Shown one piece after another: positions 1 to 64,000 of a DNA stretch of 64,000 bases (its first letter is position 1; the number at the start of each line of letters is the position of its first letter). This stretch comes from Methylotuvimicrobium alcaliphilum 20Z (GTDB lineage: Bacteria > Pseudomonadota > Gammaproteobacteria > Methylococcales > Methylomonadaceae). The stretch spans positions 3,410,001 through 3,474,000 of the forward strand of contig NC_016112.1 of NCBI RefSeq assembly GCF_000968535.2, written 5' to 3'. A program made the position numbers and the translations under genes. The notes beneath the pieces are model-generated. The model made no database searches and had not been told where the DNA came from. It saw only the letters and a list, made by a program, of their open reading frames with translations.

Positions 1-1205
1 GCGTCGAAGAAGGCGATACCGTCTGGCTGGTTGTCGAAAATACCCACCACATGCCGCATTCCCTGCATCTGCACGGTGTAGACCATCCTTATATGGACCA
101 TAGCGGAAGCGGCAATGACGGCGTCGGACAAACCAGCGCAATGGATATTATGCCCGGCGAAAGTAAAACTTATGTCATCAAACCACGCCAGGCCGGCACT
201 TTTTATTATCACTGCCATGTACAACCGCACACCCATATCCCAATGGGATTGCAAGGCCTTTTCATCGTAGAGGAAAACCGCCCCAACAACTGGGTGCAAA
301 CCTTCAATGTCGGTAATGGCCAAGTTCGACACCCGTCGGTAGCGGTTCAGGAAAAATATGCTCGCGAATACGACATGCATTATCAGTCGGCGGACAAGGA
401 ATTGCATGAACTAGCTCGCTCGGCCAACGACCCGCGCCTACTCGCACAAAAACTGAACATGGAATACGACGTCACCGAAGCGACCGACGACTATTTCATG
501 CTGAACGGCCGCTCATTCCCGTATACACTGAGGGAGTCCTTGATTGAAATGCAGCCGAACGAAAAGGTCAAGCTTCGCATACTAAATGGGCATACCGAAG
601 CATTGGGCGTTCATATCCATGGACATAGACCCATGATCACCCATTACGACGGCATCGATAACGGCCCGGGATCTTATATCATGCGGGATGTCCATACCAT
701 GGTTCCGGCACAACGTATCGATCTGGAACTTGACGGCACCGACGACGGCTTACATAGCTTCGGCGAAGGGGTCTGGATGATGCATGATCATGTCGAAAAA
801 TCATTCACTACCAACGGCATCGGCGAAGGCGGCGATATTAGCTTGGTCGTTTACAAAGATTTTCTTGACGAAAAAGGGATTCCGAAAATGCAAGGCTGGA
901 CTCTGGCACCTTATTTCACGAAAGAATTTTGGCAAGGCAAATACCCGCTATGGCAAGATTACGACAAGTGGCGCAGCTTAGGTCTTCCTGACGCTCGCGG
1001 CTACAAAGCTCCTTTGCCGTCTCCACCCCAAATGATGCTTGAAGGACCATCCGACTCTTTCAGCTCGACTGCGCCGGGCACAGAGAAATCGTTTATCGGC
1101 GATTTATTCTCCGGATTGATTTTAGGCATCCTCGCTTACATGGCTATCGTGCGGCGCGAAGACATTTTCGCCTTGTATCATAAGCTCGTTAAAAAGCCGG
1201 CCTAA
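1..1205 (+). CDS. Multicopper oxidase, C-terminal tail-anchored, 5' end missing
   Basis: The reading frame is open from the window edge, so the N-terminus is missing; about 401 residues are present. Four copper motifs are visible: HSLHLHG; HCHVQPHTHIPM; HIHGH; and HDH in MMHDHVEKS. The second motif combines a trinuclear-cluster HxH with a full type 1 copper set (C, H, M) in the first cupredoxin domain, while the last motif has HDH where a three-domain laccase has HCH. This is the layout of two-domain oxidases with the type 1 copper in domain 1 (often called type C). Such enzymes take electrons from an organic or metal substrate and reduce O2 to water. The C-terminus has a hydrophobic segment (IGDLFSGLILGILAYMAIV) followed by RR and KK, so the enzyme is probably held on the outer face of the inner membrane. 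The substrate cannot be told. A strong hairpin follows the stop. Confidence 0.85.
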   Translation, partial: VEEGDTVWLVVENTHHMPHSLHLHGVDHPYMDHSGSGNDGVGQTSAMDIMPGESKTYVIKPRQAGTFYYHCHVQPHTHIPMGLQGLFIVEENRPNNWVQTFNVGNGQVRHPSVAVQEKYAREYDMHYQSADKELHELARSANDPRLLAQKLNMEYDVTEATDDYFMLNGRSFPYTLRESLIEMQPNEKVKLRILNGHTEALGVHIHGHRPMITHYDGIDNGPGSYIMRDVHTMVPAQRIDLELDGTDDGLHSFGEGVWMMHDHVEKSFTTNGIGEGGDISLVVYKDFLDEKGIPKMQGWTLAPYFTKEFWQGKYPLWQDYDKWRSLGLPDARGYKAPLPSPPQMMLEGPSDSFSSTAPGTEKSFIGDLFSGLILGILAYMAIVRREDIFALYHKLVKKPA

Positions 1206-1215
1206 ATTCGGCCCG

Positions 1216-1248
1216 TATCGACCTGCGGAGCTATTCCGCAGGTCGATA
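1216..1248. terminator. Hairpin between convergent genes
   Basis: A 13-bp stem (ATCGACCTGCGGA / TCCGCAGGTCGAT) with a 5-base loop lies between the multicopper oxidase stop and the 3' end of the convergent monooxygenase gene. It lacks a long T tract, so it may act in both directions or serve as an mRNA 3' stabiliser. Confidence 0.6.
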
Positions 1249-1288
1249 TCGCGGCTTTAACCCAAATCCCAATCAAACCAAGTCAAAC

Positions 1289-2506
1289 CTAAATCGACTC
1301 TCCCTTTGCTAATTTGGGCAACCTGCCATCCAATCCCATCGCGGCTCGCATAACTTTTTTCTTGACCGGCACGACACGCTCAGCCAAACCCAATCCCAAA
1401 TTGCGCAAAATCCTAACCGGCATGATTTCATTACTGAAAACCCGGTAAAAAACATCCATGACCGTCATCATTCTTAGATTATCTACGCGCCTTGCCTTTT
1501 CATAACGCTTCAATTCGGCAATATCGCCAATATTCCGGCCCGATCGATGAGCATCGACCAACACTTCAGCCAATACCGCCGCATCGAGCAAACCGATATT
1601 GACACCTTGACCCGCCAATGGATTAATCATATGCGCAGCATCACCGACCAAAGCGATGCCGGGTTTCACATAATTTTGAGCGTGCTGCCGTTTCAACGGA
1701 AACGAAGCGGTATTCAAGACAGCGTTGACTCTGCCTAAACACTCTGGAAACGTCTTGGTCAATTCGCTCAGCAATTGATCTCCGGATAAGGATTTTAATC
1801 GCTTGATTGCATCAGGAGAGTTATACCAAACCAACGAAGCGTGTCGACCGGTTAACGGCAAAAAAGCCTGTGGGCCGCTAGGCACGAATCGCTGCCAAGT
1901 AATATCCTGCTGGGGATAATCGGTTGCCACATAGATCACCAGCGCATGTTGTTTATAATCCCAACCGGTCACCCCAATCCCGGATACCTGTCGAACTTTG
2001 GAATTCCCGCCGTCGGCGCCGACTAAAACATTCGCCGTCAAAACCGTACCGTCATCCAGCTCAACCACCGAACGATGGCCTTCGTCATCCAAGCCGTAAT
2101 CGATGCGCTTAATACTAGCCGGACAAAATAAACTGACGTTATCAAAATCCTGCAAACGCTCCAACAAGGCCAATTGGGTTACCCGATTTTCGACGATATA
2201 CCCCAACTCGTTGTAATCAATGTCGTCACTGCAAAATTCGGTATCGCCGACGGTTTCCCATACTCGCATACGCCGAAAAGGGCAATAACGGCGATTCAGA
2301 ACACCCCGCCACGCGCCGACCCCCTCCAAAATATGCCGCGAGGCAATACTCAACGCGGAAACTCTAAGATCATGGGGCTGATCCGAAGAAAACTCATCGG
2401 GAAATACTTGTTCGATCACCGCAACCTTAAGACCGCTTCCGCCCAATCCGCAAGCCACTGCGGCCCCAACCATTCCCCCGCCGATTACTACTACATCAAA
2501 ATTCAT
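1289..2506 (-). CDS. UbiH/UbiF/VisC-family FAD-dependent monooxygenase
   Basis: This 405-residue protein has the full set of class A flavin hydroxylase signatures: an N-terminal Rossmann motif (VVVIGGGMVGAAVACGL, residues about 5-21) with an acidic end to strand 2, a mid-protein DG motif (VGADGGNSKVRQ) and the FAD-ribityl motif GDAAHMINPLAGQGVN. The length is typical of the ubiquinone hydroxylases, which oxidise the polyprenyl-benzoquinol ring in aerobic ubiquinone biosynthesis on the inner membrane. The ring position (UbiH, UbiI or UbiF type) cannot be assigned by reading alone. It is a monocistronic-looking gene, convergent with the multicopper oxidase and with a repeat-bearing gap upstream. 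The ATG has only a weak purine-rich ribosome site. Confidence 0.85.
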   Translation of the reverse strand: MNFDVVVIGGGMVGAAVACGLGGSGLKVAVIEQVFPDEFSSDQPHDLRVSALSIASRHILEGVGAWRGVLNRRYCPFRRMRVWETVGDTEFCSDDIDYNELGYIVENRVTQLALLERLQDFDNVSLFCPASIKRIDYGLDDEGHRSVVELDDGTVLTANVLVGADGGNSKVRQVSGIGVTGWDYKQHALVIYVATDYPQQDITWQRFVPSGPQAFLPLTGRHASLVWYNSPDAIKRLKSLSGDQLLSELTKTFPECLGRVNAVLNTASFPLKRQHAQNYVKPGIALVGDAAHMINPLAGQGVNIGLLDAAVLAEVLVDAHRSGRNIGDIAELKRYEKARRVDNLRMMTVMDVFYRVFSNEIMPVRILRNLGLGLAERVVPVKKKVMRAAMGLDGRLPKLAKGESI

Positions 2507-2574
2507 TTTCTTATTTGGAACCCGTAATTAACTATTTCTAATATACCTATCGCACTTCAAATTATCGGTGATAA

Positions 2575-2710
2575 TTATGGATTTCGTGATAAATAACGTC
2601 CTGAAACTATGCGCTGTCGAGGGTTCGGTAACTCGCCTGACAGGGCGCTCCTCGACAGGCATACTCCACAACCTAAACTCGGAGAACATGTTCAAACTGC
2701 GAATTGATGA
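2575..2710. repeat. Hybrid palindromic repeat (A-left arm + C-right arm)
   Basis: The left half (GGGTTCGGTAACTCG) is the arm of repeat family A seen at 21121; the right half (CTCGACAGGCATACTCCACA through ATGTTCAAACTGCGAATT) is the right arm of family C seen at 52244-52309. The 50 bases before it resemble 50690-50740. It is therefore a recombinant of two families. It fills much of the 2507-2920 gap; the remaining 200 bases contain only a short TGCAGG/CCTGCA inverted repeat at about 2758. Confidence 0.7.
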
Positions 2711-2929
2711 TAACAATTTGCATCTAAATGACTTAAAATGCGACTCATGATATCATTTGCAGGTTTCTCTAAACGCAATTGCCTGCATTACTTATTGCAT
2801 CGCCAATGCAAACCGCTCTATTTGAGCAGTTAATGTTTGAGCAATCAAAGCTTGACTTTAGCATGCATTGCGAGAAAAACGAACTACTAACGCTGTTGAT
2901 CGCAGCATGACCGGAACGGGTTGGATATA

Positions 2930-5900
2930 ATGACTGAAATTTCCCGAATAAACCTCAAAGAACCCTTGCTTTACGACGCCGATCTTTCCCAAGATAGCTG
3001 CGGCGTGGGTTTTATTACTCATAAACAAAGCAAACAGACTCACGAGCTACTTGTCAAAGCGCATGAAGCGCTATGCACGATTCCCCACCGCGGCGGCATG
3101 AGTGCCGAAGGTATCGGCGACGGAGCCGGCGTGAATGTCGATCTATCATTGAAGTTTTTTCGAAAAATCACCGGAAACAACAACCTGCAACTCGGAGAAT
3201 TTGGCGTTGCCAACTTTTTCTTTCCGGAAGATCACGAGCGTTACGATAGTTTCGCGATCGAATTGATCGAAAAACACCTAACTCGATTCGGCCTGCCGGT
3301 CATTACTTGGCGAAACATCCCGGTGGACAGCCAAGTCATCAACGAAGCATCCAGAAAAGCGCAACTACCGATCAAGCAAGTAATTTTCGGGCGCCCGGAA
3401 GCTTTAAAGACAGCGACTCATAGCGAATTCGAACAACTGATTCAAAGCGCATTGCTGGATATCGAAGCCGATGGCTTTACCCGCGACGAATTAACCGGTT
3501 TCTACCCGCTATCGATGAGCTCGAGAACCCAGGTTTACAAAGGCCGACTGAACTCTTTTGAAGTAATACCGTATTTTATCGACCTCTACGACGAAGATCA
3601 TGAAATACACACCCTATTCTTCCATACTCGATTCTCGACCAATACCGCTCCGGCAACGATGATGGCGCAACCGTTCCGCTACATGGCGCATAACGGAGAG
3701 CTAAACACCGACAAAAAAAATCGGCTCAGTGAAAATGCGATCGCGCGCTTACACAACAAACATATCGTGTTCCCGTGCGGACAATCCGACTCGGGCCGCC
3801 TCGATCAAACACTGACTCGCCGAATCAACGAGGACGAACTCGATGTCGTCACGGCCGTGCTGGCGATGATGCCGCCTGCCTGGGAAAACGACACGACTCT
3901 GTCGCCGAAAGTTCGCGCGATGCTTGAGTATTTCAGCCTCTATGAAGAAAAAAACGACGGCCCCGCCGCCCTGATCTTCTGCGACGGCATACGTGTTGGC
4001 GCGCGTCTAGACCGTTTGGGGCTCAGACCCTTGCGCTCGGTGGAAACCGAAACCTATCTAGCCGTCATGTCGGAAGCCGGTCAAATCGACTTCCCTCCCA
4101 AAGACGTTATCAAACGTGGTCGTATCGAAGCCGGGGGCATGATTTATTTCGACCACAGCACCGGACAGATTTACAACAGCAATCAAGTCTTGGAAAAACT
4201 GGCCGGACAAAAAGACTATGAAGCGATGCTCCGCGAACGAAGCTTGTATATCGGCGAACTGCCCGACGTCTCATTCGATGAGTTAACCCCGGTCAACGGC
4301 GATTTCAACATCGATCAACAACACACGGCTTATTCGCTAAACCAGGAAAGCTTTAAATTCCTGCTTGATCCGATGTTAAGCACCGGTCTTGAAAAAGTTT
4401 CGGCGATGGGCTACGGAATTGCTCCCAATGCGCTTTCCGATGCCGAAGGCGGCATGTCCCGTTATTTCAGCCAGCGCTTCGCTCAAGTCACCAACCCTCC
4501 ACTCGATTCAATTCGCGAAAGCGACGGCATGACCTTGCGCGTCGCGCTCGGTGCCAAACCGACCTTTTCCGAAGGCAACAGCAAGCAATTGGTCATCGAC
4601 TCGCCAATTCTGCAAAGAACGAATTTAGAACAAATCCGTAGGCAGTCCAGCGTCAAGACCATCACATTGGACATGCTATTCACGCCGGACTTCGAAAATC
4701 CAAAAAATAACGAAGACCTTCTCGAGTCGGCGGTGCGCGCCGTTTGTCAGGAAATCGAACAAGCCGCCCGCGACAACACCGGCATCATCATTCTCAGCGA
4801 CACCGGCATCAGCCGCGATAAAGCGGCGATTCCCGCCTTGCTGATGGTTGCCGCGGCCAATCAACACCTGGTCAAACAAGGCCTGCGCTTCCACTCGTCA
4901 CTAATCGCTGAAACCGGACAAGTCGCCAGCGCTCACGATATTGCAACAATACTCGGCTTCGGCGCTTCGGCTGTCTGCCCGATCAGCGCCTACAATCGCG
5001 TCGTCAGCCAACTTCAGCCAGAGAACCAACAAAAAGCCCTCGATAACTTCAAAAAAGCGGCGGAAAAATCGCTGATGAAAACCATGGGCAAGTTCGGGCT
5101 CTGCACCGTAGAAAGCTACATCGGCGGCGAGTTTTTCGAATCGAATTACCTGGATACCAACGAGCCGCGCCTACAACCGTATTTCCCGAATATCAACGCG
5201 CCGGTCGGCGGCGTACGCTATGCAGACATTGCGAAAAGCGCGGCCGCATGGCATTACAAAGCATTGAGTATCAAGGACGAAAAAGATATTCCTTTCATCG
5301 GTTTGTTCAAGGAACGGCAAGACGGCGCAGGCCATAGCTTCGGCAATCTCGCTGTCCGTGAATATATCAACATGACCGACGAACCGATCTTGTATATTCC
5401 ACAAGACAAATCGCCGGAAGCCAGAGATACCGCTTATTTCGATTTCGGTTATGACAAACGCACGCCCGAACAAATCGATAATTTCGGCATCACGCCGGCT
5501 TATCGTAGCTTCGCGAAAAACCTGTACCAAGAGCGCGACAATCGCCCGGCCGCATTACGCGACATCATGGATCTTCCGGCCGATATCAGCCAAGCGCAAA
5601 GCACGGCCGATTTCGACCGCATTTTGGGCAAGCAAAACTTGCTCGGAAACAACAACTACATGATTCACGGCATCGCGGTTGAACGAATCGACGCTGTTAA
5701 TTATGCAATTACACTGCCTGAAAACAACAGTGAAGCGCGGTTAACCGGCATCGCCGAGCATTTCAAAAACCGTTTCGGCGATAGCGCCGCAACGATCAGC
5801 GTTACAAACAATGCCTGTGCAATCAAGCTCTCAGATAGCGACAATCTTTTCGGACAATATTTGGCCAATATCAAAACTGCCCGTTCTCCGATTGCATTGT

Positions 5901-8413
5901 CCGACGTTCAACCGGCTCATAAAATCACTGCCAAACTCGCATCCGGTGCAATGAGTCACGGCGCATTGATCGCAGAAGCGCACGAGGCTGTCGCGCAAGG
6001 TACCAACATTGCCGGCGCGCTCAGCAACTCCGGTGAAGGCGGCGAACACTCGAGCCGTTTCAACACGCTTCGATCAAGCAAGATTAAACAGTTCGCATCG
6101 GGCCGTTTCGGCGTCTGGGCCGGTTATCTGGCCGACCCGAACATCGAAGAAATCGAAATCAAAATCGCACAAGGCGCAAAACCCGGCGAAGGCGGACAAT
6201 TGCCTGCGCCGAAAGTATCTGTCGAAATCGCGGCATTGCGCGGCGGCACGCCACAAGTCGAGCTAGTCAGCCCGCCTCCGCATCACGATACCTATTCGAT
6301 AGAAGACCTCGGTCAATTGATTCACGATGCCAAAGCAGCCCGCGTTCGAGTCGTCGTCAAACTGGTATCCTCTGAAGGCATCGGCACGATCGCAGTTGGT
6401 GTCGCGAAAGCCGGCGCCGATGTCATCAATGTGGCCGGTAGCACCGGCGGCACGGGCGCGGCCGCGGTCACGAGCCTGAAAAACACCGGTCGCTCTGCCG
6501 AAATCGGCATTGCTGAAGTTCATCAAGCGTTAGCAGTGAACGGCTTACGGGATAAAGTCATATTGCGCTGCAGCGCCGCGCATCAAAGCGGACTCGATGT
6601 CGTTAAATCGGCGATATTGGGCGGCGATTCCTTCGAATTCGGCACGACCGCATTGATGATGCTGCGTTGCGTCATGGCGAAAAACTGCAACGTCAAATGC
6701 CCTGCAGGATTGACCACGACGCATGAGGAATTCAAAGGCGATCCGAGAGTGCTGGCGCAATACTTCATGAATCTCGCGCACGAAGTCCGCGAAATTCTGG
6801 CAGTCCTGGGCTATCACAGCCTTAGCGAAATACGCGGTCAAACCGATTTGTTGCATTTAATCAACCATCGTTCCATCGTCGGACAGCTCGATTTCACGAA
6901 ACTGCTGGCTCAAGTACCTGTCGTCAAAATCGAAAAACCGATTTATCTCGAAGCGAATTTCAGCATCGACGACAAGATCATCGAGCAAGTTAAATCGTCG
7001 GTGATCTTCGGCAATCAGACGCAAATCGTTATAGAAGGCGACGACTTCAAACTCAGTAATCGCAATAAAACGGTCGGAGGCCAAACCGCAATCGATATCG
7101 AACGCATACTTGCTTACGATTTAAACGAAGAACAAGTCGCTCGTTCGAAAACGATTTATACCAACCAGCACGGACGGCGATATCTTGCGCCCGACTCGGT
7201 CGTTGTAAAAACGACCGGCTCGGCCGGGCAAAGTTATGCTGCTTTCATGAATGACGGCATGCGCATGGAACACACGGGAACTTGTAACGACGGCGTCGGT
7301 AAATCAGCCTGCGGCGGCACCTTAATCGTCGAATCCCCAGGCGGCGGCATTAAAACACCCGGCAATAACGTGCTGATCGGTAACTTTGCGCTGTTCGGCG
7401 CAACCGGCGGCAAAGCCTTTATCAACGGCGAGGCCGGCGACCGTTTCGCAGTCCGTAATTCCGGTGCAATGGCAGTCGTCGAAGGCGTCGGCGATTTCGC
7501 CTGCGAATACATGACCAACGGTGCGGTATTGAATCTCGGCCACTTCGGCAAGGGTTTCTGTAACGGCATGTCCGGCGGTAATGCCTATCAATACGACCCT
7601 GAAAACTTGTTACCGAAGCTTTACGACAAAAGCTCGGTCGAATTGCATGAGTTGAACGAAAACACCGATACGGCCCGAGCGCATGAACAGTTCTTACTCT
7701 ATATGCTCGAACAACACGCCGATTATGCAAACTCGAGCAAAGCAAGGAACATCCTGAATAACTGGGAAACGGAGCGTAAACATTTCAAATTTACGATTCC
7801 GCTATGGCTGTACAAAACACAAACGGCTGAGTTCCTTAGCCAAACAATGGACCGCAAAGCGATGATCGAAGAATTGGCGGTCTACTACGCAACACGCCAG
7901 ATCGAACAAATGAAATCGGCTTATCGGACAAAACAGCCATTATTCGGCGGAGCGATACCCGGTTACGGCGAAACCGACACCAACTTGACTTTTAGTCTGG
8001 TCAACAGTTACGCGGTCATCGATAAGGCATTCCGGATAGCCGGCGAGCAATTGAACTTCAAGTCCGCCACGCCGACACACGAAGCCTTGGAAAAAGCGGC
8101 TTGGAAATTAATTGAGTCCCGTCCGCGTAAAATTCAAGATGCGTTGGTTAAAGAGACTCGCGAAGCTTACAGTAATTACAGCGACGATCAACTGAGTTGG
8201 CTGTTGGCAAGCAAGCGTCTTGCCGATTATAAAACCGCCTTGGCCAACCGTGACGTACAAAGCATCTACTCGATCGGCTCGACCGCTTGGATCATCGAGC
8301 AGGACGCTATCAACCGCGAGGCCCTGGCCGGCATTCCTGGGGTCGAACAATATCTAGCCGGACTGGTCGGTTCCAATATTATTCAGGAAATGATGGCTCC
8401 GGCTTCGGCATAA
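2930..8413 (+). CDS. gltB: Glutamate synthase large-subunit-like protein, extended form
   Basis: About 1,827 residues, against roughly 1,500 for a usual GltB. Order: short propeptide, then the class II glutaminase starting at the catalytic Cys (DSCGVGF, Cys about residue 24); a central domain; the FMN synthase domain (KQFASGRFGVW, KPGEGGQLPAPKV, VAGSTGGTGAAA); a cysteine cluster RCVMAKNCNVKCPAG; a GXGXG beta-helix domain (about 1430-1590); and a C-terminal extension of about 230 residues that I do not recognise. GltB converts glutamine and 2-oxoglutarate to two glutamates. The cysteines are spaced C-x5-C-x3-C, whereas the GltB proteins I know have C-x5-C-x4-C. No gltD follows; a diflavin reductase gene starts 86 bp downstream. 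An in-frame TTG at 2921 is an alternative start; the ATG gives a normal-length propeptide. Confidence 0.9.
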   Translation: MTEISRINLKEPLLYDADLSQDSCGVGFITHKQSKQTHELLVKAHEALCTIPHRGGMSAEGIGDGAGVNVDLSLKFFRKITGNNNLQLGEFGVANFFFPEDHERYDSFAIELIEKHLTRFGLPVITWRNIPVDSQVINEASRKAQLPIKQVIFGRPEALKTATHSEFEQLIQSALLDIEADGFTRDELTGFYPLSMSSRTQVYKGRLNSFEVIPYFIDLYDEDHEIHTLFFHTRFSTNTAPATMMAQPFRYMAHNGELNTDKKNRLSENAIARLHNKHIVFPCGQSDSGRLDQTLTRRINEDELDVVTAVLAMMPPAWENDTTLSPKVRAMLEYFSLYEEKNDGPAALIFCDGIRVGARLDRLGLRPLRSVETETYLAVMSEAGQIDFPPKDVIKRGRIEAGGMIYFDHSTGQIYNSNQVLEKLAGQKDYEAMLRERSLYIGELPDVSFDELTPVNGDFNIDQQHTAYSLNQESFKFLLDPMLSTGLEKVSAMGYGIAPNALSDAEGGMSRYFSQRFAQVTNPPLDSIRESDGMTLRVALGAKPTFSEGNSKQLVIDSPILQRTNLEQIRRQSSVKTITLDMLFTPDFENPKNNEDLLESAVRAVCQEIEQAARDNTGIIILSDTGISRDKAAIPALLMVAAANQHLVKQGLRFHSSLIAETGQVASAHDIATILGFGASAVCPISAYNRVVSQLQPENQQKALDNFKKAAEKSLMKTMGKFGLCTVESYIGGEFFESNYLDTNEPRLQPYFPNINAPVGGVRYADIAKSAAAWHYKALSIKDEKDIPFIGLFKERQDGAGHSFGNLAVREYINMTDEPILYIPQDKSPEARDTAYFDFGYDKRTPEQIDNFGITPAYRSFAKNLYQERDNRPAALRDIMDLPADISQAQSTADFDRILGKQNLLGNNNYMIHGIAVERIDAVNYAITLPENNSEARLTGIAEHFKNRFGDSAATISVTNNACAIKLSDSDNLFGQYLANIKTARSPIALSDVQPAHKITAKLASGAMSHGALIAEAHEAVAQGTNIAGALSNSGEGGEHSSRFNTLRSSKIKQFASGRFGVWAGYLADPNIEEIEIKIAQGAKPGEGGQLPAPKVSVEIAALRGGTPQVELVSPPPHHDTYSIEDLGQLIHDAKAARVRVVVKLVSSEGIGTIAVGVAKAGADVINVAGSTGGTGAAAVTSLKNTGRSAEIGIAEVHQALAVNGLRDKVILRCSAAHQSGLDVVKSAILGGDSFEFGTTALMMLRCVMAKNCNVKCPAGLTTTHEEFKGDPRVLAQYFMNLAHEVREILAVLGYHSLSEIRGQTDLLHLINHRSIVGQLDFTKLLAQVPVVKIEKPIYLEANFSIDDKIIEQVKSSVIFGNQTQIVIEGDDFKLSNRNKTVGGQTAIDIERILAYDLNEEQVARSKTIYTNQHGRRYLAPDSVVVKTTGSAGQSYAAFMNDGMRMEHTGTCNDGVGKSACGGTLIVESPGGGIKTPGNNVLIGNFALFGATGGKAFINGEAGDRFAVRNSGAMAVVEGVGDFACEYMTNGAVLNLGHFGKGFCNGMSGGNAYQYDPENLLPKLYDKSSVELHELNENTDTARAHEQFLLYMLEQHADYANSSKARNILNNWETERKHFKFTIPLWLYKTQTAEFLSQTMDRKAMIEELAVYYATRQIEQMKSAYRTKQPLFGGAIPGYGETDTNLTFSLVNSYAVIDKAFRIAGEQLNFKSATPTHEALEKAAWKLIESRPRKIQDALVKETREAYSNYSDDQLSWLLASKRLADYKTALANRDVQSIYSIGSTAWIIEQDAINREALAGIPGVEQYLAGLVGSNIIQEMMAPASA

Positions 8414-8434
8414 TTCCATCGCACTTTTTACCAG

Positions 8435-8473
8435 TACCGGCATAACCTGTGAGAAATCATGGGCATGCCGGTA
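8435..8473 (+). terminator. Intercistronic hairpin after gltB
   Basis: TACCGGCAT pairs with ATGCCGGTA around a 21-base loop in the short gap between gltB and the diflavin reductase gene. There is no T tract, so partial attenuation or mRNA processing is more likely than full termination. Confidence 0.4.
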
Positions 8474-8499
8474 TTACGTTCATTAATTTGTAACTAAAC

Positions 8500-10245
8500 A
8501 TGATGAAAACACCTCATATTCCACTCGATGCACCTTACAGCGACAGTCAACGAGCCTGGCTCAGTGGCTTTTTCGCGGGCATGCATACGCAAATGATACA
8601 AAGCGCCGGCAGCAAGAGCCAGGCCGACGCCCGCATCATTCATATTCTTTACGGAACGCAAACCGGTAACTCCGAAGCCTTGGCAAACGATGCCGCCGCA
8701 TCCGCAAAAGCCCATGGCTTAAAACCGATCGTCAAAAGCATGGACGAAGTCGAATTGGATGCATTCGGCAAGATGGAATATCTCTTGATCATCACCAGTA
8801 CTTACGGCGAAGGCGAAATGCCGGACAATGCTCAAATTCTTTGGGAAGCGATTTCGTCCGATGCGGCACCGTCGTTGCAGCACATGAAATATTCCGTACT
8901 GGCGCTCGGCGACACGAGTTACGACCAATTCTGTCAAGCCGGCATCGAATGGGATCAACGGCTTGCCGAACTCGGCGCCGAGCGTATTTATGACAGGATC
9001 GACTGCGACGTCGACTTCGAGGAACCGGCCGAATTGTGGATTTCGGAAGTCATCCCACATATGGCAGAGGGCGCCTCGACGACCATTATCGTCGACTCCG
9101 ACGCAGCAATGGTTGAAGCGCCGAAATACAGCCGTAAAAACCCGTTCCCGGCCAAATTACTCGTCAATCGTCTGTTGACCGCCCCCGAATCATCGAAAGA
9201 AACACGACATTATGAAATCTCGATCGCCGGTTCAGACCTAAGCTACGAAGCCGGAGACGCGTTGTGCGTATTCCCGACCAATTGTCCGGAACTCGTCAAA
9301 GACATACTGCGAGCGATCAACTGTACAGGCGAAGAAGAAGTCCCGGTCGATGGCGAATTAATGCCGCTTAACGAAGCGCTACGCGTTCATTTCGAAATCA
9401 AACTGCCATCCAAGGAACTGATCGATGAAATCGCTCGCCGCTCCGGCGATCAAGAATTGAATACGTTGCTTGAAGAAAACGATAAGGAAAAATTGGCGAA
9501 TTATCTCTGGGGTCGCGATACTCTCGACTTGTTGCTGCAATCCCCGGACATAGACATTTCTGCCGCCGAATTCATCGCCTTGCTGAAACCGCTGCAACAC
9601 CGCGCCTATTCGATATCGTCGAGCAGTAAAAAACACCCGGATGCCGTGCATCTAACCGTCGCTAGCGTCCGTTACCAAAGTCACGATCGCGAACACAAAG
9701 GCGTGTGTTCAACCTTCCTGGCCGATTTGGTCGATGAAACGACCGATGTCCGCTGTTTTTTCACGCCGAACAAGGTCTTCCGAGTCCCGGAAGATAACAG
9801 CCTGCCGATGATCATGGTCGGTCCCGGCACCGGCGTTGCACCTTTCCGCGCATTCCTGCAGGAACGGGAAGTGCGGCAAGCAACAGGTAAAAACTGGCTA
9901 TTTTTCGGCGACCGTAATGCCGCGACAGACTTCATTTATCGAGAAGAACTCGAAGCAATGCAAGCCTCCGGTCTATTGACGCGGCTCGACTTAGCATTTT
10001 CCAGGGATCAGCAGGAAAAAATTTACGTTCAAGACCGAATGCGCGAACACGGCGTGGAATTATTCGCTTGGCTCGAACAAGGCGGCTATTTCTTCGTCTG
10101 CGGCGATGCCTACCGCATGGCTAAGGATGTCGATAAAGCGCTACACGATGTGATCGCCGAACAGGGAAAAATGACCGAACAGCAGGCCATCGATTATGTC
10201 AATCAATTGAAAAAGGATAAACGCTACGTCCGCGACGTTTATTGA
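8500..10245 (+). CDS. CysJ-like NADPH diflavin reductase
   Basis: 581 residues with the layout of the sulfite reductase flavoprotein: a flavodoxin domain near residues 45-185 with FMN loop YGTQTGNSEA; a linking and FAD domain with RAYSISSS and GVCSTFL; and an NADPH domain with GPGTGVAPFRAFLQERE, FFGDRNAATDF and VCGDAYRMAKDVD, ending KRYVRDVY with the usual aromatic C-terminus. It moves electrons from NADPH through FAD and FMN to a one-electron acceptor. There is no sulfite reductase hemoprotein (cysI) or other cys gene nearby; the gene instead follows the long gltB by 86 bp on the same strand. That position makes glutamate synthase a candidate partner in place of GltD. This is inference: a CysJ whose partner gene lies elsewhere is the simpler alternative. 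Confidence 0.85.
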   Translation: MMKTPHIPLDAPYSDSQRAWLSGFFAGMHTQMIQSAGSKSQADARIIHILYGTQTGNSEALANDAAASAKAHGLKPIVKSMDEVELDAFGKMEYLLIITSTYGEGEMPDNAQILWEAISSDAAPSLQHMKYSVLALGDTSYDQFCQAGIEWDQRLAELGAERIYDRIDCDVDFEEPAELWISEVIPHMAEGASTTIIVDSDAAMVEAPKYSRKNPFPAKLLVNRLLTAPESSKETRHYEISIAGSDLSYEAGDALCVFPTNCPELVKDILRAINCTGEEEVPVDGELMPLNEALRVHFEIKLPSKELIDEIARRSGDQELNTLLEENDKEKLANYLWGRDTLDLLLQSPDIDISAAEFIALLKPLQHRAYSISSSSKKHPDAVHLTVASVRYQSHDREHKGVCSTFLADLVDETTDVRCFFTPNKVFRVPEDNSLPMIMVGPGTGVAPFRAFLQEREVRQATGKNWLFFGDRNAATDFIYREELEAMQASGLLTRLDLAFSRDQQEKIYVQDRMREHGVELFAWLEQGGYFFVCGDAYRMAKDVDKALHDVIAEQGKMTEQQAIDYVNQLKKDKRYVRDVY

Positions 10246-10365
10246 TCCTGGTTCACATGTATTAAGATGCAAGAGGCAAGATGCAAGGTAAAAGACAAAA
10301 GGGAAAAAACTTGGCTCTATGTGAAATTCAATGGGTTGATAGTTGTCCGTCATTATTCCGTTCGT

Positions 10366-10525
10366 CCTGAGCAAAGTAAGCGCCCTTCGGTTGCATGGCG
10401 TTACCATGAAACAGTCGCTGTTTGCCATCAATTTCTGCCTTTTTTGTATTTCCGCAAGTGATTGATAGCAAAGGCATAAAAAAACTGTTTCTTGAGAGAG
10501 CCTGTCGAAGGGCGAATGAAATAAT
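10366..10525. repeat. Dispersed 'CGTTCG..CCTGTCGAAGGG' repeat split by an insert
   Basis: The two halves CGTTCGTCCTGAGC and GAGCCTGTCGAAGGGCGAATG form the short repeat seen intact at about 24090, but here they are separated by about 135 bases. GAGC is present on both sides, as a 4-bp duplication would leave. The insert carries AAACAGT and ACTGTTT inverted pieces. It lies in the gap 10246-10717. Confidence 0.5.
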
Positions 10526-10527
10526 GA

Positions 10528-10645
10528 CCTTCTGCGGGACGGGTTATTTAACCCGTCCCTAACGTTTTCGGTTTGCCCTAAATATTTCGGCTTATTTTGG
10601 TCAAAGTCGAAACGTTTAGGACGGGGTTGCAAACCCCGTCCTGCT
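10528..10645. repeat. Pair of 'ACGGG..CCCGT' palindromes around AACGTTT
   Basis: GGGACGGGTTATTTAACCCGTCCC and, 60 bases on, GGACGGGGTT-GC-AACCCCGTCC are two perfect short palindromes flanking inverted copies of AACGTTT. A related piece (CATCCCGTCCGTAACG) is found at about 28045. They are dispersed intergenic elements; no gene function is visible. Confidence 0.5.
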
Positions 10646-10650
10646 AGGAG

Positions 10651-10727
10651 AACCTTGAACCTTGAACCTTAAACCTTAAACCTTAAACCTTAAACCTTAA
10701 ACCTTAAACCTTAAACCTTGAACCTTA
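10651..10727 (+). repeat. (AACCTTR)11 heptanucleotide tandem repeat over the rapA start
   Basis: Eleven uninterrupted 7-bp units. Units 1, 2 and 10 read AACCTTG and the others AACCTTA. The tract follows a Shine-Dalgarno-like TAGGAG (10645-10650). The TTG used as the rapA start is the end of unit 10, and unit 11 encodes the residues after it. The A-type units bring stop codons in all frames, so translation cannot pass through the tract from an upstream start. Confidence 0.9.
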
Positions 10728-13528
10728 ATTATTTTATTCCAGGTCAACGCTGGATCAGCAACACCGAATCCGAACTGGGTTTAGGCATCGTCGTCGAATC
10801 AGAGTATAACCGTGTGACAATGCTCTTTTTGGCTACCGGCGAACGCCGCGTGTATGCGAAAGATAATGCCCCACTGACGCGCGTCATCTTCAGCGAAGGC
10901 GATATCATCGAGTCCGCCGATTACAGTAAACTGACCGTGACCAAAATCATCGAGCGCAACGGTCTAGTGACTTATGTCGGTAAAACCGAGGAGAACCGGG
11001 AAATAAGTCTCGATGAAATGGAATTGAACCATCATATCCAATTCAATAAACCGCAAGATCGCTTGTTTACCGGACAATTCGATCCGAGCGCTTGGTTTCA
11101 ATTGCGTTATCAAACATGGCAGTACTGCCGCGAACATCAACAATCGCCGGTCAAAGGCCTACAAGGCGGACGGACGTCGCTGATCGCGCACCAATTATTC
11201 ATCGCGCATGAAGCCGCCGGGCGCCCGACGCCTAGAATCATGCTTGCCGACGAAGTCGGCCTCGGCAAAACCATCGAAGCCGGATTGATTCTGCATCACC
11301 GACTCAATAACGGGTTAAGCAATCGGGCCCTGATCATCGTACCCGAAAGCCTTCTTCATCAATGGCTAGTAGAAATGCTCAGGCGCTTTAATCTACGATT
11401 CAGCATTCTCGACGAAATGCGCTGCCTAGGTATCGAAAACATCGATATCGACTATATCGGCGAATCCGAACCGCCGACTGAAAATCCGTTCAACACCGAA
11501 CAATTGATACTCTGCAGCCAGGAGTTTTTCGCGCAACATCCGAAACGGCAACAACAAGCGTTGGAAGCCGGCTGGGATATGGTCATCGTCGACGAAGCTC
11601 ATCACTTGGAATGGAGCGAAACCTCGGCCAGCCCGGAATATTTGTTCGTCGAAAATCTCGCCGCATCGACCCCCGGATTGATTTTATTGACCGCGACACC
11701 GGAACAACTCGGCAAGGAAAGCCACTTCGCCCGGTTGCGCCTGTTGGACCCGGACCGATTCTACAGTTTCAGCGCCTTTCTCGAAGAAGAAACCCATTTT
11801 CAACCCGTTGCCGAAGCCGCCAAATCGTTGCTGGCTAATCAAGCACTAACGCCGGACGAAAAAGCCCATTTAGCGCGCCTGGTCAAGCACGACCATGTCG
11901 ATACCCTACTCAAAAACCTGGACGATCCGGAAAAATCACAGCTCGCACGCGAAGAACTGGTCAAGATTCTGCTCGACCATCACGGTACCGGCCGGATTTT
12001 GTTCAGAAATTCCCGGCAAACCGTGCAGGGCTTCCCTGACCGAGAACGTCAAGGGTGCACTTTGAACGGAAGCTCAGAATCCTTGCAGGAAGACCCCCGT
12101 ACACTTTGGCTCGTTGAAAAAATCAAAGCTTTAGCGGGTCAAAAAGCATTATTGATTTGCCGGCATGCGCAAACCGCGATCGAACTCGAACACATCATCG
12201 AAAAGCGTTTCGGCATCGCCGCGGCCGTCTTTCATGAAGGCATGTCGATCATCGAGCGCGACCGCGCGGCAGCCTATTTCGCTGACCAAGAAAGCTCGGC
12301 GAGACTACTGATCTGTTCCGAAATCGGTAGCGAAGGCCGCAACTTTCAGTTTGTCCATCATTTGATCTTATTCGATTTACCGGACAACCCTGACCTATTG
12401 CAGCAACGCATCGGCCGCCTTGACCGCATAGGTCAACGTCACATCATCGAAATTCATGTGCCATATTTGACCGGCAGCCGCGAACATACCCTATTCCGCT
12501 GGTACGACGAAGGTTTGAACGCCTTCCGTCACAATACTTCGGCGGGACAACGCGTCGCCGAGCTTCTGCATGATGAATTGCACACAGCGCTCGAAAAATA
12601 CGATAGCGAATCGCTCGACAAACTGATTGCCAAAACTCAAACCCTGGCGCAACAAATCGAAACCGAACTGCATAATGGCCGAGATTTGCTGCTCGAACTC
12701 AATTCCTGCCGTAAGGAAGAAGCTCAAGAACTGATCGATCGGCTCAAGCAACGAGATAATGAAGGCGTGCTATGGCCTTATATGGAAGACGTCTTCGAAT
12801 GTTACGGCGTCGATACCGAATTTCATTCGGCCGATTGCTTCATTCTAAGACCCAGCGAACACCTGCGCATGTCACATTTCCCTGGTCTTTCCGAGGAAGG
12901 TATGACGGTTACCGTAAACCGCGACATTGCGCTGGCCCGCGAGGAACTGCAATTTTTAACCTGGGAACATCCAATGGTCGCCGCCGCGATGGATATGATT
13001 TTGTCCAGCGATACCGGTAATGCCGGTGTCAGTGTCGTCAAGCATAAAGACCAAAAAGCCGGCCGCTTCTTATTGGAATGCTTGTTCATCGTCGAATGCA
13101 GCGCCCCGCCCGAACTGCAAATAGGACGCTTTCTGCCGCATACACCTATTCGCATCTTAATCGACCAAAACAAGGCCGACTTAACCGATACGATCGAACA
13201 TATCGAGTTGATCGACTCTGGCAAAAAATTCGACAAAACACAGATCGTCGCTTTTTTGAACAGCCAACGAAAACACCTGACTACCCTGCTCGACATCGCC
13301 GAACAAAACGCCCAAGCGCAAATGAGCCAGTTGATTACGGACAGTCAAAAAACCATGCTGGAGACGATGACCGGCGAAATCAAACGGCTGACTCGGCTAA
13401 AACAAGTCAATCCGTCGATTCGCGAAGATGAAATCGAATTCCAGAAAGAAACCGCGATGCTCTTGCACGAAAATATTCAAGACGCGCAATTAAGGCTCGA
13501 TGCGGTGAGGTTTGTCATTACCAGTTAA
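10718..13528 (+). CDS. rapA: RNA polymerase-associated ATPase RapA (HepA)
   Basis: 936 residues, close to the 968 of E. coli RapA and colinear with it from GQRWISNTESELGLG at the N-terminus to the end. It is a Swi2/Snf2 ATPase that binds core RNA polymerase and promotes its recycling. Visible motifs: Walker A ADEVGLGKTIEAG (about residues 185-197), DEAH box VDEAHHL (about 291), SAT-like motif TATPEQLG, motif V SEIGSEGRNFQF, and arginine-finger motif VI QQRIGRLDRIGQ. The N-terminal tandem Tudor-like region precedes the ATPase core. The start is odd: no ATG is available before PGQRW, and the only plausible initiator is the TTG at 10718 inside a heptamer tract, so the first residues (MNLN) come from repeat DNA. 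This could affect translation level. No other gene is in the operon. Confidence 0.95.
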   Translation: MNLNYFIPGQRWISNTESELGLGIVVESEYNRVTMLFLATGERRVYAKDNAPLTRVIFSEGDIIESADYSKLTVTKIIERNGLVTYVGKTEENREISLDEMELNHHIQFNKPQDRLFTGQFDPSAWFQLRYQTWQYCREHQQSPVKGLQGGRTSLIAHQLFIAHEAAGRPTPRIMLADEVGLGKTIEAGLILHHRLNNGLSNRALIIVPESLLHQWLVEMLRRFNLRFSILDEMRCLGIENIDIDYIGESEPPTENPFNTEQLILCSQEFFAQHPKRQQQALEAGWDMVIVDEAHHLEWSETSASPEYLFVENLAASTPGLILLTATPEQLGKESHFARLRLLDPDRFYSFSAFLEEETHFQPVAEAAKSLLANQALTPDEKAHLARLVKHDHVDTLLKNLDDPEKSQLAREELVKILLDHHGTGRILFRNSRQTVQGFPDRERQGCTLNGSSESLQEDPRTLWLVEKIKALAGQKALLICRHAQTAIELEHIIEKRFGIAAAVFHEGMSIIERDRAAAYFADQESSARLLICSEIGSEGRNFQFVHHLILFDLPDNPDLLQQRIGRLDRIGQRHIIEIHVPYLTGSREHTLFRWYDEGLNAFRHNTSAGQRVAELLHDELHTALEKYDSESLDKLIAKTQTLAQQIETELHNGRDLLLELNSCRKEEAQELIDRLKQRDNEGVLWPYMEDVFECYGVDTEFHSADCFILRPSEHLRMSHFPGLSEEGMTVTVNRDIALAREELQFLTWEHPMVAAAMDMILSSDTGNAGVSVVKHKDQKAGRFLLECLFIVECSAPPELQIGRFLPHTPIRILIDQNKADLTDTIEHIELIDSGKKFDKTQIVAFLNSQRKHLTTLLDIAEQNAQAQMSQLITDSQKTMLETMTGEIKRLTRLKQVNPSIREDEIEFQKETAMLLHENIQDAQLRLDAVRFVITS

Positions 13529-13529
13529 A

Positions 13530-13556
13530 AAAGGTACGCGATGCGTACCCTACGAC
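13530..13556. repeat. Short dispersed palindrome GGTACGC(R)ATGCGTACC
   Basis: GGTACGCGATGCGTACC with the flank CTACG stands just after the rapA stop. The same 17-mer in the other orientation, with the flank GTAGG, is at about 27839-27857. Its place suggests a terminator-like hairpin that also spreads as a repeat. Confidence 0.55.
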
Positions 13557-13637
13557 TAACGTTGAATTATTAAGCGCTTCCGTAAGAGCTTGGTGTTTTC
13601 AACTATTACTGCATACAGCGCAAAAAAAATCCGGCCA

Positions 13638-14192
13638 ATGAAAAAAATCACGGTAGAAAATTACCGCGAGGATAAATACTACCTCCGCATCGTTAAGGCA
13701 ACCGCTGAATTGTTGACCGAACAAGGATATGTTGCGCCGGTCCGGCTTTTCCAAAAAATGGAGCTATTGACGGAACTGGACATCGTAGCTTGGCGCCGGG
13801 GCCGGCTGCCTTATTTGGAAAAAGCCGTTCGTTGCAATCTTGCCAAGGCCAACCGGATTCTACGAATACTGAGATTCCATGCGCACGACCTAAATCTCAA
13901 ACCCTCGAGCACGGTTTATCTACGCAAGCAACCCGGCAACCGAATGCCGCTTAAATTCAGCAAATCGGGCGACAAAAAACTCGAAGAAGCCTATGCCACT
14001 CATTTGGTATCGCCACGATTGAAAGCGGCTAAGCAACATGCCGAAACGGTGGGTGAAACCGAGGAATACCCAGCTGCGAGAAGCCAAGCATTAAAACTAT
14101 GCAGGACTTTAAGCATAGAATCCTACACTAATCAAACCCTAAGGGCTTGCATTAACATTGACGGGATTACCATACCGTGCTCCAGCGATTGA
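13638..14192 (+). CDS. Hypothetical basic protein
   Basis: About 184 residues from the ATG chosen here; an in-frame TTG at 13590 would add 16. I do not recognise the family. The N-terminal 100 residues (MKKITVENYREDKYYLRIVK through HDLNLKPSSTVYL) are basic and predicted helical, with a conserved look (ELDIVAWRRGRLPYLEK, RCNLAKANRILRILR) that suggests a nucleic-acid or partner-binding domain. The C-terminal third is less ordered. There is no signal peptide, membrane segment or metal motif. It stands alone between rapA and a heptamer tract. Confidence 0.6.
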   Translation: MKKITVENYREDKYYLRIVKATAELLTEQGYVAPVRLFQKMELLTELDIVAWRRGRLPYLEKAVRCNLAKANRILRILRFHAHDLNLKPSSTVYLRKQPGNRMPLKFSKSGDKKLEEAYATHLVSPRLKAAKQHAETVGETEEYPAARSQALKLCRTLSIESYTNQTLRACINIDGITIPCSSD

Positions 14193-14308
14193 GTGGTTTT
14201 GCCATCGCGCTAGATGTCCAACAACGTACCTCAAAGAGGTCAGTATAACGGCGAGAGCTGGAGCTTGGGAAACAGCAAAAAATTGAACTAAATCTCACCT
14301 CGATCTAA

Positions 14309-14420
14309 CCTCTTTCCTCTTTCCTCTTTCCTCTTTCCTCTTTCCTCTTTCCTCTTTCCTCTTTCCTCTTTCCTCTTTCCTCTTTCCTCTTTCCTCTTTC
14401 CTCTTTCCTCTTTCCTCTTT
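14309..14420. repeat. (CCTCTTT)16 heptanucleotide tandem repeat
   Basis: Sixteen exact 7-bp units (112 bp) lie just beyond the 3' end of epmA. On the epmA coding strand it reads (AAAGAGG)n, so the epmA transcript ends in a purine-rich, Shine-Dalgarno-like array. It fills most of the 14193-14432 gap. Confidence 0.95.
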
Positions 14421-14432
14421 CCCCTTTTTCCA

Positions 14433-15416
14433 TCAAGCCCTATCGACTGAAAACGCCAAGACTTGCTCGATCGACTCGGCTCCGGCCATCACCATCAATA
14501 AACGATCCAAACCGATCGCCATCCCGGAGCAATCGGGCAAACCCGATTCGAGCGCCCGTAAGAAGCGCCGATCTTTGTCAACAGGCGGCAGTCCATTGCT
14601 GGCTCTAAATTCGATTTCTTTATCGAAACGGGCCTCCTGCTCGTCGGCATTACACAGTTCGTAAAAACCGTTACCCAATTCCACGCCGTCGATAAAGATC
14701 TCGACACGGTCGGTTATTGCGGGATTATCGGCATTCAGGCGCGCAAGCGACGATTGACAGGCCGGAAACCCGTAAACCATGCATAAACAGCCTTCTCCCA
14801 GATGAGGCTGCACGCAATGACTGAAAAGAAAATCCAGCCACAGCGCATGATTATTTTCACAAATCGAAACGGCTTCAGGCAAGCCGGCACGCTCGGCAAA
14901 TTCCCGGTAAACGTAGGCCGAAAACGTTAGCGGATCGAGGCCGGTATATTTTAGAAAAATTTCTTGGTAATGAACGGTATGCGTTTGTTTAAGTGTTTTG
15001 AAAGGCTTCGCAACAACCTGAATCAACCGGTCGATTTCCGCCATTAATTGAAATAAATCGAAGCCGACTCGATACCATTCGAGCAAGGTGAACTCGGGAT
15101 TATGAAAACGGCCGGACTCGCCGTTTCTGAAAGCCTTACAGATTTGGTACATCGAACCATAACCGGCTGCCAGTAATCGCTTCATCGCAAATTCAGGCGA
15201 AGTCTGCAAATACAGCATCTGCCGATTCGGATGAAAGCAAAATTCGGTACTGAAAAAGGCTAACTGCGGATCTGTGCCGATGCCGTGGCAGAGGAGCGGT
15301 GTTTCAACTTCAAGTACATTCGATTCGTCGAAGAACCGGCGAATCGCAGCCAGCATTCGCGCCCGCTGACGCAAATGCTCCAATGAACCGGTCGGTCGCC
15401 AATCGCCCGGTGTCAC
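14433..15416 (-). CDS. epmA: EF-P--(R)-beta-lysine ligase EpmA
   Basis: 327 residues from a GTG, matching the 325 of E. coli EpmA (PoxA/GenX), a paralogue of the class II lysyl-tRNA synthetase catalytic core. It activates (R)-beta-lysine with ATP and attaches it to the conserved lysine of elongation factor P. Visible: class II motif 2 region FRNGESGRFHNPEFTLLEWY, the segment GVELGNGFYELCNADEQ and motif 3 GMAIGLDRLLM near the C-terminus. There is no anticodon-binding domain. The GTG overlaps the efp TAG stop by one base (TAGTG), so translation is probably coupled to efp. Longer frames upstream lie within efp and are not part of this protein. Confidence 0.93.
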   Translation of the reverse strand: MTPGDWRPTGSLEHLRQRARMLAAIRRFFDESNVLEVETPLLCHGIGTDPQLAFFSTEFCFHPNRQMLYLQTSPEFAMKRLLAAGYGSMYQICKAFRNGESGRFHNPEFTLLEWYRVGFDLFQLMAEIDRLIQVVAKPFKTLKQTHTVHYQEIFLKYTGLDPLTFSAYVYREFAERAGLPEAVSICENNHALWLDFLFSHCVQPHLGEGCLCMVYGFPACQSSLARLNADNPAITDRVEIFIDGVELGNGFYELCNADEQEARFDKEIEFRASNGLPPVDKDRRFLRALESGLPDCSGMAIGLDRLLMVMAGAESIEQVLAFSVDRA

Positions 15417-15985
15417 TATTCTTTGACGCGCGAAACATACTCGCTGGTACGAGTATCGACCTTGATCACTTCGCCGGTTTGCACGAATAACGGCACGCGA
15501 ACGACCGCGCCGGTTTCCAATACGGCTGGTTTGCCGCCGCCACCGGAAGTATCGCCGCGCACGCCCGGATCGGTTTCGGTAATCGCCAATTCGACAAAAT
15601 TGGCCGGCACGATCGAAAGAGGAACGTCGTTCCATAGCGTCACGGTACACATATCTTGATCCTTAAGCCAAAGGCCGGCATCGCCGACGGCCTTTTCGTC
15701 AGCCTGATACTGTTCAAAAGTATCGGGAACCATGAAGTGACGGAATTGACCGTCGTTATAGAGGTATTGCATCTCAATATCGACCACATCGGCGCCTTCT
15801 AAAGACTCGCCCGATTTAAACGTTCTTTCGATGACTCGTCCGGTTTTCAGATTTCTGATCTTAACCCGATTAAATGCTTGGCCTTTTCCCGGCTTGACGA
15901 ATTCGTTTTCGATAATCGCGGCGGGATCGCCGTCCAGCATAACTTTCAATCCGGCTTTAAATTCATTGGTACTAAATGTGGCCAT
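15416..15985 (-). CDS. efp: Elongation factor P
   Basis: 189 residues, the usual EF-P length. It relieves ribosome stalling at polyproline. The modification loop reads VKPGKGQAF with the acceptor lysine at position 34, as in E. coli, which fits the presence of epmA and epmB. The ATG has a good GAGGAA ribosome site; an upstream in-frame extension lacks EF-P homology and was discarded. Efp and epmA form a two-gene operon, and epmB is divergent 102 bp away, so the whole modification pathway except EpmC is local. This island holds proline-rich clients such as the TonB with its PPPPPPPP stretch. Confidence 0.97.
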
Positions 15986-16087
15986 ATTTTCCTCACGACT
16001 GCCAATTAAGAATAAAGAAATAATTAAAAATAAAAGCTCGCCATTATAATAGACGCCCGAACTGTTAGAAACACGAAATCGCACCCG

Positions 16088-17110
16088 ATGACCAAAAACC
16101 CTCCGTTTATCCCGAAAATTTCCTGGCAACAAGAGCTTGCCGAAGCCTTCACGACAATCGATGCGCTGTGCGCGTTCTTGGAACTCGACCCAAAAAACTT
16201 ACCGATATCGAAACAGGCCGCGAAGCAATTCGCACTGAAAGTGCCGAAAAGCTTTGCCGAAAACATGCATAAAAACGATCCCAACGATCCTTTATTGCTT
16301 CAAGTACTGCCAATTCACGATGAAACCCTCGCCTACCCGGGCTTCAACGACGATCCGGTCGGCGATCTCATGGCTACCCGAGAAAACCATATTTTGCACA
16401 AATATCAAGGCCGTGTATTGATGATCAATACCGGAACCTGCGCGATCAACTGCCGATATTGCTTTCGTAGAAATTTTCCGTATGCCGATTACCAACTCGG
16501 ACGCCAAAAACAAAACCGGGCCATCGACTATATTGCCAACGACCCGAGTATTTCAGAAGTCATTCTGAGCGGCGGCGACCCTTTGTTATTAAGCGATAGC
16601 CGTCTAGCCGAACTCATCGAGCAGCTAAATGCGATCGAACATCTAACCCGCATCCGCATTCATAGCCGCATCCCTATCGTGCTGCCGTCGCGAGTCACTG
16701 ATGAGCTAATTAAAACACTGGATACCGCACGGCCGAGCGTTACGATCGTCATGCACTGTAATCACGCCAACGAGATAAGTCATGCCGTCGAGACCGCCAG
16801 CCGTAAACTCAAGCTTGCCGGCATCATGCTTTTCAATCAGGCTGTTTTGCTGAAAAATATCAACGACGACGCCGATCAACTCTGCCGGCTCAGCGAAACT
16901 TTGTTTCGCAACGGCATCGTGCCTTACTATTTGCATTGTCTCGACATGGCGACCGGCACCGGGCATTTTGAAGTCTCCGATGAAAAAACCTTAAGCCTAT
17001 ACGAAACCATGCAAAAAAGACTCCCGGGTTATCTCGTGCCGAAATTGGTGCGGGAAGTGGCTGGGGCGCCATACAAAAAACCAATCGAAGCATCGGAACG
17101 TGTACTTTAA
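16088..17110 (+). CDS. epmB: EF-P lysine 2,3-aminomutase EpmB
   Basis: 340 residues. A radical SAM enzyme that turns L-alpha-lysine into (R)-beta-lysine for EpmA. The radical SAM cluster motif is [11 protein letters not shown] (C-x3-C-x2-C, near residues 118-128), followed by SGGDPLLL and the PLP-type region typical of lysine aminomutases (GHFEV, LPKQA-like sequence near the C-terminus). The length is like E. coli EpmB (342) and shorter than clostridial lysine aminomutase. It is divergent from efp, as in enterobacteria. Its stop codon overlaps the 8-bp target duplication of a MITE-like element. Confidence 0.93.
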
Positions 17111-17116
17111 AATTTA

Positions 17117-17536
17117 GGCTATGTTCGCGTTAATAGTTGATACTTTTGAACTTAAAGCCAACATGAACCCCAAGGATTCAGCTCGGAATAACTTTTTTTT
17201 CAATATCGCGCCAATGGCTGAAAGGAGGGTACGGTTGCTCGATTGACAGGTGTCGGCAGCAGGGCAGATTTTTGCTCCTGCAAAATCTGCATTCATACCA
17301 TCCATGGCAATCAGATTCCGCCGTCAAGCCTACATGGACGTATTCACCCAGCCCCTAAATTCCATAGCCCATCGGTCATGGTTAATAGTCTTACTAATTT
17401 AGGGGCTGGGTCCTGTCAAGCGAGTAATCGTACTCTCTTCCACGCTCAGTGTATTGGAAAGCAATCATTGACTATTTCCTAAGTGGTTTATTTAGTAGGA
17501 AAGAGAATCGTTTCAACTGCTAACGCGAACATAGCC
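17117..17536. mobile_element. MITE-like element D, 420 bp, 8-bp target duplication
   Basis: Inverted ends GGCTATGTTCGCGTTAAT / revcomp GGCTATGTTCGCGTTAGC extend about 24 bp, and AAAATTTA is directly repeated on both sides (17109-17116 and 17537-17544). No transposase is inside. The centre (17222-17442) is a complete family A repeat that itself carries hairpin B. An 8-bp duplication is usual for ISL3- and IS1595-like families, but the parent element is not identified. It fills the gap between epmB and the next gene. Confidence 0.85.
17222..17442. repeat. Palindromic repeat family A with inserts F and B
   Basis: Outer arms GGTACGGTTGCTCG and CGAGTAATCGTAC; inner arms TTGACAGG / CCTGTCAA. Between GGCAGCAGGG and CCGCCGTCAAGCC lies module F (CAGATTTTTGCTCCTGCAAA, CATCCATGGC), and after GGACGTATTC lies hairpin B (17347-17410). 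It is nested in MITE D. Confidence 0.8.
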
Positions 17537-17608
17537 AAAATTTACAGGGACGAAGTGCGGATAATTTCTCAACGAAAAAAACCATAGAGTCTACAATGTA
17601 ACAGCTTA

Positions 17609-19150
17609 ATGAATTGTCAAACATCAGATACGATGAAAAAATCTGAATCACTTCCTTTTACGTTGGAACAAGACGCGGTAGCCGATTGGTTGAGTCGACT
17701 CGACGTAAAAGATTCCATTGCCTCAGGCGCAACGTTTTATGCGGCATTAAAAAAAATACCGCATATTCGACTCGGCGATAAAGATCTGCTGGCCGTACTC
17801 GATACCTTAACCCCGTCGGTCTTACATATTTCCGATAATTTGATCGCATCATTATTACCATCGATCATTGCCGAAGGCTCGGTGAACCCAAAATCCCGAA
17901 AACTTGCCAGACTCAGTAGTCAATTGTTACGTAGCCACTGCCTGGCCTACTGCCATGCATCTACTGCCCAATCCTTAAACGAAAAACGCAAAGCTCATGC
18001 CATCTTTACGGCCATGCAAATCGCCGGACTGACAATGCGAACCAATACATTGATTTCGGAGCGGAATTCCTCGACGCTTTGGCAAAAGACGGGAGAACTC
18101 TATCGAATCGCACGCAATGAACAATTAATCCCTATTTCGTTATCGAGCAAAATTCCGGTATTTAAAGCGCATAAATCGATATCGTCGGTGTTAAAACGCA
18201 ATCTGTTGTTCGCATTATTCGACCCTTACCCTGCACCAGCGGAACGAATCATCGCTTATTTCGATCTCGCCGATCGCATTGCCGATTTAATAGCGTTCGA
18301 AAAATCACTGAACCCGTCTTATAACTTTTACTGGGACGGTTGCGATAAAACCTTGCATCAAGACATTCCTGATATCCCTGGCGAAAACGGCCTTATTTTC
18401 AACACCGAAGAGGTTGCGCAGCAACTATCAAGCCTAGCACCGGAAATAGAGGGGCAAGACGATTTATATTTCACGTTACGTCAAAAAATTAGCGGCTATC
18501 AAGACATTCTCGACTCAGTGATACTATCAAGGCCCAAAGCTTATTGTTATACGGTCGGTATAACGCCAATAAGCGAACGGCTGAAGCACCTTGAAAGGAT
18601 TTTTAAGATCCATCGATTGAGCGGCCCAATGGACAAAGCCGAGGCGCTGAGCAAAATGGAACTAATCCCGATGGAAAGTGAATTCAAAATGCTAAGCCCT
18701 CGCCAGCTGCATCTATCGCAAGAAAGCGGCAAAAGCATTAAAGTTGAATGGATTAATATACAACAGACGAAGTTTACGCAGTACCTCCTAGGTCATGCAA
18801 AGAACGAACGACTCACCGCCGGCCAACCGATTTTCCTCTACAATCAACAAGAAATGCCTTGCATCGGCATAATCCGAAAAACAATCAAAAGCTCATCCCC
18901 TATACAACAGATGTTGATAGAAACATTACCGGGGGAAGCCAATTCCGTTCAATTCCGCATTCAAACAACGACTATCGAAGCCTTATTGGTCGATTCGCCG
19001 TCAAAAACCGAAACCGTCTTATTGCCGCCCGGCAAATATTCGACAGGAGACGAATTGGTCCGGGTCGAACAACTCGACAAACGTTATCATCTCCACAAGC
19101 TGCTCGAAGCCGGGGAACATTTCATGCATTATCGGATCGTTTCCGATTAG
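17609..19150 (+). CDS. Protein of unknown function, 513 residues
   Basis: I do not recognise a family. There is no signal peptide or membrane segment, so it is probably cytoplasmic. The N-terminal half (to about residue 300) looks all-helical, with a DPYPAPAERIIAYFDLADRIADLI segment; the C-terminal part from about 370 looks beta-rich (LYNQQEMPCIGIIRKT, QFRIQTTTIEALLV, LLPPGKY), as in a small barrel. The combination suggests a helical scaffold with a C-terminal regulatory barrel, but no ligand motif such as the PilZ RxxxR...DxSxxG is visible. An in-frame ATG at 17633 is an alternative start. Its 3' end overlaps the convergent 5'-nucleotidase gene by 29 bp. Confidence 0.75.
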   Translation: MNCQTSDTMKKSESLPFTLEQDAVADWLSRLDVKDSIASGATFYAALKKIPHIRLGDKDLLAVLDTLTPSVLHISDNLIASLLPSIIAEGSVNPKSRKLARLSSQLLRSHCLAYCHASTAQSLNEKRKAHAIFTAMQIAGLTMRTNTLISERNSSTLWQKTGELYRIARNEQLIPISLSSKIPVFKAHKSISSVLKRNLLFALFDPYPAPAERIIAYFDLADRIADLIAFEKSLNPSYNFYWDGCDKTLHQDIPDIPGENGLIFNTEEVAQQLSSLAPEIEGQDDLYFTLRQKISGYQDILDSVILSRPKAYCYTVGITPISERLKHLERIFKIHRLSGPMDKAEALSKMELIPMESEFKMLSPRQLHLSQESGKSIKVEWINIQQTKFTQYLLGHAKNERLTAGQPIFLYNQQEMPCIGIIRKTIKSSSPIQQMLIETLPGEANSVQFRIQTTTIEALLVDSPSKTETVLLPPGKYSTGDELVRVEQLDKRYHLHKLLEAGEHFMHYRIVSD

Positions 19151-20048
19151 CCACACCATGCGGCACATGGGCAGCGGTAACATGCCGAGCAGCCGATTCG
19201 CAATGACCTTGCTGATCGTCGAAAAAGATATCCGCACCGAAAGCATCCAAGAAAGGGCCTTTCGGCATGCCGCCTAAAAATAAAGCCTCATCGATTCTGA
19301 CCCCCCAAAGTCTAAGCGTCCTAACCACCCGTTCGTGAGCCGGCGCGCCGCGCGCGGTTACTAAAGCCGTACGAATCGGCACGGCATCCGGGTCGAACTG
19401 AGACTGAATACGATGCAATGTACTCAAAAACTCCTTGAAAGGGCCTCCAGGCAGTGGATTTTTAGCTTGACTGCACTCGTTTTCGGTAAATGCGCTTAGA
19501 CCGCGCTCTTGATAGATACGCTCGGAATCGTCCGAAAACAATACCGAATCGCCGTCGAATGCGATACGCAATTGATCATGAGACTTTTTCAGCGAAGAAC
19601 CCGACAATATCGTCGCGGCCGCATAACCGGCCGCCAATGCATTAGCGACGTCGACCGCATTCGACGAAAGAAACAAATGCGCGCCGAATGCACGAATATA
19701 TTCGTAAGGCGAAACGCCGCTAGTAAACGCCGCACGGGAAATATCGAGTTTATGATGCGCGATCGAATTAAAAATTCTAAGACCGGTATCGGCACTGTTG
19801 TGAGACAACAAGATCACCTCGACGATCGGGCCGCTTTTGCTGATGGCGTTCAACGCCAAAAACTTTTTGACCAGTTCATAACCGAAACCGGGCTCCAAAA
19901 TCTCATCCTCATGCTCGATCTGGTAACGGCAAAAAGCCTCCTTGCCGTCCGTCTCGAAGATCCGGTGCGACTCGTCCAAGTTGAACAAAGCCCGGGATGA
20001 AACCGCAACAACCAGTTTTTGATGCTTGATCTCGATCGGCGCAGTCAT
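19122..20048 (-). CDS. Cytosolic 5'-nucleotidase (NT5C1-like)
   Basis: 308 residues resembling the bacterial members of the cytosolic 5'-nucleotidase I family, which dephosphorylate nucleoside monophosphates. Visible HAD-type acidic motifs are SRALFNLDESHRIFE near residue 20, AFDGDSVLFSDDSE in the centre (about 160-173) and the terminal FFDDQQGHCESA, plus RTALVTARGAPAHERVVRTL, a typical motif II/III stretch. It has no signal peptide, so it acts in the cytoplasm, probably in nucleotide salvage. It is convergent with, and overlaps by 29 bp, the unknown gene at 17609-19150, and is monocistronic. A family A repeat lies just upstream of the start. Confidence 0.8.
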   Translation of the reverse strand: MTAPIEIKHQKLVVAVSSRALFNLDESHRIFETDGKEAFCRYQIEHEDEILEPGFGYELVKKFLALNAISKSGPIVEVILLSHNSADTGLRIFNSIAHHKLDISRAAFTSGVSPYEYIRAFGAHLFLSSNAVDVANALAAGYAAATILSGSSLKKSHDQLRIAFDGDSVLFSDDSERIYQERGLSAFTENECSQAKNPLPGGPFKEFLSTLHRIQSQFDPDAVPIRTALVTARGAPAHERVVRTLRLWGVRIDEALFLGGMPKGPFLDAFGADIFFDDQQGHCESAARHVTAAHVPHGVANRKRSDNA

Positions 20049-20055
20049 ATCATCG

Positions 20056-20245
20056 GCACTTAGGAACGAGCATGAAATAACTTCGATAACTGCTGGAAGG
20101 GGTTCGGTGGCTCGATTGACAGGTGTCGGCGGCCGGAATAGCCGCCGTCAAGCTTACATGGACGTATTCACGGAGTCCTGTCAAGCGAGTCACCGAACCG
20201 CCACAATGCGTAATGCATGTAGAAGTTTTTTGTACATATTCCTTA
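20056..20245. repeat. Palindromic repeat family A with outer arms
   Basis: Core 20101-20202: GGTTCGGTGGCTCG / CGAGTCACCGAACC, TTGACAGG / CCTGTCAA, inner GGCGGC / GCCGCC, and the shared TACATGGACGTATTCAC. The left flank CTTAGGAACGAGCATGAAAT is present in inverted orientation at about 60353-60372, so the homologous unit is about 150 bp. Confidence 0.8.
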
Positions 20246-20584
20246 TTTTTTACTGGTATTGAAGGTATACGAACGAACAATGCCGTTATTGTCGAAGCGA
20301 ATGACCAAATCCTCTGTTTCGACCGGTGCGAATAAAGAATACTTATATTTTCCGTACGTCCAGGTGTGACGACCGTCTTCCCTCCCCATCCGCCATGGCT
20401 GACCGAACATTTCCCTCACCTGTTGTTGTGTCGTTTCGCCGATTTTTAGATCCATCACTCGCGATGCGGCAAAATCCTTACCAGCTGTCATACAACCGGA
20501 AAGCCCCGCGACACCTATCGAACCGGCAAACAACATGAGGCTTAAATTCAAAGCCCGTAAAGAAGATAAACCAACAATATTCAT
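20243..20584 (-). CDS. BamE/SmpA-like outer membrane lipoprotein
   Basis: 113 residues from the ATG that has an AGGA ribosome site 10 bases upstream. The N-terminus is a lipoprotein signal with lipobox LSGC, so the mature protein starts at Cys. The mature part has the SmpA/OmlA fold signature: DLKIGETTQQQVREMFGQPWRM, then a beta-rich GRHTWTYGKYKY and the final DLVIRFDNNGIVRSYTF. BamE is a small accessory lipoprotein of the beta-barrel assembly complex. This copy stands alone and could be a paralogue, not the true BamE, so no symbol is given. An in-frame start nine codons upstream is possible. Confidence 0.75.
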   Translation of the reverse strand: MNIVGLSSLRALNLSLMLFAGSIGVAGLSGCMTAGKDFAASRVMDLKIGETTQQQVREMFGQPWRMGREDGRHTWTYGKYKYSLFAPVETEDLVIRFDNNGIVRSYTFNTSKK

Positions 20585-20873
20585 AGCAATTGATCCTAGT
20601 CGATTAAACAATTTGATAAAAACAGCATGGAAAAGCCATCATTCGACACGCTTCCAACGCGAGAGTCGTATTTGAATATTGAGCTATATTAACTGTTTAC
20701 AAGGATTTTATGAATCTTATTTACTTAAGCCCTTAAAAACCGCGACCAAACACCTTGAAACGGCGTCCGCTCATAAGCCGTGATCACACACTCGCCGAAA
20801 TATCGAGAGAAATCGTCTAAAATGAATTAGGCGTTAAAAAAAAGGTCTGAGACAAATACACTTCCCACTTAAG

Positions 20874-21052
20874 GCATAAGTATCTACACATCTTTATCAT
20901 TTAAAATCATGCTGTTATAAAGTTTCTTCTGGTTTATAATGAAGATAGGGACTAAAAATTGAAGTTTTTAGTCTACTTTTTATCCTAGATCACAGAAAAA
21001 TCAACTTAACTAATTGTTTTATAAAGCTGAAAACTTGTGTAGATACCTATGC
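20874..21052. mobile_element. MITE-like element H, 179 bp, 7-bp target duplication
   Basis: Ends GCATAAGTATCTACACA and revcomp GCATAGGTATCTACACA (16 of 17 identical) face inwards, and ACTTAAG is repeated directly on both sides (20867-20873, 21053-21059). The interior is AT-rich and non-coding. It lies in the 20612-21441 gap, which has no gene. Confidence 0.8.
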
Positions 21053-21065
21053 ACTTAAGGCGGGA

Positions 21066-21270
21066 CAAAAGCACTAAGGATTTGGTCATAAATACCTTCC
21101 CTATTTTTAATACAAGGTAAGCAGGTTCGGTAACTCGATTGGCAGGTGTCGGCGGCAGGGAAAGCCGCCGTCAAGCCTACACGGACGTATTCACGGCGCC
21201 CTGTCAAGCGAGTTACCGAACCTGCTACAAAACTCATAGCACAAGGAAGTTATTTTTCACGAAATCCTAA
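21066..21270. repeat. Palindromic repeat family A with outer arms
   Basis: Core 21121-21225, with perfect arms GGTTCGGTAACTCG / CGAGTTACCGAACC, inner GGCGGC / GCCGCC and the shared CACGGACGTATTCACGGCG. Imperfect outer arms (AGGATTTGGTCATAAATA and the inverted TTATTTTTCACGAAATCCT) extend it to about 200 bp. Confidence 0.8.
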
Positions 21271-21400
21271 GGATTAACCGTTCGCCCTGAGCCCTTCGGC
21301 TGCGCTCAGGAGAGCCCTGTCGAAGAGTGGATGGTTAATCCGCCCATGGTTCGACAAGCTCACCACGAACGGATTAGCCTTAAACTGTCCCGCGTTAAGT
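21271..21400. repeat. Double-hairpin repeat 'CGTTCGCCCTGAG'
   Basis: First hairpin GGATTAACC...GGTTAATCC encloses GTTCGCCCTGAGC; the second encloses ATGGTTCGACAAGCTCACCACGAACGG. A related copy lies inside MITE G at 24082-24180, where the first stem reads GGATTTTTCC / GGAAAAATCC, so both arms changed together. This kind of sequence is common in intergenic DNA of many proteobacteria. Confidence 0.7.
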
Positions 21401-21441
21401 GAGAAACCGACAAATATCAATAAACACCGTGAGCCCAGGCT

Positions 21442-21987
21442 ATGAAATGGTTTACCCTCTTTTGCGCATTCATCTTACCGGGATGCTCCAGCCTGCCCGT
21501 GGCAATACAAAACGCACCGGTGCCGGACATTCAATATGCCGAAACCATCGATCGTATAGACACCTATAAAAATTACCGAGTACGCTGGGGCGGTACGATC
21601 ATCCAAGTCGATAATGAGGAGAACCTTAGCCGGCTACAGATTCTTCATTACCCGTTAGACAGATTCGGAAGACCGCAAACCGACAAAGAAACCGCAGGCC
21701 GATTCATCCTGGAAACTCCCGAATTTTACGATCCTGCCGTTTACCGTAAAAACACCCAAATCACCGCCGCCGGCACTCTGAAAGGCAGCGACACGCTTAA
21801 AATCGGTAACAAATCACTGAATGTGCCTGTCGTTGAAATCCAAACGGTTCATCGTTGGCCCGAACGCACGCAAAGAGATTGCCGTACCGATTTCGGAGCA
21901 GGCTTCGGTTACGGACCTTACCCCTGGGGCTTTTATCCTTATGGATACTACCGCTACCATCCTCGTTTTTTTTATCCGTGGTATTAA
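21442..21987 (+). CDS. slp: Slp-family outer membrane lipoprotein
   Basis: 181 residues with a short lipoprotein signal (MKWFTLFCAFILPGC, lipobox LPGC). The mature part has the Slp signature: YRVRWGGTIIQVDNEENLSRLQIL, then LDRFGRPQTDKETAGRFIL and the late VPVVEIQTVHRWPE. Slp proteins are starvation- or acid-induced outer membrane lipoproteins of uncertain role. The last 35 residues form a Gly/Tyr/Pro-rich tail (FGYGPYPWGFYPYGYYRYHP), perhaps a surface-sticking tail. It is monocistronic between repeat blocks. A possible GGCT ribosome site lies before the ATG. Confidence 0.85.
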   Translation: MKWFTLFCAFILPGCSSLPVAIQNAPVPDIQYAETIDRIDTYKNYRVRWGGTIIQVDNEENLSRLQILHYPLDRFGRPQTDKETAGRFILETPEFYDPAVYRKNTQITAAGTLKGSDTLKIGNKSLNVPVVEIQTVHRWPERTQRDCRTDFGAGFGYGPYPWGFYPYGYYRYHPRFFYPWY

Positions 21988-22129
21988 TCCCAATTTCGGC
22001 ATAAACGCTTAATGCACCGGGAAATAAATTTACCATGTGCTTCATGGTTAAACTGCCGAATTTACTGTGAAAGTTCGTAGATTGAGACTCTTTATCTAAT
22101 TTTTCGATATGTAACACAATGCCAACTCC

Positions 22130-22358
22130 GAAGAGGGTGCGGTTGCTCGATCGACAGGCGTCGGCGGCAGGGCAGATTTTTGCTCCTGCAAAATCTGCAT
22201 TCATGCCATCCCTGGCAATCAGATTCCGCCGTCGAGCCTACATGGACGTATTCACCCAGCACCTAAATTCCATAGTCCATTGGCTATGGTTAACTATCTT
22301 GGATAATTTAGGTGCTGGGTTCACGGCGTCCTGTCGGGCGAGTAACCGCACCCTCCCA
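22130..22358. repeat. Palindromic repeat family A with inserts F and B
   Basis: Arms GGTGCGGTTGCTCG / CGAGTAACCGCACC. Module F (GCAGATTTTTGCTCCTGCAA) lies inside the first half. Hairpin B occupies 22256-22319 and is flanked by a duplicated TTCAC (22251-22255, 22320-22324). It fills the gap between slp and the MFS gene; the ends of this gap show nothing else. Confidence 0.85.
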
Positions 22359-22413
22359 CGCCCTCGGACTTTCATTTACTGGGGCGATTGCCTGGCTTTC
22401 ATGAACGTTAGGA

Positions 22414-23751
22414 TTATAAAACACACTCCCTGTCCGCTTTCTCGGCGGCCGCGCGCCCGTTTGCCTCGCTTACTTGTCGACTGAAATACAAAGCCGCGCC
22501 AAATAGTATGATGCAGAATAAGATCGCGCTTTTCAGCCCGACCAAAATCTGCAACAAACCGATTGCCATTAAGCCGAACATGCCGGCCAACTTCATCGAT
22601 AAACCCCAAAAGCCGAAATACTCGGCGGAACGCGACAACGGCGAGAACAAACCGATCAGAGTTCGAGTCGACGACTGGCAAGACCCCAGACTCAACCCCG
22701 CGACACTTCCGACGAATAAAAAAACATATTGCGCTTGCCAAGCGACATTAAACTGAGACTGCATCATTTCAGCAAACACAGGCGTCAGATAAATCATTGC
22801 GATGGCCGATATCCACAATATCAAAGTCAGCCGATAAGTAAACAACGCACCCAACTTATCTTGTATGAAACCGAAAGCCACCGCCCCTAACGCTGCTGTA
22901 ATCTGCACAATAATAAACATCCAAGTTCTGACCTCTTCGTCCCAACCGATAATTTGCGCACCATAGATGAATGCATACGTAATGATGATATATATACCGC
23001 TCATCGCGAAAAAAATCGACACCAACATTACCGCTAGATCGCGGTGATCCTTGATATGCTCAACCGTATTTCGCACACGGCCGATACCGATACGAAAATA
23101 TCCCGTTCCGGGCGGCAACGGACAAGGCACGCCACGCTCCTTGACCCATAAAAAAGTCGGAATCGCCGCGACTAAGAAAAATGCCGCCGCCCAAGGGCCC
23201 ACCCAACGAATACTTTCAAAATTTTCGGCGCTAACTTCACCCAGCACGAGCAATACAAAAATCGCCGAAACCATCCCGCCGACATAACCTAGCGCCCAAC
23301 CGAAACCGGAAATTTTACCCAAATCGTCCGGCGGACCGAGATCGGGTAAAAATGCCGCAATAAAAGCTTCGCCGATTGAATATGCGAAATTAGAAATAAT
23401 CAACAATAATACGCCCAACCACGCCAACCCCGGCTCGACAAAATAAAGCGCTGCCGTACTGAACACAGTCAATAGATAACTGCCGAATAAAAAACGTTTC
23501 TTATTGGCTGTGTAATCCATAACCGCACCTGCTATGGGCGAAAAAATCACGACGCCCAAATAACCGATCGCCAAAGATACGCTCCAAAGCAGATTGCCGA
23601 GCCGGTAATCGGGCGAATCGCCGACGATCACTCGCGTAAATAAATCGCCGAAGACGACCGTTACAATGAGCAAGGTATAAGCCTGATTTGCAAAATCGAA
23701 CATCGCCCAACCGAATATTTCTTTATTCGACGCTCTAACACGTAAATTCAT
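22414..23751 (-). CDS. UMF1-type MFS transporter
   Basis: 445 residues from the ATG chosen here, with about 12 hydrophobic segments. The start FGWAMFDFANQAYTLLIVTVVF is the hallmark of the UMF1 family (related to yeast Atg22), and the loop PIAGAVMDYTANKKRFLFG is the MFS motif between helices 2 and 3. These transporters are thought to export small solutes such as amino acids or peptides, but the substrate here is unknown. An in-frame upstream ATG would add 22 hydrophilic residues with no family likeness. A repeat-filled gap follows upstream. Confidence 0.85.
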   Translation of the reverse strand: MNLRVRASNKEIFGWAMFDFANQAYTLLIVTVVFGDLFTRVIVGDSPDYRLGNLLWSVSLAIGYLGVVIFSPIAGAVMDYTANKKRFLFGSYLLTVFSTAALYFVEPGLAWLGVLLLIISNFAYSIGEAFIAAFLPDLGPPDDLGKISGFGWALGYVGGMVSAIFVLLVLGEVSAENFESIRWVGPWAAAFFLVAAIPTFLWVKERGVPCPLPPGTGYFRIGIGRVRNTVEHIKDHRDLAVMLVSIFFAMSGIYIIITYAFIYGAQIIGWDEEVRTWMFIIVQITAALGAVAFGFIQDKLGALFTYRLTLILWISAIAMIYLTPVFAEMMQSQFNVAWQAQYVFLFVGSVAGLSLGSCQSSTRTLIGLFSPLSRSAEYFGFWGLSMKLAGMFGLMAIGLLQILVGLKSAILFCIILFGAALYFSRQVSEANGRAAAEKADRECVL

Positions 23752-23966
23752 TGCCTTATTCCTAACTTGAATTGACTGACTTTGAGAAATTCTGAATGAT
23801 TCCCGTAAATCCAACATTATAGACTCGGAAAATAAAATGATTTGTAAGTATTAAACACCTTCGCTATATCTCAAACTCCGTAGACGGTAAAAGTATTGGT
23901 GAATACTTTCACGGTCTCTCCGGCTAGAGAAACCCTGAATGCTCTTGCAGTAATTATTCACATCCC

Positions 23967-24220
23967 CCCTATCGTTCCCACGCTCCGGCATGGGAACGAA
24001 GACCGAGACGCTCTAGCGTCTCGTACCGCTGGAGCGGTACTCAGGCATTCCCACGCAGAGCGTCACTGCCATTAAGTTAAGGATTTTTCCGTTCGCCCTG
24101 AGCCTGTCGAAGGGTGAATGGAAAAATCCTGGGTCGATAAGTTAAGCCGTCCATGGTTCGACAGGCTCACCACGAACGGCTTAACTTAATGGCAGTGACG
24201 CAGAGCGTGGGAACGATAAT
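23967..24220. repeat. 'ATCGTTCCCACGCTC' bounded repeat, interrupted
   Basis: The ends ATCGTTCCCACGCTC and GAGCGTGGGAACGAT form a 15-bp inverted repeat. The inside holds small hairpins such as GACGCTCTAGCGTC and ACCGCTGGAGCGGT. MITE G is inserted at 24063, splitting the element near its right end. It occupies the gap 23752-24370, whose first 200 bases hold nothing recognisable. Confidence 0.7.
24063..24198. mobile_element. MITE-like element G, 136 bp, 9-bp target duplication
   Basis: The inverted ends are TCACTGCCATTAAGTTAAG (19 bp, perfect), and CGCAGAGCG is repeated directly on each side (24054-24062, 24199-24207). Most of the inside is the double-hairpin CGTTCGCCCTGAG repeat. A 9-bp duplication is usual for IS4-type elements. 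No transposase is present. Confidence 0.9.
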
Positions 24221-24370
24221 TGCCGGAGGACTGAAAAGTTACCTCTTGCATGCCGGTTTCGAGAAGCTGGTCAACAAAACCTTTTTCGACAACGATGGTC
24301 GAAACAAAACACTCACTCCAAAAATCTTACTTTGCGAGTCCGAAACCGTAACAACATATTCGGGTAAATA

Positions 24371-25036
24371 ATGATGAATAAAATACGAATAGGCCAAACC
24401 GTTCCACTTTTGCCCGTATCCGATTGGGTACAGGGAAACCCCATTGATTTAACACAGCAAAACGGGCGAGTCGTACTGATCGAAGTCTTTCAACTCAATT
24501 GTCCCGGCTGTTTCCTCTATGGCTTGCCCCAGGCAATAGAAATGCATCGAAAATATTCCGATAAGGGCCTGACGGTCATCGGCATATCAACGGCTTTCGA
24601 AGATTTCGATAAAAACACGCTGGACAACTTAAAGCTTTTGGTTAATCAACAACAGGTCATCGGGCATTCCTATCGCGTCTTAGCCGAACATGATTTGTTG
24701 GATGACGGCAAGCTGTCCTATCGGGTCCCATTTCCATTGGCCATGGACCGCTTGATCGAACGCCGGGCAAACTTCAGCGACGAAGAAATTACCGAGTTCA
24801 TAAATTCGCGTATTCCCGATTTCGAGCAACAAAGCGATCTTCAACGCGAGCAAATCCGGCAAAATGTAGCCTTTTACCTTGAAGGCCTTAAATACCGTGC
24901 CGAAACCTTCGAGCTTTTCGATCTGCAAGGCACGCCGTCCAGCATCCTGATCGACAAAGAAGGCAGGTTGGCCGAATGCTTGTTCGGACATGATCCCGAA
25001 CTGGAATTTAGAATTCAAAAACTACTTGAAGCATAA
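24371..25036 (+). CDS. TlpA/peroxiredoxin-like thioredoxin-fold protein
   Basis: 221 residues. The thioredoxin-fold core is recognisable from VVLIEVFQLNCPGCFLYGLPQ (active-site CPGC near residues 49-52), through GLTVIGISTAFEDFD, to the cis-Pro segment LQGTPSSILIDKEGRL at about 190-205. An insertion of about 70 helical residues separates the halves, as in some TlpA/AhpC-TSA relatives. There is no signal peptide, so a cytoplasmic thiol oxidoreductase or reductase of small disulfides is likely; the substrate is unknown. It begins shortly after a repeat block; no operon partner is visible. The 25037-25203 spacer shows no feature. Confidence 0.75.
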   Translation: MMNKIRIGQTVPLLPVSDWVQGNPIDLTQQNGRVVLIEVFQLNCPGCFLYGLPQAIEMHRKYSDKGLTVIGISTAFEDFDKNTLDNLKLLVNQQQVIGHSYRVLAEHDLLDDGKLSYRVPFPLAMDRLIERRANFSDEEITEFINSRIPDFEQQSDLQREQIRQNVAFYLEGLKYRAETFELFDLQGTPSSILIDKEGRLAECLFGHDPELEFRIQKLLEA

Positions 25037-25203
25037 ATACAGTAATGATGTTTTTTGCCATTCGGTTGGCAAAGAATTATCGACGCATCAGAAGCTCTTA
25101 TCGGACCAGTTCGCAACCAAACCAACCCGATCCGATCATCGCGACGAAGCCCGGAGGGACAGTTATAAAGAAAAGATATCGAAGCCGCCCAGGCTTAAAT
25201 AAA

Positions 25204-27609
25204 CTATTCAACCAAAAAAGATTCAACCATCTTCAAGGTCTCTTGGGCTTCTTCGATACCGATGAATTTTTCATCTTTGCCGACGGCCCGCTCGAGATAC
25301 TCTCTCGCCCGTTTGTGATCGCCTTGTTTGAAATACACCATACCCAACCGGTATTGAGCGATCGCCGATTCGGGCGCGAGCGCGGTCACTTTCAACAACA
25401 ATTCTTTCGCCCTTTCGTAACTACCTTGCTTATAGGCCAGCACGGCGACCGTAAACAACATATCGGGATGCCCCGTTTTCGCCAGCGGTGCGACCAATTT
25501 GGCGGCACGTTCCAATGTTGCGCTATCATCGCCCAGTTCGGTCATATAACGGACCCAATTATTCAAAGCCACCGCCGAAGCCGGTTGCATACGGTAATTT
25601 TCCTCCAATAAGGCGAGCGCTTTATCATGAGCGCCGTCGCGGTGATAAATCGCAACTAAATCACCGGTCAACGTCGTCGATGCCGTTTTTTCGATGCCTT
25701 TTATCAAAACTTCGACCGCTTTGGTTTTATGGTTTTGATTGAGATAAATACCGGCCAAATTGCGGTACGGATTTTCCCACTCGGGCTTGATATCGATCGA
25801 CTTGTTGAATGCGGCGACCGCATCGTTCGCTTTGCCCGCCGCGGCCAACACGCCGCCCATTAGGTTGTAAGCGACAAAATGCTCGGGTTGCCGCTTCACG
25901 GCTTCTTGAAGCTTGGCCAAAGCACGGTCCGGTTTTTTTAATTGGAGCTGGGTATTGACCAATTGCGTCAACGGTTCGATCGCACCGGGTTGTTTGACCA
26001 ACGCATCGGCAAATCGCTCGACCGCCTTTTCGGAATTACCTTCGGCTTGGTATGCCAAACCGGCCAAATAATACCCCGTCGCTTCATCGGGAAAGGCTTG
26101 CTGCACAGCATCCGAGACTCGGCGGGCCTGTTCCCATTGCCGTTGTGACAAATAAATTTTGAACAAAGCTTCCAATCCTTTTTTATGATTAGGATCGGCT
26201 TGCAACAGCGCGCCGATTTGCTGGACGGCTTTGCCGGGATTACCGGTAGTCAGCAACAATTCAGCTAGTTCGAGTCTCGCATTCTCGTCGGTCGGCTGCA
26301 ATTGCACGATTTTTTCAAGATTTTCCAGCGCAGGCACCGCTTCTTGATTCAAGCGATGGGCGGTGCTCAACAATTTCAATACGGCGACATCGTTCTGGCG
26401 ATCCGCCAACACTTCACGAAAGTCTTTGACCGCTTCGGTCAAGCGGCTTTCGGCGAGCGCCACCTCGCCTCGCAAAATCAAGGCATCGCTTTGTTTGGGC
26501 TGCTTTTGCAACACGGATTCGAGTAATTCGGCAGCTCGCCCGTTCCGACCGGTATTAGCGTAGAGCCTTGCCAAGCGATTTTCGGCATTGATACCCTGAA
26601 CGCCGGAAGGGTCGGCCTCGACGATCTCCAATAACGCTTGCTCTGCTTTATCGGTCAGATTTTGTGCTAGATACAAATTAACCAAGCCGAATTTCAGCAC
26701 AAAGTCGTCGGGATATTCTTCCAACAGCGGAATCAATTCGGCTTCGGCGATTTCAGGTCCCCGCTTTTCGGTCAGGAAATCGAGCAAATTGACAATCGCC
26801 TGCCGATTATCGGCTAATTCAATAACGGCATCGCGCAATACGCTTTCAGCCTTGTCAAGTTGATTGTGTTCGATCAAAAACAAAGCCAAACGTTTACGGT
26901 GCAACAAGGGTTTCGGTTCGATTTTAATGATGTTTTCGAGAGTTTTTTCGGCCTTGTCGAAAGCTTGAGTCTTGACGTATAGATTGACCAGCATCAAACG
27001 TAACGAAGTATCGTCGGGATTTTGATCTGCATAACCGCGGACAAACTCGATCGCTTGATCCAGTTTGCCCGATTTGGCCTTGAGCGATGCAAGCAGCAAT
27101 ACAGCAGGAACATCACCCGGTCTTTTCGCGAGTGCGGCTTCCGCCTTGACGATCGCGGCATCGCTACTATTTTGCGCGGCCAAAATCCCAGCCTGCAAAA
27201 CCAAAGCATCGGGACTCTCGGCATCGATAGCCAACGCCTGTTTCATCAATGTCTCAGCCTCTTGGACTTGACCGGCCAACAGATAGATTTGTCCGAGTTT
27301 GACGCGTGCCTTCAAATGTTTCGGATCGGCATTGACGACCTGCCGGTAAAGGTCTGCGGCTTGTTGTACATTGCCCAACTTTACCGAAGTCTCGGCCGAT
27401 TCGAACAAGGCTTCAACTTGATCCGGCTTGAGTTCGAGCGCCTGTTCGAAAGCGGCAAGGGCTTGCTCATAATCACCTGCTTTAAATAATTGCTTACCTT
27501 GTTCGAGATATTCGTTCATTTTACGTTCGGTGTCGTCGCAGGCAGTCAAGGCTGCGGAAGAAAGGATGATGAAAAGAATGGGACGGTACTTTCGTATAAA
27601 AGACTTCAT
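25204..27609 (-). CDS. TPR-repeat lipoprotein
   Basis: 801 residues. A lipoprotein signal (ILFIILSSAALTAC, Cys about 24) is followed by tetratricopeptide repeats filling almost the whole protein, from EYLEQGKQLFKAGDYEQALA to QYRLGMVYFKQGDHKRAREYLE. Its size and repeat pattern resemble the PrsT-type TPR lipoproteins found near exopolysaccharide and exosortase loci. It probably acts as a periplasmic scaffold anchored to a membrane. It is on the same strand as the exbB-exbD-tonB-porin-coiled-coil operon, separated from it by about 480 bases of repeats, so it may be a distal member of that group or independently expressed. The ATG chosen fits the lipoprotein signal. Confidence 0.85.
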   Translation of the reverse strand: MKSFIRKYRPILFIILSSAALTACDDTERKMNEYLEQGKQLFKAGDYEQALAAFEQALELKPDQVEALFESAETSVKLGNVQQAADLYRQVVNADPKHLKARVKLGQIYLLAGQVQEAETLMKQALAIDAESPDALVLQAGILAAQNSSDAAIVKAEAALAKRPGDVPAVLLLASLKAKSGKLDQAIEFVRGYADQNPDDTSLRLMLVNLYVKTQAFDKAEKTLENIIKIEPKPLLHRKRLALFLIEHNQLDKAESVLRDAVIELADNRQAIVNLLDFLTEKRGPEIAEAELIPLLEEYPDDFVLKFGLVNLYLAQNLTDKAEQALLEIVEADPSGVQGINAENRLARLYANTGRNGRAAELLESVLQKQPKQSDALILRGEVALAESRLTEAVKDFREVLADRQNDVAVLKLLSTAHRLNQEAVPALENLEKIVQLQPTDENARLELAELLLTTGNPGKAVQQIGALLQADPNHKKGLEALFKIYLSQRQWEQARRVSDAVQQAFPDEATGYYLAGLAYQAEGNSEKAVERFADALVKQPGAIEPLTQLVNTQLQLKKPDRALAKLQEAVKRQPEHFVAYNLMGGVLAAAGKANDAVAAFNKSIDIKPEWENPYRNLAGIYLNQNHKTKAVEVLIKGIEKTASTTLTGDLVAIYHRDGAHDKALALLEENYRMQPASAVALNNWVRYMTELGDDSATLERAAKLVAPLAKTGHPDMLFTVAVLAYKQGSYERAKELLLKVTALAPESAIAQYRLGMVYFKQGDHKRAREYLERAVGKDEKFIGIEEAQETLKMVESFLVE

Positions 27610-27699
27610 GAATGAATGATTGTTTGCTTGGTCTGGAGATAAAGGCACCGTGCTGTATTAGCCGACTAAAGTGCTACCCGCATAGCGAGCCGGCGAGGC

Positions 27700-28075
27700 A
27701 ATAGGTATAAGTTTTCGCTCCTTCCCAAGCTCTAGCTTGGGAAGGTAGAGACCGGAAGCTCTAGCTTCCGGAGACCTGCCCGTCTGACCGATTGAACTTC
27801 GGGTTCCCACGGAGAGCCGTGGGAACGAAGAAACCGTAGGGTACGCATCGCGTACCAATTCAATAGGTTCCCGGCAGAAACAACGCTTTGACTAAAAGTA
27901 TCCGATATACAAAATGCTTGCTGCCTAAGCCAAAGAGACTTCGATGAATTATATGGAGCCCCACCTTTAGCGGCTTCGATATCGCGATCTGGAGATCGCT
28001 CCCGCATCTGAGACCTCAGATGCCCAGGCAGGATGAGTTTTGCATCCCGTCCGTAACGTTTTGATATCGCAACCG
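27700..28075. repeat. Cluster of short dispersed hairpins
   Basis: Tandem small palindromes: TTCCCAAGCT-CTAGCTTGGGAA, CCGGAAGCTCTAGCTTCCGG, GGTTCCCACGG...CCGTGGGAAC, the GGTACGC/GCGTACC palindrome at 27839-27857, and GATCTGGAGATC / CATCTGAGACCTCAGATG. They separate the TPR gene from the coiled-coil gene. No coding potential is seen here. Confidence 0.6.
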
Positions 28076-28091
28076 TCAGCTATTCCCTCTT

Positions 28092-28829
28092 CTACCCGCC
28101 ATCCTTTTGACTTTCCATTTCGCCAGATTCATGAGCTTCTTCAGATTCCGGTTCGGAAATCTCAGCTTCTTCCACGATTTCTGCCTCTTCGTAAACTTCT
28201 TCAAGCTCGGTCTTGCGTCTGTATTTTTGCTCGACCAACTTGTCTTCGTATTCCTGAATGATGTTTTCGAGCTCAACGCTTTTGAATTGGAAAACCGGCT
28301 CGGCCTGCACCAATCGAGCCCAAAGACTTTGCCTGCCATAATCTTTGAGCATGTCTCGAGTTGCTTGATACATCTTGATATTTTTATTCTCGCAGGAATC
28401 AAGTTCCGAAACGGTAAATTCTTGGAGTTTTTGCAGCTCGACATGCTCCAGGCTCAATTGGTTTTTGGACTGATTCAATACCTTATATTTTTCGACAACT
28501 TCGACCAATTTCCCATGAGTTTGATCGAGCCGGCCGCGAACCGCTTCAATGGTACTTTTTTGCGTGTCCAGCTCGCCGCCCAGTTTTTCTTCACGAGAAA
28601 CCGCCGCTTCATGCTGCTCTTTCAGCGTTTCGATCTCGGCGGCCAGCTTATCGTTTTCTGCTTTCAAGGCATCGCGCTCGGCGGTCATTTCGCGGACCAT
28701 CGCCTGCAGCTTGTTGATGACACGCGCGCTGCCGCCGTCGTCTCGCCTGGCTGCCTGAGCATAAACGGCATTCGATAACAATGAGGAAACAAACAAAACG
28801 GCCAAAAAATTTGAAATGATCTTGATCAT
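28092..28829 (-). CDS. Periplasmic coiled-coil protein
   Basis: 245 residues from the ATG that gives a clean signal peptide (ISNFLAVLFVSSLLSNAVYA, cleavage before QAARRD). The mature region has a long heptad-patterned segment (about 45-140, MTAERDALKAENDKLAAEIE, REEKLGGELDTQKS) and an acidic Glu-rich tail. No enzyme motif is visible. Its place as last gene of the exbB-exbD-tonB-porin unit suggests a structural or tethering role between the envelope layers. Family not recognised. Confidence 0.75.
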   Translation of the reverse strand: MIKIISNFLAVLFVSSLLSNAVYAQAARRDDGGSARVINKLQAMVREMTAERDALKAENDKLAAEIETLKEQHEAAVSREEKLGGELDTQKSTIEAVRGRLDQTHGKLVEVVEKYKVLNQSKNQLSLEHVELQKLQEFTVSELDSCENKNIKMYQATRDMLKDYGRQSLWARLVQAEPVFQFKSVELENIIQEYEDKLVEQKYRRKTELEEVYEEAEIVEEAEISEPESEEAHESGEMESQKDGG

Positions 28830-28926
28830 AAGATTTGATGATATTCGGAAATTGATCACAATTGGCCGTCCGGACAGGACAAACATTGGCTCGCCTCTTC
28901 TATAGATTTCACGGCTCACCACAACC

Positions 28927-30690
28927 TTAAAACTTGGTATTGATATCGATTTGGAAAACGTCGATACCATAAGGCGGCCCGGTTATCGCTTCTGCGGTTA
29001 GCCATCGGCTAGTTAACCAAACATTGTTGAGCAGCGCATAGTTAGCCCCGAGAATCCAGCCTTTAGCATTCGTGCCGCCGAGGTGAAAGTCCGAGTCCGA
29101 AAAGGCATCGACTACCGCATCGCGTTCGACTCGTTTATAGGCGACAAAAGTACTCCAATTGCCTTTTTTATCGACTCTCAACCAACCCAAGTCGGCACGT
29201 AATTGCCAAGCCGTAGTTTGTTCGTCCACTGCCCCGCTGCCCAAAGCGCCGCCTAATGCTCTCGCGGCTGCCACTTTTTCGCTGTCGAAGCCGATATTCT
29301 TTGCATAATCACCGGATAACGTTAAGTGAATCGGATCAAATAAGGCCATATCATAGCGTGCGGTAAAATTGACGATTTTAAACTCAGACGCTAAACCAAC
29401 CATACCGGGAAATTCGCTGGGTAAAGGATCATTAAATGCACCGTCACGGCAGATTGTTGCCAGCGTATTACCGCCTTGCATGAATTCCGGCATCGAAGCG
29501 GTATTTTCACGAGAATTGACATCGCAGGTACCGGATGCGGTTGATGTATTCGGCCTGGCTGTGATATTTTTAAAATCATAATAAGCCAAAGCCATTCTCA
29601 GATTGTCTTTATTTTTAAATCCCCAGTCCAAACCAACCTGTCCGCCGAACAGCCATTTATCGTTATGACTGAATGGAGCTTCCTGCAGCGGAAAAGCCCC
29701 ACCTGTCGCGTAGAGTACTCGTGCGCCGTCACCTAAACCATTAGACAATCCTAAGTTGTATCGATAAGTCGCCGCAAAACCTTCGAATGACAAATCGGTA
29801 TCCCAAACCAACTCGGAGCCACTGGTGAACTCCCCCCCTCCAACGAAAAACGGATTTTTGATACGTCCGCCCATCAGAGAAAGCCAATTAAAACCGAAAC
29901 TGTCGACATCGTCGTATTGAAGATAGGCCCGGTCGATGTTGAAGTCATAACGATCGCCTGTTTGCCCCATGGTTTGATTGGTTGAAACGGGATCTCTGAA
30001 ATTACCGGTCGATAGACGGATTCCGGCTTCTAAACCTTCCGCGATATCGGCATCGATGCCCAACCGAAAGCGTTGCCGAAAGCGCTGATTGTTCGTCGTA
30101 GTATTTTCGATAAGGTCCAACCCCGCATTTCTGGCGCCGCCCAGTTGATTGATTGCTTGTCCATTCGGATAAAAAGGGAAAATACTCAAGCCGCTGGCAT
30201 TTTCATCGGCATAAAAAACCGGCTCATACCGCAAACGCAAATCCCCCGACAACTTAAATTTTCGAGTCCATTCCGGCAAGGCATCGGCCAAACCCCAACC
30301 TTCTTCCTTGGCCTTACTGATTACGTCACCGGTAACATCTTCGCGCAATTCCGCGCGGATCTCATCGCGAATTTGATCCTTGATAAAATCGGGAATATAG
30401 GAAACCCGGACTTCGTCGTCGGCGAGTTCTCCAACCGATGCCGCATTGCTTAGCGCCGCGGCGGTCCTTGCTTGCGATGCGATCTTACCGGCTTCGGCTT
30501 CGGCTTCCTTGAACATCGTTTCGGCGGTTTCTTCGGTCAAAACGCCTTGTTTGACCAATTGCTTGATTAGGCTTTCGGTCGTGCTGCGCAGTTTCAGCAA
30601 TTCCTCTTTTTCACCGGCCTGCACCGGCCCTAAAACGCTCAACAACACTAAGGCCGTGACAGCCTTTTTCTGTAACATTGTCTTTCCCAT
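28927..30690 (-). CDS. Putative porin with N-terminal helical region
   Basis: 587 residues. A signal peptide (VTALVLLSVLGPVQAG) is followed by a charged helical stretch (about 25-145; EELLKLRSTTESLIKQLVKQ, EIRAELREDVTGD) and then a beta-barrel from KFKLSGDLRLRYEP to the C-terminal FQIDINTKF, ending in Phe as outer membrane barrels do. This matches the 'putative porin' family. It sits 9 bp after tonB in the operon, so it could be the outer membrane partner of the TonB system although no TonB box or plug domain is visible. An in-frame ATG at 30678 is an alternative start. Confidence 0.85.
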   Translation of the reverse strand: MGKTMLQKKAVTALVLLSVLGPVQAGEKEELLKLRSTTESLIKQLVKQGVLTEETAETMFKEAEAEAGKIASQARTAAALSNAASVGELADDEVRVSYIPDFIKDQIRDEIRAELREDVTGDVISKAKEEGWGLADALPEWTRKFKLSGDLRLRYEPVFYADENASGLSIFPFYPNGQAINQLGGARNAGLDLIENTTTNNQRFRQRFRLGIDADIAEGLEAGIRLSTGNFRDPVSTNQTMGQTGDRYDFNIDRAYLQYDDVDSFGFNWLSLMGGRIKNPFFVGGGEFTSGSELVWDTDLSFEGFAATYRYNLGLSNGLGDGARVLYATGGAFPLQEAPFSHNDKWLFGGQVGLDWGFKNKDNLRMALAYYDFKNITARPNTSTASGTCDVNSRENTASMPEFMQGGNTLATICRDGAFNDPLPSEFPGMVGLASEFKIVNFTARYDMALFDPIHLTLSGDYAKNIGFDSEKVAAARALGGALGSGAVDEQTTAWQLRADLGWLRVDKKGNWSTFVAYKRVERDAVVDAFSDSDFHLGGTNAKGWILGANYALLNNVWLTSRWLTAEAITGPPYGIDVFQIDINTKF

Positions 30691-30699
30691 TAACTGAAG

Positions 30700-31350
30700 T
30701 TAAATGCGGTTCGTAATTCGAAATTTGATCGGCTGTTTCATCCCGGCCGGCGGGGGTTTATTGATTCGTTTCAACTTGGCGAGCGTCATTTGCAACTTTT
30801 CGTCGATCCGAGCATCGTCACTGCCCCGGACCAATTCAAATCGAGTCACATTACCTTGCTTATCGACCCAGATACGAACCGTCGCCGTGTAACGCGTTCT
30901 ACGTAAATCGTCGACCTCGGAAATCACCACTTGCATTTGATTCCTGATAATATTGCCGTACCAAGCGTTGGGATTGCCGCTCAACAATCCACGCCCGCCT
31001 TTCCGTGCAGCCAAGCCAAAGCCGTCGGAACCGGCGCTGCCGTCAGCATCAAGTCCCAAACTATCGGCAGGCGGCGCATCGTCGATATCCGGGAGATTTT
31101 CAGGCTCCGGATCAGGCTCCGGGATCTTTTCCTCGATCTTTTCCGGCTCGGGCGGCTTCTCAATTTTCGGTGGGGGCGGAGGAGGCGGCGGCTTCAACAA
31201 GGTAATCGGCTGGATTTTTTTTTGCGGACGCTCGTCGCTGTCTTGCTTGAAATTGCTAATGCCGTAAATTATCAGAGCCACCAAAATCGAACCAATCACG
31301 CCGCCGATGATCTTCGGCAGATGCACCTTCCAGCTTTTGTGTTTACTCAT
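30700..31350 (-). CDS. tonB: TonB-family energy transducer
   Basis: 216 residues with the TonB order: an N-terminal inner membrane anchor (IIGGVIGSILVALIIYGI, residues 14-31), a proline/glutamate-rich periplasmic spacer (LLKPPPPPPPPKIEKPPEPE), a Gly/Asp linker, and a C-terminal domain (TATVRIWVDKQGNVTRFELV, then QPIKFRITNRI). TonB relays the proton-motive force from ExbB-ExbD to outer membrane proteins. It lies 7 bp after exbD. The anchor lacks the usual SHLS His, and the C-terminal domain lacks a clear YP motif, so this is a dedicated paralogue more than a housekeeping TonB. Confidence 0.9.
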   Translation of the reverse strand: MSKHKSWKVHLPKIIGGVIGSILVALIIYGISNFKQDSDERPQKKIQPITLLKPPPPPPPPKIEKPPEPEKIEEKIPEPDPEPENLPDIDDAPPADSLGLDADGSAGSDGFGLAARKGGRGLLSGNPNAWYGNIIRNQMQVVISEVDDLRRTRYTATVRIWVDKQGNVTRFELVRGSDDARIDEKLQMTLAKLKRINKPPPAGMKQPIKFRITNRI

Positions 31351-31357
31351 AACCGCG

Positions 31358-31762
31358 TTATTTGACTAGGTTCTGCGTCACCAGACCGATCTGCGTAATA
31401 TCGATGCGGCCCATTAAAGCCAATACATCAACAACATTCTGATATTGCACGGTCGCATCGCCTTTGATGATCACCGGCAATTCCGGATCAGCCGCACGGT
31501 ACTGTTGTAGTAATGATTCCAACTGCTCCAAGGTTACCGGATAGGTATCGAGAAAAATCGTACCGTCGGCCGTGATCGTGATTGCCTTGGTTTTCGGCTT
31601 GGCCAAACTCGGCGTATCGCTGGCTTTCGGTAAATTGACGGTAATTCCTTGCACGGCGGCCGTGGTCATGATGATAAAAACGATCAATAACACATAGGCC
31701 AAATCCAACATGGACGTGACATTGATATCGTCGTAACTTTCCAGTTCTTCTTTGTAACGCAT
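31358..31762 (-). CDS. exbD: ExbD/TolR-family proton-channel subunit
   Basis: 134 residues: a short cytoplasmic start, one membrane segment (VTSMLDLAYVLLIVFIIMTTA) with the proton-carrying Asp (residue 20, MLDLAYV), and a periplasmic domain (ITITADGTIFLDTYPVTLEQ, VIIKGDATVQYQNVVDVLAL). It forms the channel with ExbB and drives TonB. It sits 76 bp after exbB and 7 bp before tonB in one operon. Confidence 0.93.
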   Translation of the reverse strand: MRYKEELESYDDINVTSMLDLAYVLLIVFIIMTTAAVQGITVNLPKASDTPSLAKPKTKAITITADGTIFLDTYPVTLEQLESLLQQYRAADPELPVIIKGDATVQYQNVVDVLALMGRIDITQIGLVTQNLVK

Positions 31763-31838
31763 AATAAATAACTCGTTCGGATTTGGTCGGAGCGAGACTA
31801 AAGATACTCGCCGCCTGGCAATTCAAGAGGTCCGCTGA

Positions 31839-33647
31839 TTAATCGGAGTAACGCTCGGAGAGTTTGGCCGTAAACTCGTCGACAAAAATATACATATCGG
31901 CGGTAATTAATTTGATACGGCTATTTAAATAGTTATAACCGAACAAACACGGAATCGCGACAACCAGACCCGCAACGGTTGTAGCCAATGCCGCTGCAAT
32001 ACCGGGTGCGATCGCATTGACGTTAACCTCGCCGCTTGCGGCGATTTCGCCGAAGGTCGCCATAACCCCGATTACGGTACCGAGCAGACCTAAAAACGGA
32101 CCTCCGGAAATAGAAATTGTCAGTAACACCATCAGACTATTGAGTTTTTGCGTTTCTCGAATCAAACAAGATTCCATCGCTGCTCGAATCGAATCCATGC
32201 CTTTATCGGTGACAAACGCCTCGGCAACATCGGCGCCGACACTCTTGGCAAGGCGATTGTGCAGTTCTTCGATCCCAACATGATACAACCGGTAAACGGA
32301 AGACCCTGTAAAACGATCATGCCCACCGGTCAACGAAGCCAACAATGGCGAGGCATTGACCGCTTCGTCATCTTCGGTATCTTCGTGATTCAATGCTTCG
32401 ATCTCGGCGGTTTTCAACTTCATGAACTCGTCTTCGAAGTTTCTGTTTTCTTTATGATTTTTGATCAAGACCAACGCCTTCGCGGCCATCACCAAAAAAC
32501 TGATAACCAACATCACCGCCAATATTCCGATGATGATCCACCCATCGAGCGATACATGCTGCATCGTCGACATCACATGCGACCCACCGCCGCCTTCCGA
32601 TTCCGGCGATAAATCTTCGCCGTACACCAATAACGGCGAAGCCTGCCCTTGCATCAATGCATCGAATTTGATCGCTTCTGCCGAACGCGGAGACTTGTAA
32701 ACACTTAATTGATCGATCGCGCCGACCAATCCGCGCGCGCCATAGGCATCGGCGCCAATGGTAATATCGCCGTCCAAATCAGGAATCATGACCGGAAATG
32801 ATTCGGCCTCGGCTCCGTCCAAATAAATCACTACCTTATCGGCAGTTATGATTGCGGCAAAATGATGCCAACTGCCCGGAGTTAAGGGTATAGAAACCGG
32901 AAAAGTTTGCACCCCACCGGAAGCATCGACAAGTTCTAAATTCGCCATTTGTTCTCTAACAGATAAAGCCAGGCTTCCTGTCGCGCCGGTTCTTTGAAAG
33001 ACCACACCATCTTCATTCGGTTGATCGATTTTCAACCATGTAGACAAAGTCCAACCGGGATCGGGAGCCGTCAGTAAAGACGCGGAAGCCGGTATCCGAA
33101 CGATTTGCTCCCCTTCAAAAACTCCCGAATGCCCAATCAAGCCGCCTTCTCCTGCCGAGGCAGTCGCTTCGGACGGATTATTCGCATAAGCGGTCATGTC
33201 GGCAACGCCATCCTTAGTAAAAGGCAGGCTCAAGACTTGATCGACAGGAAAAACACCGGCCGCATCCTGCCCGTCAGGCGCCAGAGGATTACTGTAATAC
33301 ATATACAGGGTAGGTTCCGGTGCCTTTGCAATATCCTTCGGCAATTTGACCCAAATCAATGCCATTTCATTGATTGAGTCCAGTTTTTCGATATAAAACT
33401 TCAGCGGCGTTTTGTCGTCTCCCGCCATAAAGCGAATATCCTTACCCAAATCCGCTATATCCATAAAATAGGCGAAATTGCCGGTGTGTAAACGAATCAA
33501 TGCCACGGCATCTTCCGGAACGCTAACTCCCGCCTGCTTGAGATCCAGATCTATTTTTTTCTTGTAACTCCAATCGGCGTTCCACCATGCGCAGGCCATT
33601 TGCGGCATCAGCATCAAAAAAAATAACAAAAATCCAAATCGTTTCAT
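31839..33647 (-). CDS. exbB: ExbB/TolQ proton channel fused to DUF2341 and LamG-like domains
   Basis: 602 residues against about 240 for ExbB. A signal peptide (FLLFFLMLMPQMACA) precedes a DUF2341 domain (WWNADWSYKKKIDLD to LYMYYSNP, about 20-120), then a concanavalin/LamG-like domain (about 160-330; GWTLSTWLKI, GSWHHFAAIITADKVVIYLDG, GAIDQLSVY), a membrane segment (GWIIIGILAVMLVISFLVMA), a cytoplasmic stretch and the ExbB core with two more segments (GGPFLGLLGTVIGVMATF; PGIAAALATTVAGLVVAIP). The N-terminal half is periplasmic and may bind a polymer or glycan. First gene of the exbB-exbD-tonB-porin-coiled-coil operon, with a PhoB box and -10 upstream. Confidence 0.9.
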   Translation of the reverse strand: MKRFGFLLFFLMLMPQMACAWWNADWSYKKKIDLDLKQAGVSVPEDAVALIRLHTGNFAYFMDIADLGKDIRFMAGDDKTPLKFYIEKLDSINEMALIWVKLPKDIAKAPEPTLYMYYSNPLAPDGQDAAGVFPVDQVLSLPFTKDGVADMTAYANNPSEATASAGEGGLIGHSGVFEGEQIVRIPASASLLTAPDPGWTLSTWLKIDQPNEDGVVFQRTGATGSLALSVREQMANLELVDASGGVQTFPVSIPLTPGSWHHFAAIITADKVVIYLDGAEAESFPVMIPDLDGDITIGADAYGARGLVGAIDQLSVYKSPRSAEAIKFDALMQGQASPLLVYGEDLSPESEGGGGSHVMSTMQHVSLDGWIIIGILAVMLVISFLVMAAKALVLIKNHKENRNFEDEFMKLKTAEIEALNHEDTEDDEAVNASPLLASLTGGHDRFTGSSVYRLYHVGIEELHNRLAKSVGADVAEAFVTDKGMDSIRAAMESCLIRETQKLNSLMVLLTISISGGPFLGLLGTVIGVMATFGEIAASGEVNVNAIAPGIAAALATTVAGLVVAIPCLFGYNYLNSRIKLITADMYIFVDEFTAKLSERYSD

Positions 33648-33678
33648 TGGTGCTCTCTATTGCTTAACTTAAAGCAAA

Positions 33679-33712
33679 ATTATTTCAGAGATTTATGACA
33701 CGATTATGACGG
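33679..33712 (-). promoter_or_regulatory. PhoB box and -10 of the exbB operon
   Basis: Read on the minus strand: CCGTCAT-AATC-GTGTCAT, two 7-bp half-sites 11 bp apart, as in the PhoB box consensus CTGTCAT-N4-CTGTCAY; then 10 bases and AATAAT as -10. The exbB ATG is 31 bases beyond the -10. No -35 is needed in PhoB-activated promoters, since PhoB replaces it. Confidence 0.75.
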
Positions 33713-34126
33713 ATTAAGCAGTATGACGATCTAATTTCGGAAAAAATGCGTCGATCTTAATAATAAGGTATAAAAAAATTGTGACAGGCAACTCGAAACA
33801 CAGTTATCAAGCTCGAATAAAAAGAATTAAAGATGATTCAAAGCAACGACAGGTACGAAAAATCATCGCAAACGTAATACATTTCATCAATTTTTAACAC
33901 AACTGTAAAACTATAGACTCATTGTTGTGAAAAAATTCTCCTAAGTCGAGTGGCTTAATACGGGCTGTTCCGTAAAGACATTTAGTCAAAGCAAATTATT
34001 AGCTCACCGCTGCTCTTTTAAGAACTTGTTTGAAAGTGTCTTTTAGAGAGCTTTTTAAATATCCAAAGGCCCGTGTGAATTTTTACATTTGCAACCATTT
34101 CCATTAACTCTTAAGAGAATTTAATC
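33713..34126 (+). promoter_or_regulatory. Upstream region of the PstS-like gene, with weak Pho half-sites
   Basis: ATTTCAT (33881), TTTTAAC (33892) and CTGTAAA (33903) stand exactly 11 bp apart and match the PhoB half-site at 5, 4 and 5 of 7 positions. This is suggestive only. AAGAGA precedes the ATG as ribosome site. No gene is seen in this stretch. Confidence 0.3.
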
Positions 34127-35632
34127 ATGAAAAAACATGCTTTAACGGCTGCTTTAGCGGCTCTTTCTTTAACCGGGTTTTCCGGCGCGGCACAGGCCTG
34201 GACGCCTAGCGACACGCCCGACCTGGAGCTGTTCATGTCCGGCGCTACCGCAATGGACAATGCCATGACTAGTATGTTCAACAATATTTGCGAAGACACC
34301 GATTATTACACCGATCCCAATAATGGTGCCGGTTACCGAGCCTTCTTTTGCACCTTGACCCCGGCTAATGTCCCTGGACTGTCGGCGCCAAAAAAAGTCC
34401 TGTTCATCAAACGCTCGGCGGGCGGTTCGGCACAAGGCGTCAACCCGTTAGCCGAAGAGTCGCAACTGGATTCATTGAATATCTTTAACAACAACTGTAC
34501 TCAAGACGCTCCCGGCGGAAAAAAATGGACATGCACCATCAACAACCCGGGCGATTTGACACCAAGACATCCCAATATCGGTATTTCCGATGTAGACCCT
34601 TTTATGTTCCGAGGCCGGAATACGCCGAAGGGTTTCAAACCGATGACACAGCGTAGCATCCAAGCACTGGAAGTCAGAGCGGTAGCTGCATTGATTTTTG
34701 GTGTGCCGGTAACCAATGGTTTATATGATGCGTTGCAAACCGTTCAGATAGACCGGGGAGAACTGCCCGGCTCCTGTTCCAAGGGTGAATATACCGAAGA
34801 ATGTATGCCCTCTTTGAGTAAACAGCAAGTCGCTTCATTGATCACGGGCCAAATCAAAAGCTGGGATGAATTCATCGTCACGAAAGACGGCGTTGATCAT
34901 CCACTGACCCAATATCCCGGCGTCACTCCACCACAGAGTGATCTGATGCATTACTGCAAAAGGGTCGACGGTTCCGGTACCGGCGCCCAACAATATGCGA
35001 AATTCCTGCACCATCCATGTACGCGCTGCGCGATGGAGCCGATGGTTTCGGATCCGGAAATCTCCGATGATAATCCGTTTGAGGGTCCCCGCGTTTTCGA
35101 AAACTCCGGTTCCGGCAATATGGACAGATGTTTGGATGACTTCGGCAAAGGCACCAATACCAGCGGTTTAAACAGCAACATCAATGGACAAGCAGTGACC
35201 GCATGGGCAATCGGCCAACAAAGTTTGGAAAAAAATGCCAATAACGCATTTGCCTATAAGTTCATAAAAATCGACGGTTATGCGCCCACTTTGAAAAATG
35301 CGGCCAACGGCACTTATATGGATTGGGTGGAGCCGACTTTCCAATGGCGTAAAACCGGTGCAGGTTCACCATCCGGCGATACGTTGGCAATCATTGAAAA
35401 AATCGTAGTCGATGCCGCCAACCCAACAACGGTTGCCAGCGTTCTCAATCAAACATCCAGCTATACTTTCGGAAAATCAGGTTATTTGGCGGTCGCCAGT
35501 AACGGTCACCCCTTCTCGCACATTGTCGATGAAAACGCTCCGGTCATAGGTTATTCGCATGCCGCGGGCGGTCTATTGGATAACTGTAATGTCCCGGTGT
35601 TGTTGAAAATCGATTCCGACAAGCCTTTATAA
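34127..35632 (+). CDS. PstS-like periplasmic binding protein
   Basis: 501 residues. Signal peptide (LTAALAALSLTGFSGAAQA) then a phosphate-binding-protein-like fold: MSGATAMDN near the start of the mature chain, LSKQQVASLITGQIKSWDEF (compare the LSxxQxxxIFxGxIxxW of PstS), DGSGTGAQQYAKFL (the SGT phosphate loop) and the late YKFIKIDGYAPTLKNAANGTYM. An insertion and several cysteine pairs (for example CTQ...WTCTI, CSKG...EEC, HPCTRC) make it longer than PstS (about 350) and suggest disulfides. No pst transporter genes follow; the TPS pair does. A role as a secreted or periplasmic phosphate (or phosphoester) binder is inferred. Confidence 0.75.
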   Translation: MKKHALTAALAALSLTGFSGAAQAWTPSDTPDLELFMSGATAMDNAMTSMFNNICEDTDYYTDPNNGAGYRAFFCTLTPANVPGLSAPKKVLFIKRSAGGSAQGVNPLAEESQLDSLNIFNNNCTQDAPGGKKWTCTINNPGDLTPRHPNIGISDVDPFMFRGRNTPKGFKPMTQRSIQALEVRAVAALIFGVPVTNGLYDALQTVQIDRGELPGSCSKGEYTEECMPSLSKQQVASLITGQIKSWDEFIVTKDGVDHPLTQYPGVTPPQSDLMHYCKRVDGSGTGAQQYAKFLHHPCTRCAMEPMVSDPEISDDNPFEGPRVFENSGSGNMDRCLDDFGKGTNTSGLNSNINGQAVTAWAIGQQSLEKNANNAFAYKFIKIDGYAPTLKNAANGTYMDWVEPTFQWRKTGAGSPSGDTLAIIEKIVVDAANPTTVASVLNQTSSYTFGKSGYLAVASNGHPFSHIVDENAPVIGYSHAAGGLLDNCNVPVLLKIDSDKPL

Positions 35633-35705
35633 GTAATCCTCTAATCCTAACCACCCCTCTGGAATACGTGTCTGCAATAGGCCGAGCAAGGATGCACCTT
35701 TATTT

Positions 35706-35730
35706 ACAGCCTCCGTCCTGCGGGGGCTGT
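35706..35730 (+). terminator. Attenuator-like hairpin before tpsB
   Basis: ACAGCC pairs with GGCTGT around TCCG...CGGG, followed by CCTGTTTG. It sits between the binding-protein gene and tpsB and may reduce read-through. No strong separate promoter for tpsB is visible. Confidence 0.4.
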
Positions 35731-35756
35731 CCTGTTTGTAACATGCTAACAATTCT

Positions 35757-37346
35757 ATGATTAAAAAGGTTTTTTCGACGATTCGTTGGTTAGTTGTCGT
35801 GGTTATGTGCTTAACAAGCTCAATAACACTTGCCGAAGACGAAAATCACTTCGACCTATGGGAGCTTAGAGTCAAAGGCAATACGTTGCTGGACCGTAAA
35901 ACCATCGAACTGGGAGTCTACCCTTTTCTAGGCGAAGATAAGAGCATCGATACCGTGGAACAAGCCCGCGCCTCACTGGAAAAAATCTATCACAGTCAAG
36001 GATACCAAACAGTCGCCGTGGACATTCCGGAGCAGGACGTCGTCGGAGGCGTGGTGTATTTGGAAGTGACCGAGGGCAAGGTATCCCGTTTACGCGTGAC
36101 CGATTCGCGTTATTTCTCATTGGGTCGTATCAAAGCCAAAATTCCGGAATTAGCCGAAGGAAAAGTGCCTAATATTCAAGTCATGCAACAGCAGTTAGCT
36201 GACCTAGGTAAGGAATCGTCAGACCGAAGCGTGGTGCCGATATTACGAGCCGGCGAAACGCCCGGCACAGTCGAGGTGGATTTAAAAGTCAAAGACAGCA
36301 TGCCCATTCACGGCAAAGTCGAAGTCAACGGCAGAAATGTCGCCAATACTAGCCGCTTAAGGACGATCGCATCGTTACGCTACGATAATTTATGGCAAAA
36401 ATTCCATAGCGCCTCATTCATGTATCAGACCTCGCCCGAAAAGCCGGAAGAAGTCGAAGTCTTCGTCGGCACTTATGTCATGCCCTTGCTCGATACCGAT
36501 GCCAAACTCGCTCTGTATGCGGTCAGTTCGTCCTCGGATTCGCAAATTGCCAGCGCCGGCGCCTTATCGGTCATCGGCACCGGCGATATTTACGGCGCCC
36601 GATTTATTTTACCGCTGACCGGCAAAGATCATTATTCACACAGCTTTACTCTTGGCGTCGATTACAAGTCCTTTGCCGAAGACCTCAATTTACTCGGGGC
36701 CGACACCTTAAAAACTCCGATCACTTATTTACCGTTCATGGCTCAATACAACGGTACGGTCAGCGATGAGAACTCCCTGCTGTCATTCAATTTAGGCGTG
36801 AATTTTTCAATTCGCGGCCTCGGTAACGATGAGCAGGAGTTTGCCGACAAACGCTTTCTGGCCAAACCGAATTACCTGATGCTCAACGGCGGCATCGATT
36901 ATAAGTACAACCTGCCTTGGGGAATGGATTTTGTCAGCCGCATATCCGGTCAAATCGCCGATTCGCCTATTATCAGTAACGAACAATACTCGATCGGCGG
37001 CGATGACAGTGTTCGTGGCTACTTTGAAACTCAAGTACTGTCAGATGACGGCGTGCAAGGTTCGATCGAATTATATTCGCCGAGATTGCTCCCTTTTGAC
37101 AGCGACTGGGAAGCCGTCAATACCTTTCGGGGCCTGGTCTTTTTAGATGCCGGACGAGGTTGGATAAAAAGCGCACTGCCCGGTATCGATAACAAAATTA
37201 ATTTGGCCAGCGGCGGCGTCGGCCTTCGGTTTCAAGCGTGGAAATATTTGGTTGCCAATCTGGACGTGGCATTTCCGTTTATTTCGCAAGGCACGATCGA
37301 AAGCGGTGACCCCCGGCTGCATTTTAGAGTCGCTGCCGAATTTTAA
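35757..37346 (+). CDS. Two-partner secretion outer membrane transporter (TpsB/ShlB/FhaC family)
   Basis: 529 residues. Signal peptide (VVVVMCLTSSITLAED), POTRA-type periplasmic region (WELRVKGNTLLDRKTIELGV, then VDIPEQDVVGGVVYLEVTEGKVS) and a 16-strand beta-barrel with the conserved loop motif YSIGGDDSVRGYFE (the VRGY/F tetrad) and C-terminal RLHFRVAAEF ending in Phe. It exports the partner exoprotein across the outer membrane without ATP. The tpsA gene starts 11 bp later, which makes an operon. POTRA-type domains capture the TPS domain of the cargo. Confidence 0.93.
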   Translation: MIKKVFSTIRWLVVVVMCLTSSITLAEDENHFDLWELRVKGNTLLDRKTIELGVYPFLGEDKSIDTVEQARASLEKIYHSQGYQTVAVDIPEQDVVGGVVYLEVTEGKVSRLRVTDSRYFSLGRIKAKIPELAEGKVPNIQVMQQQLADLGKESSDRSVVPILRAGETPGTVEVDLKVKDSMPIHGKVEVNGRNVANTSRLRTIASLRYDNLWQKFHSASFMYQTSPEKPEEVEVFVGTYVMPLLDTDAKLALYAVSSSSDSQIASAGALSVIGTGDIYGARFILPLTGKDHYSHSFTLGVDYKSFAEDLNLLGADTLKTPITYLPFMAQYNGTVSDENSLLSFNLGVNFSIRGLGNDEQEFADKRFLAKPNYLMLNGGIDYKYNLPWGMDFVSRISGQIADSPIISNEQYSIGGDDSVRGYFETQVLSDDGVQGSIELYSPRLLPFDSDWEAVNTFRGLVFLDAGRGWIKSALPGIDNKINLASGGVGLRFQAWKYLVANLDVAFPFISQGTIESGDPRLHFRVAAEF

Positions 37347-37357
37347 AGGTAATGAAC

Positions 37358-40300
37358 ATGGCTAATCAACAAACCAGCAAAAAATCTCAGAGTGTCTCAA
37401 CCGGCTTCACGCTAAGTCCCATCGCTGCTTGCGTCAGGATTGCGATGCTCGGCGGGATCGGAATTTATCCATTGGCGGCAACGCATGCGGCAGGAAACCT
37501 GCCGGTCCCAAGCCCGGTTTGGGCCAGCATGGGTAATGCCTCTGCATCGATTACCGGCAACCACATGCGCATCGATCAGCATACCGATAGAGCAATACTA
37601 AACTGGCAAAGTTTTAATATCGGCCAGGATCATTCCGTACACTTTCAACAACCTGGTGCGAACTCCATTGCGTTGAACAGGATTTTTCAAAATGATCCTA
37701 GCCGTATACTGGGAACACTAACAGCCAACGGTCAGGTCTATTTGGTTAATAGCAATGGATTCGTATTCGGTAAAAATTCGAAAGTTGATGTTAGAGGTTT
37801 GGTAGCCTCGACGCTAGCGATAACCGATGATGTTTTCGACCAAGGTATCACCAAGGTTTTTGCCAACAATGGAACGGCAGCCTTCAATGGCAATGGAGAC
37901 TTTTATATAAAAAACGAAGACGGTAGTTTTAGACTCGATGAAGATGGCAACAAAATCAAAATTGCAATAAACGTCGATGAAGGTGCCCAAATCAAGTCAA
38001 CCGAAGGCCAAAATATCTTGATCATTGCGCCGACTATTACTAACGAGGGTAATATCGAAGCCGACGACAGGCAAGTCGTGTTGGCTGCCGCAACCGATAG
38101 GGTCTATTTACAAGAGGCCGGCAACGAGGGGTTATTGGTTGAAGTACAAACCGGAGGCGAAATCAACAATTTAGGTAGCATCGCCTCTAAACGCGGCACG
38201 ATCAGCTTAGTGGGATTTGCCGTCAATCAAAAAGGCAAAGTCTCGGCTAGCACCTCAATGAACATCAATGGCAAGGTTCGCCTAATCGCCAGAGAAGGAG
38301 CCACGACATTCCAAACGCCTGACGGTTATGCCATGCAAGCCAGCAGAACTACACGCGCTACTGATACTGGCGACGATTTAGGAACGTCGGCCACCGTCCG
38401 TCTTGGAGAAAACAGCCAAACCGAGATTTTGCCGGAATTGGACACCGGTTTGACTGCAATCGACGAACAGATTCAGCCGCTCTCGCAAATCGACATCATG
38501 GCGCACAAGGTTCATTTTCAAAGCGGTTCGCAAGTCAACTTGCCGGGCGGAAAAATCAATGTCGTAGCAACCCAAAACCCGTCAAACCCTCTGCAAGCCT
38601 CGGCCAACCGAAATGACAGCCGTATCTTGATCGATTCCGGCGCTAAAATCGATGTTTCCGGCGTAAAATCTACTGTCAAACCGATGGAGAGCAATGTCGT
38701 CGCAGTCGAATTACGTTTGAACCAACTGAGTGATGCACCGCTACAGCGAAATGGAGTGCTATTTGGTGAAACCATTTTTGTCGATATTCGAGCCGGTACG
38801 CCGTTGGCCAACATTCAACCCGCTATCGATGCTATCGAGCGTCCTTTGGGTGAACGATTGGCTAAAGGCGGTGAAATCAACCTCAGCTCAGAAGGCGATA
38901 CCATTGTTAAAGACAATGCCATACTCGATTTTTCCGGCGGCGCGGTAAAATTTTTAGACGGCTATATCCGCACTTCGAAATTAATCTCGAATGGCCGCGT
39001 GTTCGATATCAGCGAAGCGCATCCGTCATTGCGCTACGACGGCATTTACGGAAAAGTCGTCAAAAACCATAAAAAATGGGGCGTTGAGCAAGCCTGGATT
39101 ACCGAAGGTCCGTTTGCCTTGGCACGCAAAGAAGCCGGCTATACCGACGGCCATGATGCAGGCAGTCTGACCATTGCCAGTCCCAATGTCATCCTGGAGG
39201 GTCAGTTAAACGGCACAACCGTCAGCGGCCGATTACAACGCACCTTGGCGGAACGCCCCAAGGGCGGCACGTTGACGATCGACATGCGCTCCGCTTCGGA
39301 AGTCGATCAAGCAGTGGTATTCGCCAATGTCTTGACAAATTCGACGGTTAATGTCGACTTAAACCAGCCGTTCCCTTCCTCAAACGATAGTCGATTCACC
39401 CCTTTGGTGCTGCGTACTCAACCGCTGTCACAAAGCGGTATCATGGACTTGTCAGTTTTGGCGCACGGTACCGTGACTGTTTCCGACGGTAGTAGACTTA
39501 AATTAGCCGATGGCGCTCAATTGAATTTACAAGGCGGGGCTATCACTATCGGCGGTGAAATCAAAGGCGCTGGCGCTCAGGTAAATCTTGCCACTGATTT
39601 GAATGCCCGAACCCAAGGCAGACTATCCGGTGCGATTTCACTCGGCAGCAATGCAAGGATCGATCTTCAAGGTGGTTGGGTCAACGATCTAACCACACCG
39701 TTCGATCTATTGGATAACAATAAGATTACTTTGGATGGCGGTAGCTTTATTGCCCGCGCCAATGGCGATATTGATATTCTGAAAGGCAGCCGCATCGACG
39801 TCGGAGGGGGAGCTTGGTTGCAAACGAGCGGCAATATTCAAGACGGTAAAGCCGGGGGTATCCATCTTCACGCCGAAGCAGAAACGACAGGTTCCAACAT
39901 AACATTGGACGGCGCGCTCAGCGCCTATGCTATTCGTCAAGGCGGCACGCTTGAACTGGAGGCCAATGCGATTGCGATTCTACGCAGACGCGAAGAAGAA
40001 TTGGAAGGGCTACGCCCTTTACAACTCGAAGCCGATTTTTTCGGAAAAGGCGGTTTTTCCGATTATATTCTGACTGCCAATATCAACGGCTTGGTCGTTG
40101 ACGAAGGCGTTAAAATCAAACTGCAACAAACTAATCGTTTATTGAATGGCGATGCCATTAATCGTAGCAGCTCGAATAGCATTGCCGGAATATCTCGACT
40201 GGGCAAGCTCCCTGCGATCGACCGCCTACCGAGCAATTTAACTTTGCAATCGGTTCACAGCATCAATCCGAACCCTAATAGCCATTTAATCGTTAATAAG

Positions 40301-43300
40301 AACGTCAAGATCACTGCCGATGCCTTGAGCAACGTCTCGTTAGTCTCCGATTCGTCTTTATTTTTCGATGGATCGATCAAAGCAAACGGCGGTAACGTAG
40401 CCTTGAGCATCATTCCGCCGCAAGGCTTACCGACGCTGGACCCATTGTATCAACCCCGCCAGGGACTTTGGCTCGGCGACAATGCGCGAATCGATGTTTC
40501 CGGTATCGCGATGACGTTGACCGATGCGTTCGGGCTCAAAACGGGCATCGTCCACAATGGAGGAAACGTTAATTTAACCGCCGCCCGCGGTTACATAGCC
40601 TCCAACAGAGGTTCGCAGATCGATGTATCGGGAACGGAAGCCTTGCTAAACCGCCCTCGCCTATTGCCCGGCGCGGAAAATATTACCTTCAGTACGGAAA
40701 AAGTTGGATCGCACGGAGGAACTATTACCATCAGCAGCGCCGAAGCCATTTTCATCGAAGGCGGCATGCTGGCCAAAGGCGGTAAAGCGCCCGGCACGTC
40801 CGGCGGTACTTTAACGGTCCGTCTAGACGACACCCTCAGAGAAATCCCCGTTGAAGAAGGAGTGATTCCTAACTTTCCGATAAAACCGGGCATTCTCAAT
40901 TTCTCCCAAACTAAGAATGAATTTTTTGATGCCTCCTTCAGCCAATACGGCGATGCGCTTCCAACCGGACTGCAAAGACAAGGCTTTATAGCAGCCCAAC
41001 AAGTGTCTGATTCCGGTTTTGCAAATTTGAACGTGCAAGCGGACGGCGAAATTCGCTTTCAGGGTGATATCCATTTGGATTTACAACATGCCGTAAACTT
41101 CGACAGCCCAAAAATGGCTTGGCAAAGACTATCGGAAAACGATACTAGCACGGTCGTTTTCAATGCGGCGCATGCGTCTCTAGGCTCGAGCCGAACTCGA
41201 CGTGCGACCGGCAACCCAACGGGTGGAGACGGCCATCTTCAGGTCAATGCCGACCTAATCGAACTATTTGGAGGTGTTTTTACTTCCGGATTCAAGCAAG
41301 TCGATCTGAACGCGGATAGCGATATTCGCTTACGCGGCATTCGCACATTGTTTACGCAACGCGACTATTTGGGTGAATTTTCGACGTATTCGGCGTTGAA
41401 CCTTAAGGCCGATCAAGTCTATCCGACAACGCTCAGTGATTACAGATTGACTGTAAAAGGCGATCCTAACGGAAGCATTGCGTTCAGCAGCGGGGATCAA
41501 TCTCGACCGATCTTATCCGCCTATGCAAAATTGACGGTCACAGCTCCGAACATTCAGCATGACGGCGCCATTAAAGTGCCTTTCGGCGAATTAACATTCG
41601 ATGCATCTCAAACGATTCATTTCGGCGCAAACAGTTTGAGTTCGGTATCCGCCGAAGATCAAATTATTCCGTTCGGTGTCACGGAAGCCGGTTTGGAATG
41701 GTTATATCCGATCGATAATCAAAATCTGATCGTGCAAACGCCAACCAAAAAAATAACCGTCAATGCGGACCGAATTCAACATGACGAAGGCGCCGTTATC
41801 GATATTTCCGGGGGCGGCGATTTGCTGGCCTACGAATTCATCCCCGGCATCGGCGGTTCCGCCGATGTCTTAGCTACCGGTAATTCTTTTGCGGTCTTGC
41901 CCAACCATTCCGGTTACGCACCGTTCGACCCGCTGGAATTTCCCGGTTCGGGTTTGTCGATCGGCGACAGCATTTATTTGGGTGAAGGGAGCGGTTTAAA
42001 AGCCGGATATTACACGCTATTACCTGCGCGCTATGCATTGCTTCCCGGAGCTTATTTGATAACACCTCAGCAAGACAGCGTCAATATGGCCCAAGGCAGC
42101 CGTTCGGTCAATTTAGACGGTGCCCCAGTCGTGGCAGGATTTAGAGCGATCAGCGGCACCAACATCAAGGACCAGAGCTGGTCCGGATTTGCCGTCGAAC
42201 CCGGCAAAATTGCCTTGACTCGTTCACAATTGGACCTATCCACAGCCAATCAATTTTTTGTCGAACAAGCACAGCGTAAAGAATCGCCGATTCCTCGCTT
42301 ACCTGAAGATGCGGGATCGCTGCTGTTCAACGCAAAATCACAATTAGAATTGCCTTCCGTTCTCGCCAACGCCAAAAACGGCGGGCTGGCAGGTTTGGTC
42401 GATGTCATTGCCGACAACATCGCCGTGGTCAACGATAAGACAGGCGCTGCAAGCCTCGTAGAACTGAGTGTAAGCGATCTCGATACCTTTACCGTAGGCA
42501 GCTTATTTTTAGGCGGTATCAGAACAATCGACAGTGAGACCGGTGCGATCAAACTCGACGTCAAGTCCAAAACTGTCGAAATCGCCGAAGGAACCCGCCT
42601 CGAAGGTTCGGAAATCATTATAGGCGCCACGGACAGGATTGAACTCCAAGCCGGTGCTCAAATCGTGGCAGCAGGCGGCAAAGACAGCTCGGCACCCGGA
42701 CAGATTTTGACAACCACGGGAGACGGTGCCCTGTTACGCGTTTCCGGCGATGCGCAAGCGCAAATCGTCAGAACGGGCACCCAAGGTCTGAAAGGAGATC
42801 TGTTGATCAGCGACAATGCTCAAACCTTGGCTCCGAGCGGTTCGATACTCTTGGATTCGACCCGGAATCTACAAATGAATGGCGTGTTGGATGCCGGCAA
42901 GTCATTAAATATTGCCGCTGAAGCCATCAATATCGGTGAAGTAAGCGAAAATCTACCCGGGCTTTCGTTGGATAACGGGCAGTTGAGTCAATTGAATGTC
43001 GAACAACTGGTGCTGACCAGCCGCAGCAACTTGAACATTTATGGCGGCGTTTACCGCACCGATGCTTCGGGTTTAGCGCTCAGAAACGACGAGCTCGAAC
43101 TAATGCCGATCGAATTCAATCTTTTGACGATCGCTACAAAAGGTATTGCCGGTTTTGACAATTCCGGCAAATCCGCCGGTCTTTCTGCCGATACCGTCAC
43201 GTTGACCAATGCATCCAAGTCAGTGCAGACCGAAAAAGGCAACGGGACGGGCTCCTTGTCGATCGCTGCCGACAATCTAGTATTGGCTGGAGGCGACTTT

Positions 43301-46300
43301 ACCTTGTCGGGATTCAATGATATCAATTTGAATCTAGCCGAGTCGTTAATCGGTTCTAGTGTAAACACACTCAACACTCTGGCCGACACAACGATCACAA
43401 CAGGCTTTATTACCGGTACTTCAGGTTCCGAAACCAGGATCGATGCCGACACTTATCGCTTAGCGCTCAATCACAACCAAGCCGGCTCTGTGGATTCGCA
43501 ACCGGGTATTGGAGCACGGTTCAATTTAAACGCAGGCCATGTCGTCATCGATACGCCATTACAATTCAACAGCGGTATCGTAAAAGCGAATGCCAAAACA
43601 GGCGATATTGTCCTCAAAGAGAATGCCGTCATTGATGTGTCCGGAACAATGGTAAGAGCGGGTTTAAGCGAATCGGCTCCGATATCAGCCGGACGTATCG
43701 ATTTGACCGCGCGGCAGAACATTAACACCGAAGCCGGTAGTCAACTATTGTTGAATGCTATCAGCCCACAAATGTCGGCAGGATCGCTTGCACTTTCCGC
43801 AACCACGGGATTGGTCAATTTGAATGGCACGATCAACGCGATGGGAGGTAATCAGGCCGAGGGGGGGGCGGTTCGGCTCGACCTCGGCAGCATGGGCGGT
43901 AACCCGTTCGGCTTGATGAATCAGAGCTTGGTGGATTCCGGTTTTAGCAGAGCAATAGATTTACGATTGAGAAATGGCAACCTAGTCATTGGTGAAGAGG
44001 ATTCGATAAGCGCGAACGATATCAAATTAACCGTCGACAAAGGCGCATTGACAATTGCAGGCACGCTCGATGCCAGCGGCCAACATGGCGGTAGCATCGA
44101 ACTCAATGCTCATAGCAGACTAACCTTGTCCGGAAGTGCACGATTGCATGCCAACGCCACCGAAGCATCAGGCGATGGCGGCAAGGTCAGACTCACCTCG
44201 ACTAACGGAGGCGGTATCAGCATTCAGAATGGCGCATCGATCGATGTCTCCGCCAATGGAGGCCGCGAAGGCGATGTGCATATTCGTGCCGAACGCCTGG
44301 CAGGACAGGTTAATGTCGCCCCGATTGCCCCCGGCACCATTGTCGGCGATTCTAACGTCGTCATCGAAGCAGTCGCACAGTACAACCTCAACAGACTGGA
44401 CGCTGCAGCAATCAATAGCATTAGAAACGATACCGCTTCGTACATGAATAGCGTTTCGACAACGGCATTCGGACCGGGATTCGAATTAGCTCCCGGAATA
44501 GAGGTCAAATCGGAAGGCAATCTCACCTTGGCCGCCAACTGGGATTTAGTCGATTGGCGTTATGGATCCGAACAAACACCCGGCTATTTGACCCTGCGAG
44601 CAGGTGGAGATTTGTTGCTCCAAAACGGCGTAAGCGACGCTTTCAAAAATGGCGTACTTCAGGTGACGCCTACCTTCTCGAGGCCTGTGATCGATATGTT
44701 GCAGCCCGGGCGTTCATGGAGTTACAACTTCGTTGCCGGCGCGGACCTGAATTCTTCAGATACGAAAATGGTAGTGGCCGCGGACAATCTGAATTTCGGC
44801 GATATGCGCCTCTTCAACGATGTGAAGATTCGCACAGGCACCGGGTCCATCGATTTCAGCGCAGGACGCGACATTGTCTACGGCAACGATAAATCGGTCG
44901 TGTACACGGCAGGAAGGCCGGACGATGAGGATCGTTTCGGGTTTCCATTGATACGCGTGGCTTCCAATTTTTATGTCGAATACCCTAAAGACGGCGGCGA
45001 TATCCGCTTCAGCTCTGGACGCGATATTCGCGGCGCGGTGACCAATCAAATCGCCTCGGATTGGCTACTTAGAACCGGCAATTGGTCCCGAAACGAAACC
45101 CACACGGGGGAAAGACCGACCGCTTGGGGTATCGCAATTGGTACGCGAACCGGTTCAGGCATCGCGCCGGATTACCGGCAAAATGTTGGCGCCTTGGGCG
45201 GCGGCAATATCACTATCACAGCCGGCGGTACGGTTAGCGATCTCTCCGTGGTCATTCCAACCACCGGCAAGCAAGTCGGACAAAGAGTCGATCCGAACGA
45301 CTTTAATAATCAAAATTACTTGACCAATGAAGTCGAGATCAATGGCGGCGGAAACCTAAACATCTACGCCGGAGGTGACCTAAAAGGCGGCATCTATTAC
45401 GTCGATAACGGTACGGCGACCTTTAATGTTGCCGGCTCGCTCAATGCCGGCTCGTTCAAGACCGTCAGTATTGCGGAAATGAATCCGATATTGGCCTTGG
45501 GCAATGCCCAATATCACATTACTGCCGGCAAAGATATCGCCCTACAAGCCATTATCGATCCGATGATTTTGTCGCAACCGGCCAATAAACGCCCGGACTT
45601 ACTATCGATCTTCTTTAGATACGGTGAGAACAGTGCAGTCAATCTGACTTCGCTTACCGGAAACATCAGCCTCGGCAACGATGTTTCCGGGGTAGTCGAT
45701 TTAATGAATTTCCAACGCGGCGCTCTGATCAGCTTCGACGGCGCAGCCAGAGACGCTCTATCGGTGGCCCCCGGAACATTGAAGGCCTACGCCTTATCAA
45801 ACGACATCATATTTAAAAACGGCTTGATCATGTATCCGAGCAAAATCGGTCAATTTGAGCTTTTTGCCGCGAATAATATCATAACCGCCAGCAATGGCAA
45901 TGCCGTGAATGTGACCATGTCGGACACCAACCCGAATCTATTGCCGACGGTATTGAATCCTGCCGCCAACTATAACGACGCCAGGCTGAGATTGGTACTG
46001 TCCGGTATCAGTAACGAGCCGGACAAAATCTATGCTTCGATTCCAAATCATATTAATGATCCTATACCGGCTCTGATCAGCACAGACGTTGGCGATATCC
46101 TGGGCAAGGACCCTTTCCAATTCATTATGGCGAAACCGACACAAGTGTCGGCCGGCCGTGATATTCGTAATGTCAGCTTGCAATTTCAGCATAATATCGA
46201 AGATGCCGAATCGATCGTATCGGCCGGCCGCGATTTCAAATTCGACATCGTTCGAAATCCCGCTACCGGAGCATTGGTTAATGTTGTTCAACGTATGGAG

Positions 46301-47671
46301 GTTTCGGGTCCGGGCCGTTTGACATTAATGGCCGGACGACATGTCGACTTGGGTTCTTCCGAAGGTATCACGACTACGGGCAATCAAGTCAACACGGCAT
46401 TAGCGGAGGACGGTGCTGCAATTAATGTGATTGCAGGAATAGCGCAAACCCAATTCGCGGCACCGGATTTTATGAAAAGCTACCTAAGCAATGGTGAAAG
46501 CCTTTACGAAAGTTACGAGCTTGCGGTTGCCGACTATATGCGAAGAATCACCGGCAATGACGATTTGACAGTGGATCTGGCGCGAGCAGCCTTTGCACGC
46601 TTGCCGGCTGTTGAACGATCGCATTTCAACGCACCTTATTTAGCGGACTTGATCGAAACCTTCAACGGACTCATGAAAAATTACGGTAATCGTTTTTCGA
46701 TTGCTAAAAACAGCTTCGATAGCGCTAGCGATACCCAAACCCGGTTCAATTTCAAACTAGAAATGGATAGAGCGCAGTTTGAACTTCTAGCTGCCATCGA
46801 AACGCTATTTCCGGGAACCACCGTTTTGGCCGGTCGCCAAGATTATACGATCGATCCCGTCAATGGCACTGTTTTCAGAGAAGGAGCTTCGGCCAGCAGT
46901 ATCTTGGAAGATGCATTTTCTAAAGACAGAAACAAAACCCAAACCGGCGATATTTCGATGTTTTTCAGCAAAATACACAGCACCGATGGCGGCGACATCA
47001 ATTTATTGACGCCCAATGGCGGCATCAATGCCGGTTTGGCGGTTAATTCCAGTGGTGCCAAAGATGCATCGCAACTGGGTGTCGTAGCCATCAAAAAAGG
47101 TGCCGTGCATTCGATTGTCCGAGACGATTTTCAAGTGAATACGACCCGAGTCATGACGCTCGGCGGCGGCGATATCTTAATCGGTTCGACGGACGGCAAC
47201 ATCGATGCCGGTAGGGGAGCAAAAACAGCCTTGGCGGCCCCAGCTCCGATCATTCGATTCGACAGTGAAGGCAACATAATCATTGAATTACCGCCTGCCG
47301 TGGCTGGCAGCGGTATCCGAGCGAACATGGCGCCTGACGGCAGTCAAGGCGATGCCTTATTGTTTGCGCTTCAAGGCATTATCGATGCTTCGGAAGCAGG
47401 GGTTGGAGGTAAAGACGTCACCGTGGGTGCGACAGCCATCGTTGGATCCGACAATATCGATGTCGGCGGAGTATCGGTCGGCGTACCAACCGCTTCGACA
47501 GGAAGTTTGGCTGCAGGCCTCGGTAATGTCAGTAATGTGGCGGCCAGCATAGCGCAAGCCATAGACGATAGCGCGGATGTTGCCAAATCAGCCAAAGAAC
47601 AAATGGACAAAGCTGGAGCGCAGGGAATCATCAGTGTCGATATCATCGGTTTTGGCGATGAAGATGTCTGA
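37358..47671 (+). CDS. Giant TpsA exoprotein (filamentous haemagglutinin family)
   Basis: About 3,437 residues. After a long signal region (to ATHAAGN, about residue 45) comes a TPS domain: GNHMRIDQHTDRAILNWQSF, SIALNRIFQNDPSRILG and QVYLVNSNGFVFGKNS, the last being the family's NPNGI-type motif with NSNGF here. The rest is a repetitive beta-helix of short hydrophobic/Gly repeats (for example GSNARIDLQGG, GARIDVSG-like turns recurring across thousands of residues). The last 400 residues turn helical (RITGNDDLTVDLARAAFARL) and then end in a Gly/Ala/Ser-rich tail, GFGDEDV. Few cysteines, as in exported adhesins. Likely a surface filament or adhesin. The ATG at 37358 has AAAGG 7 bases upstream; an ATG 6 bases earlier is possible. 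Confidence 0.9.
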   Translation: MANQQTSKKSQSVSTGFTLSPIAACVRIAMLGGIGIYPLAATHAAGNLPVPSPVWASMGNASASITGNHMRIDQHTDRAILNWQSFNIGQDHSVHFQQPGANSIALNRIFQNDPSRILGTLTANGQVYLVNSNGFVFGKNSKVDVRGLVASTLAITDDVFDQGITKVFANNGTAAFNGNGDFYIKNEDGSFRLDEDGNKIKIAINVDEGAQIKSTEGQNILIIAPTITNEGNIEADDRQVVLAAATDRVYLQEAGNEGLLVEVQTGGEINNLGSIASKRGTISLVGFAVNQKGKVSASTSMNINGKVRLIAREGATTFQTPDGYAMQASRTTRATDTGDDLGTSATVRLGENSQTEILPELDTGLTAIDEQIQPLSQIDIMAHKVHFQSGSQVNLPGGKINVVATQNPSNPLQASANRNDSRILIDSGAKIDVSGVKSTVKPMESNVVAVELRLNQLSDAPLQRNGVLFGETIFVDIRAGTPLANIQPAIDAIERPLGERLAKGGEINLSSEGDTIVKDNAILDFSGGAVKFLDGYIRTSKLISNGRVFDISEAHPSLRYDGIYGKVVKNHKKWGVEQAWITEGPFALARKEAGYTDGHDAGSLTIASPNVILEGQLNGTTVSGRLQRTLAERPKGGTLTIDMRSASEVDQAVVFANVLTNSTVNVDLNQPFPSSNDSRFTPLVLRTQPLSQSGIMDLSVLAHGTVTVSDGSRLKLADGAQLNLQGGAITIGGEIKGAGAQVNLATDLNARTQGRLSGAISLGSNARIDLQGGWVNDLTTPFDLLDNNKITLDGGSFIARANGDIDILKGSRIDVGGGAWLQTSGNIQDGKAGGIHLHAEAETTGSNITLDGALSAYAIRQGGTLELEANAIAILRRREEELEGLRPLQLEADFFGKGGFSDYILTANINGLVVDEGVKIKLQQTNRLLNGDAINRSSSNSIAGISRLGKLPAIDRLPSNLTLQSVHSINPNPNSHLIVNKNVKITADALSNVSLVSDSSLFFDGSIKANGGNVALSIIPPQGLPTLDPLYQPRQGLWLGDNARIDVSGIAMTLTDAFGLKTGIVHNGGNVNLTAARGYIASNRGSQIDVSGTEALLNRPRLLPGAENITFSTEKVGSHGGTITISSAEAIFIEGGMLAKGGKAPGTSGGTLTVRLDDTLREIPVEEGVIPNFPIKPGILNFSQTKNEFFDASFSQYGDALPTGLQRQGFIAAQQVSDSGFANLNVQADGEIRFQGDIHLDLQHAVNFDSPKMAWQRLSENDTSTVVFNAAHASLGSSRTRRATGNPTGGDGHLQVNADLIELFGGVFTSGFKQVDLNADSDIRLRGIRTLFTQRDYLGEFSTYSALNLKADQVYPTTLSDYRLTVKGDPNGSIAFSSGDQSRPILSAYAKLTVTAPNIQHDGAIKVPFGELTFDASQTIHFGANSLSSVSAEDQIIPFGVTEAGLEWLYPIDNQNLIVQTPTKKITVNADRIQHDEGAVIDISGGGDLLAYEFIPGIGGSADVLATGNSFAVLPNHSGYAPFDPLEFPGSGLSIGDSIYLGEGSGLKAGYYTLLPARYALLPGAYLITPQQDSVNMAQGSRSVNLDGAPVVAGFRAISGTNIKDQSWSGFAVEPGKIALTRSQLDLSTANQFFVEQAQRKESPIPRLPEDAGSLLFNAKSQLELPSVLANAKNGGLAGLVDVIADNIAVVNDKTGAASLVELSVSDLDTFTVGSLFLGGIRTIDSETGAIKLDVKSKTVEIAEGTRLEGSEIIIGATDRIELQAGAQIVAAGGKDSSAPGQILTTTGDGALLRVSGDAQAQIVRTGTQGLKGDLLISDNAQTLAPSGSILLDSTRNLQMNGVLDAGKSLNIAAEAINIGEVSENLPGLSLDNGQLSQLNVEQLVLTSRSNLNIYGGVYRTDASGLALRNDELELMPIEFNLLTIATKGIAGFDNSGKSAGLSADTVTLTNASKSVQTEKGNGTGSLSIAADNLVLAGGDFTLSGFNDINLNLAESLIGSSVNTLNTLADTTITTGFITGTSGSETRIDADTYRLALNHNQAGSVDSQPGIGARFNLNAGHVVIDTPLQFNSGIVKANAKTGDIVLKENAVIDVSGTMVRAGLSESAPISAGRIDLTARQNINTEAGSQLLLNAISPQMSAGSLALSATTGLVNLNGTINAMGGNQAEGGAVRLDLGSMGGNPFGLMNQSLVDSGFSRAIDLRLRNGNLVIGEEDSISANDIKLTVDKGALTIAGTLDASGQHGGSIELNAHSRLTLSGSARLHANATEASGDGGKVRLTSTNGGGISIQNGASIDVSANGGREGDVHIRAERLAGQVNVAPIAPGTIVGDSNVVIEAVAQYNLNRLDAAAINSIRNDTASYMNSVSTTAFGPGFELAPGIEVKSEGNLTLAANWDLVDWRYGSEQTPGYLTLRAGGDLLLQNGVSDAFKNGVLQVTPTFSRPVIDMLQPGRSWSYNFVAGADLNSSDTKMVVAADNLNFGDMRLFNDVKIRTGTGSIDFSAGRDIVYGNDKSVVYTAGRPDDEDRFGFPLIRVASNFYVEYPKDGGDIRFSSGRDIRGAVTNQIASDWLLRTGNWSRNETHTGERPTAWGIAIGTRTGSGIAPDYRQNVGALGGGNITITAGGTVSDLSVVIPTTGKQVGQRVDPNDFNNQNYLTNEVEINGGGNLNIYAGGDLKGGIYYVDNGTATFNVAGSLNAGSFKTVSIAEMNPILALGNAQYHITAGKDIALQAIIDPMILSQPANKRPDLLSIFFRYGENSAVNLTSLTGNISLGNDVSGVVDLMNFQRGALISFDGAARDALSVAPGTLKAYALSNDIIFKNGLIMYPSKIGQFELFAANNIITASNGNAVNVTMSDTNPNLLPTVLNPAANYNDARLRLVLSGISNEPDKIYASIPNHINDPIPALISTDVGDILGKDPFQFIMAKPTQVSAGRDIRNVSLQFQHNIEDAESIVSAGRDFKFDIVRNPATGALVNVVQRMEVSGPGRLTLMAGRHVDLGSSEGITTTGNQVNTALAEDGAAINVIAGIAQTQFAAPDFMKSYLSNGESLYESYELAVADYMRRITGNDDLTVDLARAAFARLPAVERSHFNAPYLADLIETFNGLMKNYGNRFSIAKNSFDSASDTQTRFNFKLEMDRAQFELLAAIETLFPGTTVLAGRQDYTIDPVNGTVFREGASASSILEDAFSKDRNKTQTGDISMFFSKIHSTDGGDINLLTPNGGINAGLAVNSSGAKDASQLGVVAIKKGAVHSIVRDDFQVNTTRVMTLGGGDILIGSTDGNIDAGRGAKTALAAPAPIIRFDSEGNIIIELPPAVAGSGIRANMAPDGSQGDALLFALQGIIDASEAGVGGKDVTVGATAIVGSDNIDVGGVSVGVPTASTGSLAAGLGNVSNVAASIAQAIDDSADVAKSAKEQMDKAGAQGIISVDIIGFGDEDV

Positions 47672-47949
47672 TACGACCTCCTTTGTTAGGCAACAGCGTA
47701 TTTTGTCATATTAATGTCATGATTCCTTCACCGAGCTGTCATATTGCGCTGGCATAATTCCATTGAAACATCTGAATCTTAAGGTGACCTGCTTATTCCA
47801 CTAGCTACTAAGTCTGAGCGCTCGCGATGACATTCTATTTTAGCCGACAATTTCTATCGCTTTATATAGGCCCGGTTCAACGCCTGCACTCTTCTAAAGC
47901 AAAATCGCTACTTATTTCCAATTTTAACTAAAGTTTTAAGGAATGTTTT
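47672..47949 (+). promoter_or_regulatory. PhoB-type promoter with four phased half-sites, before the PKD gene
   Basis: TTGTCAT (47703), ATGTCAT (47714), CCTTCAC (47725) and CTGTCAT (47736) stand at exact 11-bp spacing, i.e. two consecutive Pho boxes; each matches the CTGTCAY consensus at 5-7 of 7 positions. CATAAT (47753-47758) follows the last half-site by 10 bases as -10. The remaining 190 bases to the ATG form an untranslated leader with no gene. Confidence 0.8.
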
Positions 47950-49590
47950 ATGACCATATTAGACCTATCATCGGGTTCACTAGAACCGGTAAACATTAAG
48001 CCTCATAAGGAAAACCGAGGCAGAACTAACTGTTTCAAACGCAATTCTAAATCGCAGCTATTGATTGGCTTAATGATTGCCATCAGTTCATTGTCTCTTT
48101 CACAAGTTGCTGAAGCTGCCCCACCTAAAGTCAGAATCGACAAGATTGCGCCGGTTGATGAAGGCACAGTTGTTACTTTGAATGGCAGCAATACCTTTGA
48201 TGTTGACGGTAAAGAATTGACATATACGTGGAGACAAGTACAAGGCCCCGATGTCGTCATTAATAATCCCAATACTCCTATCGCCTCATTCACTGCGCCG
48301 ACTATTGAAAAAACCAATAAACGTTCCAAACCGCTCAGATTACGCTTCGAATTGGAAGCCGATAATGGCGATGACAGAAGAGCAACTGCAAAAAGACGTG
48401 TAGCAGTCCGAGTTCTACCTGTCAATAATCCGCCTATCGCGAATGCCGGGCCGAATCGCTCGGTAACTTGGGAGGCAGCTTCATCAGGAATTGACCTAAA
48501 CGCATCCGGCAGTACCGATGACGGACAAATTATTCAATACCGATGGAAGCTCTTGACTAAAAGAAATCAATTACCGAGAGGCGCCAAAGTCAGATTGACA
48601 AACCGAAGAGCAGAGCTTGCTTCATTTACATTTACCAGTCCCGATCAAACCTCTCCGGTTACATTGGATTTTGAACTGTTCGTTCGGGATAACGACAGAG
48701 CCATAGACAGAACTAACGTTTCTATAACCGTAGCCGAAGGACTAGCCTCCCCAGTCGCCAATGCCGGTAGCGACCAATCTGTAAATTCAGGCGCCTCTAT
48801 TAATTTAAGCGGTGCGGGAAGTACGGGCACCATTAACAGCTATGTTTGGGAACAAACCTCCGGTCCATCGGTTACCTTATCCGATGCAAATAGCGTAACA
48901 ACCGGCTTTACTGCGCCAACCGTTACTGGAGCCACCGTTTTGACTTTTAAATTAACTACAACAAATAGCACGGGCTCATCGGAAGATACGGTCAGAGTCA
49001 CCGTCAATCCTATTGAGGCGGCTCCGGTAGCCAATGCCGGCAGCGCACAAACGGTCACATCGGGAGCGTCCGTAACGCTTAACGGCACTGGAAGCACAGG
49101 AACCATCGACAGTTACACATGGGAACAAACTGCCGGACCGTCAGTGACTCTGTCCAACCCAAGCAGTGCTTCAGCCGGATTTACCGCACCGACCGTCGCC
49201 ACACCGACCGTGTTGACTTTTAGACTCACGACAACGAATAGCGCCGGATCATCGTCCGCAACGGTTAACGTGACAGTCAATCCTCAAGCAAGCGGTAATA
49301 TCAGCGCCACTTTAGAAACCGATGACGTGACTCTAAACGACCCAACCGTATTGCTCTTGTCGAATATACAAGGAGGATCTCAACCCTACACTATTACCGT
49401 AGATTGGGGCGATGGCGAAATTACGGGACCGGTTACTCTCAATTCCGGAGTTACGAATTACAACGTTGAGGATTTCTACTATGAAGAAGTTGGTTCTTAC
49501 AATATTACCGTTACGATCAGGGATGCAAGCAATCAAACGACAATATTGACGGAAAACATTACGGTTGCGGAATCCGCTGAATGTAATTAA
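47950..49590 (+). CDS. Secreted PKD-repeat protein
   Basis: 546 residues. An extended N-region (about 36 residues) precedes a hydrophobic signal (LLIGLMIAISSLSLSQVAEAA). The mature part is a string of PKD-type Ig-like domains of about 90 residues: the first starts near PKVRIDKIAPVDEGTVVTL, the second near NPPIANAGPNRSVTWE, then two nearly identical copies (VANAGSDQSVNSGASINLSG and VANAGSAQTVTSGASVTLNG) and a C-terminal domain with WGDGE, a calcium-loop-like DWGDGEITGPV. Such proteins are extracellular or periplasmic adhesion modules. It stands under the strong PhoB-type promoter, just downstream of tpsA, so it may be a phosphate-starvation surface protein. Enzyme motifs are absent. Confidence 0.85.
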   Translation: MTILDLSSGSLEPVNIKPHKENRGRTNCFKRNSKSQLLIGLMIAISSLSLSQVAEAAPPKVRIDKIAPVDEGTVVTLNGSNTFDVDGKELTYTWRQVQGPDVVINNPNTPIASFTAPTIEKTNKRSKPLRLRFELEADNGDDRRATAKRRVAVRVLPVNNPPIANAGPNRSVTWEAASSGIDLNASGSTDDGQIIQYRWKLLTKRNQLPRGAKVRLTNRRAELASFTFTSPDQTSPVTLDFELFVRDNDRAIDRTNVSITVAEGLASPVANAGSDQSVNSGASINLSGAGSTGTINSYVWEQTSGPSVTLSDANSVTTGFTAPTVTGATVLTFKLTTTNSTGSSEDTVRVTVNPIEAAPVANAGSAQTVTSGASVTLNGTGSTGTIDSYTWEQTAGPSVTLSNPSSASAGFTAPTVATPTVLTFRLTTTNSAGSSSATVNVTVNPQASGNISATLETDDVTLNDPTVLLLSNIQGGSQPYTITVDWGDGEITGPVTLNSGVTNYNVEDFYYEEVGSYNITVTIRDASNQTTILTENITVAESAECN

Positions 49591-49596
49591 TCGTTA

Positions 49597-49641
49597 AAGT
49601 ACACCGGCTAGGTCGATCATTTCATCTAGTTCGGTGTACTT
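49597..49641 (+). terminator. Hairpin after the PKD gene
   Basis: AAGTACACCG pairs with CGGTGTACTT, and GCTAG/CTAG extends the stem inside; ATTTAAC follows. Positioned just after the stop codon. Confidence 0.65.
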
Positions 49642-49711
49642 ATTTAACAACCTCAAAATAAATAACGGCGAAAAAATGTAAAACTGTGTTTATTTTAGAG
49701 TTTATAAAGAT

Positions 49712-49740
49712 CAAAAAGGGCTTTATTGAAGCCCTTTTTT
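49712..49740 (+). terminator. Rho-independent terminator
   Basis: AAAAAGGGCTT-TATTG-AAGCCCTTTTTTT: a GC stem with A tract before and T7 after, in classic form, 120 bases after the PKD stop. It should end the transcript. Confidence 0.9.
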
Positions 49741-49804
49741 TAGAGATTTTGAAATGTTATTCCTTTAACCACTACTCCCTTTTCTTCGAAAAAAGGTCTA
49801 AGAC

Positions 49805-50044
49805 TGAAAAGATATGGGGTGTATCTATCGATGACCGCCTTGAATCTATCCATGGACGGGGCTGTACGGCAGCGCTCGAACGCCAAGGATGGCGTGTATT
49901 ATGGCACCAACAGTAAGCGCTTTGGCGATGCAGGTCAGAGAAATGCTCCTGCATTTTCTGCATTCATTACATCCTTGTAACTCAGCAATTGCCGAGGAAC
50001 AAAAATCTGCCCTGTTGCCGATACCCTCGCTAGCAACACCCCAT
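49805..50044. repeat. Mosaic repeat, ATGGGGTGT...ACACCCCAT arms
   Basis: ATGGGGTGT (about 49815) and ACACCCCAT (about 50036) are the outer arms. Inside are module F-like stretches (GCTCCTGCATTTTCTGCATTC, GGCAATTGCC-like), so it is another member of the mosaic group. Apparent small reading frames here are repeat DNA. Confidence 0.55.
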
Positions 50045-50370
50045 AGACCTTTCGCACTTCAAATTTCGGCAGTGCCAGAGGAGGCATCGGGGTGCCCGGT
50101 CGATTTTCGCTCCTCGGCAATTGCTCCTGCATTGCCCTAATACACGCCATCCGTGGCGTAATGCAAAATCGACATTCACGCCATCCATGGCGTTCATAAA
50201 GGCTTTGCCAGCATGGAGCAGGCATAGAGCTTACATGGACGTATTCACCCAGCACCTAAATTCCATAGTCCATTGGCTATGGTTAACTATCTTGGATAAT
50301 TTAGGTGCTGGGTTCACGGCGTCCTTTAGCGGACACCCAGGCGCCGAATTTTGATCTGCGATGGGTATAC
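50044..50370. repeat. Palindromic repeat family E carrying F and B inserts
   Basis: Ends: ACCTTTCGCACTTCAAATTT...GGTGCC and GGCGCCGAATTTTGATCTGC...GGGTATA. It carries module F (CGCCATCCATGGCGTTCAT) and hairpin B at 50250-50313 flanked by TTCAC on both sides, at the same site as in family A at 22256. Confidence 0.75.
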
Positions 50371-50689
50371 TTTTATAAAGTGAGCCATTTTTTTTGAGTA
50401 TAAAGGAAGCAAATTCTCTGTCTAGGCAGAAAATCATATCTTTTCAACATGTCACATTTAGACTTTGTCACAAAATTGTAATAATTTAATATTAAATTTA
50501 GATAGATGAATCTATCTAATATCCATGTGAATTTTCTGTAATTGTTCAGCCAAGAATGTTACAGGGTATTGATTTCTTCTAAATTCGGCAGTCAGTCCAA
50601 GAAATTCACGAAACACACATAATTAATCATACGGTTACATAAATCTCTTGAATCACCCATTGGACGAATAAGTTGAAAAGTATAACTAA
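50371..50689. other. AT-rich gap without a gene
   Basis: The region is AT-rich, with TTTAGATAGATGAATCTATCTAA as a small inverted repeat at about 50496. I see no gene and no clear promoter. Confidence 0.5.
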
Positions 50690-50907
50690 GAATTTAGTGA
50701 TAAATAACATCCTGGAACCATGTGCTTTATTGAGGGTTCGGTCAGCAATTCCCAGTTTGAGCATTTTCGCCGATCTTAGGGTGTGGGGTATGCCTGTCGA
50801 GGAGCGCCGTAAACCCATCCATGGGGGCTTGGCGGCAGCTCCCTGCTGCCGACATCCTCGCCAAGCACACCCCACACCCTTTTTGATCCCCAAATTGGGA
50901 ATTGCTG
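50690..50907. repeat. Palindromic repeat family C
   Basis: Arms CAGCAATTCCCAGTTTGAGC and CCCAAATTGGGAATTGCTG; inner GGGTGTGGGGTATGCCTG / CACACCCCACACCC and the shared CCATCCATGGGGGCTTGGCG. The 50 bases before it resemble 2575-2625. Confidence 0.75.
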
Positions 50908-51112
50908 GGGTTCGGTTGCTCGTTTGACAGGACGCCGTGAACCCAGCACTTAAATTACCCACAATAGTTAACCATAGCTAATGGGCTATGGATTTAGGTG
51001 CCGGGTGAATACGTCCGTGTAGACTTGACGGCAGCCTCCCCTGCCGTCGACACCTGCCAAACGAGCAACCGAACTCTCCTTAAAATAGGGAAGTTATTTA
51101 CGATCAAATCCT
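50908..51112. repeat. Palindromic repeat family A, inverted, with hairpin B
   Basis: Arms GGTTCGGTTGCTCG and CGAGCAACCGAACT, with hairpin B at 50942-51004 inserted at the same point as in other copies, flanked by GTGAA (the reverse complement of TTCAC). It directly follows family C. The 51113-51326 stretch shows only AT-rich DNA and the ribosome site of the next gene. Confidence 0.8.
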
Positions 51113-51326
51113 AACTGACAATTTTCGAGTGTTTCATGGACAAAATAATTTTTATTAGGTTTATAAAATTGATTGCAACAGAACGGTATGTTCCAGCTGC
51201 ATTTGCAATCAGAGCATACCAGCACCAAAATTTTCCGAGTTATTAATCCTGATCGATGGATTAAGCAATTTAGCTAATAATTTAAGCAGAATACTCATTA
51301 TGAATAATTACAAATAGAGAAGGATT

Positions 51327-51806
51327 GTGAAATTGAGCGAACTGAAACACATCATTTCCCTACGAATAGAAAACAGTCTTCGTAACGCTGTTCAAGTCAC
51401 CGCATCGAGGTTTTACGTCCGGGAGTCGGACATTTACCGCTTCGCAATCAACTACATGCTAAAACGACTCCGATGCTTGCATGAAGACGACTTTACCGGC
51501 AGCGATTTGCTTCCATTGATGCTTGATATTCGCGAAGATTTAATCGACAGCCTGTCATTAAAGAAGCATCAGCTTTTCAACATTATAAATGGCAACAATA
51601 CCCACCCGGACAAGTTCGTTGCGATGTCCGATATTGAACTGCTGTTGACGCCGCGTCATTTGTTGAAACAGCGGCTGCAAAAAATCGACGATACTCCTCG
51701 AACCGATGTCGATACCGAAACCTGGCTAAAGCAATATTTACTTGAGAAATATCAATCTTTACCGCTTCAGGAAATTCCCGCCTTACAGCCCCAGTCATCT
51801 AATTGA
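51327..51806 (+). CDS. Hypothetical 159-residue protein
   Basis: From a GTG with a clear AGAGAAGG ribosome site 5 bases upstream. Helical and charged, no signal peptide or membrane segment; the N-terminal part RIENSLRNAVQVTASRFYVRESDIYRFAI resembles a ribbon-helix-helix or short DNA-binding start, but I cannot assign a family. It stands alone between repeat blocks and next to phoR, which is convergent with it. Confidence 0.6.
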   Translation: MKLSELKHIISLRIENSLRNAVQVTASRFYVRESDIYRFAINYMLKRLRCLHEDDFTGSDLLPLMLDIREDLIDSLSLKKHQLFNIINGNNTHPDKFVAMSDIELLLTPRHLLKQRLQKIDDTPRTDVDTETWLKQYLLEKYQSLPLQEIPALQPQSSN

Positions 51807-51838
51807 AAACATACCAAAGGCATTCTCCGCGATCGATT

Positions 51839-52084
51839 TATACCTTTCGCACTCCAAATTTCGACGATACTTGAGGAGAGTCGCCGGGCTGTCCGGCAAA
51901 GGCCCTAGGCCTGCATGGACGTATTTATACTCATCGTAGATGAAATTTCGGCCTCGGGATACCCGTTAAAGAACGCCGTAAATACATCCATGTAGCTCTA
52001 TGCCAGCTCCATGCTGGCAAAGCCTTTATCGAGCACCCCGAGGCCTCCTCCGGCACTGCCGAAATTTGAAGTGCGAAAGGTATA
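51839..52084. repeat. Family E repeats, one partial and one inverted full copy
   Basis: The direct partial copy (TACCTTTCGCACTCCAAATT, 51839-51927) is followed by an inverted copy (ATCGTAGATGAAATTTCGGC through GAAATTTGAAGTGCGAAAGG). Together they form a long inverted repeat. Confidence 0.7.
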
Positions 52085-52134
52085 CCCAGCACCTAAATTC
52101 CATAGCCAATGGACTATGGAATTTAGGTGCTGGG
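52085..52134. repeat. Hairpin B, free-standing short copy
   Basis: CCCAGCACCTAAATTCCATA pairs with TATGGAATTTAGGTGCTGGG. Compared with the copies at 22256 and 50250, the middle is shortened, so the hairpin is nearly perfect. It joins families E and C. Confidence 0.8.
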
Positions 52135-52140
52135 TTCATG

Positions 52141-52309
52141 GCAGCAATTCCCAATTTGAGGATAAAAAAAGGGTGTGGAGCATGCTTGGCGAGGATATCG
52201 GCGGCAGGGAGCCGCCGTCAAGCCCCCATGGACGGGTTCACGGCGTTCCTCGACAGACATGCTCCACACCCTAAATTGCGAAAATATGTTCAAACTGGGA
52301 ATTACTGAG
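52141..52309. repeat. Palindromic repeat family C
   Basis: Arms GCAATTCCCAATTTGAGGAT and ACTGGGAATTACTGAGGTTC; inner GGGTGTGGAGCATGC / GCATGCTCCACACCC; and the middle GGCGGCAGGGAGCCGCCGTC with CATGGACGGGTTCACGGCG of family A. The 106 bases left before phoR contain nothing notable. Confidence 0.75.
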
Positions 52310-52415
52310 GTTCACGATAGTCCTCGATAGACAGATCCCATACCTGTTATTCTTAGACGGTTTTTCAATCAAAAGGGAGTATTAAGGGTTACTACAAACG
52401 ACGGCAAGCCGCGAT

Positions 52416-53714
52416 TCACGCAACAACATCCTTCTCATCCCTGCAAATCAAACGTCCAGGAAAAATACAACTAAAACAACTTCCCTTCCCGACTTCGCTT
52501 TTTATTTCTAATTTAGCTTCATGATTTTGCAGCGCATGCTTGACTATTGCTAGCCCCAAACCGGTCCCGCTTTGTTTTTTACTGAGATTGGTATCAACCC
52601 TGTAAAAGCGTTCGGTGACTCTTGGAATCTCGGATGCCGCTATGCCCTCGCCATGATCTTCCACATCCAGTCTCGGGCAACCCTGATGCTCATACCAACG
52701 CACATTGACGATGGAGTCTGCGGACGAATATTTCAAGGCATTGACTAACAAATTGGTAAAAGCGCTACGTAAATCCTCTTCCACACCGATTATTTTGGCT
52801 TGACTATCCAGTTTGAGATCGATACGTCCTGACGAATTTTTCAGACTAGCGCCTTCGCTGCATATTTTACTTAGCAAACCTGGAATATCGACGCATTGCG
52901 CCTTCTTTTTTTGAGTTTCCAGTCGCGTCAACAACAATAAATCGTCGACTAGATGCTCCATGCGCTCGGTTTGACTCTGCATTTGCGTGATCGAATTGCT
53001 CAATAAGCCCGATTCGCCGTCATCCATATCTTTGATCGTCTCCAAATATCCTTTCAGTACCGTCAGTGGCGTTCTCAGCTCATGAGACACATTTGCGACA
53101 AAATCCTTGCGCATGATTTCCATTTTTTTCAGCTGCGTAACATCTTGCGCCAACAACAATCGCAACCCAACTCCATAAGGTACGACACGTACTGAAAGCA
53201 TCACATTCGCATCGACTGGCGAAGGAAGTACGATCACATCATCGTATTTGCGATTATCCAAGTAGCGGGTAAATTCGGGAAAACGAATCAAGTTAGGTAT
53301 TCGCTGACCTTTGTCGGATTTGTCAAGACCCAGAACTTTCATCGCCGCTTTGTTGGACCATTCGATTTCATCGTTAGGACCCAGCACAACAGCAGCATCC
53401 GGCAAGGCCTCAGTCGATTTGCGAAATTGATCGACCATTTTTCCGAGCTTTTTTTTGCGCTTTTTTTCGCGCTTTTTCATGCGATAAACGTGGTAGTAAA
53501 TAGCCTCCCAAATACCGGTCGACTTAGGATATTTTCCACTACCGCCGTTGTCTATCCATTTTTCGAATCGATAAATCTGATAAAATTGCCGAATCAAAAT
53601 GCTCACTAAGATTACAAACAGCATCGGCACAAGAATTTCCCCCAAAACACCGACAATGATTGCGGCAAGCAACAGTAGCGATAATGTTGCAATTTCCCTA
53701 ATCCATGGATTCAT
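52416..53714 (-). CDS. phoR: Phosphate-regulon sensor histidine kinase PhoR
   Basis: 432 residues, close to E. coli PhoR (431). Two N-terminal membrane segments (LSLLLLAAIIVGVLGEILVPMLFVILVSILI) lack a real periplasmic domain, typical of PhoR, followed by a charged region with KKREKKRKKKLGKM, a PAS domain (ALPDAAVVLGPNDEIEWSNKA), the dimerisation/phosphoacceptor helix with VSHELRTPLTVLKGYLE (His about 216) and the ATPase domain (NLLVNALKYSS, DHGEGIA, GTGLGLAIVKHALQNH). It senses phosphate through the Pst/PhoU system and phosphorylates PhoB. It is downstream of phoB with 6 bp between, as in the usual phoBR operon. Confidence 0.95.
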   Translation of the reverse strand: MNPWIREIATLSLLLLAAIIVGVLGEILVPMLFVILVSILIRQFYQIYRFEKWIDNGGSGKYPKSTGIWEAIYYHVYRMKKREKKRKKKLGKMVDQFRKSTEALPDAAVVLGPNDEIEWSNKAAMKVLGLDKSDKGQRIPNLIRFPEFTRYLDNRKYDDVIVLPSPVDANVMLSVRVVPYGVGLRLLLAQDVTQLKKMEIMRKDFVANVSHELRTPLTVLKGYLETIKDMDDGESGLLSNSITQMQSQTERMEHLVDDLLLLTRLETQKKKAQCVDIPGLLSKICSEGASLKNSSGRIDLKLDSQAKIIGVEEDLRSAFTNLLVNALKYSSADSIVNVRWYEHQGCPRLDVEDHGEGIAASEIPRVTERFYRVDTNLSKKQSGTGLGLAIVKHALQNHEAKLEIKSEVGKGSCFSCIFPGRLICRDEKDVVA

Positions 53715-53720
53715 TGGGTT

Positions 53721-54413
53721 TTAGCTGATCAGCGAAAATCGGTATCCGAATCCGCGTACGGTTTGCACTAGTTCTTCCCGCCCGTATTCGGCCAATATTT
53801 TTCTTAATCGTCTAATATGCACGTCGACGGTCCTCTCTTCGATATAAACACTACGCCCCCAAACTTGATCGAGCAATTGCGTGCGGCTATAGACTTTATC
53901 CGGATGCGTCATAAAAAACTGCATCAATCTGAATTCGGTCGGGCTGACATCCAGTTGTTTGTCGCCTATCGTCAACCGGTGCTGCTCGCTGTCGAGGATC
54001 ATGTCGCCAAGCGTAATCTGTGCCAAGTCTTGGATTTTACCGGTTCTACGCAGTACGGCGCGTATTCTTGCGACCAGTTCCTTCGGCGAAAAGGGTTTAG
54101 TCATGTAATCGTCGGCACCAATTTCGAGCCCGCGCACTTTGTCTTCTTCCTCGCCTCGAGCGGTCAATAAAATAATCGGGATTTCCCGGTAAAATTGGTC
54201 TTTCTTAAGACGCCTAGCCCATTCGATACCGCTAATGCCGGGCAACATCCAGTCCAACACGATCAAATCCGGCATGCGTTCCTGAAGAATCAAATTAGCC
54301 ACTTCGGCATCGGCGCATTGACTCGCTTCGAAACCGGACTGCTCCAATACCATCGCCAGCATTTCTCGGATAGCATCCTCATCTTCGACGACTAAAACGC
54401 TCAATCTACTCAT
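53721..54413 (-). CDS. phoB: Phosphate-regulon response regulator PhoB
   Basis: 230 residues. Receiver domain: VVEDEDAI, phosphoacceptor Asp in DLIVLDWMLPGISG (about 54), and LLTARGEEEDKVRGLEIGADDYMTKPFSPKEL with Thr/Lys switch residues. OmpR-type winged-helix DNA-binding domain with TEFRLMQFFMTHPDKVYSRTQ and VDVHIRRLRKIL, and RTVRGFGYRFS at the end. PhoB-P binds Pho boxes; several such sites lie in this window (33.7 kb, 47.7 kb and its own promoter). First gene of the phoB-phoR operon. Confidence 0.97.
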   Translation of the reverse strand: MSRLSVLVVEDEDAIREMLAMVLEQSGFEASQCADAEVANLILQERMPDLIVLDWMLPGISGIEWARRLKKDQFYREIPIILLTARGEEEDKVRGLEIGADDYMTKPFSPKELVARIRAVLRRTGKIQDLAQITLGDMILDSEQHRLTIGDKQLDVSPTEFRLMQFFMTHPDKVYSRTQLLDQVWGRSVYIEERTVDVHIRRLRKILAEYGREELVQTVRGFGYRFSLIS

Positions 54414-54440
54414 ATGCTTCTACAGGTCAATAAAATTCCG

Positions 54441-54475
54441 ATTTTAGCAGGCGCTATGTTACGTTTTTATGACAA
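54441..54475 (-). promoter_or_regulatory. Probable PhoB autoregulatory box and -10 of phoB
   Basis: On the minus strand TTGTCAT-AAAA-ACGTAAC keeps the 7-4-7 pattern; the first half-site is strong, the second matches only 4 of 7. TAAAAT as -10 follows 11 bases later, and the phoB ATG comes 28 bases after that. Confidence 0.5.
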
Positions 54476-55011
54476 ATATGTGATTATGCCGATATTGTTG
54501 GATTTCTGATGCTTTCAATCGACTATGCGTTAACCGCTTTATGAGTCGCAAAAGTATTTTACTTCAGGTCTATACCACCCTCCAATAAACGCCGCAGAGA
54601 CTTTTCAGCTTGCTTGATTTAAATTCGATGAAACTTAACGAGTTGATAATAGTCACAACAAACCACTGTCTCAAATACAACATTGACTCAGTGTTAATTG
54701 GGCTTAAGCCTCGTTAGGTTTTAATAACTTTCGACTAGAGTTCAATCCGCTTGAACTCAACATGCTTTCGCTCGGCAGCCATTCTCATTTTGGCGGAACT
54801 CCAAAAAATTGGAACGTCTCACCTCTAAAATGACAATGACTGAAAACCATCCAAGCGATTCCGAAGAGGGGTTGCTTTGTAATCGTAACCGGCTATTTCT
54901 AAGGTCATACCCCTGAGTCCAAACGGCCTACCGCCGTGACTTGATGGATTTAGAGGCGATCGGCTTGGCCTTACAAACCGTTACGTTATTTTCAGCTAAA
55001 TAGGAGAACTT
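54476..55011. other. Gap between phoB and the DUF4168 gene
   Basis: No gene, RNA-like fold or family A-F repeat recognised. A TAGGAG ribosome site (55001-55006) ends it. The promoters are not evident by eye apart from the phoB one. Confidence 0.5.
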
Positions 55012-55401
55012 ATGACTTTTAAAATCCATTCTATCGCGACTATCTGCACTGTTTTATTAACGACGGCAACCGCCATTCACGCGCAAGAAACAAGCTCTCC
55101 CGAAGTTGCAAACCCATCTATCGCAACCGAATCGGCTAAAATCGATCCGCAAACAATCGATAAATTTACCCAGGCTCATTCGGCATTGTTATCGATACGA
55201 CAAGAATTCTCGCAAAAATTAAACTCGGTAACTAATCAGCAAGAAGCCGAGACAATACAAATACAGGCTCAGGAAAAAATGATAGAGGCCGTGGAAGAAA
55301 CCGGCTTGTCGATAGAGCAATATGGCGAAGTTGTCGCGATGCTGCAGAATAATCCCGAATTATCCGAGCGTATATTCGGTAATTCCCGACCGGTTAAGTA
55401 A
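55012..55401 (+). CDS. Secreted DUF4168-type protein
   Basis: 129 residues with a signal peptide (ATICTVLLTTATAIHA, cleavage before QETSS) and the mature part KIDPQTIDKFTQAHSALLSI, with ERMIEAVEETGLSIEQYGEV-like helical halves, as in DUF4168 proteins. Function unknown; periplasmic or secreted. Good TAGGAG ribosome site. A long hairpin follows the stop. Confidence 0.75.
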   Translation: MTFKIHSIATICTVLLTTATAIHAQETSSPEVANPSIATESAKIDPQTIDKFTQAHSALLSIRQEFSQKLNSVTNQQEAETIQIQAQEKMIEAVEETGLSIEQYGEVVAMLQNNPELSERIFGNSRPVK

Positions 55402-55409
55402 ACCAATCG

Positions 55410-55468
55410 TAATTGTTCAGTCCCTCTTGAAAAAGACGACTACATGGATGCAGGGGACTGAGCAATTA
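55410..55468. repeat. Hairpin TAATTGTTCAGTCCCT / AGGGGACTGAGCAATTA
   Basis: A 16-bp stem with a single mismatch around a loop that contains CTACATGGATGC, like the CTACATGGACGTATTC core of families A and E. It is probably one more member of the mosaic hairpins and could act as terminator for the DUF4168 gene. Confidence 0.6.
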
Positions 55469-55628
55469 TACCTTTCGCACTTCAAATTTCGGCAGTGCCC
55501 GAGGAGGCGCCGGGGTGTCCGACAAAGGCTTTGCCAGCATGGAGCTGGCATAGAACCTACATGGACGTATTCACGGCGTCCTTTGGCGGACACCCCGGTG
55601 CCGAATTTTGATCTACGATGGGTATACA
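55467..55628. repeat. Palindromic repeat family E
   Basis: TATACCTTTCGCACTTCAAA at the left end and ATTTTGATCTACGATGGGTATA-type sequence at the right end, with CCGGGGTGTCCG / GGACACCCCGG arms and the shared TACATGGACGTATTCACGGCG core. The 55629-55980 stretch beyond it shows nothing else recognisable. Confidence 0.8.
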
Positions 55629-55980
55629 TCCAATCGGCGAGTCATTGCATGGGCTTTAAGCTAAGCGTGGACTTCAAGGTGCCGCGACCATTTCCGGAAT
55701 ATTCTGTATTTCCTTGATGGGGTCGTGGCTTGGCTTTGTCTATCTTTCAATTAAATGTTTAAAAGCAACCGGCTTTTGCAAGCCGAAAACAGTTGCATGA
55801 TATCTTTACTGTTGATTTCCTCATCTCGTATTCGCCCTTCCTTTTCCACACAATCAAGAACTTGCATACTTGCAAACGCTGGAAAAATGACTCAAACATT
55901 AATTTCACAAGATCGTGCAGTATAAAAAACCGGAAATATTATCATCCTCAATCGATGATAACGACAAGGAACATTTACCC

Positions 55981-57054
55981 ATGCCATCATTAATAATCTT
56001 TCCGTTATTTCTCTATTTCTTTCTGGCACCAACTACCGGGCATGCTCAATCAGAGCGCCATTACTGCTATTCCGACGCCCACATTCACTTTGTCAATTTT
56101 TTTCAACGAAGCGAAGGCATTCAGGCTTTGTTGACCGCGATGGATCAAGCCTGTATCGATCATGTCATGTTAACCGGACTACCGGTCACCAAAAAATGGG
56201 ATGAAAACGAACCGAAGGAACCTCGCTATGTCTTCGGTGACGACGCGCCGACCTATTGGTACAGTGCCTCGGACGTTATTGTCGCAGAGGCCGTCAAAGA
56301 TCTTCCGCCGGCACATCGCCAACGCATTCATCCATTTATCAGCGCATTCAATCCCAACGACATGAATGCGGTCGATCATATCGAGCGCATGATTCGTCTC
56401 TATCCGGGACTCTGGGAAGGAATAGGCGAAGTGATGACGCGCCACGACGATTTAACGGCACTCAATCTAGGTAATCCGGTACGTGCCGATAGCGGCGGAT
56501 TACCTCGCATTTATGAATTGGCCGCCCGTTTGGATATGCCAGTGATAATACATAGCAACGTGACCTCTCAAAGAGAACACGAACCGCTCTATGTCGAAGA
56601 AATGACCCGAGCGCTGAGCGCTTACCCAGACACCAAGTTCATTTGGGCACATGCCGGCGTCAGCATGGCGATCAACCGCAGAATGAAACTGGATTTTATC
56701 GTCGGGTTACTCGATCGACTATTGAATAAACATGTCCATTTATATATCGACCTATCCTGGAGCTTGTTGAATCATTATCTACTGGATGAAAACGGCAAGC
56801 CGGATAGCGAATGGCTCGAATTAATCGAAAAATATCCGGACCGCTTTATGCTCGGCTCCGATGCAGTAGGCCGTTTCGGGAATATTGGCAAGGCCTTGCA
56901 CGCATACAACCCATTTCTCGATGCTCTTAACGAAGCCACCGCTCACCGAGTCGCGCGCGACAATTTCTTGGCATTACTCCCGAAACAAGCGGTGACATTG
57001 CCTTACACCGGCGATAAAACAAAAACGCTGGTAGACGACGGCGATGACTCGTAA
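55981..57054 (+). CDS. Exported amidohydrolase-family (TIM-barrel) protein
   Basis: 357 residues from the ATG with AAGGA 10 bases upstream. A signal peptide (FPLFLYFFLAPTTGHA) gives a periplasmic protein. The mature start YCYSDAHIHFVNFF carries the HxH metal motif; further ligands are suggested by MPVIIHSNVT (His), FIWAHAGVSM (His) and LGSDAVGR (Asp), the usual arrangement of the metal-dependent amidohydrolase barrel. The substrate is unknown; ACMSD-like or lactonase-type relatives are possible. It is monocistronic and flanked by family E repeats on both sides. Confidence 0.8.
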   Translation: MPSLIIFPLFLYFFLAPTTGHAQSERHYCYSDAHIHFVNFFQRSEGIQALLTAMDQACIDHVMLTGLPVTKKWDENEPKEPRYVFGDDAPTYWYSASDVIVAEAVKDLPPAHRQRIHPFISAFNPNDMNAVDHIERMIRLYPGLWEGIGEVMTRHDDLTALNLGNPVRADSGGLPRIYELAARLDMPVIIHSNVTSQREHEPLYVEEMTRALSAYPDTKFIWAHAGVSMAINRRMKLDFIVGLLDRLLNKHVHLYIDLSWSLLNHYLLDENGKPDSEWLELIEKYPDRFMLGSDAVGRFGNIGKALHAYNPFLDALNEATAHRVARDNFLALLPKQAVTLPYTGDKTKTLVDDGDDS

Positions 57055-57070
57055 TTAGCCTTAGTTCGGG

Positions 57071-57231
57071 ATATACCTTTCGCACTTCAAATTTCGGCAG
57101 TGTCTAAGGAGGCACCGGGGTGGCTCGGCAAAGGCTTTGCCAGCATGGAGCTGGCATAGAGCCTACAGGGACGTATTCGCGGCGTCCTTTGACGGGCACC
57201 CCGGCGCCGAATTTTGATCTACGAGGGGTAT
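57071..57231. repeat. Palindromic repeat family E
   Basis: ATACCTTTCGCACTTCAAAT at the left and GAATTTTGATCTACGAGGGG at the right; GGGGTGGCTCGG / GACGGGCACCCCGG arms. It lies just after the amidohydrolase stop, before clpB. Confidence 0.8.
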
Positions 57232-57280
57232 AAAAATTATATATTACTGCTGTTTCCTAAGCCCGACCGGCCTCAAGGAA

Positions 57281-59860
57281 TCAAGCCGCTTTCGAAAACG
57301 CCAATGTCCCGCCCTCGACATCGACAACAATTTTGTCGCCTGGACCGAATTTTCCGCCAAGAATCTCTTGCGCCAGCGGGTTTTCCAATTGATGTTGTAT
57401 CGCGCGTTTCAGCGGTCTTGCGCCGTAAACCGGGTCGAATCCGGCTTCACCGAGTTTATCCAGCGCCGCCTCGCTCAACTCAAGATCGATATCGTGATCG
57501 AGCAAACGTTTGCGCAGATAACGGATCTGAATATCGGTAATCGACCGGATTTGGTCGCGGCCGAGCGGATGGAACACGACGACGTCGTCGATACGGTTGA
57601 TGAACTCCGGACGGAAATGGTAGCCGACTACCTCCATAACCGCCGATTTCATTGCCGCATAGTTTTCTTCGCCTGCCAACTCCTGTATTCGGTCCGAACC
57701 GAGGTTCGACGTCATCACGACGACGGCATTGCGGAAATCGACCGTTCTGCCCTGCCCATCGGTCAACCGGCCGTCGTCGAGCACTTGCAGCAGCACGTTG
57801 AACACGTCCGGATGCGCCTTTTCGACCTCGTCGAGCAAAATTACCGAATAAGGCTTGCGCCGCACCGCTTCGGTCAAATAACCGCCTTCTTCGTAGCCGA
57901 CATAGCCCGGAGGCGCGCCGATCAAACGCGCGACCGAATGCTTCTCCATGAATTCGGACATGTCGATGCGCACCATCGCTTCTTCGGTATCGAACAAGAA
58001 TTCGGCCAATGCCTTGCACAGTTCGGTTTTGCCGACGCCGGTCGGCCCCAAGAACAGGAACGAACCGTTCGGCCGGTTCGGGTCGGAGAGACCCGCGCGC
58101 GAACGGCGAATCGCGTTGCTAACCGAGATCAGCGCCTCGGTTTGTCCGACCACGCGTTTTTGGATCTGCTCTTCCATGCGCAATAATTTATCGCGCTCGC
58201 CTTCCATCATTTTCGAGACCGGAATACCGGTCCATTTCGAGACGACTTCGGCGATTTCTTCATCGGTTACCTTATTGCGAAGCAGTTTCATTTCCTGCAT
58301 TTCGGCCTGCGACGCCAGATCCAATTCCTTGACCAGCGAAGGGATCACGCCGTATTGCAATTCCGACATGCGGCTCAGATCGTTCGCGCGACTGGCAACT
58401 TCCAATTCCAAACGGGCTTGTTCCAGTCTTTCCTTGATCGCGGTCGTGCCTTGCAGCGCGGCTTTTTCGGCTTTCCAAATTTCGTCGAACTCGGAATATT
58501 CTTTTTCCAGGTTCTCGATCGCTTCCTCAAGGCTTTCCAAACGTTTTTTAGACGCTTCATCGGTTTCGTTTTTCAATGCCTCGCGTTCGATCTTCAATTG
58601 AATCAAACGCCGGTCCAGCCTATCCATCGCCTCCGGTTTCGAGTCGATTTCCATGCGAATGCGGCTTGCCGCTTCATCGACCAAATCGATCGCCTTGTCG
58701 GGCAGTTGCCGGTCGGAAATGTAACGATGCGAGAGCGTTGCGGCCGCGACGATCGCGGGATCGGTGATATCGACGCCATGATGCACTTCGTATTTCTCCT
58801 TCAAGCCGCGCAAGATCGCGATGGTATCTTCGACGTTCGGCTCGTCGACCAAGACTTTTTGGAAACGGCGCTCCAAGGCCGCGTCTTTTTCGATGTATTT
58901 ACGGTATTCGTCTAGGGTGGTCGCACCGACGCAATGCAGCTCGCCGCGCGCCAAAGCGGGTTTGAGCATGTTACCAGCATCCATCGCGCCTTCCGCCTTA
59001 CCGGCACCGACCATCGTATGCAATTCATCGACGAACAGAATAACCTGGCCTTGTTGTTTCGCGATATCGTTCAACACTGCTTTCAGGCGCTCCTCGAATT
59101 CGCCGCGGAATTTCGCGCCGGCGATCAGCGCGGCCATATCGAGGGACAACAATTGTTTGCCTTTGATACCTTCGGGAACTTCACCGTTGACGATGCGCTG
59201 CGCCAAACCTTCGACAATCGCGGTCTTGCCGACGCCGGGCTCGCCGATCAATACCGGGTTGTTTTTGGTGCGGCGCTGCAAGACTTGTATCGTGCGGCGG
59301 ATTTCGTCGTCGCGGCCGATCACCGGATCGAGCTTACCCTGTTCGGCTTGCTCGGTCAGATTGATCGTGTATTTGCTTAATGCTTGACGTTGCTCCTCGG
59401 CGTTGGCATCGTCGATGTTTTGTCCGCCACGGACATTGTCTATGGCTTTTTCCGCAGCCGCTCGGGTCACGCCGGCTTTTTTTAGGATATCTTGCAGAGC
59501 GCCCGATGTTTCGCAGGCGGCCAATAAAAACAATTCGCTCGAGATAAATTTGTCGCCGCGTTTTTGCGCGAGCTTGTCGGTCACGTTCAACAAGCGCGAC
59601 AATTCGTTGGAAATCTGCACGTCGCCGCCGATTCCTGAAACGGTTGGGGTGCGTTCAAGCACCTTGGTCAATTCGGCCTGTACGATATTCGGGTTTGCGC
59701 CGATTTGCGACAACAGCGGCCGAATACTGCCGCCGTCCTGATTTAATAACGCCAGCATCACATGGGCCGGCTCGATGAATTGATGATCCTTGCCCAAAGC
59801 CAGGCTTTGCGCATCGGCCAACGCCATCTGAAACTTGCTGGTCAGTTTATCCATTCTCAT
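57281..59860 (-). CDS. clpB: ATP-dependent disaggregase ClpB
   Basis: 859 residues (E. coli 857). N-terminal Clp repeat domain ([20 protein letters not shown]), first AAA+ domain with Walker [14 protein letters not shown] (about 203) and Walker [14 protein letters not shown], the M-domain coiled coil (about 405-525, [20 protein letters not shown]), second AAA+ with [16 protein letters not shown] (about 605) and [14 protein letters not shown], and C-terminal D2-small domain with [10 protein letters not shown]. It resolubilises aggregates with DnaK. The start has GAGGT 7 bases upstream, and a sigma-32 type promoter lies 40-70 bases before it. Confidence 0.97.
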
Positions 59861-59898
59861 GTTGTTTACCTCATCGGTGAATTTTTATATTACTCCTA

Positions 59899-59927
59899 AC
59901 ATGGAGGGTAACCGGCTGTTTTTCAAG
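59899..59927 (-). promoter_or_regulatory. Sigma-32 (RpoH) type promoter of clpB
   Basis: On the minus strand CTTGAAA, 14 bases, CTCCATGT: the -35 is exact and the -10 differs from CCCCATNT by one base. The ClpB start is 39 bases downstream. Heat-shock control is what is expected for this gene. Confidence 0.8.
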
Positions 59928-59964
59928 ATCGCCGAGAAAAATTACCTTTTTTTGGCCATGTTCG

Positions 59965-60220
59965 CGTTAATCCGAGAAAAAGCATTTCAGCATCAATCGC
60001 TGAGCGCTACCGGGTTCGCTGGCAAGTGGAGCTGGTCATCATTACTTTTCTCCACTTGTTTGAATATCTTTCACATATGGGGGCACTTTGGAATATGTGT
60101 ATAAAAACGAGAGATCTGCTTGGGAAACGACTTTGCAATCTCCGCCTGCGTCATGTGAAGCCGATCTTCCGGGACTGCCTTCCTAAGGAATATGCACAAA
60201 ATAACTTTTACAAGCAGTAG
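59965..60220 (+). pseudogene. Relic of an IS4-type transposase 3' end
   Basis: In one frame the translation reads VNPRKSISASIAERYRVRWQ followed by VEL and then HLFEYLSHMGALWN to a stop at 60218. The YRVRWQVEL motif resembles the Y..RWxIE (YREK-like) end region of IS4-family DDE transposases. The reading is not supported upstream by a full gene, and no DDE motif remains. A sequence like the MITE D end (GGCCATGTTCGCGTTAATCC) lies at its left edge at about 59956. This is low-certainty: the weak match could be chance. Confidence 0.4.
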
Positions 60221-60221
60221 G

Positions 60222-60380
60222 CTTTGTGGCGGTTTGGCGACTCGCTTGACAGGACGCCGTGAATACGTCCGTGTAGGCTTGACGGCGGCTATCCCTGCCG
60301 CCGACACCTGTCAATCGAGCCGCCAAATCCCCTTCCAACCGTTGTCTAAGTTATTTCATGCTCGTTCCTAAGCTGAGCTT
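60222..60380. repeat. Palindromic repeat family A, inverted
   Basis: Core GGCGGTTTGGCGACTCGC / CGAGCCGCCAAATCC with TTGACAGG / CCTGTCAA and inner GGCGGC / GCCGCC. The right flank ATTTCATGCTCGTTCCTAAG is the reverse complement of 20063-20081, so the unit extends beyond the core. Confidence 0.8.
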
Positions 60381-60433
60381 GGGCAGGCGCGAAAAGGGCG
60401 TCGTTATTTCATTCCCGTTCCAAAAGCCGGAAA

Positions 60434-62023
60434 TCAAAACTCCCATCTGACCCCGATGCGTGCCGTATGCATCGTTTCGTAACGTTGATCCAGCAAGGTT
60501 TCATATTGGGCGAACGAGGAGATACCGTTCGCCAAAATCGCGCTCATGCCGGCGCGAAAAATGAAATAATCCCGATCGGGGTTATTGGTCCTGATCACAA
60601 AAGGCAATGACGGATCGTTGGCAAAACGCATGACCATGTCCCGGCTGTTGTTTTTGAACTCGTGTTCCCAATCGAAGCCCAAATGCGGCAGCAGCACGCC
60701 GAAGGGCGCGCTATAGGCATAGCTGACTTGCCATCCCAGCACCGTGAGCACCGATTCATTGAATTGTTCGTCGACGAGTAGATTCAAACCGGTCGGTCCT
60801 TTTTCCCGATAGGCATCGATGTTCATGCGGCCGTATTCGGTCCTCGCCTTGACGCCCAAGGTCCATTGTTTTATCGGTAAATCATAGCCCAAACCGATGC
60901 TGAAGCGTTGTTGGTCGCCGCCAAAGTCCGCCCGGCTATTCTGCCGAGAAATATTCCCTAGCGCGTCGGGTATCAGTAGCATCCGCTGCGAGTCGTAAGC
61001 ATTGCCCGTATAGGTGAAGATACCGTCCAGATAGAGGTTGTCGGTGATGAAATAAGAACCGTAGACCGAAGCGCTGTAGCCTCGGTTCAATAAGTTACCG
61101 GCTCTACGTTGATAATCCGTGTCGGTATCGCTAAATCCAAAGGCGGCGCCCAGTATCAATGCATCGGTAAAACGATAATCGGTGCCGATGGTGATGCTGA
61201 AAACATCGGAGTCCGAGCCGACTTCCAAGTCGGTCGTGATTCTATCGTTTCTGTTGTATTGCGCGTTGACGAAAACGTTCAGGCGGTTGTCGAGCAAATC
61301 GCCGCTTTCCGGTTCGTCGCCGGCGCCGCCGCCTTGGGCTTGCGACGGAAACAGGCTGGCCAAACTGAAGGTACGACCGTTCGCGCTCAGCTTAATGCCG
61401 CCCGTTTCTTGTTCGTGCCGGTGCATTTGCCGAACTTCGTCGAGACGGTACAGCAAATTGCGAATCTGAATGTTCGACTGCATCGCCGCCGAGTTGATTT
61501 GCGCAGCAGTTTGCAAAGGCGTTATCGATTGCAGCACTTCGAATTGAGTCGATGGGTCCAGGCGGGTGAAGTTTTCGTAGAATCGCCTCAATTCGGGCGC
61601 ATTCGATTTGCTGATGACCTTGAGTATTTGACTTTCATTCGAGAACGGCGCCATCGATTCGATGGACCTCACATTCAAGCTGACGGTCCCGGAGCCGGTG
61701 ATCGGTTCATTGGCAAAGTCGGCGGCGAAGGAAAAGCTGTCGGCGCCGATATAATCGCTATTGGGGGTGTAACTGACCGAACCGTCGCCGTTATTGACTA
61801 AGGCGCCATTGGCGGGTCCTCGCGTGATTCGGATCGTTTCCCCTTGATTGGCAAGGACGATTCTGGCTGCTTGACCGGTCAAGAGGTTGACTGATGCGGG
61901 CGCTACGATTGCCGCATGACTGAGGCTGAAACTGCCGAGTAAAACGACGAGCGGAAACCAAGCCAGTTGACGAAGCATCGTGCAGGGTTGTCGTTGAAAA
62001 AAAAGGCCTTGTTGAGTGAACAT
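60434..62023 (-). CDS. Autotransporter-type outer membrane protein
   Basis: 529 residues from the ATG with a GGCGAC purine stretch upstream. Signal (FPLVVLLGSFSLSHA), a small cadherin/Ig-like segment (NNGDGSVSYTPNSDYIGADS), a helical linker (about 115-205; ELRRFYENFTRLDPSTQFEV) and a C-terminal beta-barrel from RLNVFVNAQYNRNDRITTDL to the final RIGVRWEF, which ends in Phe as autotransporter barrels do. The passenger is short and has no enzyme motif, so it may be an adhesion or stabilising element. It lies 60 bp downstream of a T1SS adhesin gene on the same strand, possibly in one operon. In-frame ATG codons upstream (62080) or downstream (61978) are alternatives. Confidence 0.8.
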   Translation of the reverse strand: MFTQQGLFFQRQPCTMLRQLAWFPLVVLLGSFSLSHAAIVAPASVNLLTGQAARIVLANQGETIRITRGPANGALVNNGDGSVSYTPNSDYIGADSFSFAADFANEPITGSGTVSLNVRSIESMAPFSNESQILKVISKSNAPELRRFYENFTRLDPSTQFEVLQSITPLQTAAQINSAAMQSNIQIRNLLYRLDEVRQMHRHEQETGGIKLSANGRTFSLASLFPSQAQGGGAGDEPESGDLLDNRLNVFVNAQYNRNDRITTDLEVGSDSDVFSITIGTDYRFTDALILGAAFGFSDTDTDYQRRAGNLLNRGYSASVYGSYFITDNLYLDGIFTYTGNAYDSQRMLLIPDALGNISRQNSRADFGGDQQRFSIGLGYDLPIKQWTLGVKARTEYGRMNIDAYREKGPTGLNLLVDEQFNESVLTVLGWQVSYAYSAPFGVLLPHLGFDWEHEFKNNSRDMVMRFANDPSLPFVIRTNNPDRDYFIFRAGMSAILANGISSFAQYETLLDQRYETMHTARIGVRWEF

Positions 62024-62084
62024 AATGTCGCCTACTATCAAATTAATTCGGACAGGGTCATTCGGACTTGGGCAATGCATCGAA

Positions 62085-64000
62085 CTAGAGGCCCCACCAT
62101 AACTCTAAATCATCGGCAGACAACGTCGGCGCCCCTATCAGTTGCAGAATTTCGACAGGCGCTCCTGCCCCCCCCTCATCGGCATCGTAATACAGTTTTC
62201 CGCTGTCCAAGTCGTAAATCAGATAGATATCGCTCGCATCATCTCCCAGATCGGGAATATCGGAACCGAAGTTGCCCTCAATATAATACTCGGTTAAATT
62301 TCCATCCGGTAAGGCGGCGAAAAAGCTCGAGTCCCGCGTTTGATCGAAAATTATCAGATCTCTGTCGACAGTGAAGTTAGTGATGGAGATGGGGGCCGAA
62401 TATGTTGCGTTGGTGTAACTGAGCACCACCCCGTAAAAATCTTCGCTTTCGACTGAAATCGGCAGGGTCAATTCATCGGCCGAACTGTAACGAAACTCTA
62501 TATAAAGATCATCGTTTTGATTCGAGAGATCGATAACTTGTTTGCTCGAGGAATTGACCCATAAATCTCCCCAAATTTGCAAATGCGCGTCAGATAAAGG
62601 ACTGTAATCTCCGGTCAAATCCAAATGAATCGCACCAGAAAGCGTGATCTCGTTGAATGTCGTCGAATCGGTGGCAGTGATCGTTACTAGATTTTCTTCA
62701 CCATAGGCCTTTATCTCTTCAATATCGGACGAATGACTGATGTCGAACACCGAGCCCTCTTCTCCCCATAAGATGATTTCTTCGATGCTGATTAACGTCG
62801 GCGCAACGGTGCCGGCGAGCAGGTCTGCCTCCAACGTATCGAAACCTAAGCCCCCATCGACAACATCGCCGGTATTTAGCGTGGCCAAGCCGTCGTTTAA
62901 ATCACTGAAAAAGAGAGAGCCATCAAACTCGTTGTTGTTATCGGTGCCGGTCAGGTTGTCGTTGTTGACTGTAAGCCTGAACGGATCGGTATCCTGGATG
63001 AGGAGTGTAGCGGAGAGCGCGACGTTGTTCGGATTATTGAGTTCGCTGGCGCGCAGAACCAATGTTTCCGGGTCTTCGGATATGAAATCTTGAACTGCGA
63101 TGATCACGAAGCGGGCCTCGCCGTTAGCATTCAATTGAATAATGAATGTATCCGGTGCTTCGCTATCGCCTATCAATGTGCCTACCGTCACGGCCGACAG
63201 CTCAAAATCCTGCCCATCGGCGCTGCTGGCTTCGCCGTATCTCGATATCGAGATATCGGAGCCCGACAGGCCCGTGACGGTGTAGGTCACCGTATTCGGC
63301 GATCCCGGCAACTCATGAATTTCGGTGCGATCCGGTGTAATCGTCAGCTCCATATAATCACGGATCGTGATGCTCACGGAGGCCGTGTTATTGCGATGTT
63401 CGACATCCCTGACGAGCACGCGAAAAAGTTCGTTGCCTTCAACCAGGTCGTCTTGCACGGCGGTCACCGAAAATGTCGCAACGCCATTGGCATCGAGCGT
63501 CAAACGGTTGTTGTTGGGCAGGTGAGCGCTGGAAATATCATCCGCTTTCGCGACGCTATTGCTTGGAATCTCTAGTTGAACCTCGGTGCCGGGTGTTCCG
63601 GTTATCCTATAGGTCACGGTATTGGGCGTGCCCGGTTGCTCGTATATTTGGGTCCTATTGCGCGTGATCGACAGCGGGGTGATATCGCTGATCGTGACTT
63701 CCGCGGTCGCGGTGTCGTTCGGGTTGTCGATGTCGGTGACGCTGACGCGCAAGAGTTCGTCGATTTCAGCGATGTAGTCTTGCCGGGCCGTGACCGAGAA
63801 GGTGGCTATGCCGTCGTCGTTCAAGGTCAACAGATTGTTGTCCTGCAGATGGGTACTCAGAATGTCGTCGGCGTCGGCGGTGCTGCCCTCGGCGATCGCC
63901 AATTGCACCGTGGCCCCAGGCGTCCCGGCAATGGTGTACGTCACGGTATTGGGCACGCCGGGTTGTTCGTATATCCTTGAGCGATCGGGGGTGAGCGTCA
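62085..64000 (-). CDS. C-terminal part of a type I-secreted repeat adhesin (5' end beyond the window)
   Basis: At least 638 residues; the frame is open to the window edge. Three Ig-like repeats of about 105-115 residues begin with TP-R-IYEQPG and VPNTVTYTIAGTPG (and EIHELPGSPNTVTYTVTGL). Then a Ser/Thr-poor C-terminal region with TGTDNNNEFDGSLFF, calcium-type LDLTGDYSPL and VIDLSNQNDD, and the closing KLYYDADEGGAGAPVEILQL. The last block, ending in LIGAPTLSADDLELWWGL, is a classic uncleaved type I secretion signal region. Likely a surface adhesin exported by a type I system that is outside the window. Confidence 0.85.
   Translation of the reverse strand, partial: TLTPDRSRIYEQPGVPNTVTYTIAGTPGATVQLAIAEGSTADADDILSTHLQDNNLLTLNDDGIATFSVTARQDYIAEIDELLRVSVTDIDNPNDTATAEVTISDITPLSITRNRTQIYEQPGTPNTVTYRITGTPGTEVQLEIPSNSVAKADDISSAHLPNNNRLTLDANGVATFSVTAVQDDLVEGNELFRVLVRDVEHRNNTASVSITIRDYMELTITPDRTEIHELPGSPNTVTYTVTGLSGSDISISRYGEASSADGQDFELSAVTVGTLIGDSEAPDTFIIQLNANGEARFVIIAVQDFISEDPETLVLRASELNNPNNVALSATLLIQDTDPFRLTVNNDNLTGTDNNNEFDGSLFFSDLNDGLATLNTGDVVDGGLGFDTLEADLLAGTVAPTLISIEEIILWGEEGSVFDISHSSDIEEIKAYGEENLVTITATDSTTFNEITLSGAIHLDLTGDYSPLSDAHLQIWGDLWVNSSSKQVIDLSNQNDDLYIEFRYSSADELTLPISVESEDFYGVVLSYTNATYSAPISITNFTVDRDLIIFDQTRDSSFFAALPDGNLTEYYIEGNFGSDIPDLGDDASDIYLIYDLDSGKLYYDADEGGAGAPVEILQLIGAPTLSADDLELWWGL

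Follow-up and report, generated by a model that had tools for sequence, protein, structure and literature searches.

Sequence comparison indicates that, in gammaproteobacteria, a giant DUF3739-bearing filament protein of two-partner secretion (TPS), TpsA, belongs to a conserved and co-inherited module together with an ExbB fused to DUF2341 and LamG domains, a long Porin_5 and a PstS-like protein. Alongside this core set stand TpsB, ExbD, TonB and usually a coiled-coil protein. The TpsA of the module ends in a disordered linker followed by a conserved peptide, a new observation of this analysis. Our best explanation, taken as a whole, is tentative: the locus would be a Pdt-type, phosphate-starvation-induced surface system in which the cognate TonB would grip a TpsA tail left in the periplasm. 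Type V secretion has been called free of any energy source (PMC5422565), yet the module carries a TonB set of its own. The DUF2341 appendage of ExbB-type motors was listed in 2025 as of unknown function (PMC12505986). Near-perfect co-inheritance links this appendage to one TPS class, and the module offers a defined peptide and partner, the tail and TonB.

The window, that is, the whole stretch of 64,000 nucleotides that was analysed, comes from a methane-oxidising bacterium and holds the following features:

25204..27609, minus strand, TPR-repeat lipoprotein-like protein (Pfam TPR families; NCBIfam PrsT-like, below cut-off)
28092..28829, minus strand, secreted coiled-coil protein, in the position of PA0697
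28927..30690, minus strand, Porin_5, in the position of PA0696 (Pfam, 696 bits)
30700..31350, minus strand, TonB (Pfam TonB_2)
31358..31762, minus strand, ExbD (PF02472)
31839..33647, minus strand, ExbB with N-terminal DUF2341 and LamG (Laminin_G_3) domains (Pfam)
33684..33712, minus strand, tandem Pho box made of two 14/18 sites that overlap to give three half-sites, 37 bp before exbB
34127..35632, plus strand, pstL, PstS-like secreted protein (no Pfam match above cut-off)
35757..37346, plus strand, TpsB outer-membrane transporter (Pfam POTRA_2 and ShlB)
37352..47671, plus strand, TpsA filament protein of 3439 aa (Pfam TPS domain and C-terminal DUF3739)
47165..47491, plus strand, DUF3739 of TpsA (Pfam)
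47501..47668, plus strand, disordered C-terminal tail of TpsA (AF2 pLDDT <50 at nearly all of model residues 506-561)
47630..47656, plus strand, conserved tail peptide, ISVDIIGFG in the window
47703..47720, plus strand, best Pho-box match of the window, 15/18, between tpsA and pkd (shuffle P 0.0025)
47950..49590, plus strand, PKD-domain protein, pkd (Pfam)
52416..54413, minus strand, phoR and phoB (Pfam)
54458, Pho-box match of 14/18, upstream of phoB

Pfam agrees with the TpsB/TpsA, PKD, ExbB-ExbD-TonB, porin, coiled-coil and TPR calls of the preliminary description, the PstS-like call apart, and phoBR do lie in the same window. The adjacent TpsA, with its TPS domain, and TpsB, with POTRA and a ShlB-type barrel, identify two-partner secretion (type Vb), and ExbB, ExbD and TonB, the components of TonB energising, share one operon. 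The order exbB-exbD-tonB-porin-coil with tpsA/tpsB alongside is that of Pdt-type loci, the tps genes being divergent from the exbB operon here.

Among 274 gammaproteobacterial genomes, strong matches to the DUF2341-LamG-ExbB fusion were found in 18, a DUF3739 TpsA over the cut-off in 18, full-length Porin_5 in 19 and the PstS-like protein in 17, each of which also has full-length Porin_5. The four were confined to one shared set of 19 genomes, with Fisher p values for co-occurrence of 8e-23 to 3e-27 on sets that leave out two weak genomes (G162 for ExbB, G223 for DUF3739) and that include G101 by virtue of an ExbB match of 70 residues at the end of a contig. The fusion was absent from all 77 genomes whose TPS proteins are of other kinds; in three genomes (G119, G136 and G150) the fused ExbB stands at two loci, with no duplication of DUF3739 or of full-length Porin_5. 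Across 80 loci, drawn from several phyla, the genes exbB-exbD-tonB-porin-coil were mostly kept together, with the order exbB-exbD-tonB in 79, the remaining locus stopping after exbD, and with the coiled-coil profile matched in 70. Co-conservation, set beforehand as the refuting test, is therefore strong for the core genes across both the 274 genomes and the 80 loci. By the genome comparison pstL is a module partner in gammaproteobacteria; in the 80-locus set, tpsB is present in 41 loci, and 39 of these lack pstL. The TPR gene is present in 7 of the 80 loci and pkd in none, which on the scope of these 80 loci rules out the PKD protein as a module part. As judged from these gene neighbourhoods, TPR and PKD genes are local extras, and the module as a rule has both the fusion of ExbB and the giant size of TpsA.

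We then consider the end of TpsA. Although of low-complexity sequence, the linker varies little in length, with a median of 48 residues (quartiles 46-50; 47 of 56 tails measurable), and the peptide follows it. Using patterns composed after the tails had been viewed, the strict form of the peptide was matched in 31 of 56 tails, in none of 15 control TpsA tails and nowhere in 110,621 residues upstream of the tails, and a looser form in 47 of 56 tails versus 2 of 1446 upstream windows. The 56 tails are 61 distinct closed TpsA frames minus three frames of one locus (L067) and two duplicates (L025, L030); the controls are 20 control TpsA stretches minus 5 without an internal stop codon. Conservation rises from 0.7-1.5 bits at model residues 530-546 to 1.9-3.7 bits at 549-558. 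A fold search with the TpsA C-terminal model gave no significant match (best E 0.61), and a PDB profile search with the C-terminus gave nothing at E 1. That the tail is folded back onto DUF3739 is disfavoured by its disorder in the AF2 model.

The peptide is not a canonical TonB box, because a weight matrix learnt automatically from 32 TonB-dependent receptors, which places the boxes of several own-genome receptors doubtfully, fails to recognise it; nor do we propose TpsA as a TonB-dependent receptor. The mean best matrix score was 5.7 for tails, 2.2 for controls and 16.2 for receptors, and the best-scoring window within tails mostly differs from the conserved peptide. As this comparison with ordinary TonB boxes came out negative, the gripping of the tail by TonB is something that we infer. 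Separately, by eye, a V/L-x-I/V-I/V-G core can be seen both in the tail and in some own-genome receptor boxes, which we give as a lead only.

In the arrangement that we tentatively favour, TpsB would export the TpsA filament with its N-terminus leading, and the DUF3739 end would fold outside the cell. The disordered linker of around 48 residues would pass inward again by way of the TpsB barrel, leaving the conserved peptide to hang in the periplasm, its assumed location. There the dedicated TonB, driven by ExbB-ExbD, would grip it, and the force may act on the filament or on the TpsB plug by way of holding, retraction, remodelling or release; through the stalked porin and the PstS-like protein, the filament would become part of a phosphorus-scavenging surface. 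For HMW1 and HxuA, a periplasmic C-terminus is expected (PMC5422565). A bolder claim, which we regard as somewhat doubtful, is that these loci represent a proton-powered class of two-partner secretion, in which TonB would grip the C-terminal docking peptide of a filament rather than a receptor and inner-membrane force would reach an extracellular fibre.

For phosphate control, we scanned with an 18-position consensus and a threshold of at least 14/18. The window has nine such sites, five intergenic and four intragenic, versus a mean of 1.65 and a maximum of 5 in 60 simulated sequences. The exbB-side box recurs in two near relatives (L215 and L216), and a 16/18 site lies upstream of exbB in two of 11 further stretches (L036 and L041). 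The pstL-tpsB-tpsA side of the window has nothing above 12/18 on its strand. The claim of a good Pho box for each of the divergent parts is thus half right: good matches lie at exbB and at pkd, but none at pstL-tpsB-tpsA. From the exbB-side box, Pho control of the locus is plausible. For Pdt, PhoB control has been shown experimentally, with PhoB binding to the pdtA and phdA promoters (PMC4971064).

By its published gene list, Pdt of Pseudomonas aeruginosa is the nearest relative found, as had been proposed; that list terms the TonB part uncharacterised (PMC7035377). The Pdt/PUMA3 regulon (PA0690-PA0699) shares pdtA, pdtB, exbB2, exbD2, tonB4, the putative porin PA0696 and PA0697, as well as low-phosphate and PhoB control, shown for Pdt and plausible for the window; a further likeness lies in the DING-like LapA and LapB (PA0688, PA0689), numbered just before pdtA. 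Points of difference from Pdt are the direct Pho boxes of the window, its TPR and PKD genes and the divergence of its tps genes from the exbB operon. The differences claimed earlier are not supported: in the genomes and loci compared, the DUF2341-LamG-ExbB and the giant DUF3739 TpsA occur throughout the module, and the PKD protein is local. In a zebrafish study, P. aeruginosa insertion mutants in tpsA, tpsB, the tonB homologue and PA0696 retained vreI-induced virulence (PMC2729926).

The AF2 model of Porin_5 (pLDDT 82) has N-terminal helices, a low-confidence conserved segment and a 16-stranded barrel, and no plug domain. Its nearest solved fold is OmpM1 of Veillonella (E 4e-16), yet with 14% identity and a TM-score of 0.42 over the query; OmpM1 has a periplasmic attachment stalk. 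In 18 non-module genomes with Porin_5 matches, these begin at profile position 142 or later. Two further systems are comparable in part. The client in HxuABC of Haemophilus influenzae is HxuC, a TonB-dependent transporter, and we know of no dedicated ExbBD-TonB or porin there; the giant adhesin SiiE is the substrate of Salmonella SiiAB in type I secretion without TonB. HxuABC shares a TPS protein linked to TonB-dependent uptake (PMC5422565), and SiiAB-SiiE a proton motor of the same superfamily, listed as driving type I secretion (PMC12204202).

The motor part of ExbB has TolQ as its nearest solved structure; the description of the fused ExbB as sugar-binding, which goes back to a LamG fold match, is not supported. 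The TonB C-terminal domain is also found by the VreA profile, VreA-like proteins (STN plus TonB C-terminal domain) having this TonB-domain type in common with the module TonB. Such proteins occur by eye in 9 of the 80 loci, three checked in Pfam carrying both domains, and in L083 one comes next after the tpsA end. In the 274 genomes the VreA profile gave no match spanning both halves, which rules VreA out as a universal module partner; the window's own genome likewise has none, a difference from PUMA3, where vreA-vreI-vreR adjoin the module, and we do not class the locus as PUMA3. At E 1e-6 the TonB half of the profile found 21 matches, spread over 18 genomes and, by coordinates, always neighbouring a fused ExbB or a full-length Porin_5. 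One further match, in G247, covers parts of both halves doubtfully.

These data bear on other readings. In an HxuA-like uptake system, TpsA and the PstS-like protein would capture a phosphorus compound and TonB would drive its entry via Porin_5 by touching the N-terminal extension, such that this porin segment could be the TonB client instead of the tail. The confinement of full-length Porin_5 to the 19 module genomes, a conserved segment around porin residues 92-115 within the low-confidence region, the co-occurrence of pstL and the HxuABC precedent (PMC5422565) all point this way. The plugless model with a porin, OmpM1, as its best fold match and the lack of any TonB-dependent receptor among 19 window proteins scanned speak against it, and we consider uptake unlikely. 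If instead the TonB-type domains of TonB and VreA read the tail, reporting whether TpsA is exported or engaged, the VreA-like proteins in nine loci, a similarly annotated Methylosinus plasmid and the induction of pdtA upon host-cell contact (PMC7035377) would fit; but vreA deletion left Pdt regulon expression under Pi starvation unaffected, making VreA dispensable there (PMC4971064), and the window's genome lacks a full VreA match. We judge sensing distinctly improbable.

It is very unlikely, in our estimate, that TonB force assists TpsA export itself: the DUF3739 class is tightly coupled to the motor, but type V translocation is said to need no energy source or gradient (PMC5422565), and the fused ExbB is absent from the 77 genomes whose TPS proteins are all of other classes. 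Co-regulation alone, in which Pho-controlled genes travel together without a physical link, would agree with PhoB control of both Pdt halves (PMC4971064), but the genes co-occur almost without exception and keep their order from phylum to phylum, which argues against it, and we give it an equally small chance. We retain, tentatively, a tail gripped by TonB. Against it count the negative matrix comparison, the porin segment as another candidate client, the second fused ExbB loci, the lack of pstL in most tpsB-bearing loci, the dispensability of VreA and the virulence kept by the P. aeruginosa mutants.

The secreted protein pstL may bind phosphate, but its PstS-like assignment is weak: PBP_like_2 matched 2 of 11 aligned relatives (best E 1.7e-4), and when its profile was compared with those of three PBP_like_2 proteins from its own genome, no homology was supported (probability 3.5); a PBP_like_2 search of that genome did not report pstL at E 1. 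No pstL relatives were found in viral contigs. Finally, four of 11 plasmid records with fused ExbB were inspected, and a Methylosinus plasmid combines the module gene set with VreAIR-like genes, including an STN+TonB annotation as in the VreA-like loci. Its ExbB is alignable over 97% of the window ExbB, and its haemagglutinin carries the tail peptide.

The window carries exbB, encoding a DUF2341–LamG–ExbB fusion, and its companion genes in two oppositely oriented groups:

Minus strand, in this order: exbB, exbD, tonB, Porin_5 gene, coiled-coil gene, TPR gene
Plus strand, in this order: pstL (34127–35632, PstS-like secreted protein), tpsB, tpsA, pkd (47950–49590, PKD-domain protein); phoBR lies downstream

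This locus is real and conserved, and belongs to a kind already known though poorly understood. Its ExbB has an apparent signal peptide followed by DUF2341, a LamG domain and then the motor part, for which TolQ is the closest solved motor by profile comparison, and among the matches listed it shares 53–58% identity with named relatives including Methylovulum, Methylobacter and Methylomonas, which makes the host very probably a methanotroph akin to Methylomonas. The 4.8-Mb host genome holds 16 MotA/ExbB-family matches and 8 receptor plugs, so the motor of the module is not the only one in the cell.

Using one set of 274 gammaproteobacterial genomes for all co-occurrence searches, we found the fused ExbB in 19 at E 1e-20 (18 of them counted) and DUF3739 in 19 (18 above the cut-off), with 17 genomes common to both; each has one genome that the other lacks, and the completeness of these two, G104 and G200, is 85% and 64%. 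Porin_5 matched 37 genomes at E 0.001 and was full-length (at least 466 bits) in just 19, the matches in the remaining 18 beginning at profile position 142 or later. The PstS-like protein occurred in 17 genomes at E 1e-15, every one within the 19 with full-length Porin_5. Some TPS domain is present in 94 of the 274 genomes, and the 77 of these that fall outside the module set all lack the fused ExbB. A lack of co-conservation across relatives, which the preliminary description named as refuting, is not what the core genes show: Fisher p values for co-occurrence are 8e-23 to 3e-27, uncorrected for kinship among the genomes, in a draw spanning many families. Counting against strictness, a further fused ExbB locus is present in three genomes (G119, G136 and G150), in which neither DUF3739 nor full-length Porin_5 is duplicated. 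As estimated from coordinates and open-frame lengths, 15 of the 17 genomes with pstL have it no more than about 2.6 kb upstream of tpsA, and the other two have it on a separate contig; G136 has three copies.

A scan of named genomes gave 531 related stretches, of which the best 80 were compared for gene order; they span Methylococcales, Burkholderia, Bradyrhizobium, Verrucomicrobia, Desulfobulbus and others. These 80 loci hold exbD (80), tonB (79), the porin gene (75), the coiled-coil gene (70), the TpsA C terminus or TpsB (73), the TPR gene (7) and pkd (0); judged by locus length, contig ends account for four of the five porin misses and eight of the ten coiled-coil misses. Where tpsA precedes exbB, the 10-kb flank stops within tpsA. 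A single-sequence search found pstL in three of the 80, a profile returned the same three, and 39 of the 41 tpsB-holding loci among them likewise lack it, so that its tie to the module is shown just for gammaproteobacteria and a few others. It was present in 16 of 41 near relatives of the host genome, and tpsB adjoins it in 10 of 12 loci fetched from these. Tandem exbD pairs occur in ten modules, mostly betaproteobacterial (L084, L089, L098, L102, L107, L108, L109, L111, L112 and L252).

Four of 11 plasmid records with a fused ExbB were opened. By annotation, the Methylosinus plasmid has the module with STN-TonB, sigma factor, FecR, PPIase and YbjN genes; that of Aquabacterium has a pstL-like gene, a POTRA protein, haemagglutinin, DUF2341, ExbD twice, TonB and porin; and that of Cupriavidus has ShlB, ExbB, ExbD, TonB, porin and YbjN next to type II secretion genes. 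On the Methylomagnum plasmid, alkaline phosphatase and PhoX genes separate the ExbB operon from the haemagglutinin gene, and no porin is annotated at this locus. A RiPP maturation cluster is annotated beside that haemagglutinin gene (L250, 23962–29475). A gene of the DUF2341-ExbB type (about 35% identity) is also present on two plasmids of Klebsiella, NZ_CP065459.1 and NZ_CP084804.1, a genus distant from the usual hosts.

The likeness to Pdt, the PhoB-regulated TPS system of Pseudomonas aeruginosa, is drawn from published gene lists. PMC7035377 lists pdtA, pdtB, exbB2, exbD2, tonB4, PA0696 (a putative porin), PA0697, PA0698 (YbjN) and PA0699 (PpiC), and terms the TonB part uncharacterised. The association as such is not new, since PMC2729926 had earlier described homologues of TPS, ExbBD and PA0696 occurring together in a number of bacteria; in that study, disrupting tpsA, tpsB, the tonB homologue or PA0696 by insertion did not alter vreI-induced zebrafish virulence. 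PhoB binding is reported at the promoters of pdtA and phdA (PMC4971064), low phosphate strongly raises PdtA, PA0696 and PA0698 (PMC9769906), and LapA and LapB, numbered directly ahead of pdtA, are described as DING-like (PMC2225411).

Pho sites were scored against a Pho-box consensus. On this scale, two 14/18 sites overlap in the exbB promoter of the window (shuffle P 0.02), and the best site lies in the tpsA–pkd gap (15/18, P 0.0025). Upstream of exbB in 11 other stretches, scores were 16/18 in L036 and L041 and 11 to 13 in the other nine, in several of which exbB sits behind another gene. Upstream of pstL, on its strand, sites reached 14/18 in L221 and L225 and 13 in L215, with none above 12 in L216 to L220, L222 and L223.

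After DUF3739, module-class TpsA continues into a stretch rich in A, S, G, V and T and then a peptide such as LTVEVLGFGD, which either closes the protein or has a charged tail after it; conservation climbs at this peptide. Strict, looser and loosest patterns matched 31, 47 and 52 of 56 distinct tails; in the upstream parts of these same TpsA proteins, the strict pattern was absent from 110,621 residues and the others matched 2 and 42 of 1446 windows. None of the three occurred in 15 control TpsA tails lacking DUF3739, a contrast that weighs more than the hit rates because the patterns were composed after inspecting the tails. The linker from a conserved GVP to the peptide has a median of 48 residues (quartiles 46–50; 47 measurable tails), and the last 56 residues of an AF2 model of the TpsA C terminus (mean pLDDT 82.8) are nearly all below pLDDT 50. 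A tail of this kind resembles a docking peptide carried on a fixed-length tether, which would span TpsB.

As its partner we propose, as a specific hypothesis, TonB. The argument is indirect: a second protein kind carrying the same type of TonB domain, the VreA type that couples it to an STN domain, is found near TpsA, which neighbours both. VreA-type proteins were recognized by eye in nine of the best 80 of 531 loci (all three tested with Pfam have both domains), and a VreA profile retrieves the module TonB in 18 of 274 genomes. A TonB-box matrix test on the tail was negative, and the main rival reading makes the N-terminal extension of the porin, instead of the tail, the TonB client. Literature searches, with subscription papers mostly outside their scope, yielded no link of DUF3739 or the C-terminal peptide to TonB in the text available, and no match for DUF3739 itself. 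Contact between TonB and the tail is open to direct testing.

In Burkholderia and its relatives, the TonB profile also matches small, apparently secreted proteins encoded near the module; both tested (L059 and L063 16174) lack a Pfam TonB match:

L059, 20178–20792
L061, 20063–20602
L063, 16174–16656 and 20501–21037
L076, 16426–16974

The window also contains dispersed direct and inverted repeats of 67–133 nt (inverted pairs 86–93% complementary), which seem to represent a repeat family in this genome:

20099–20231
50194–50995
51997–52084
55467–55626
57126–57232
60199–60334

A 7-base unit of the CCTCTTT type runs in tandem at 14304–14434.
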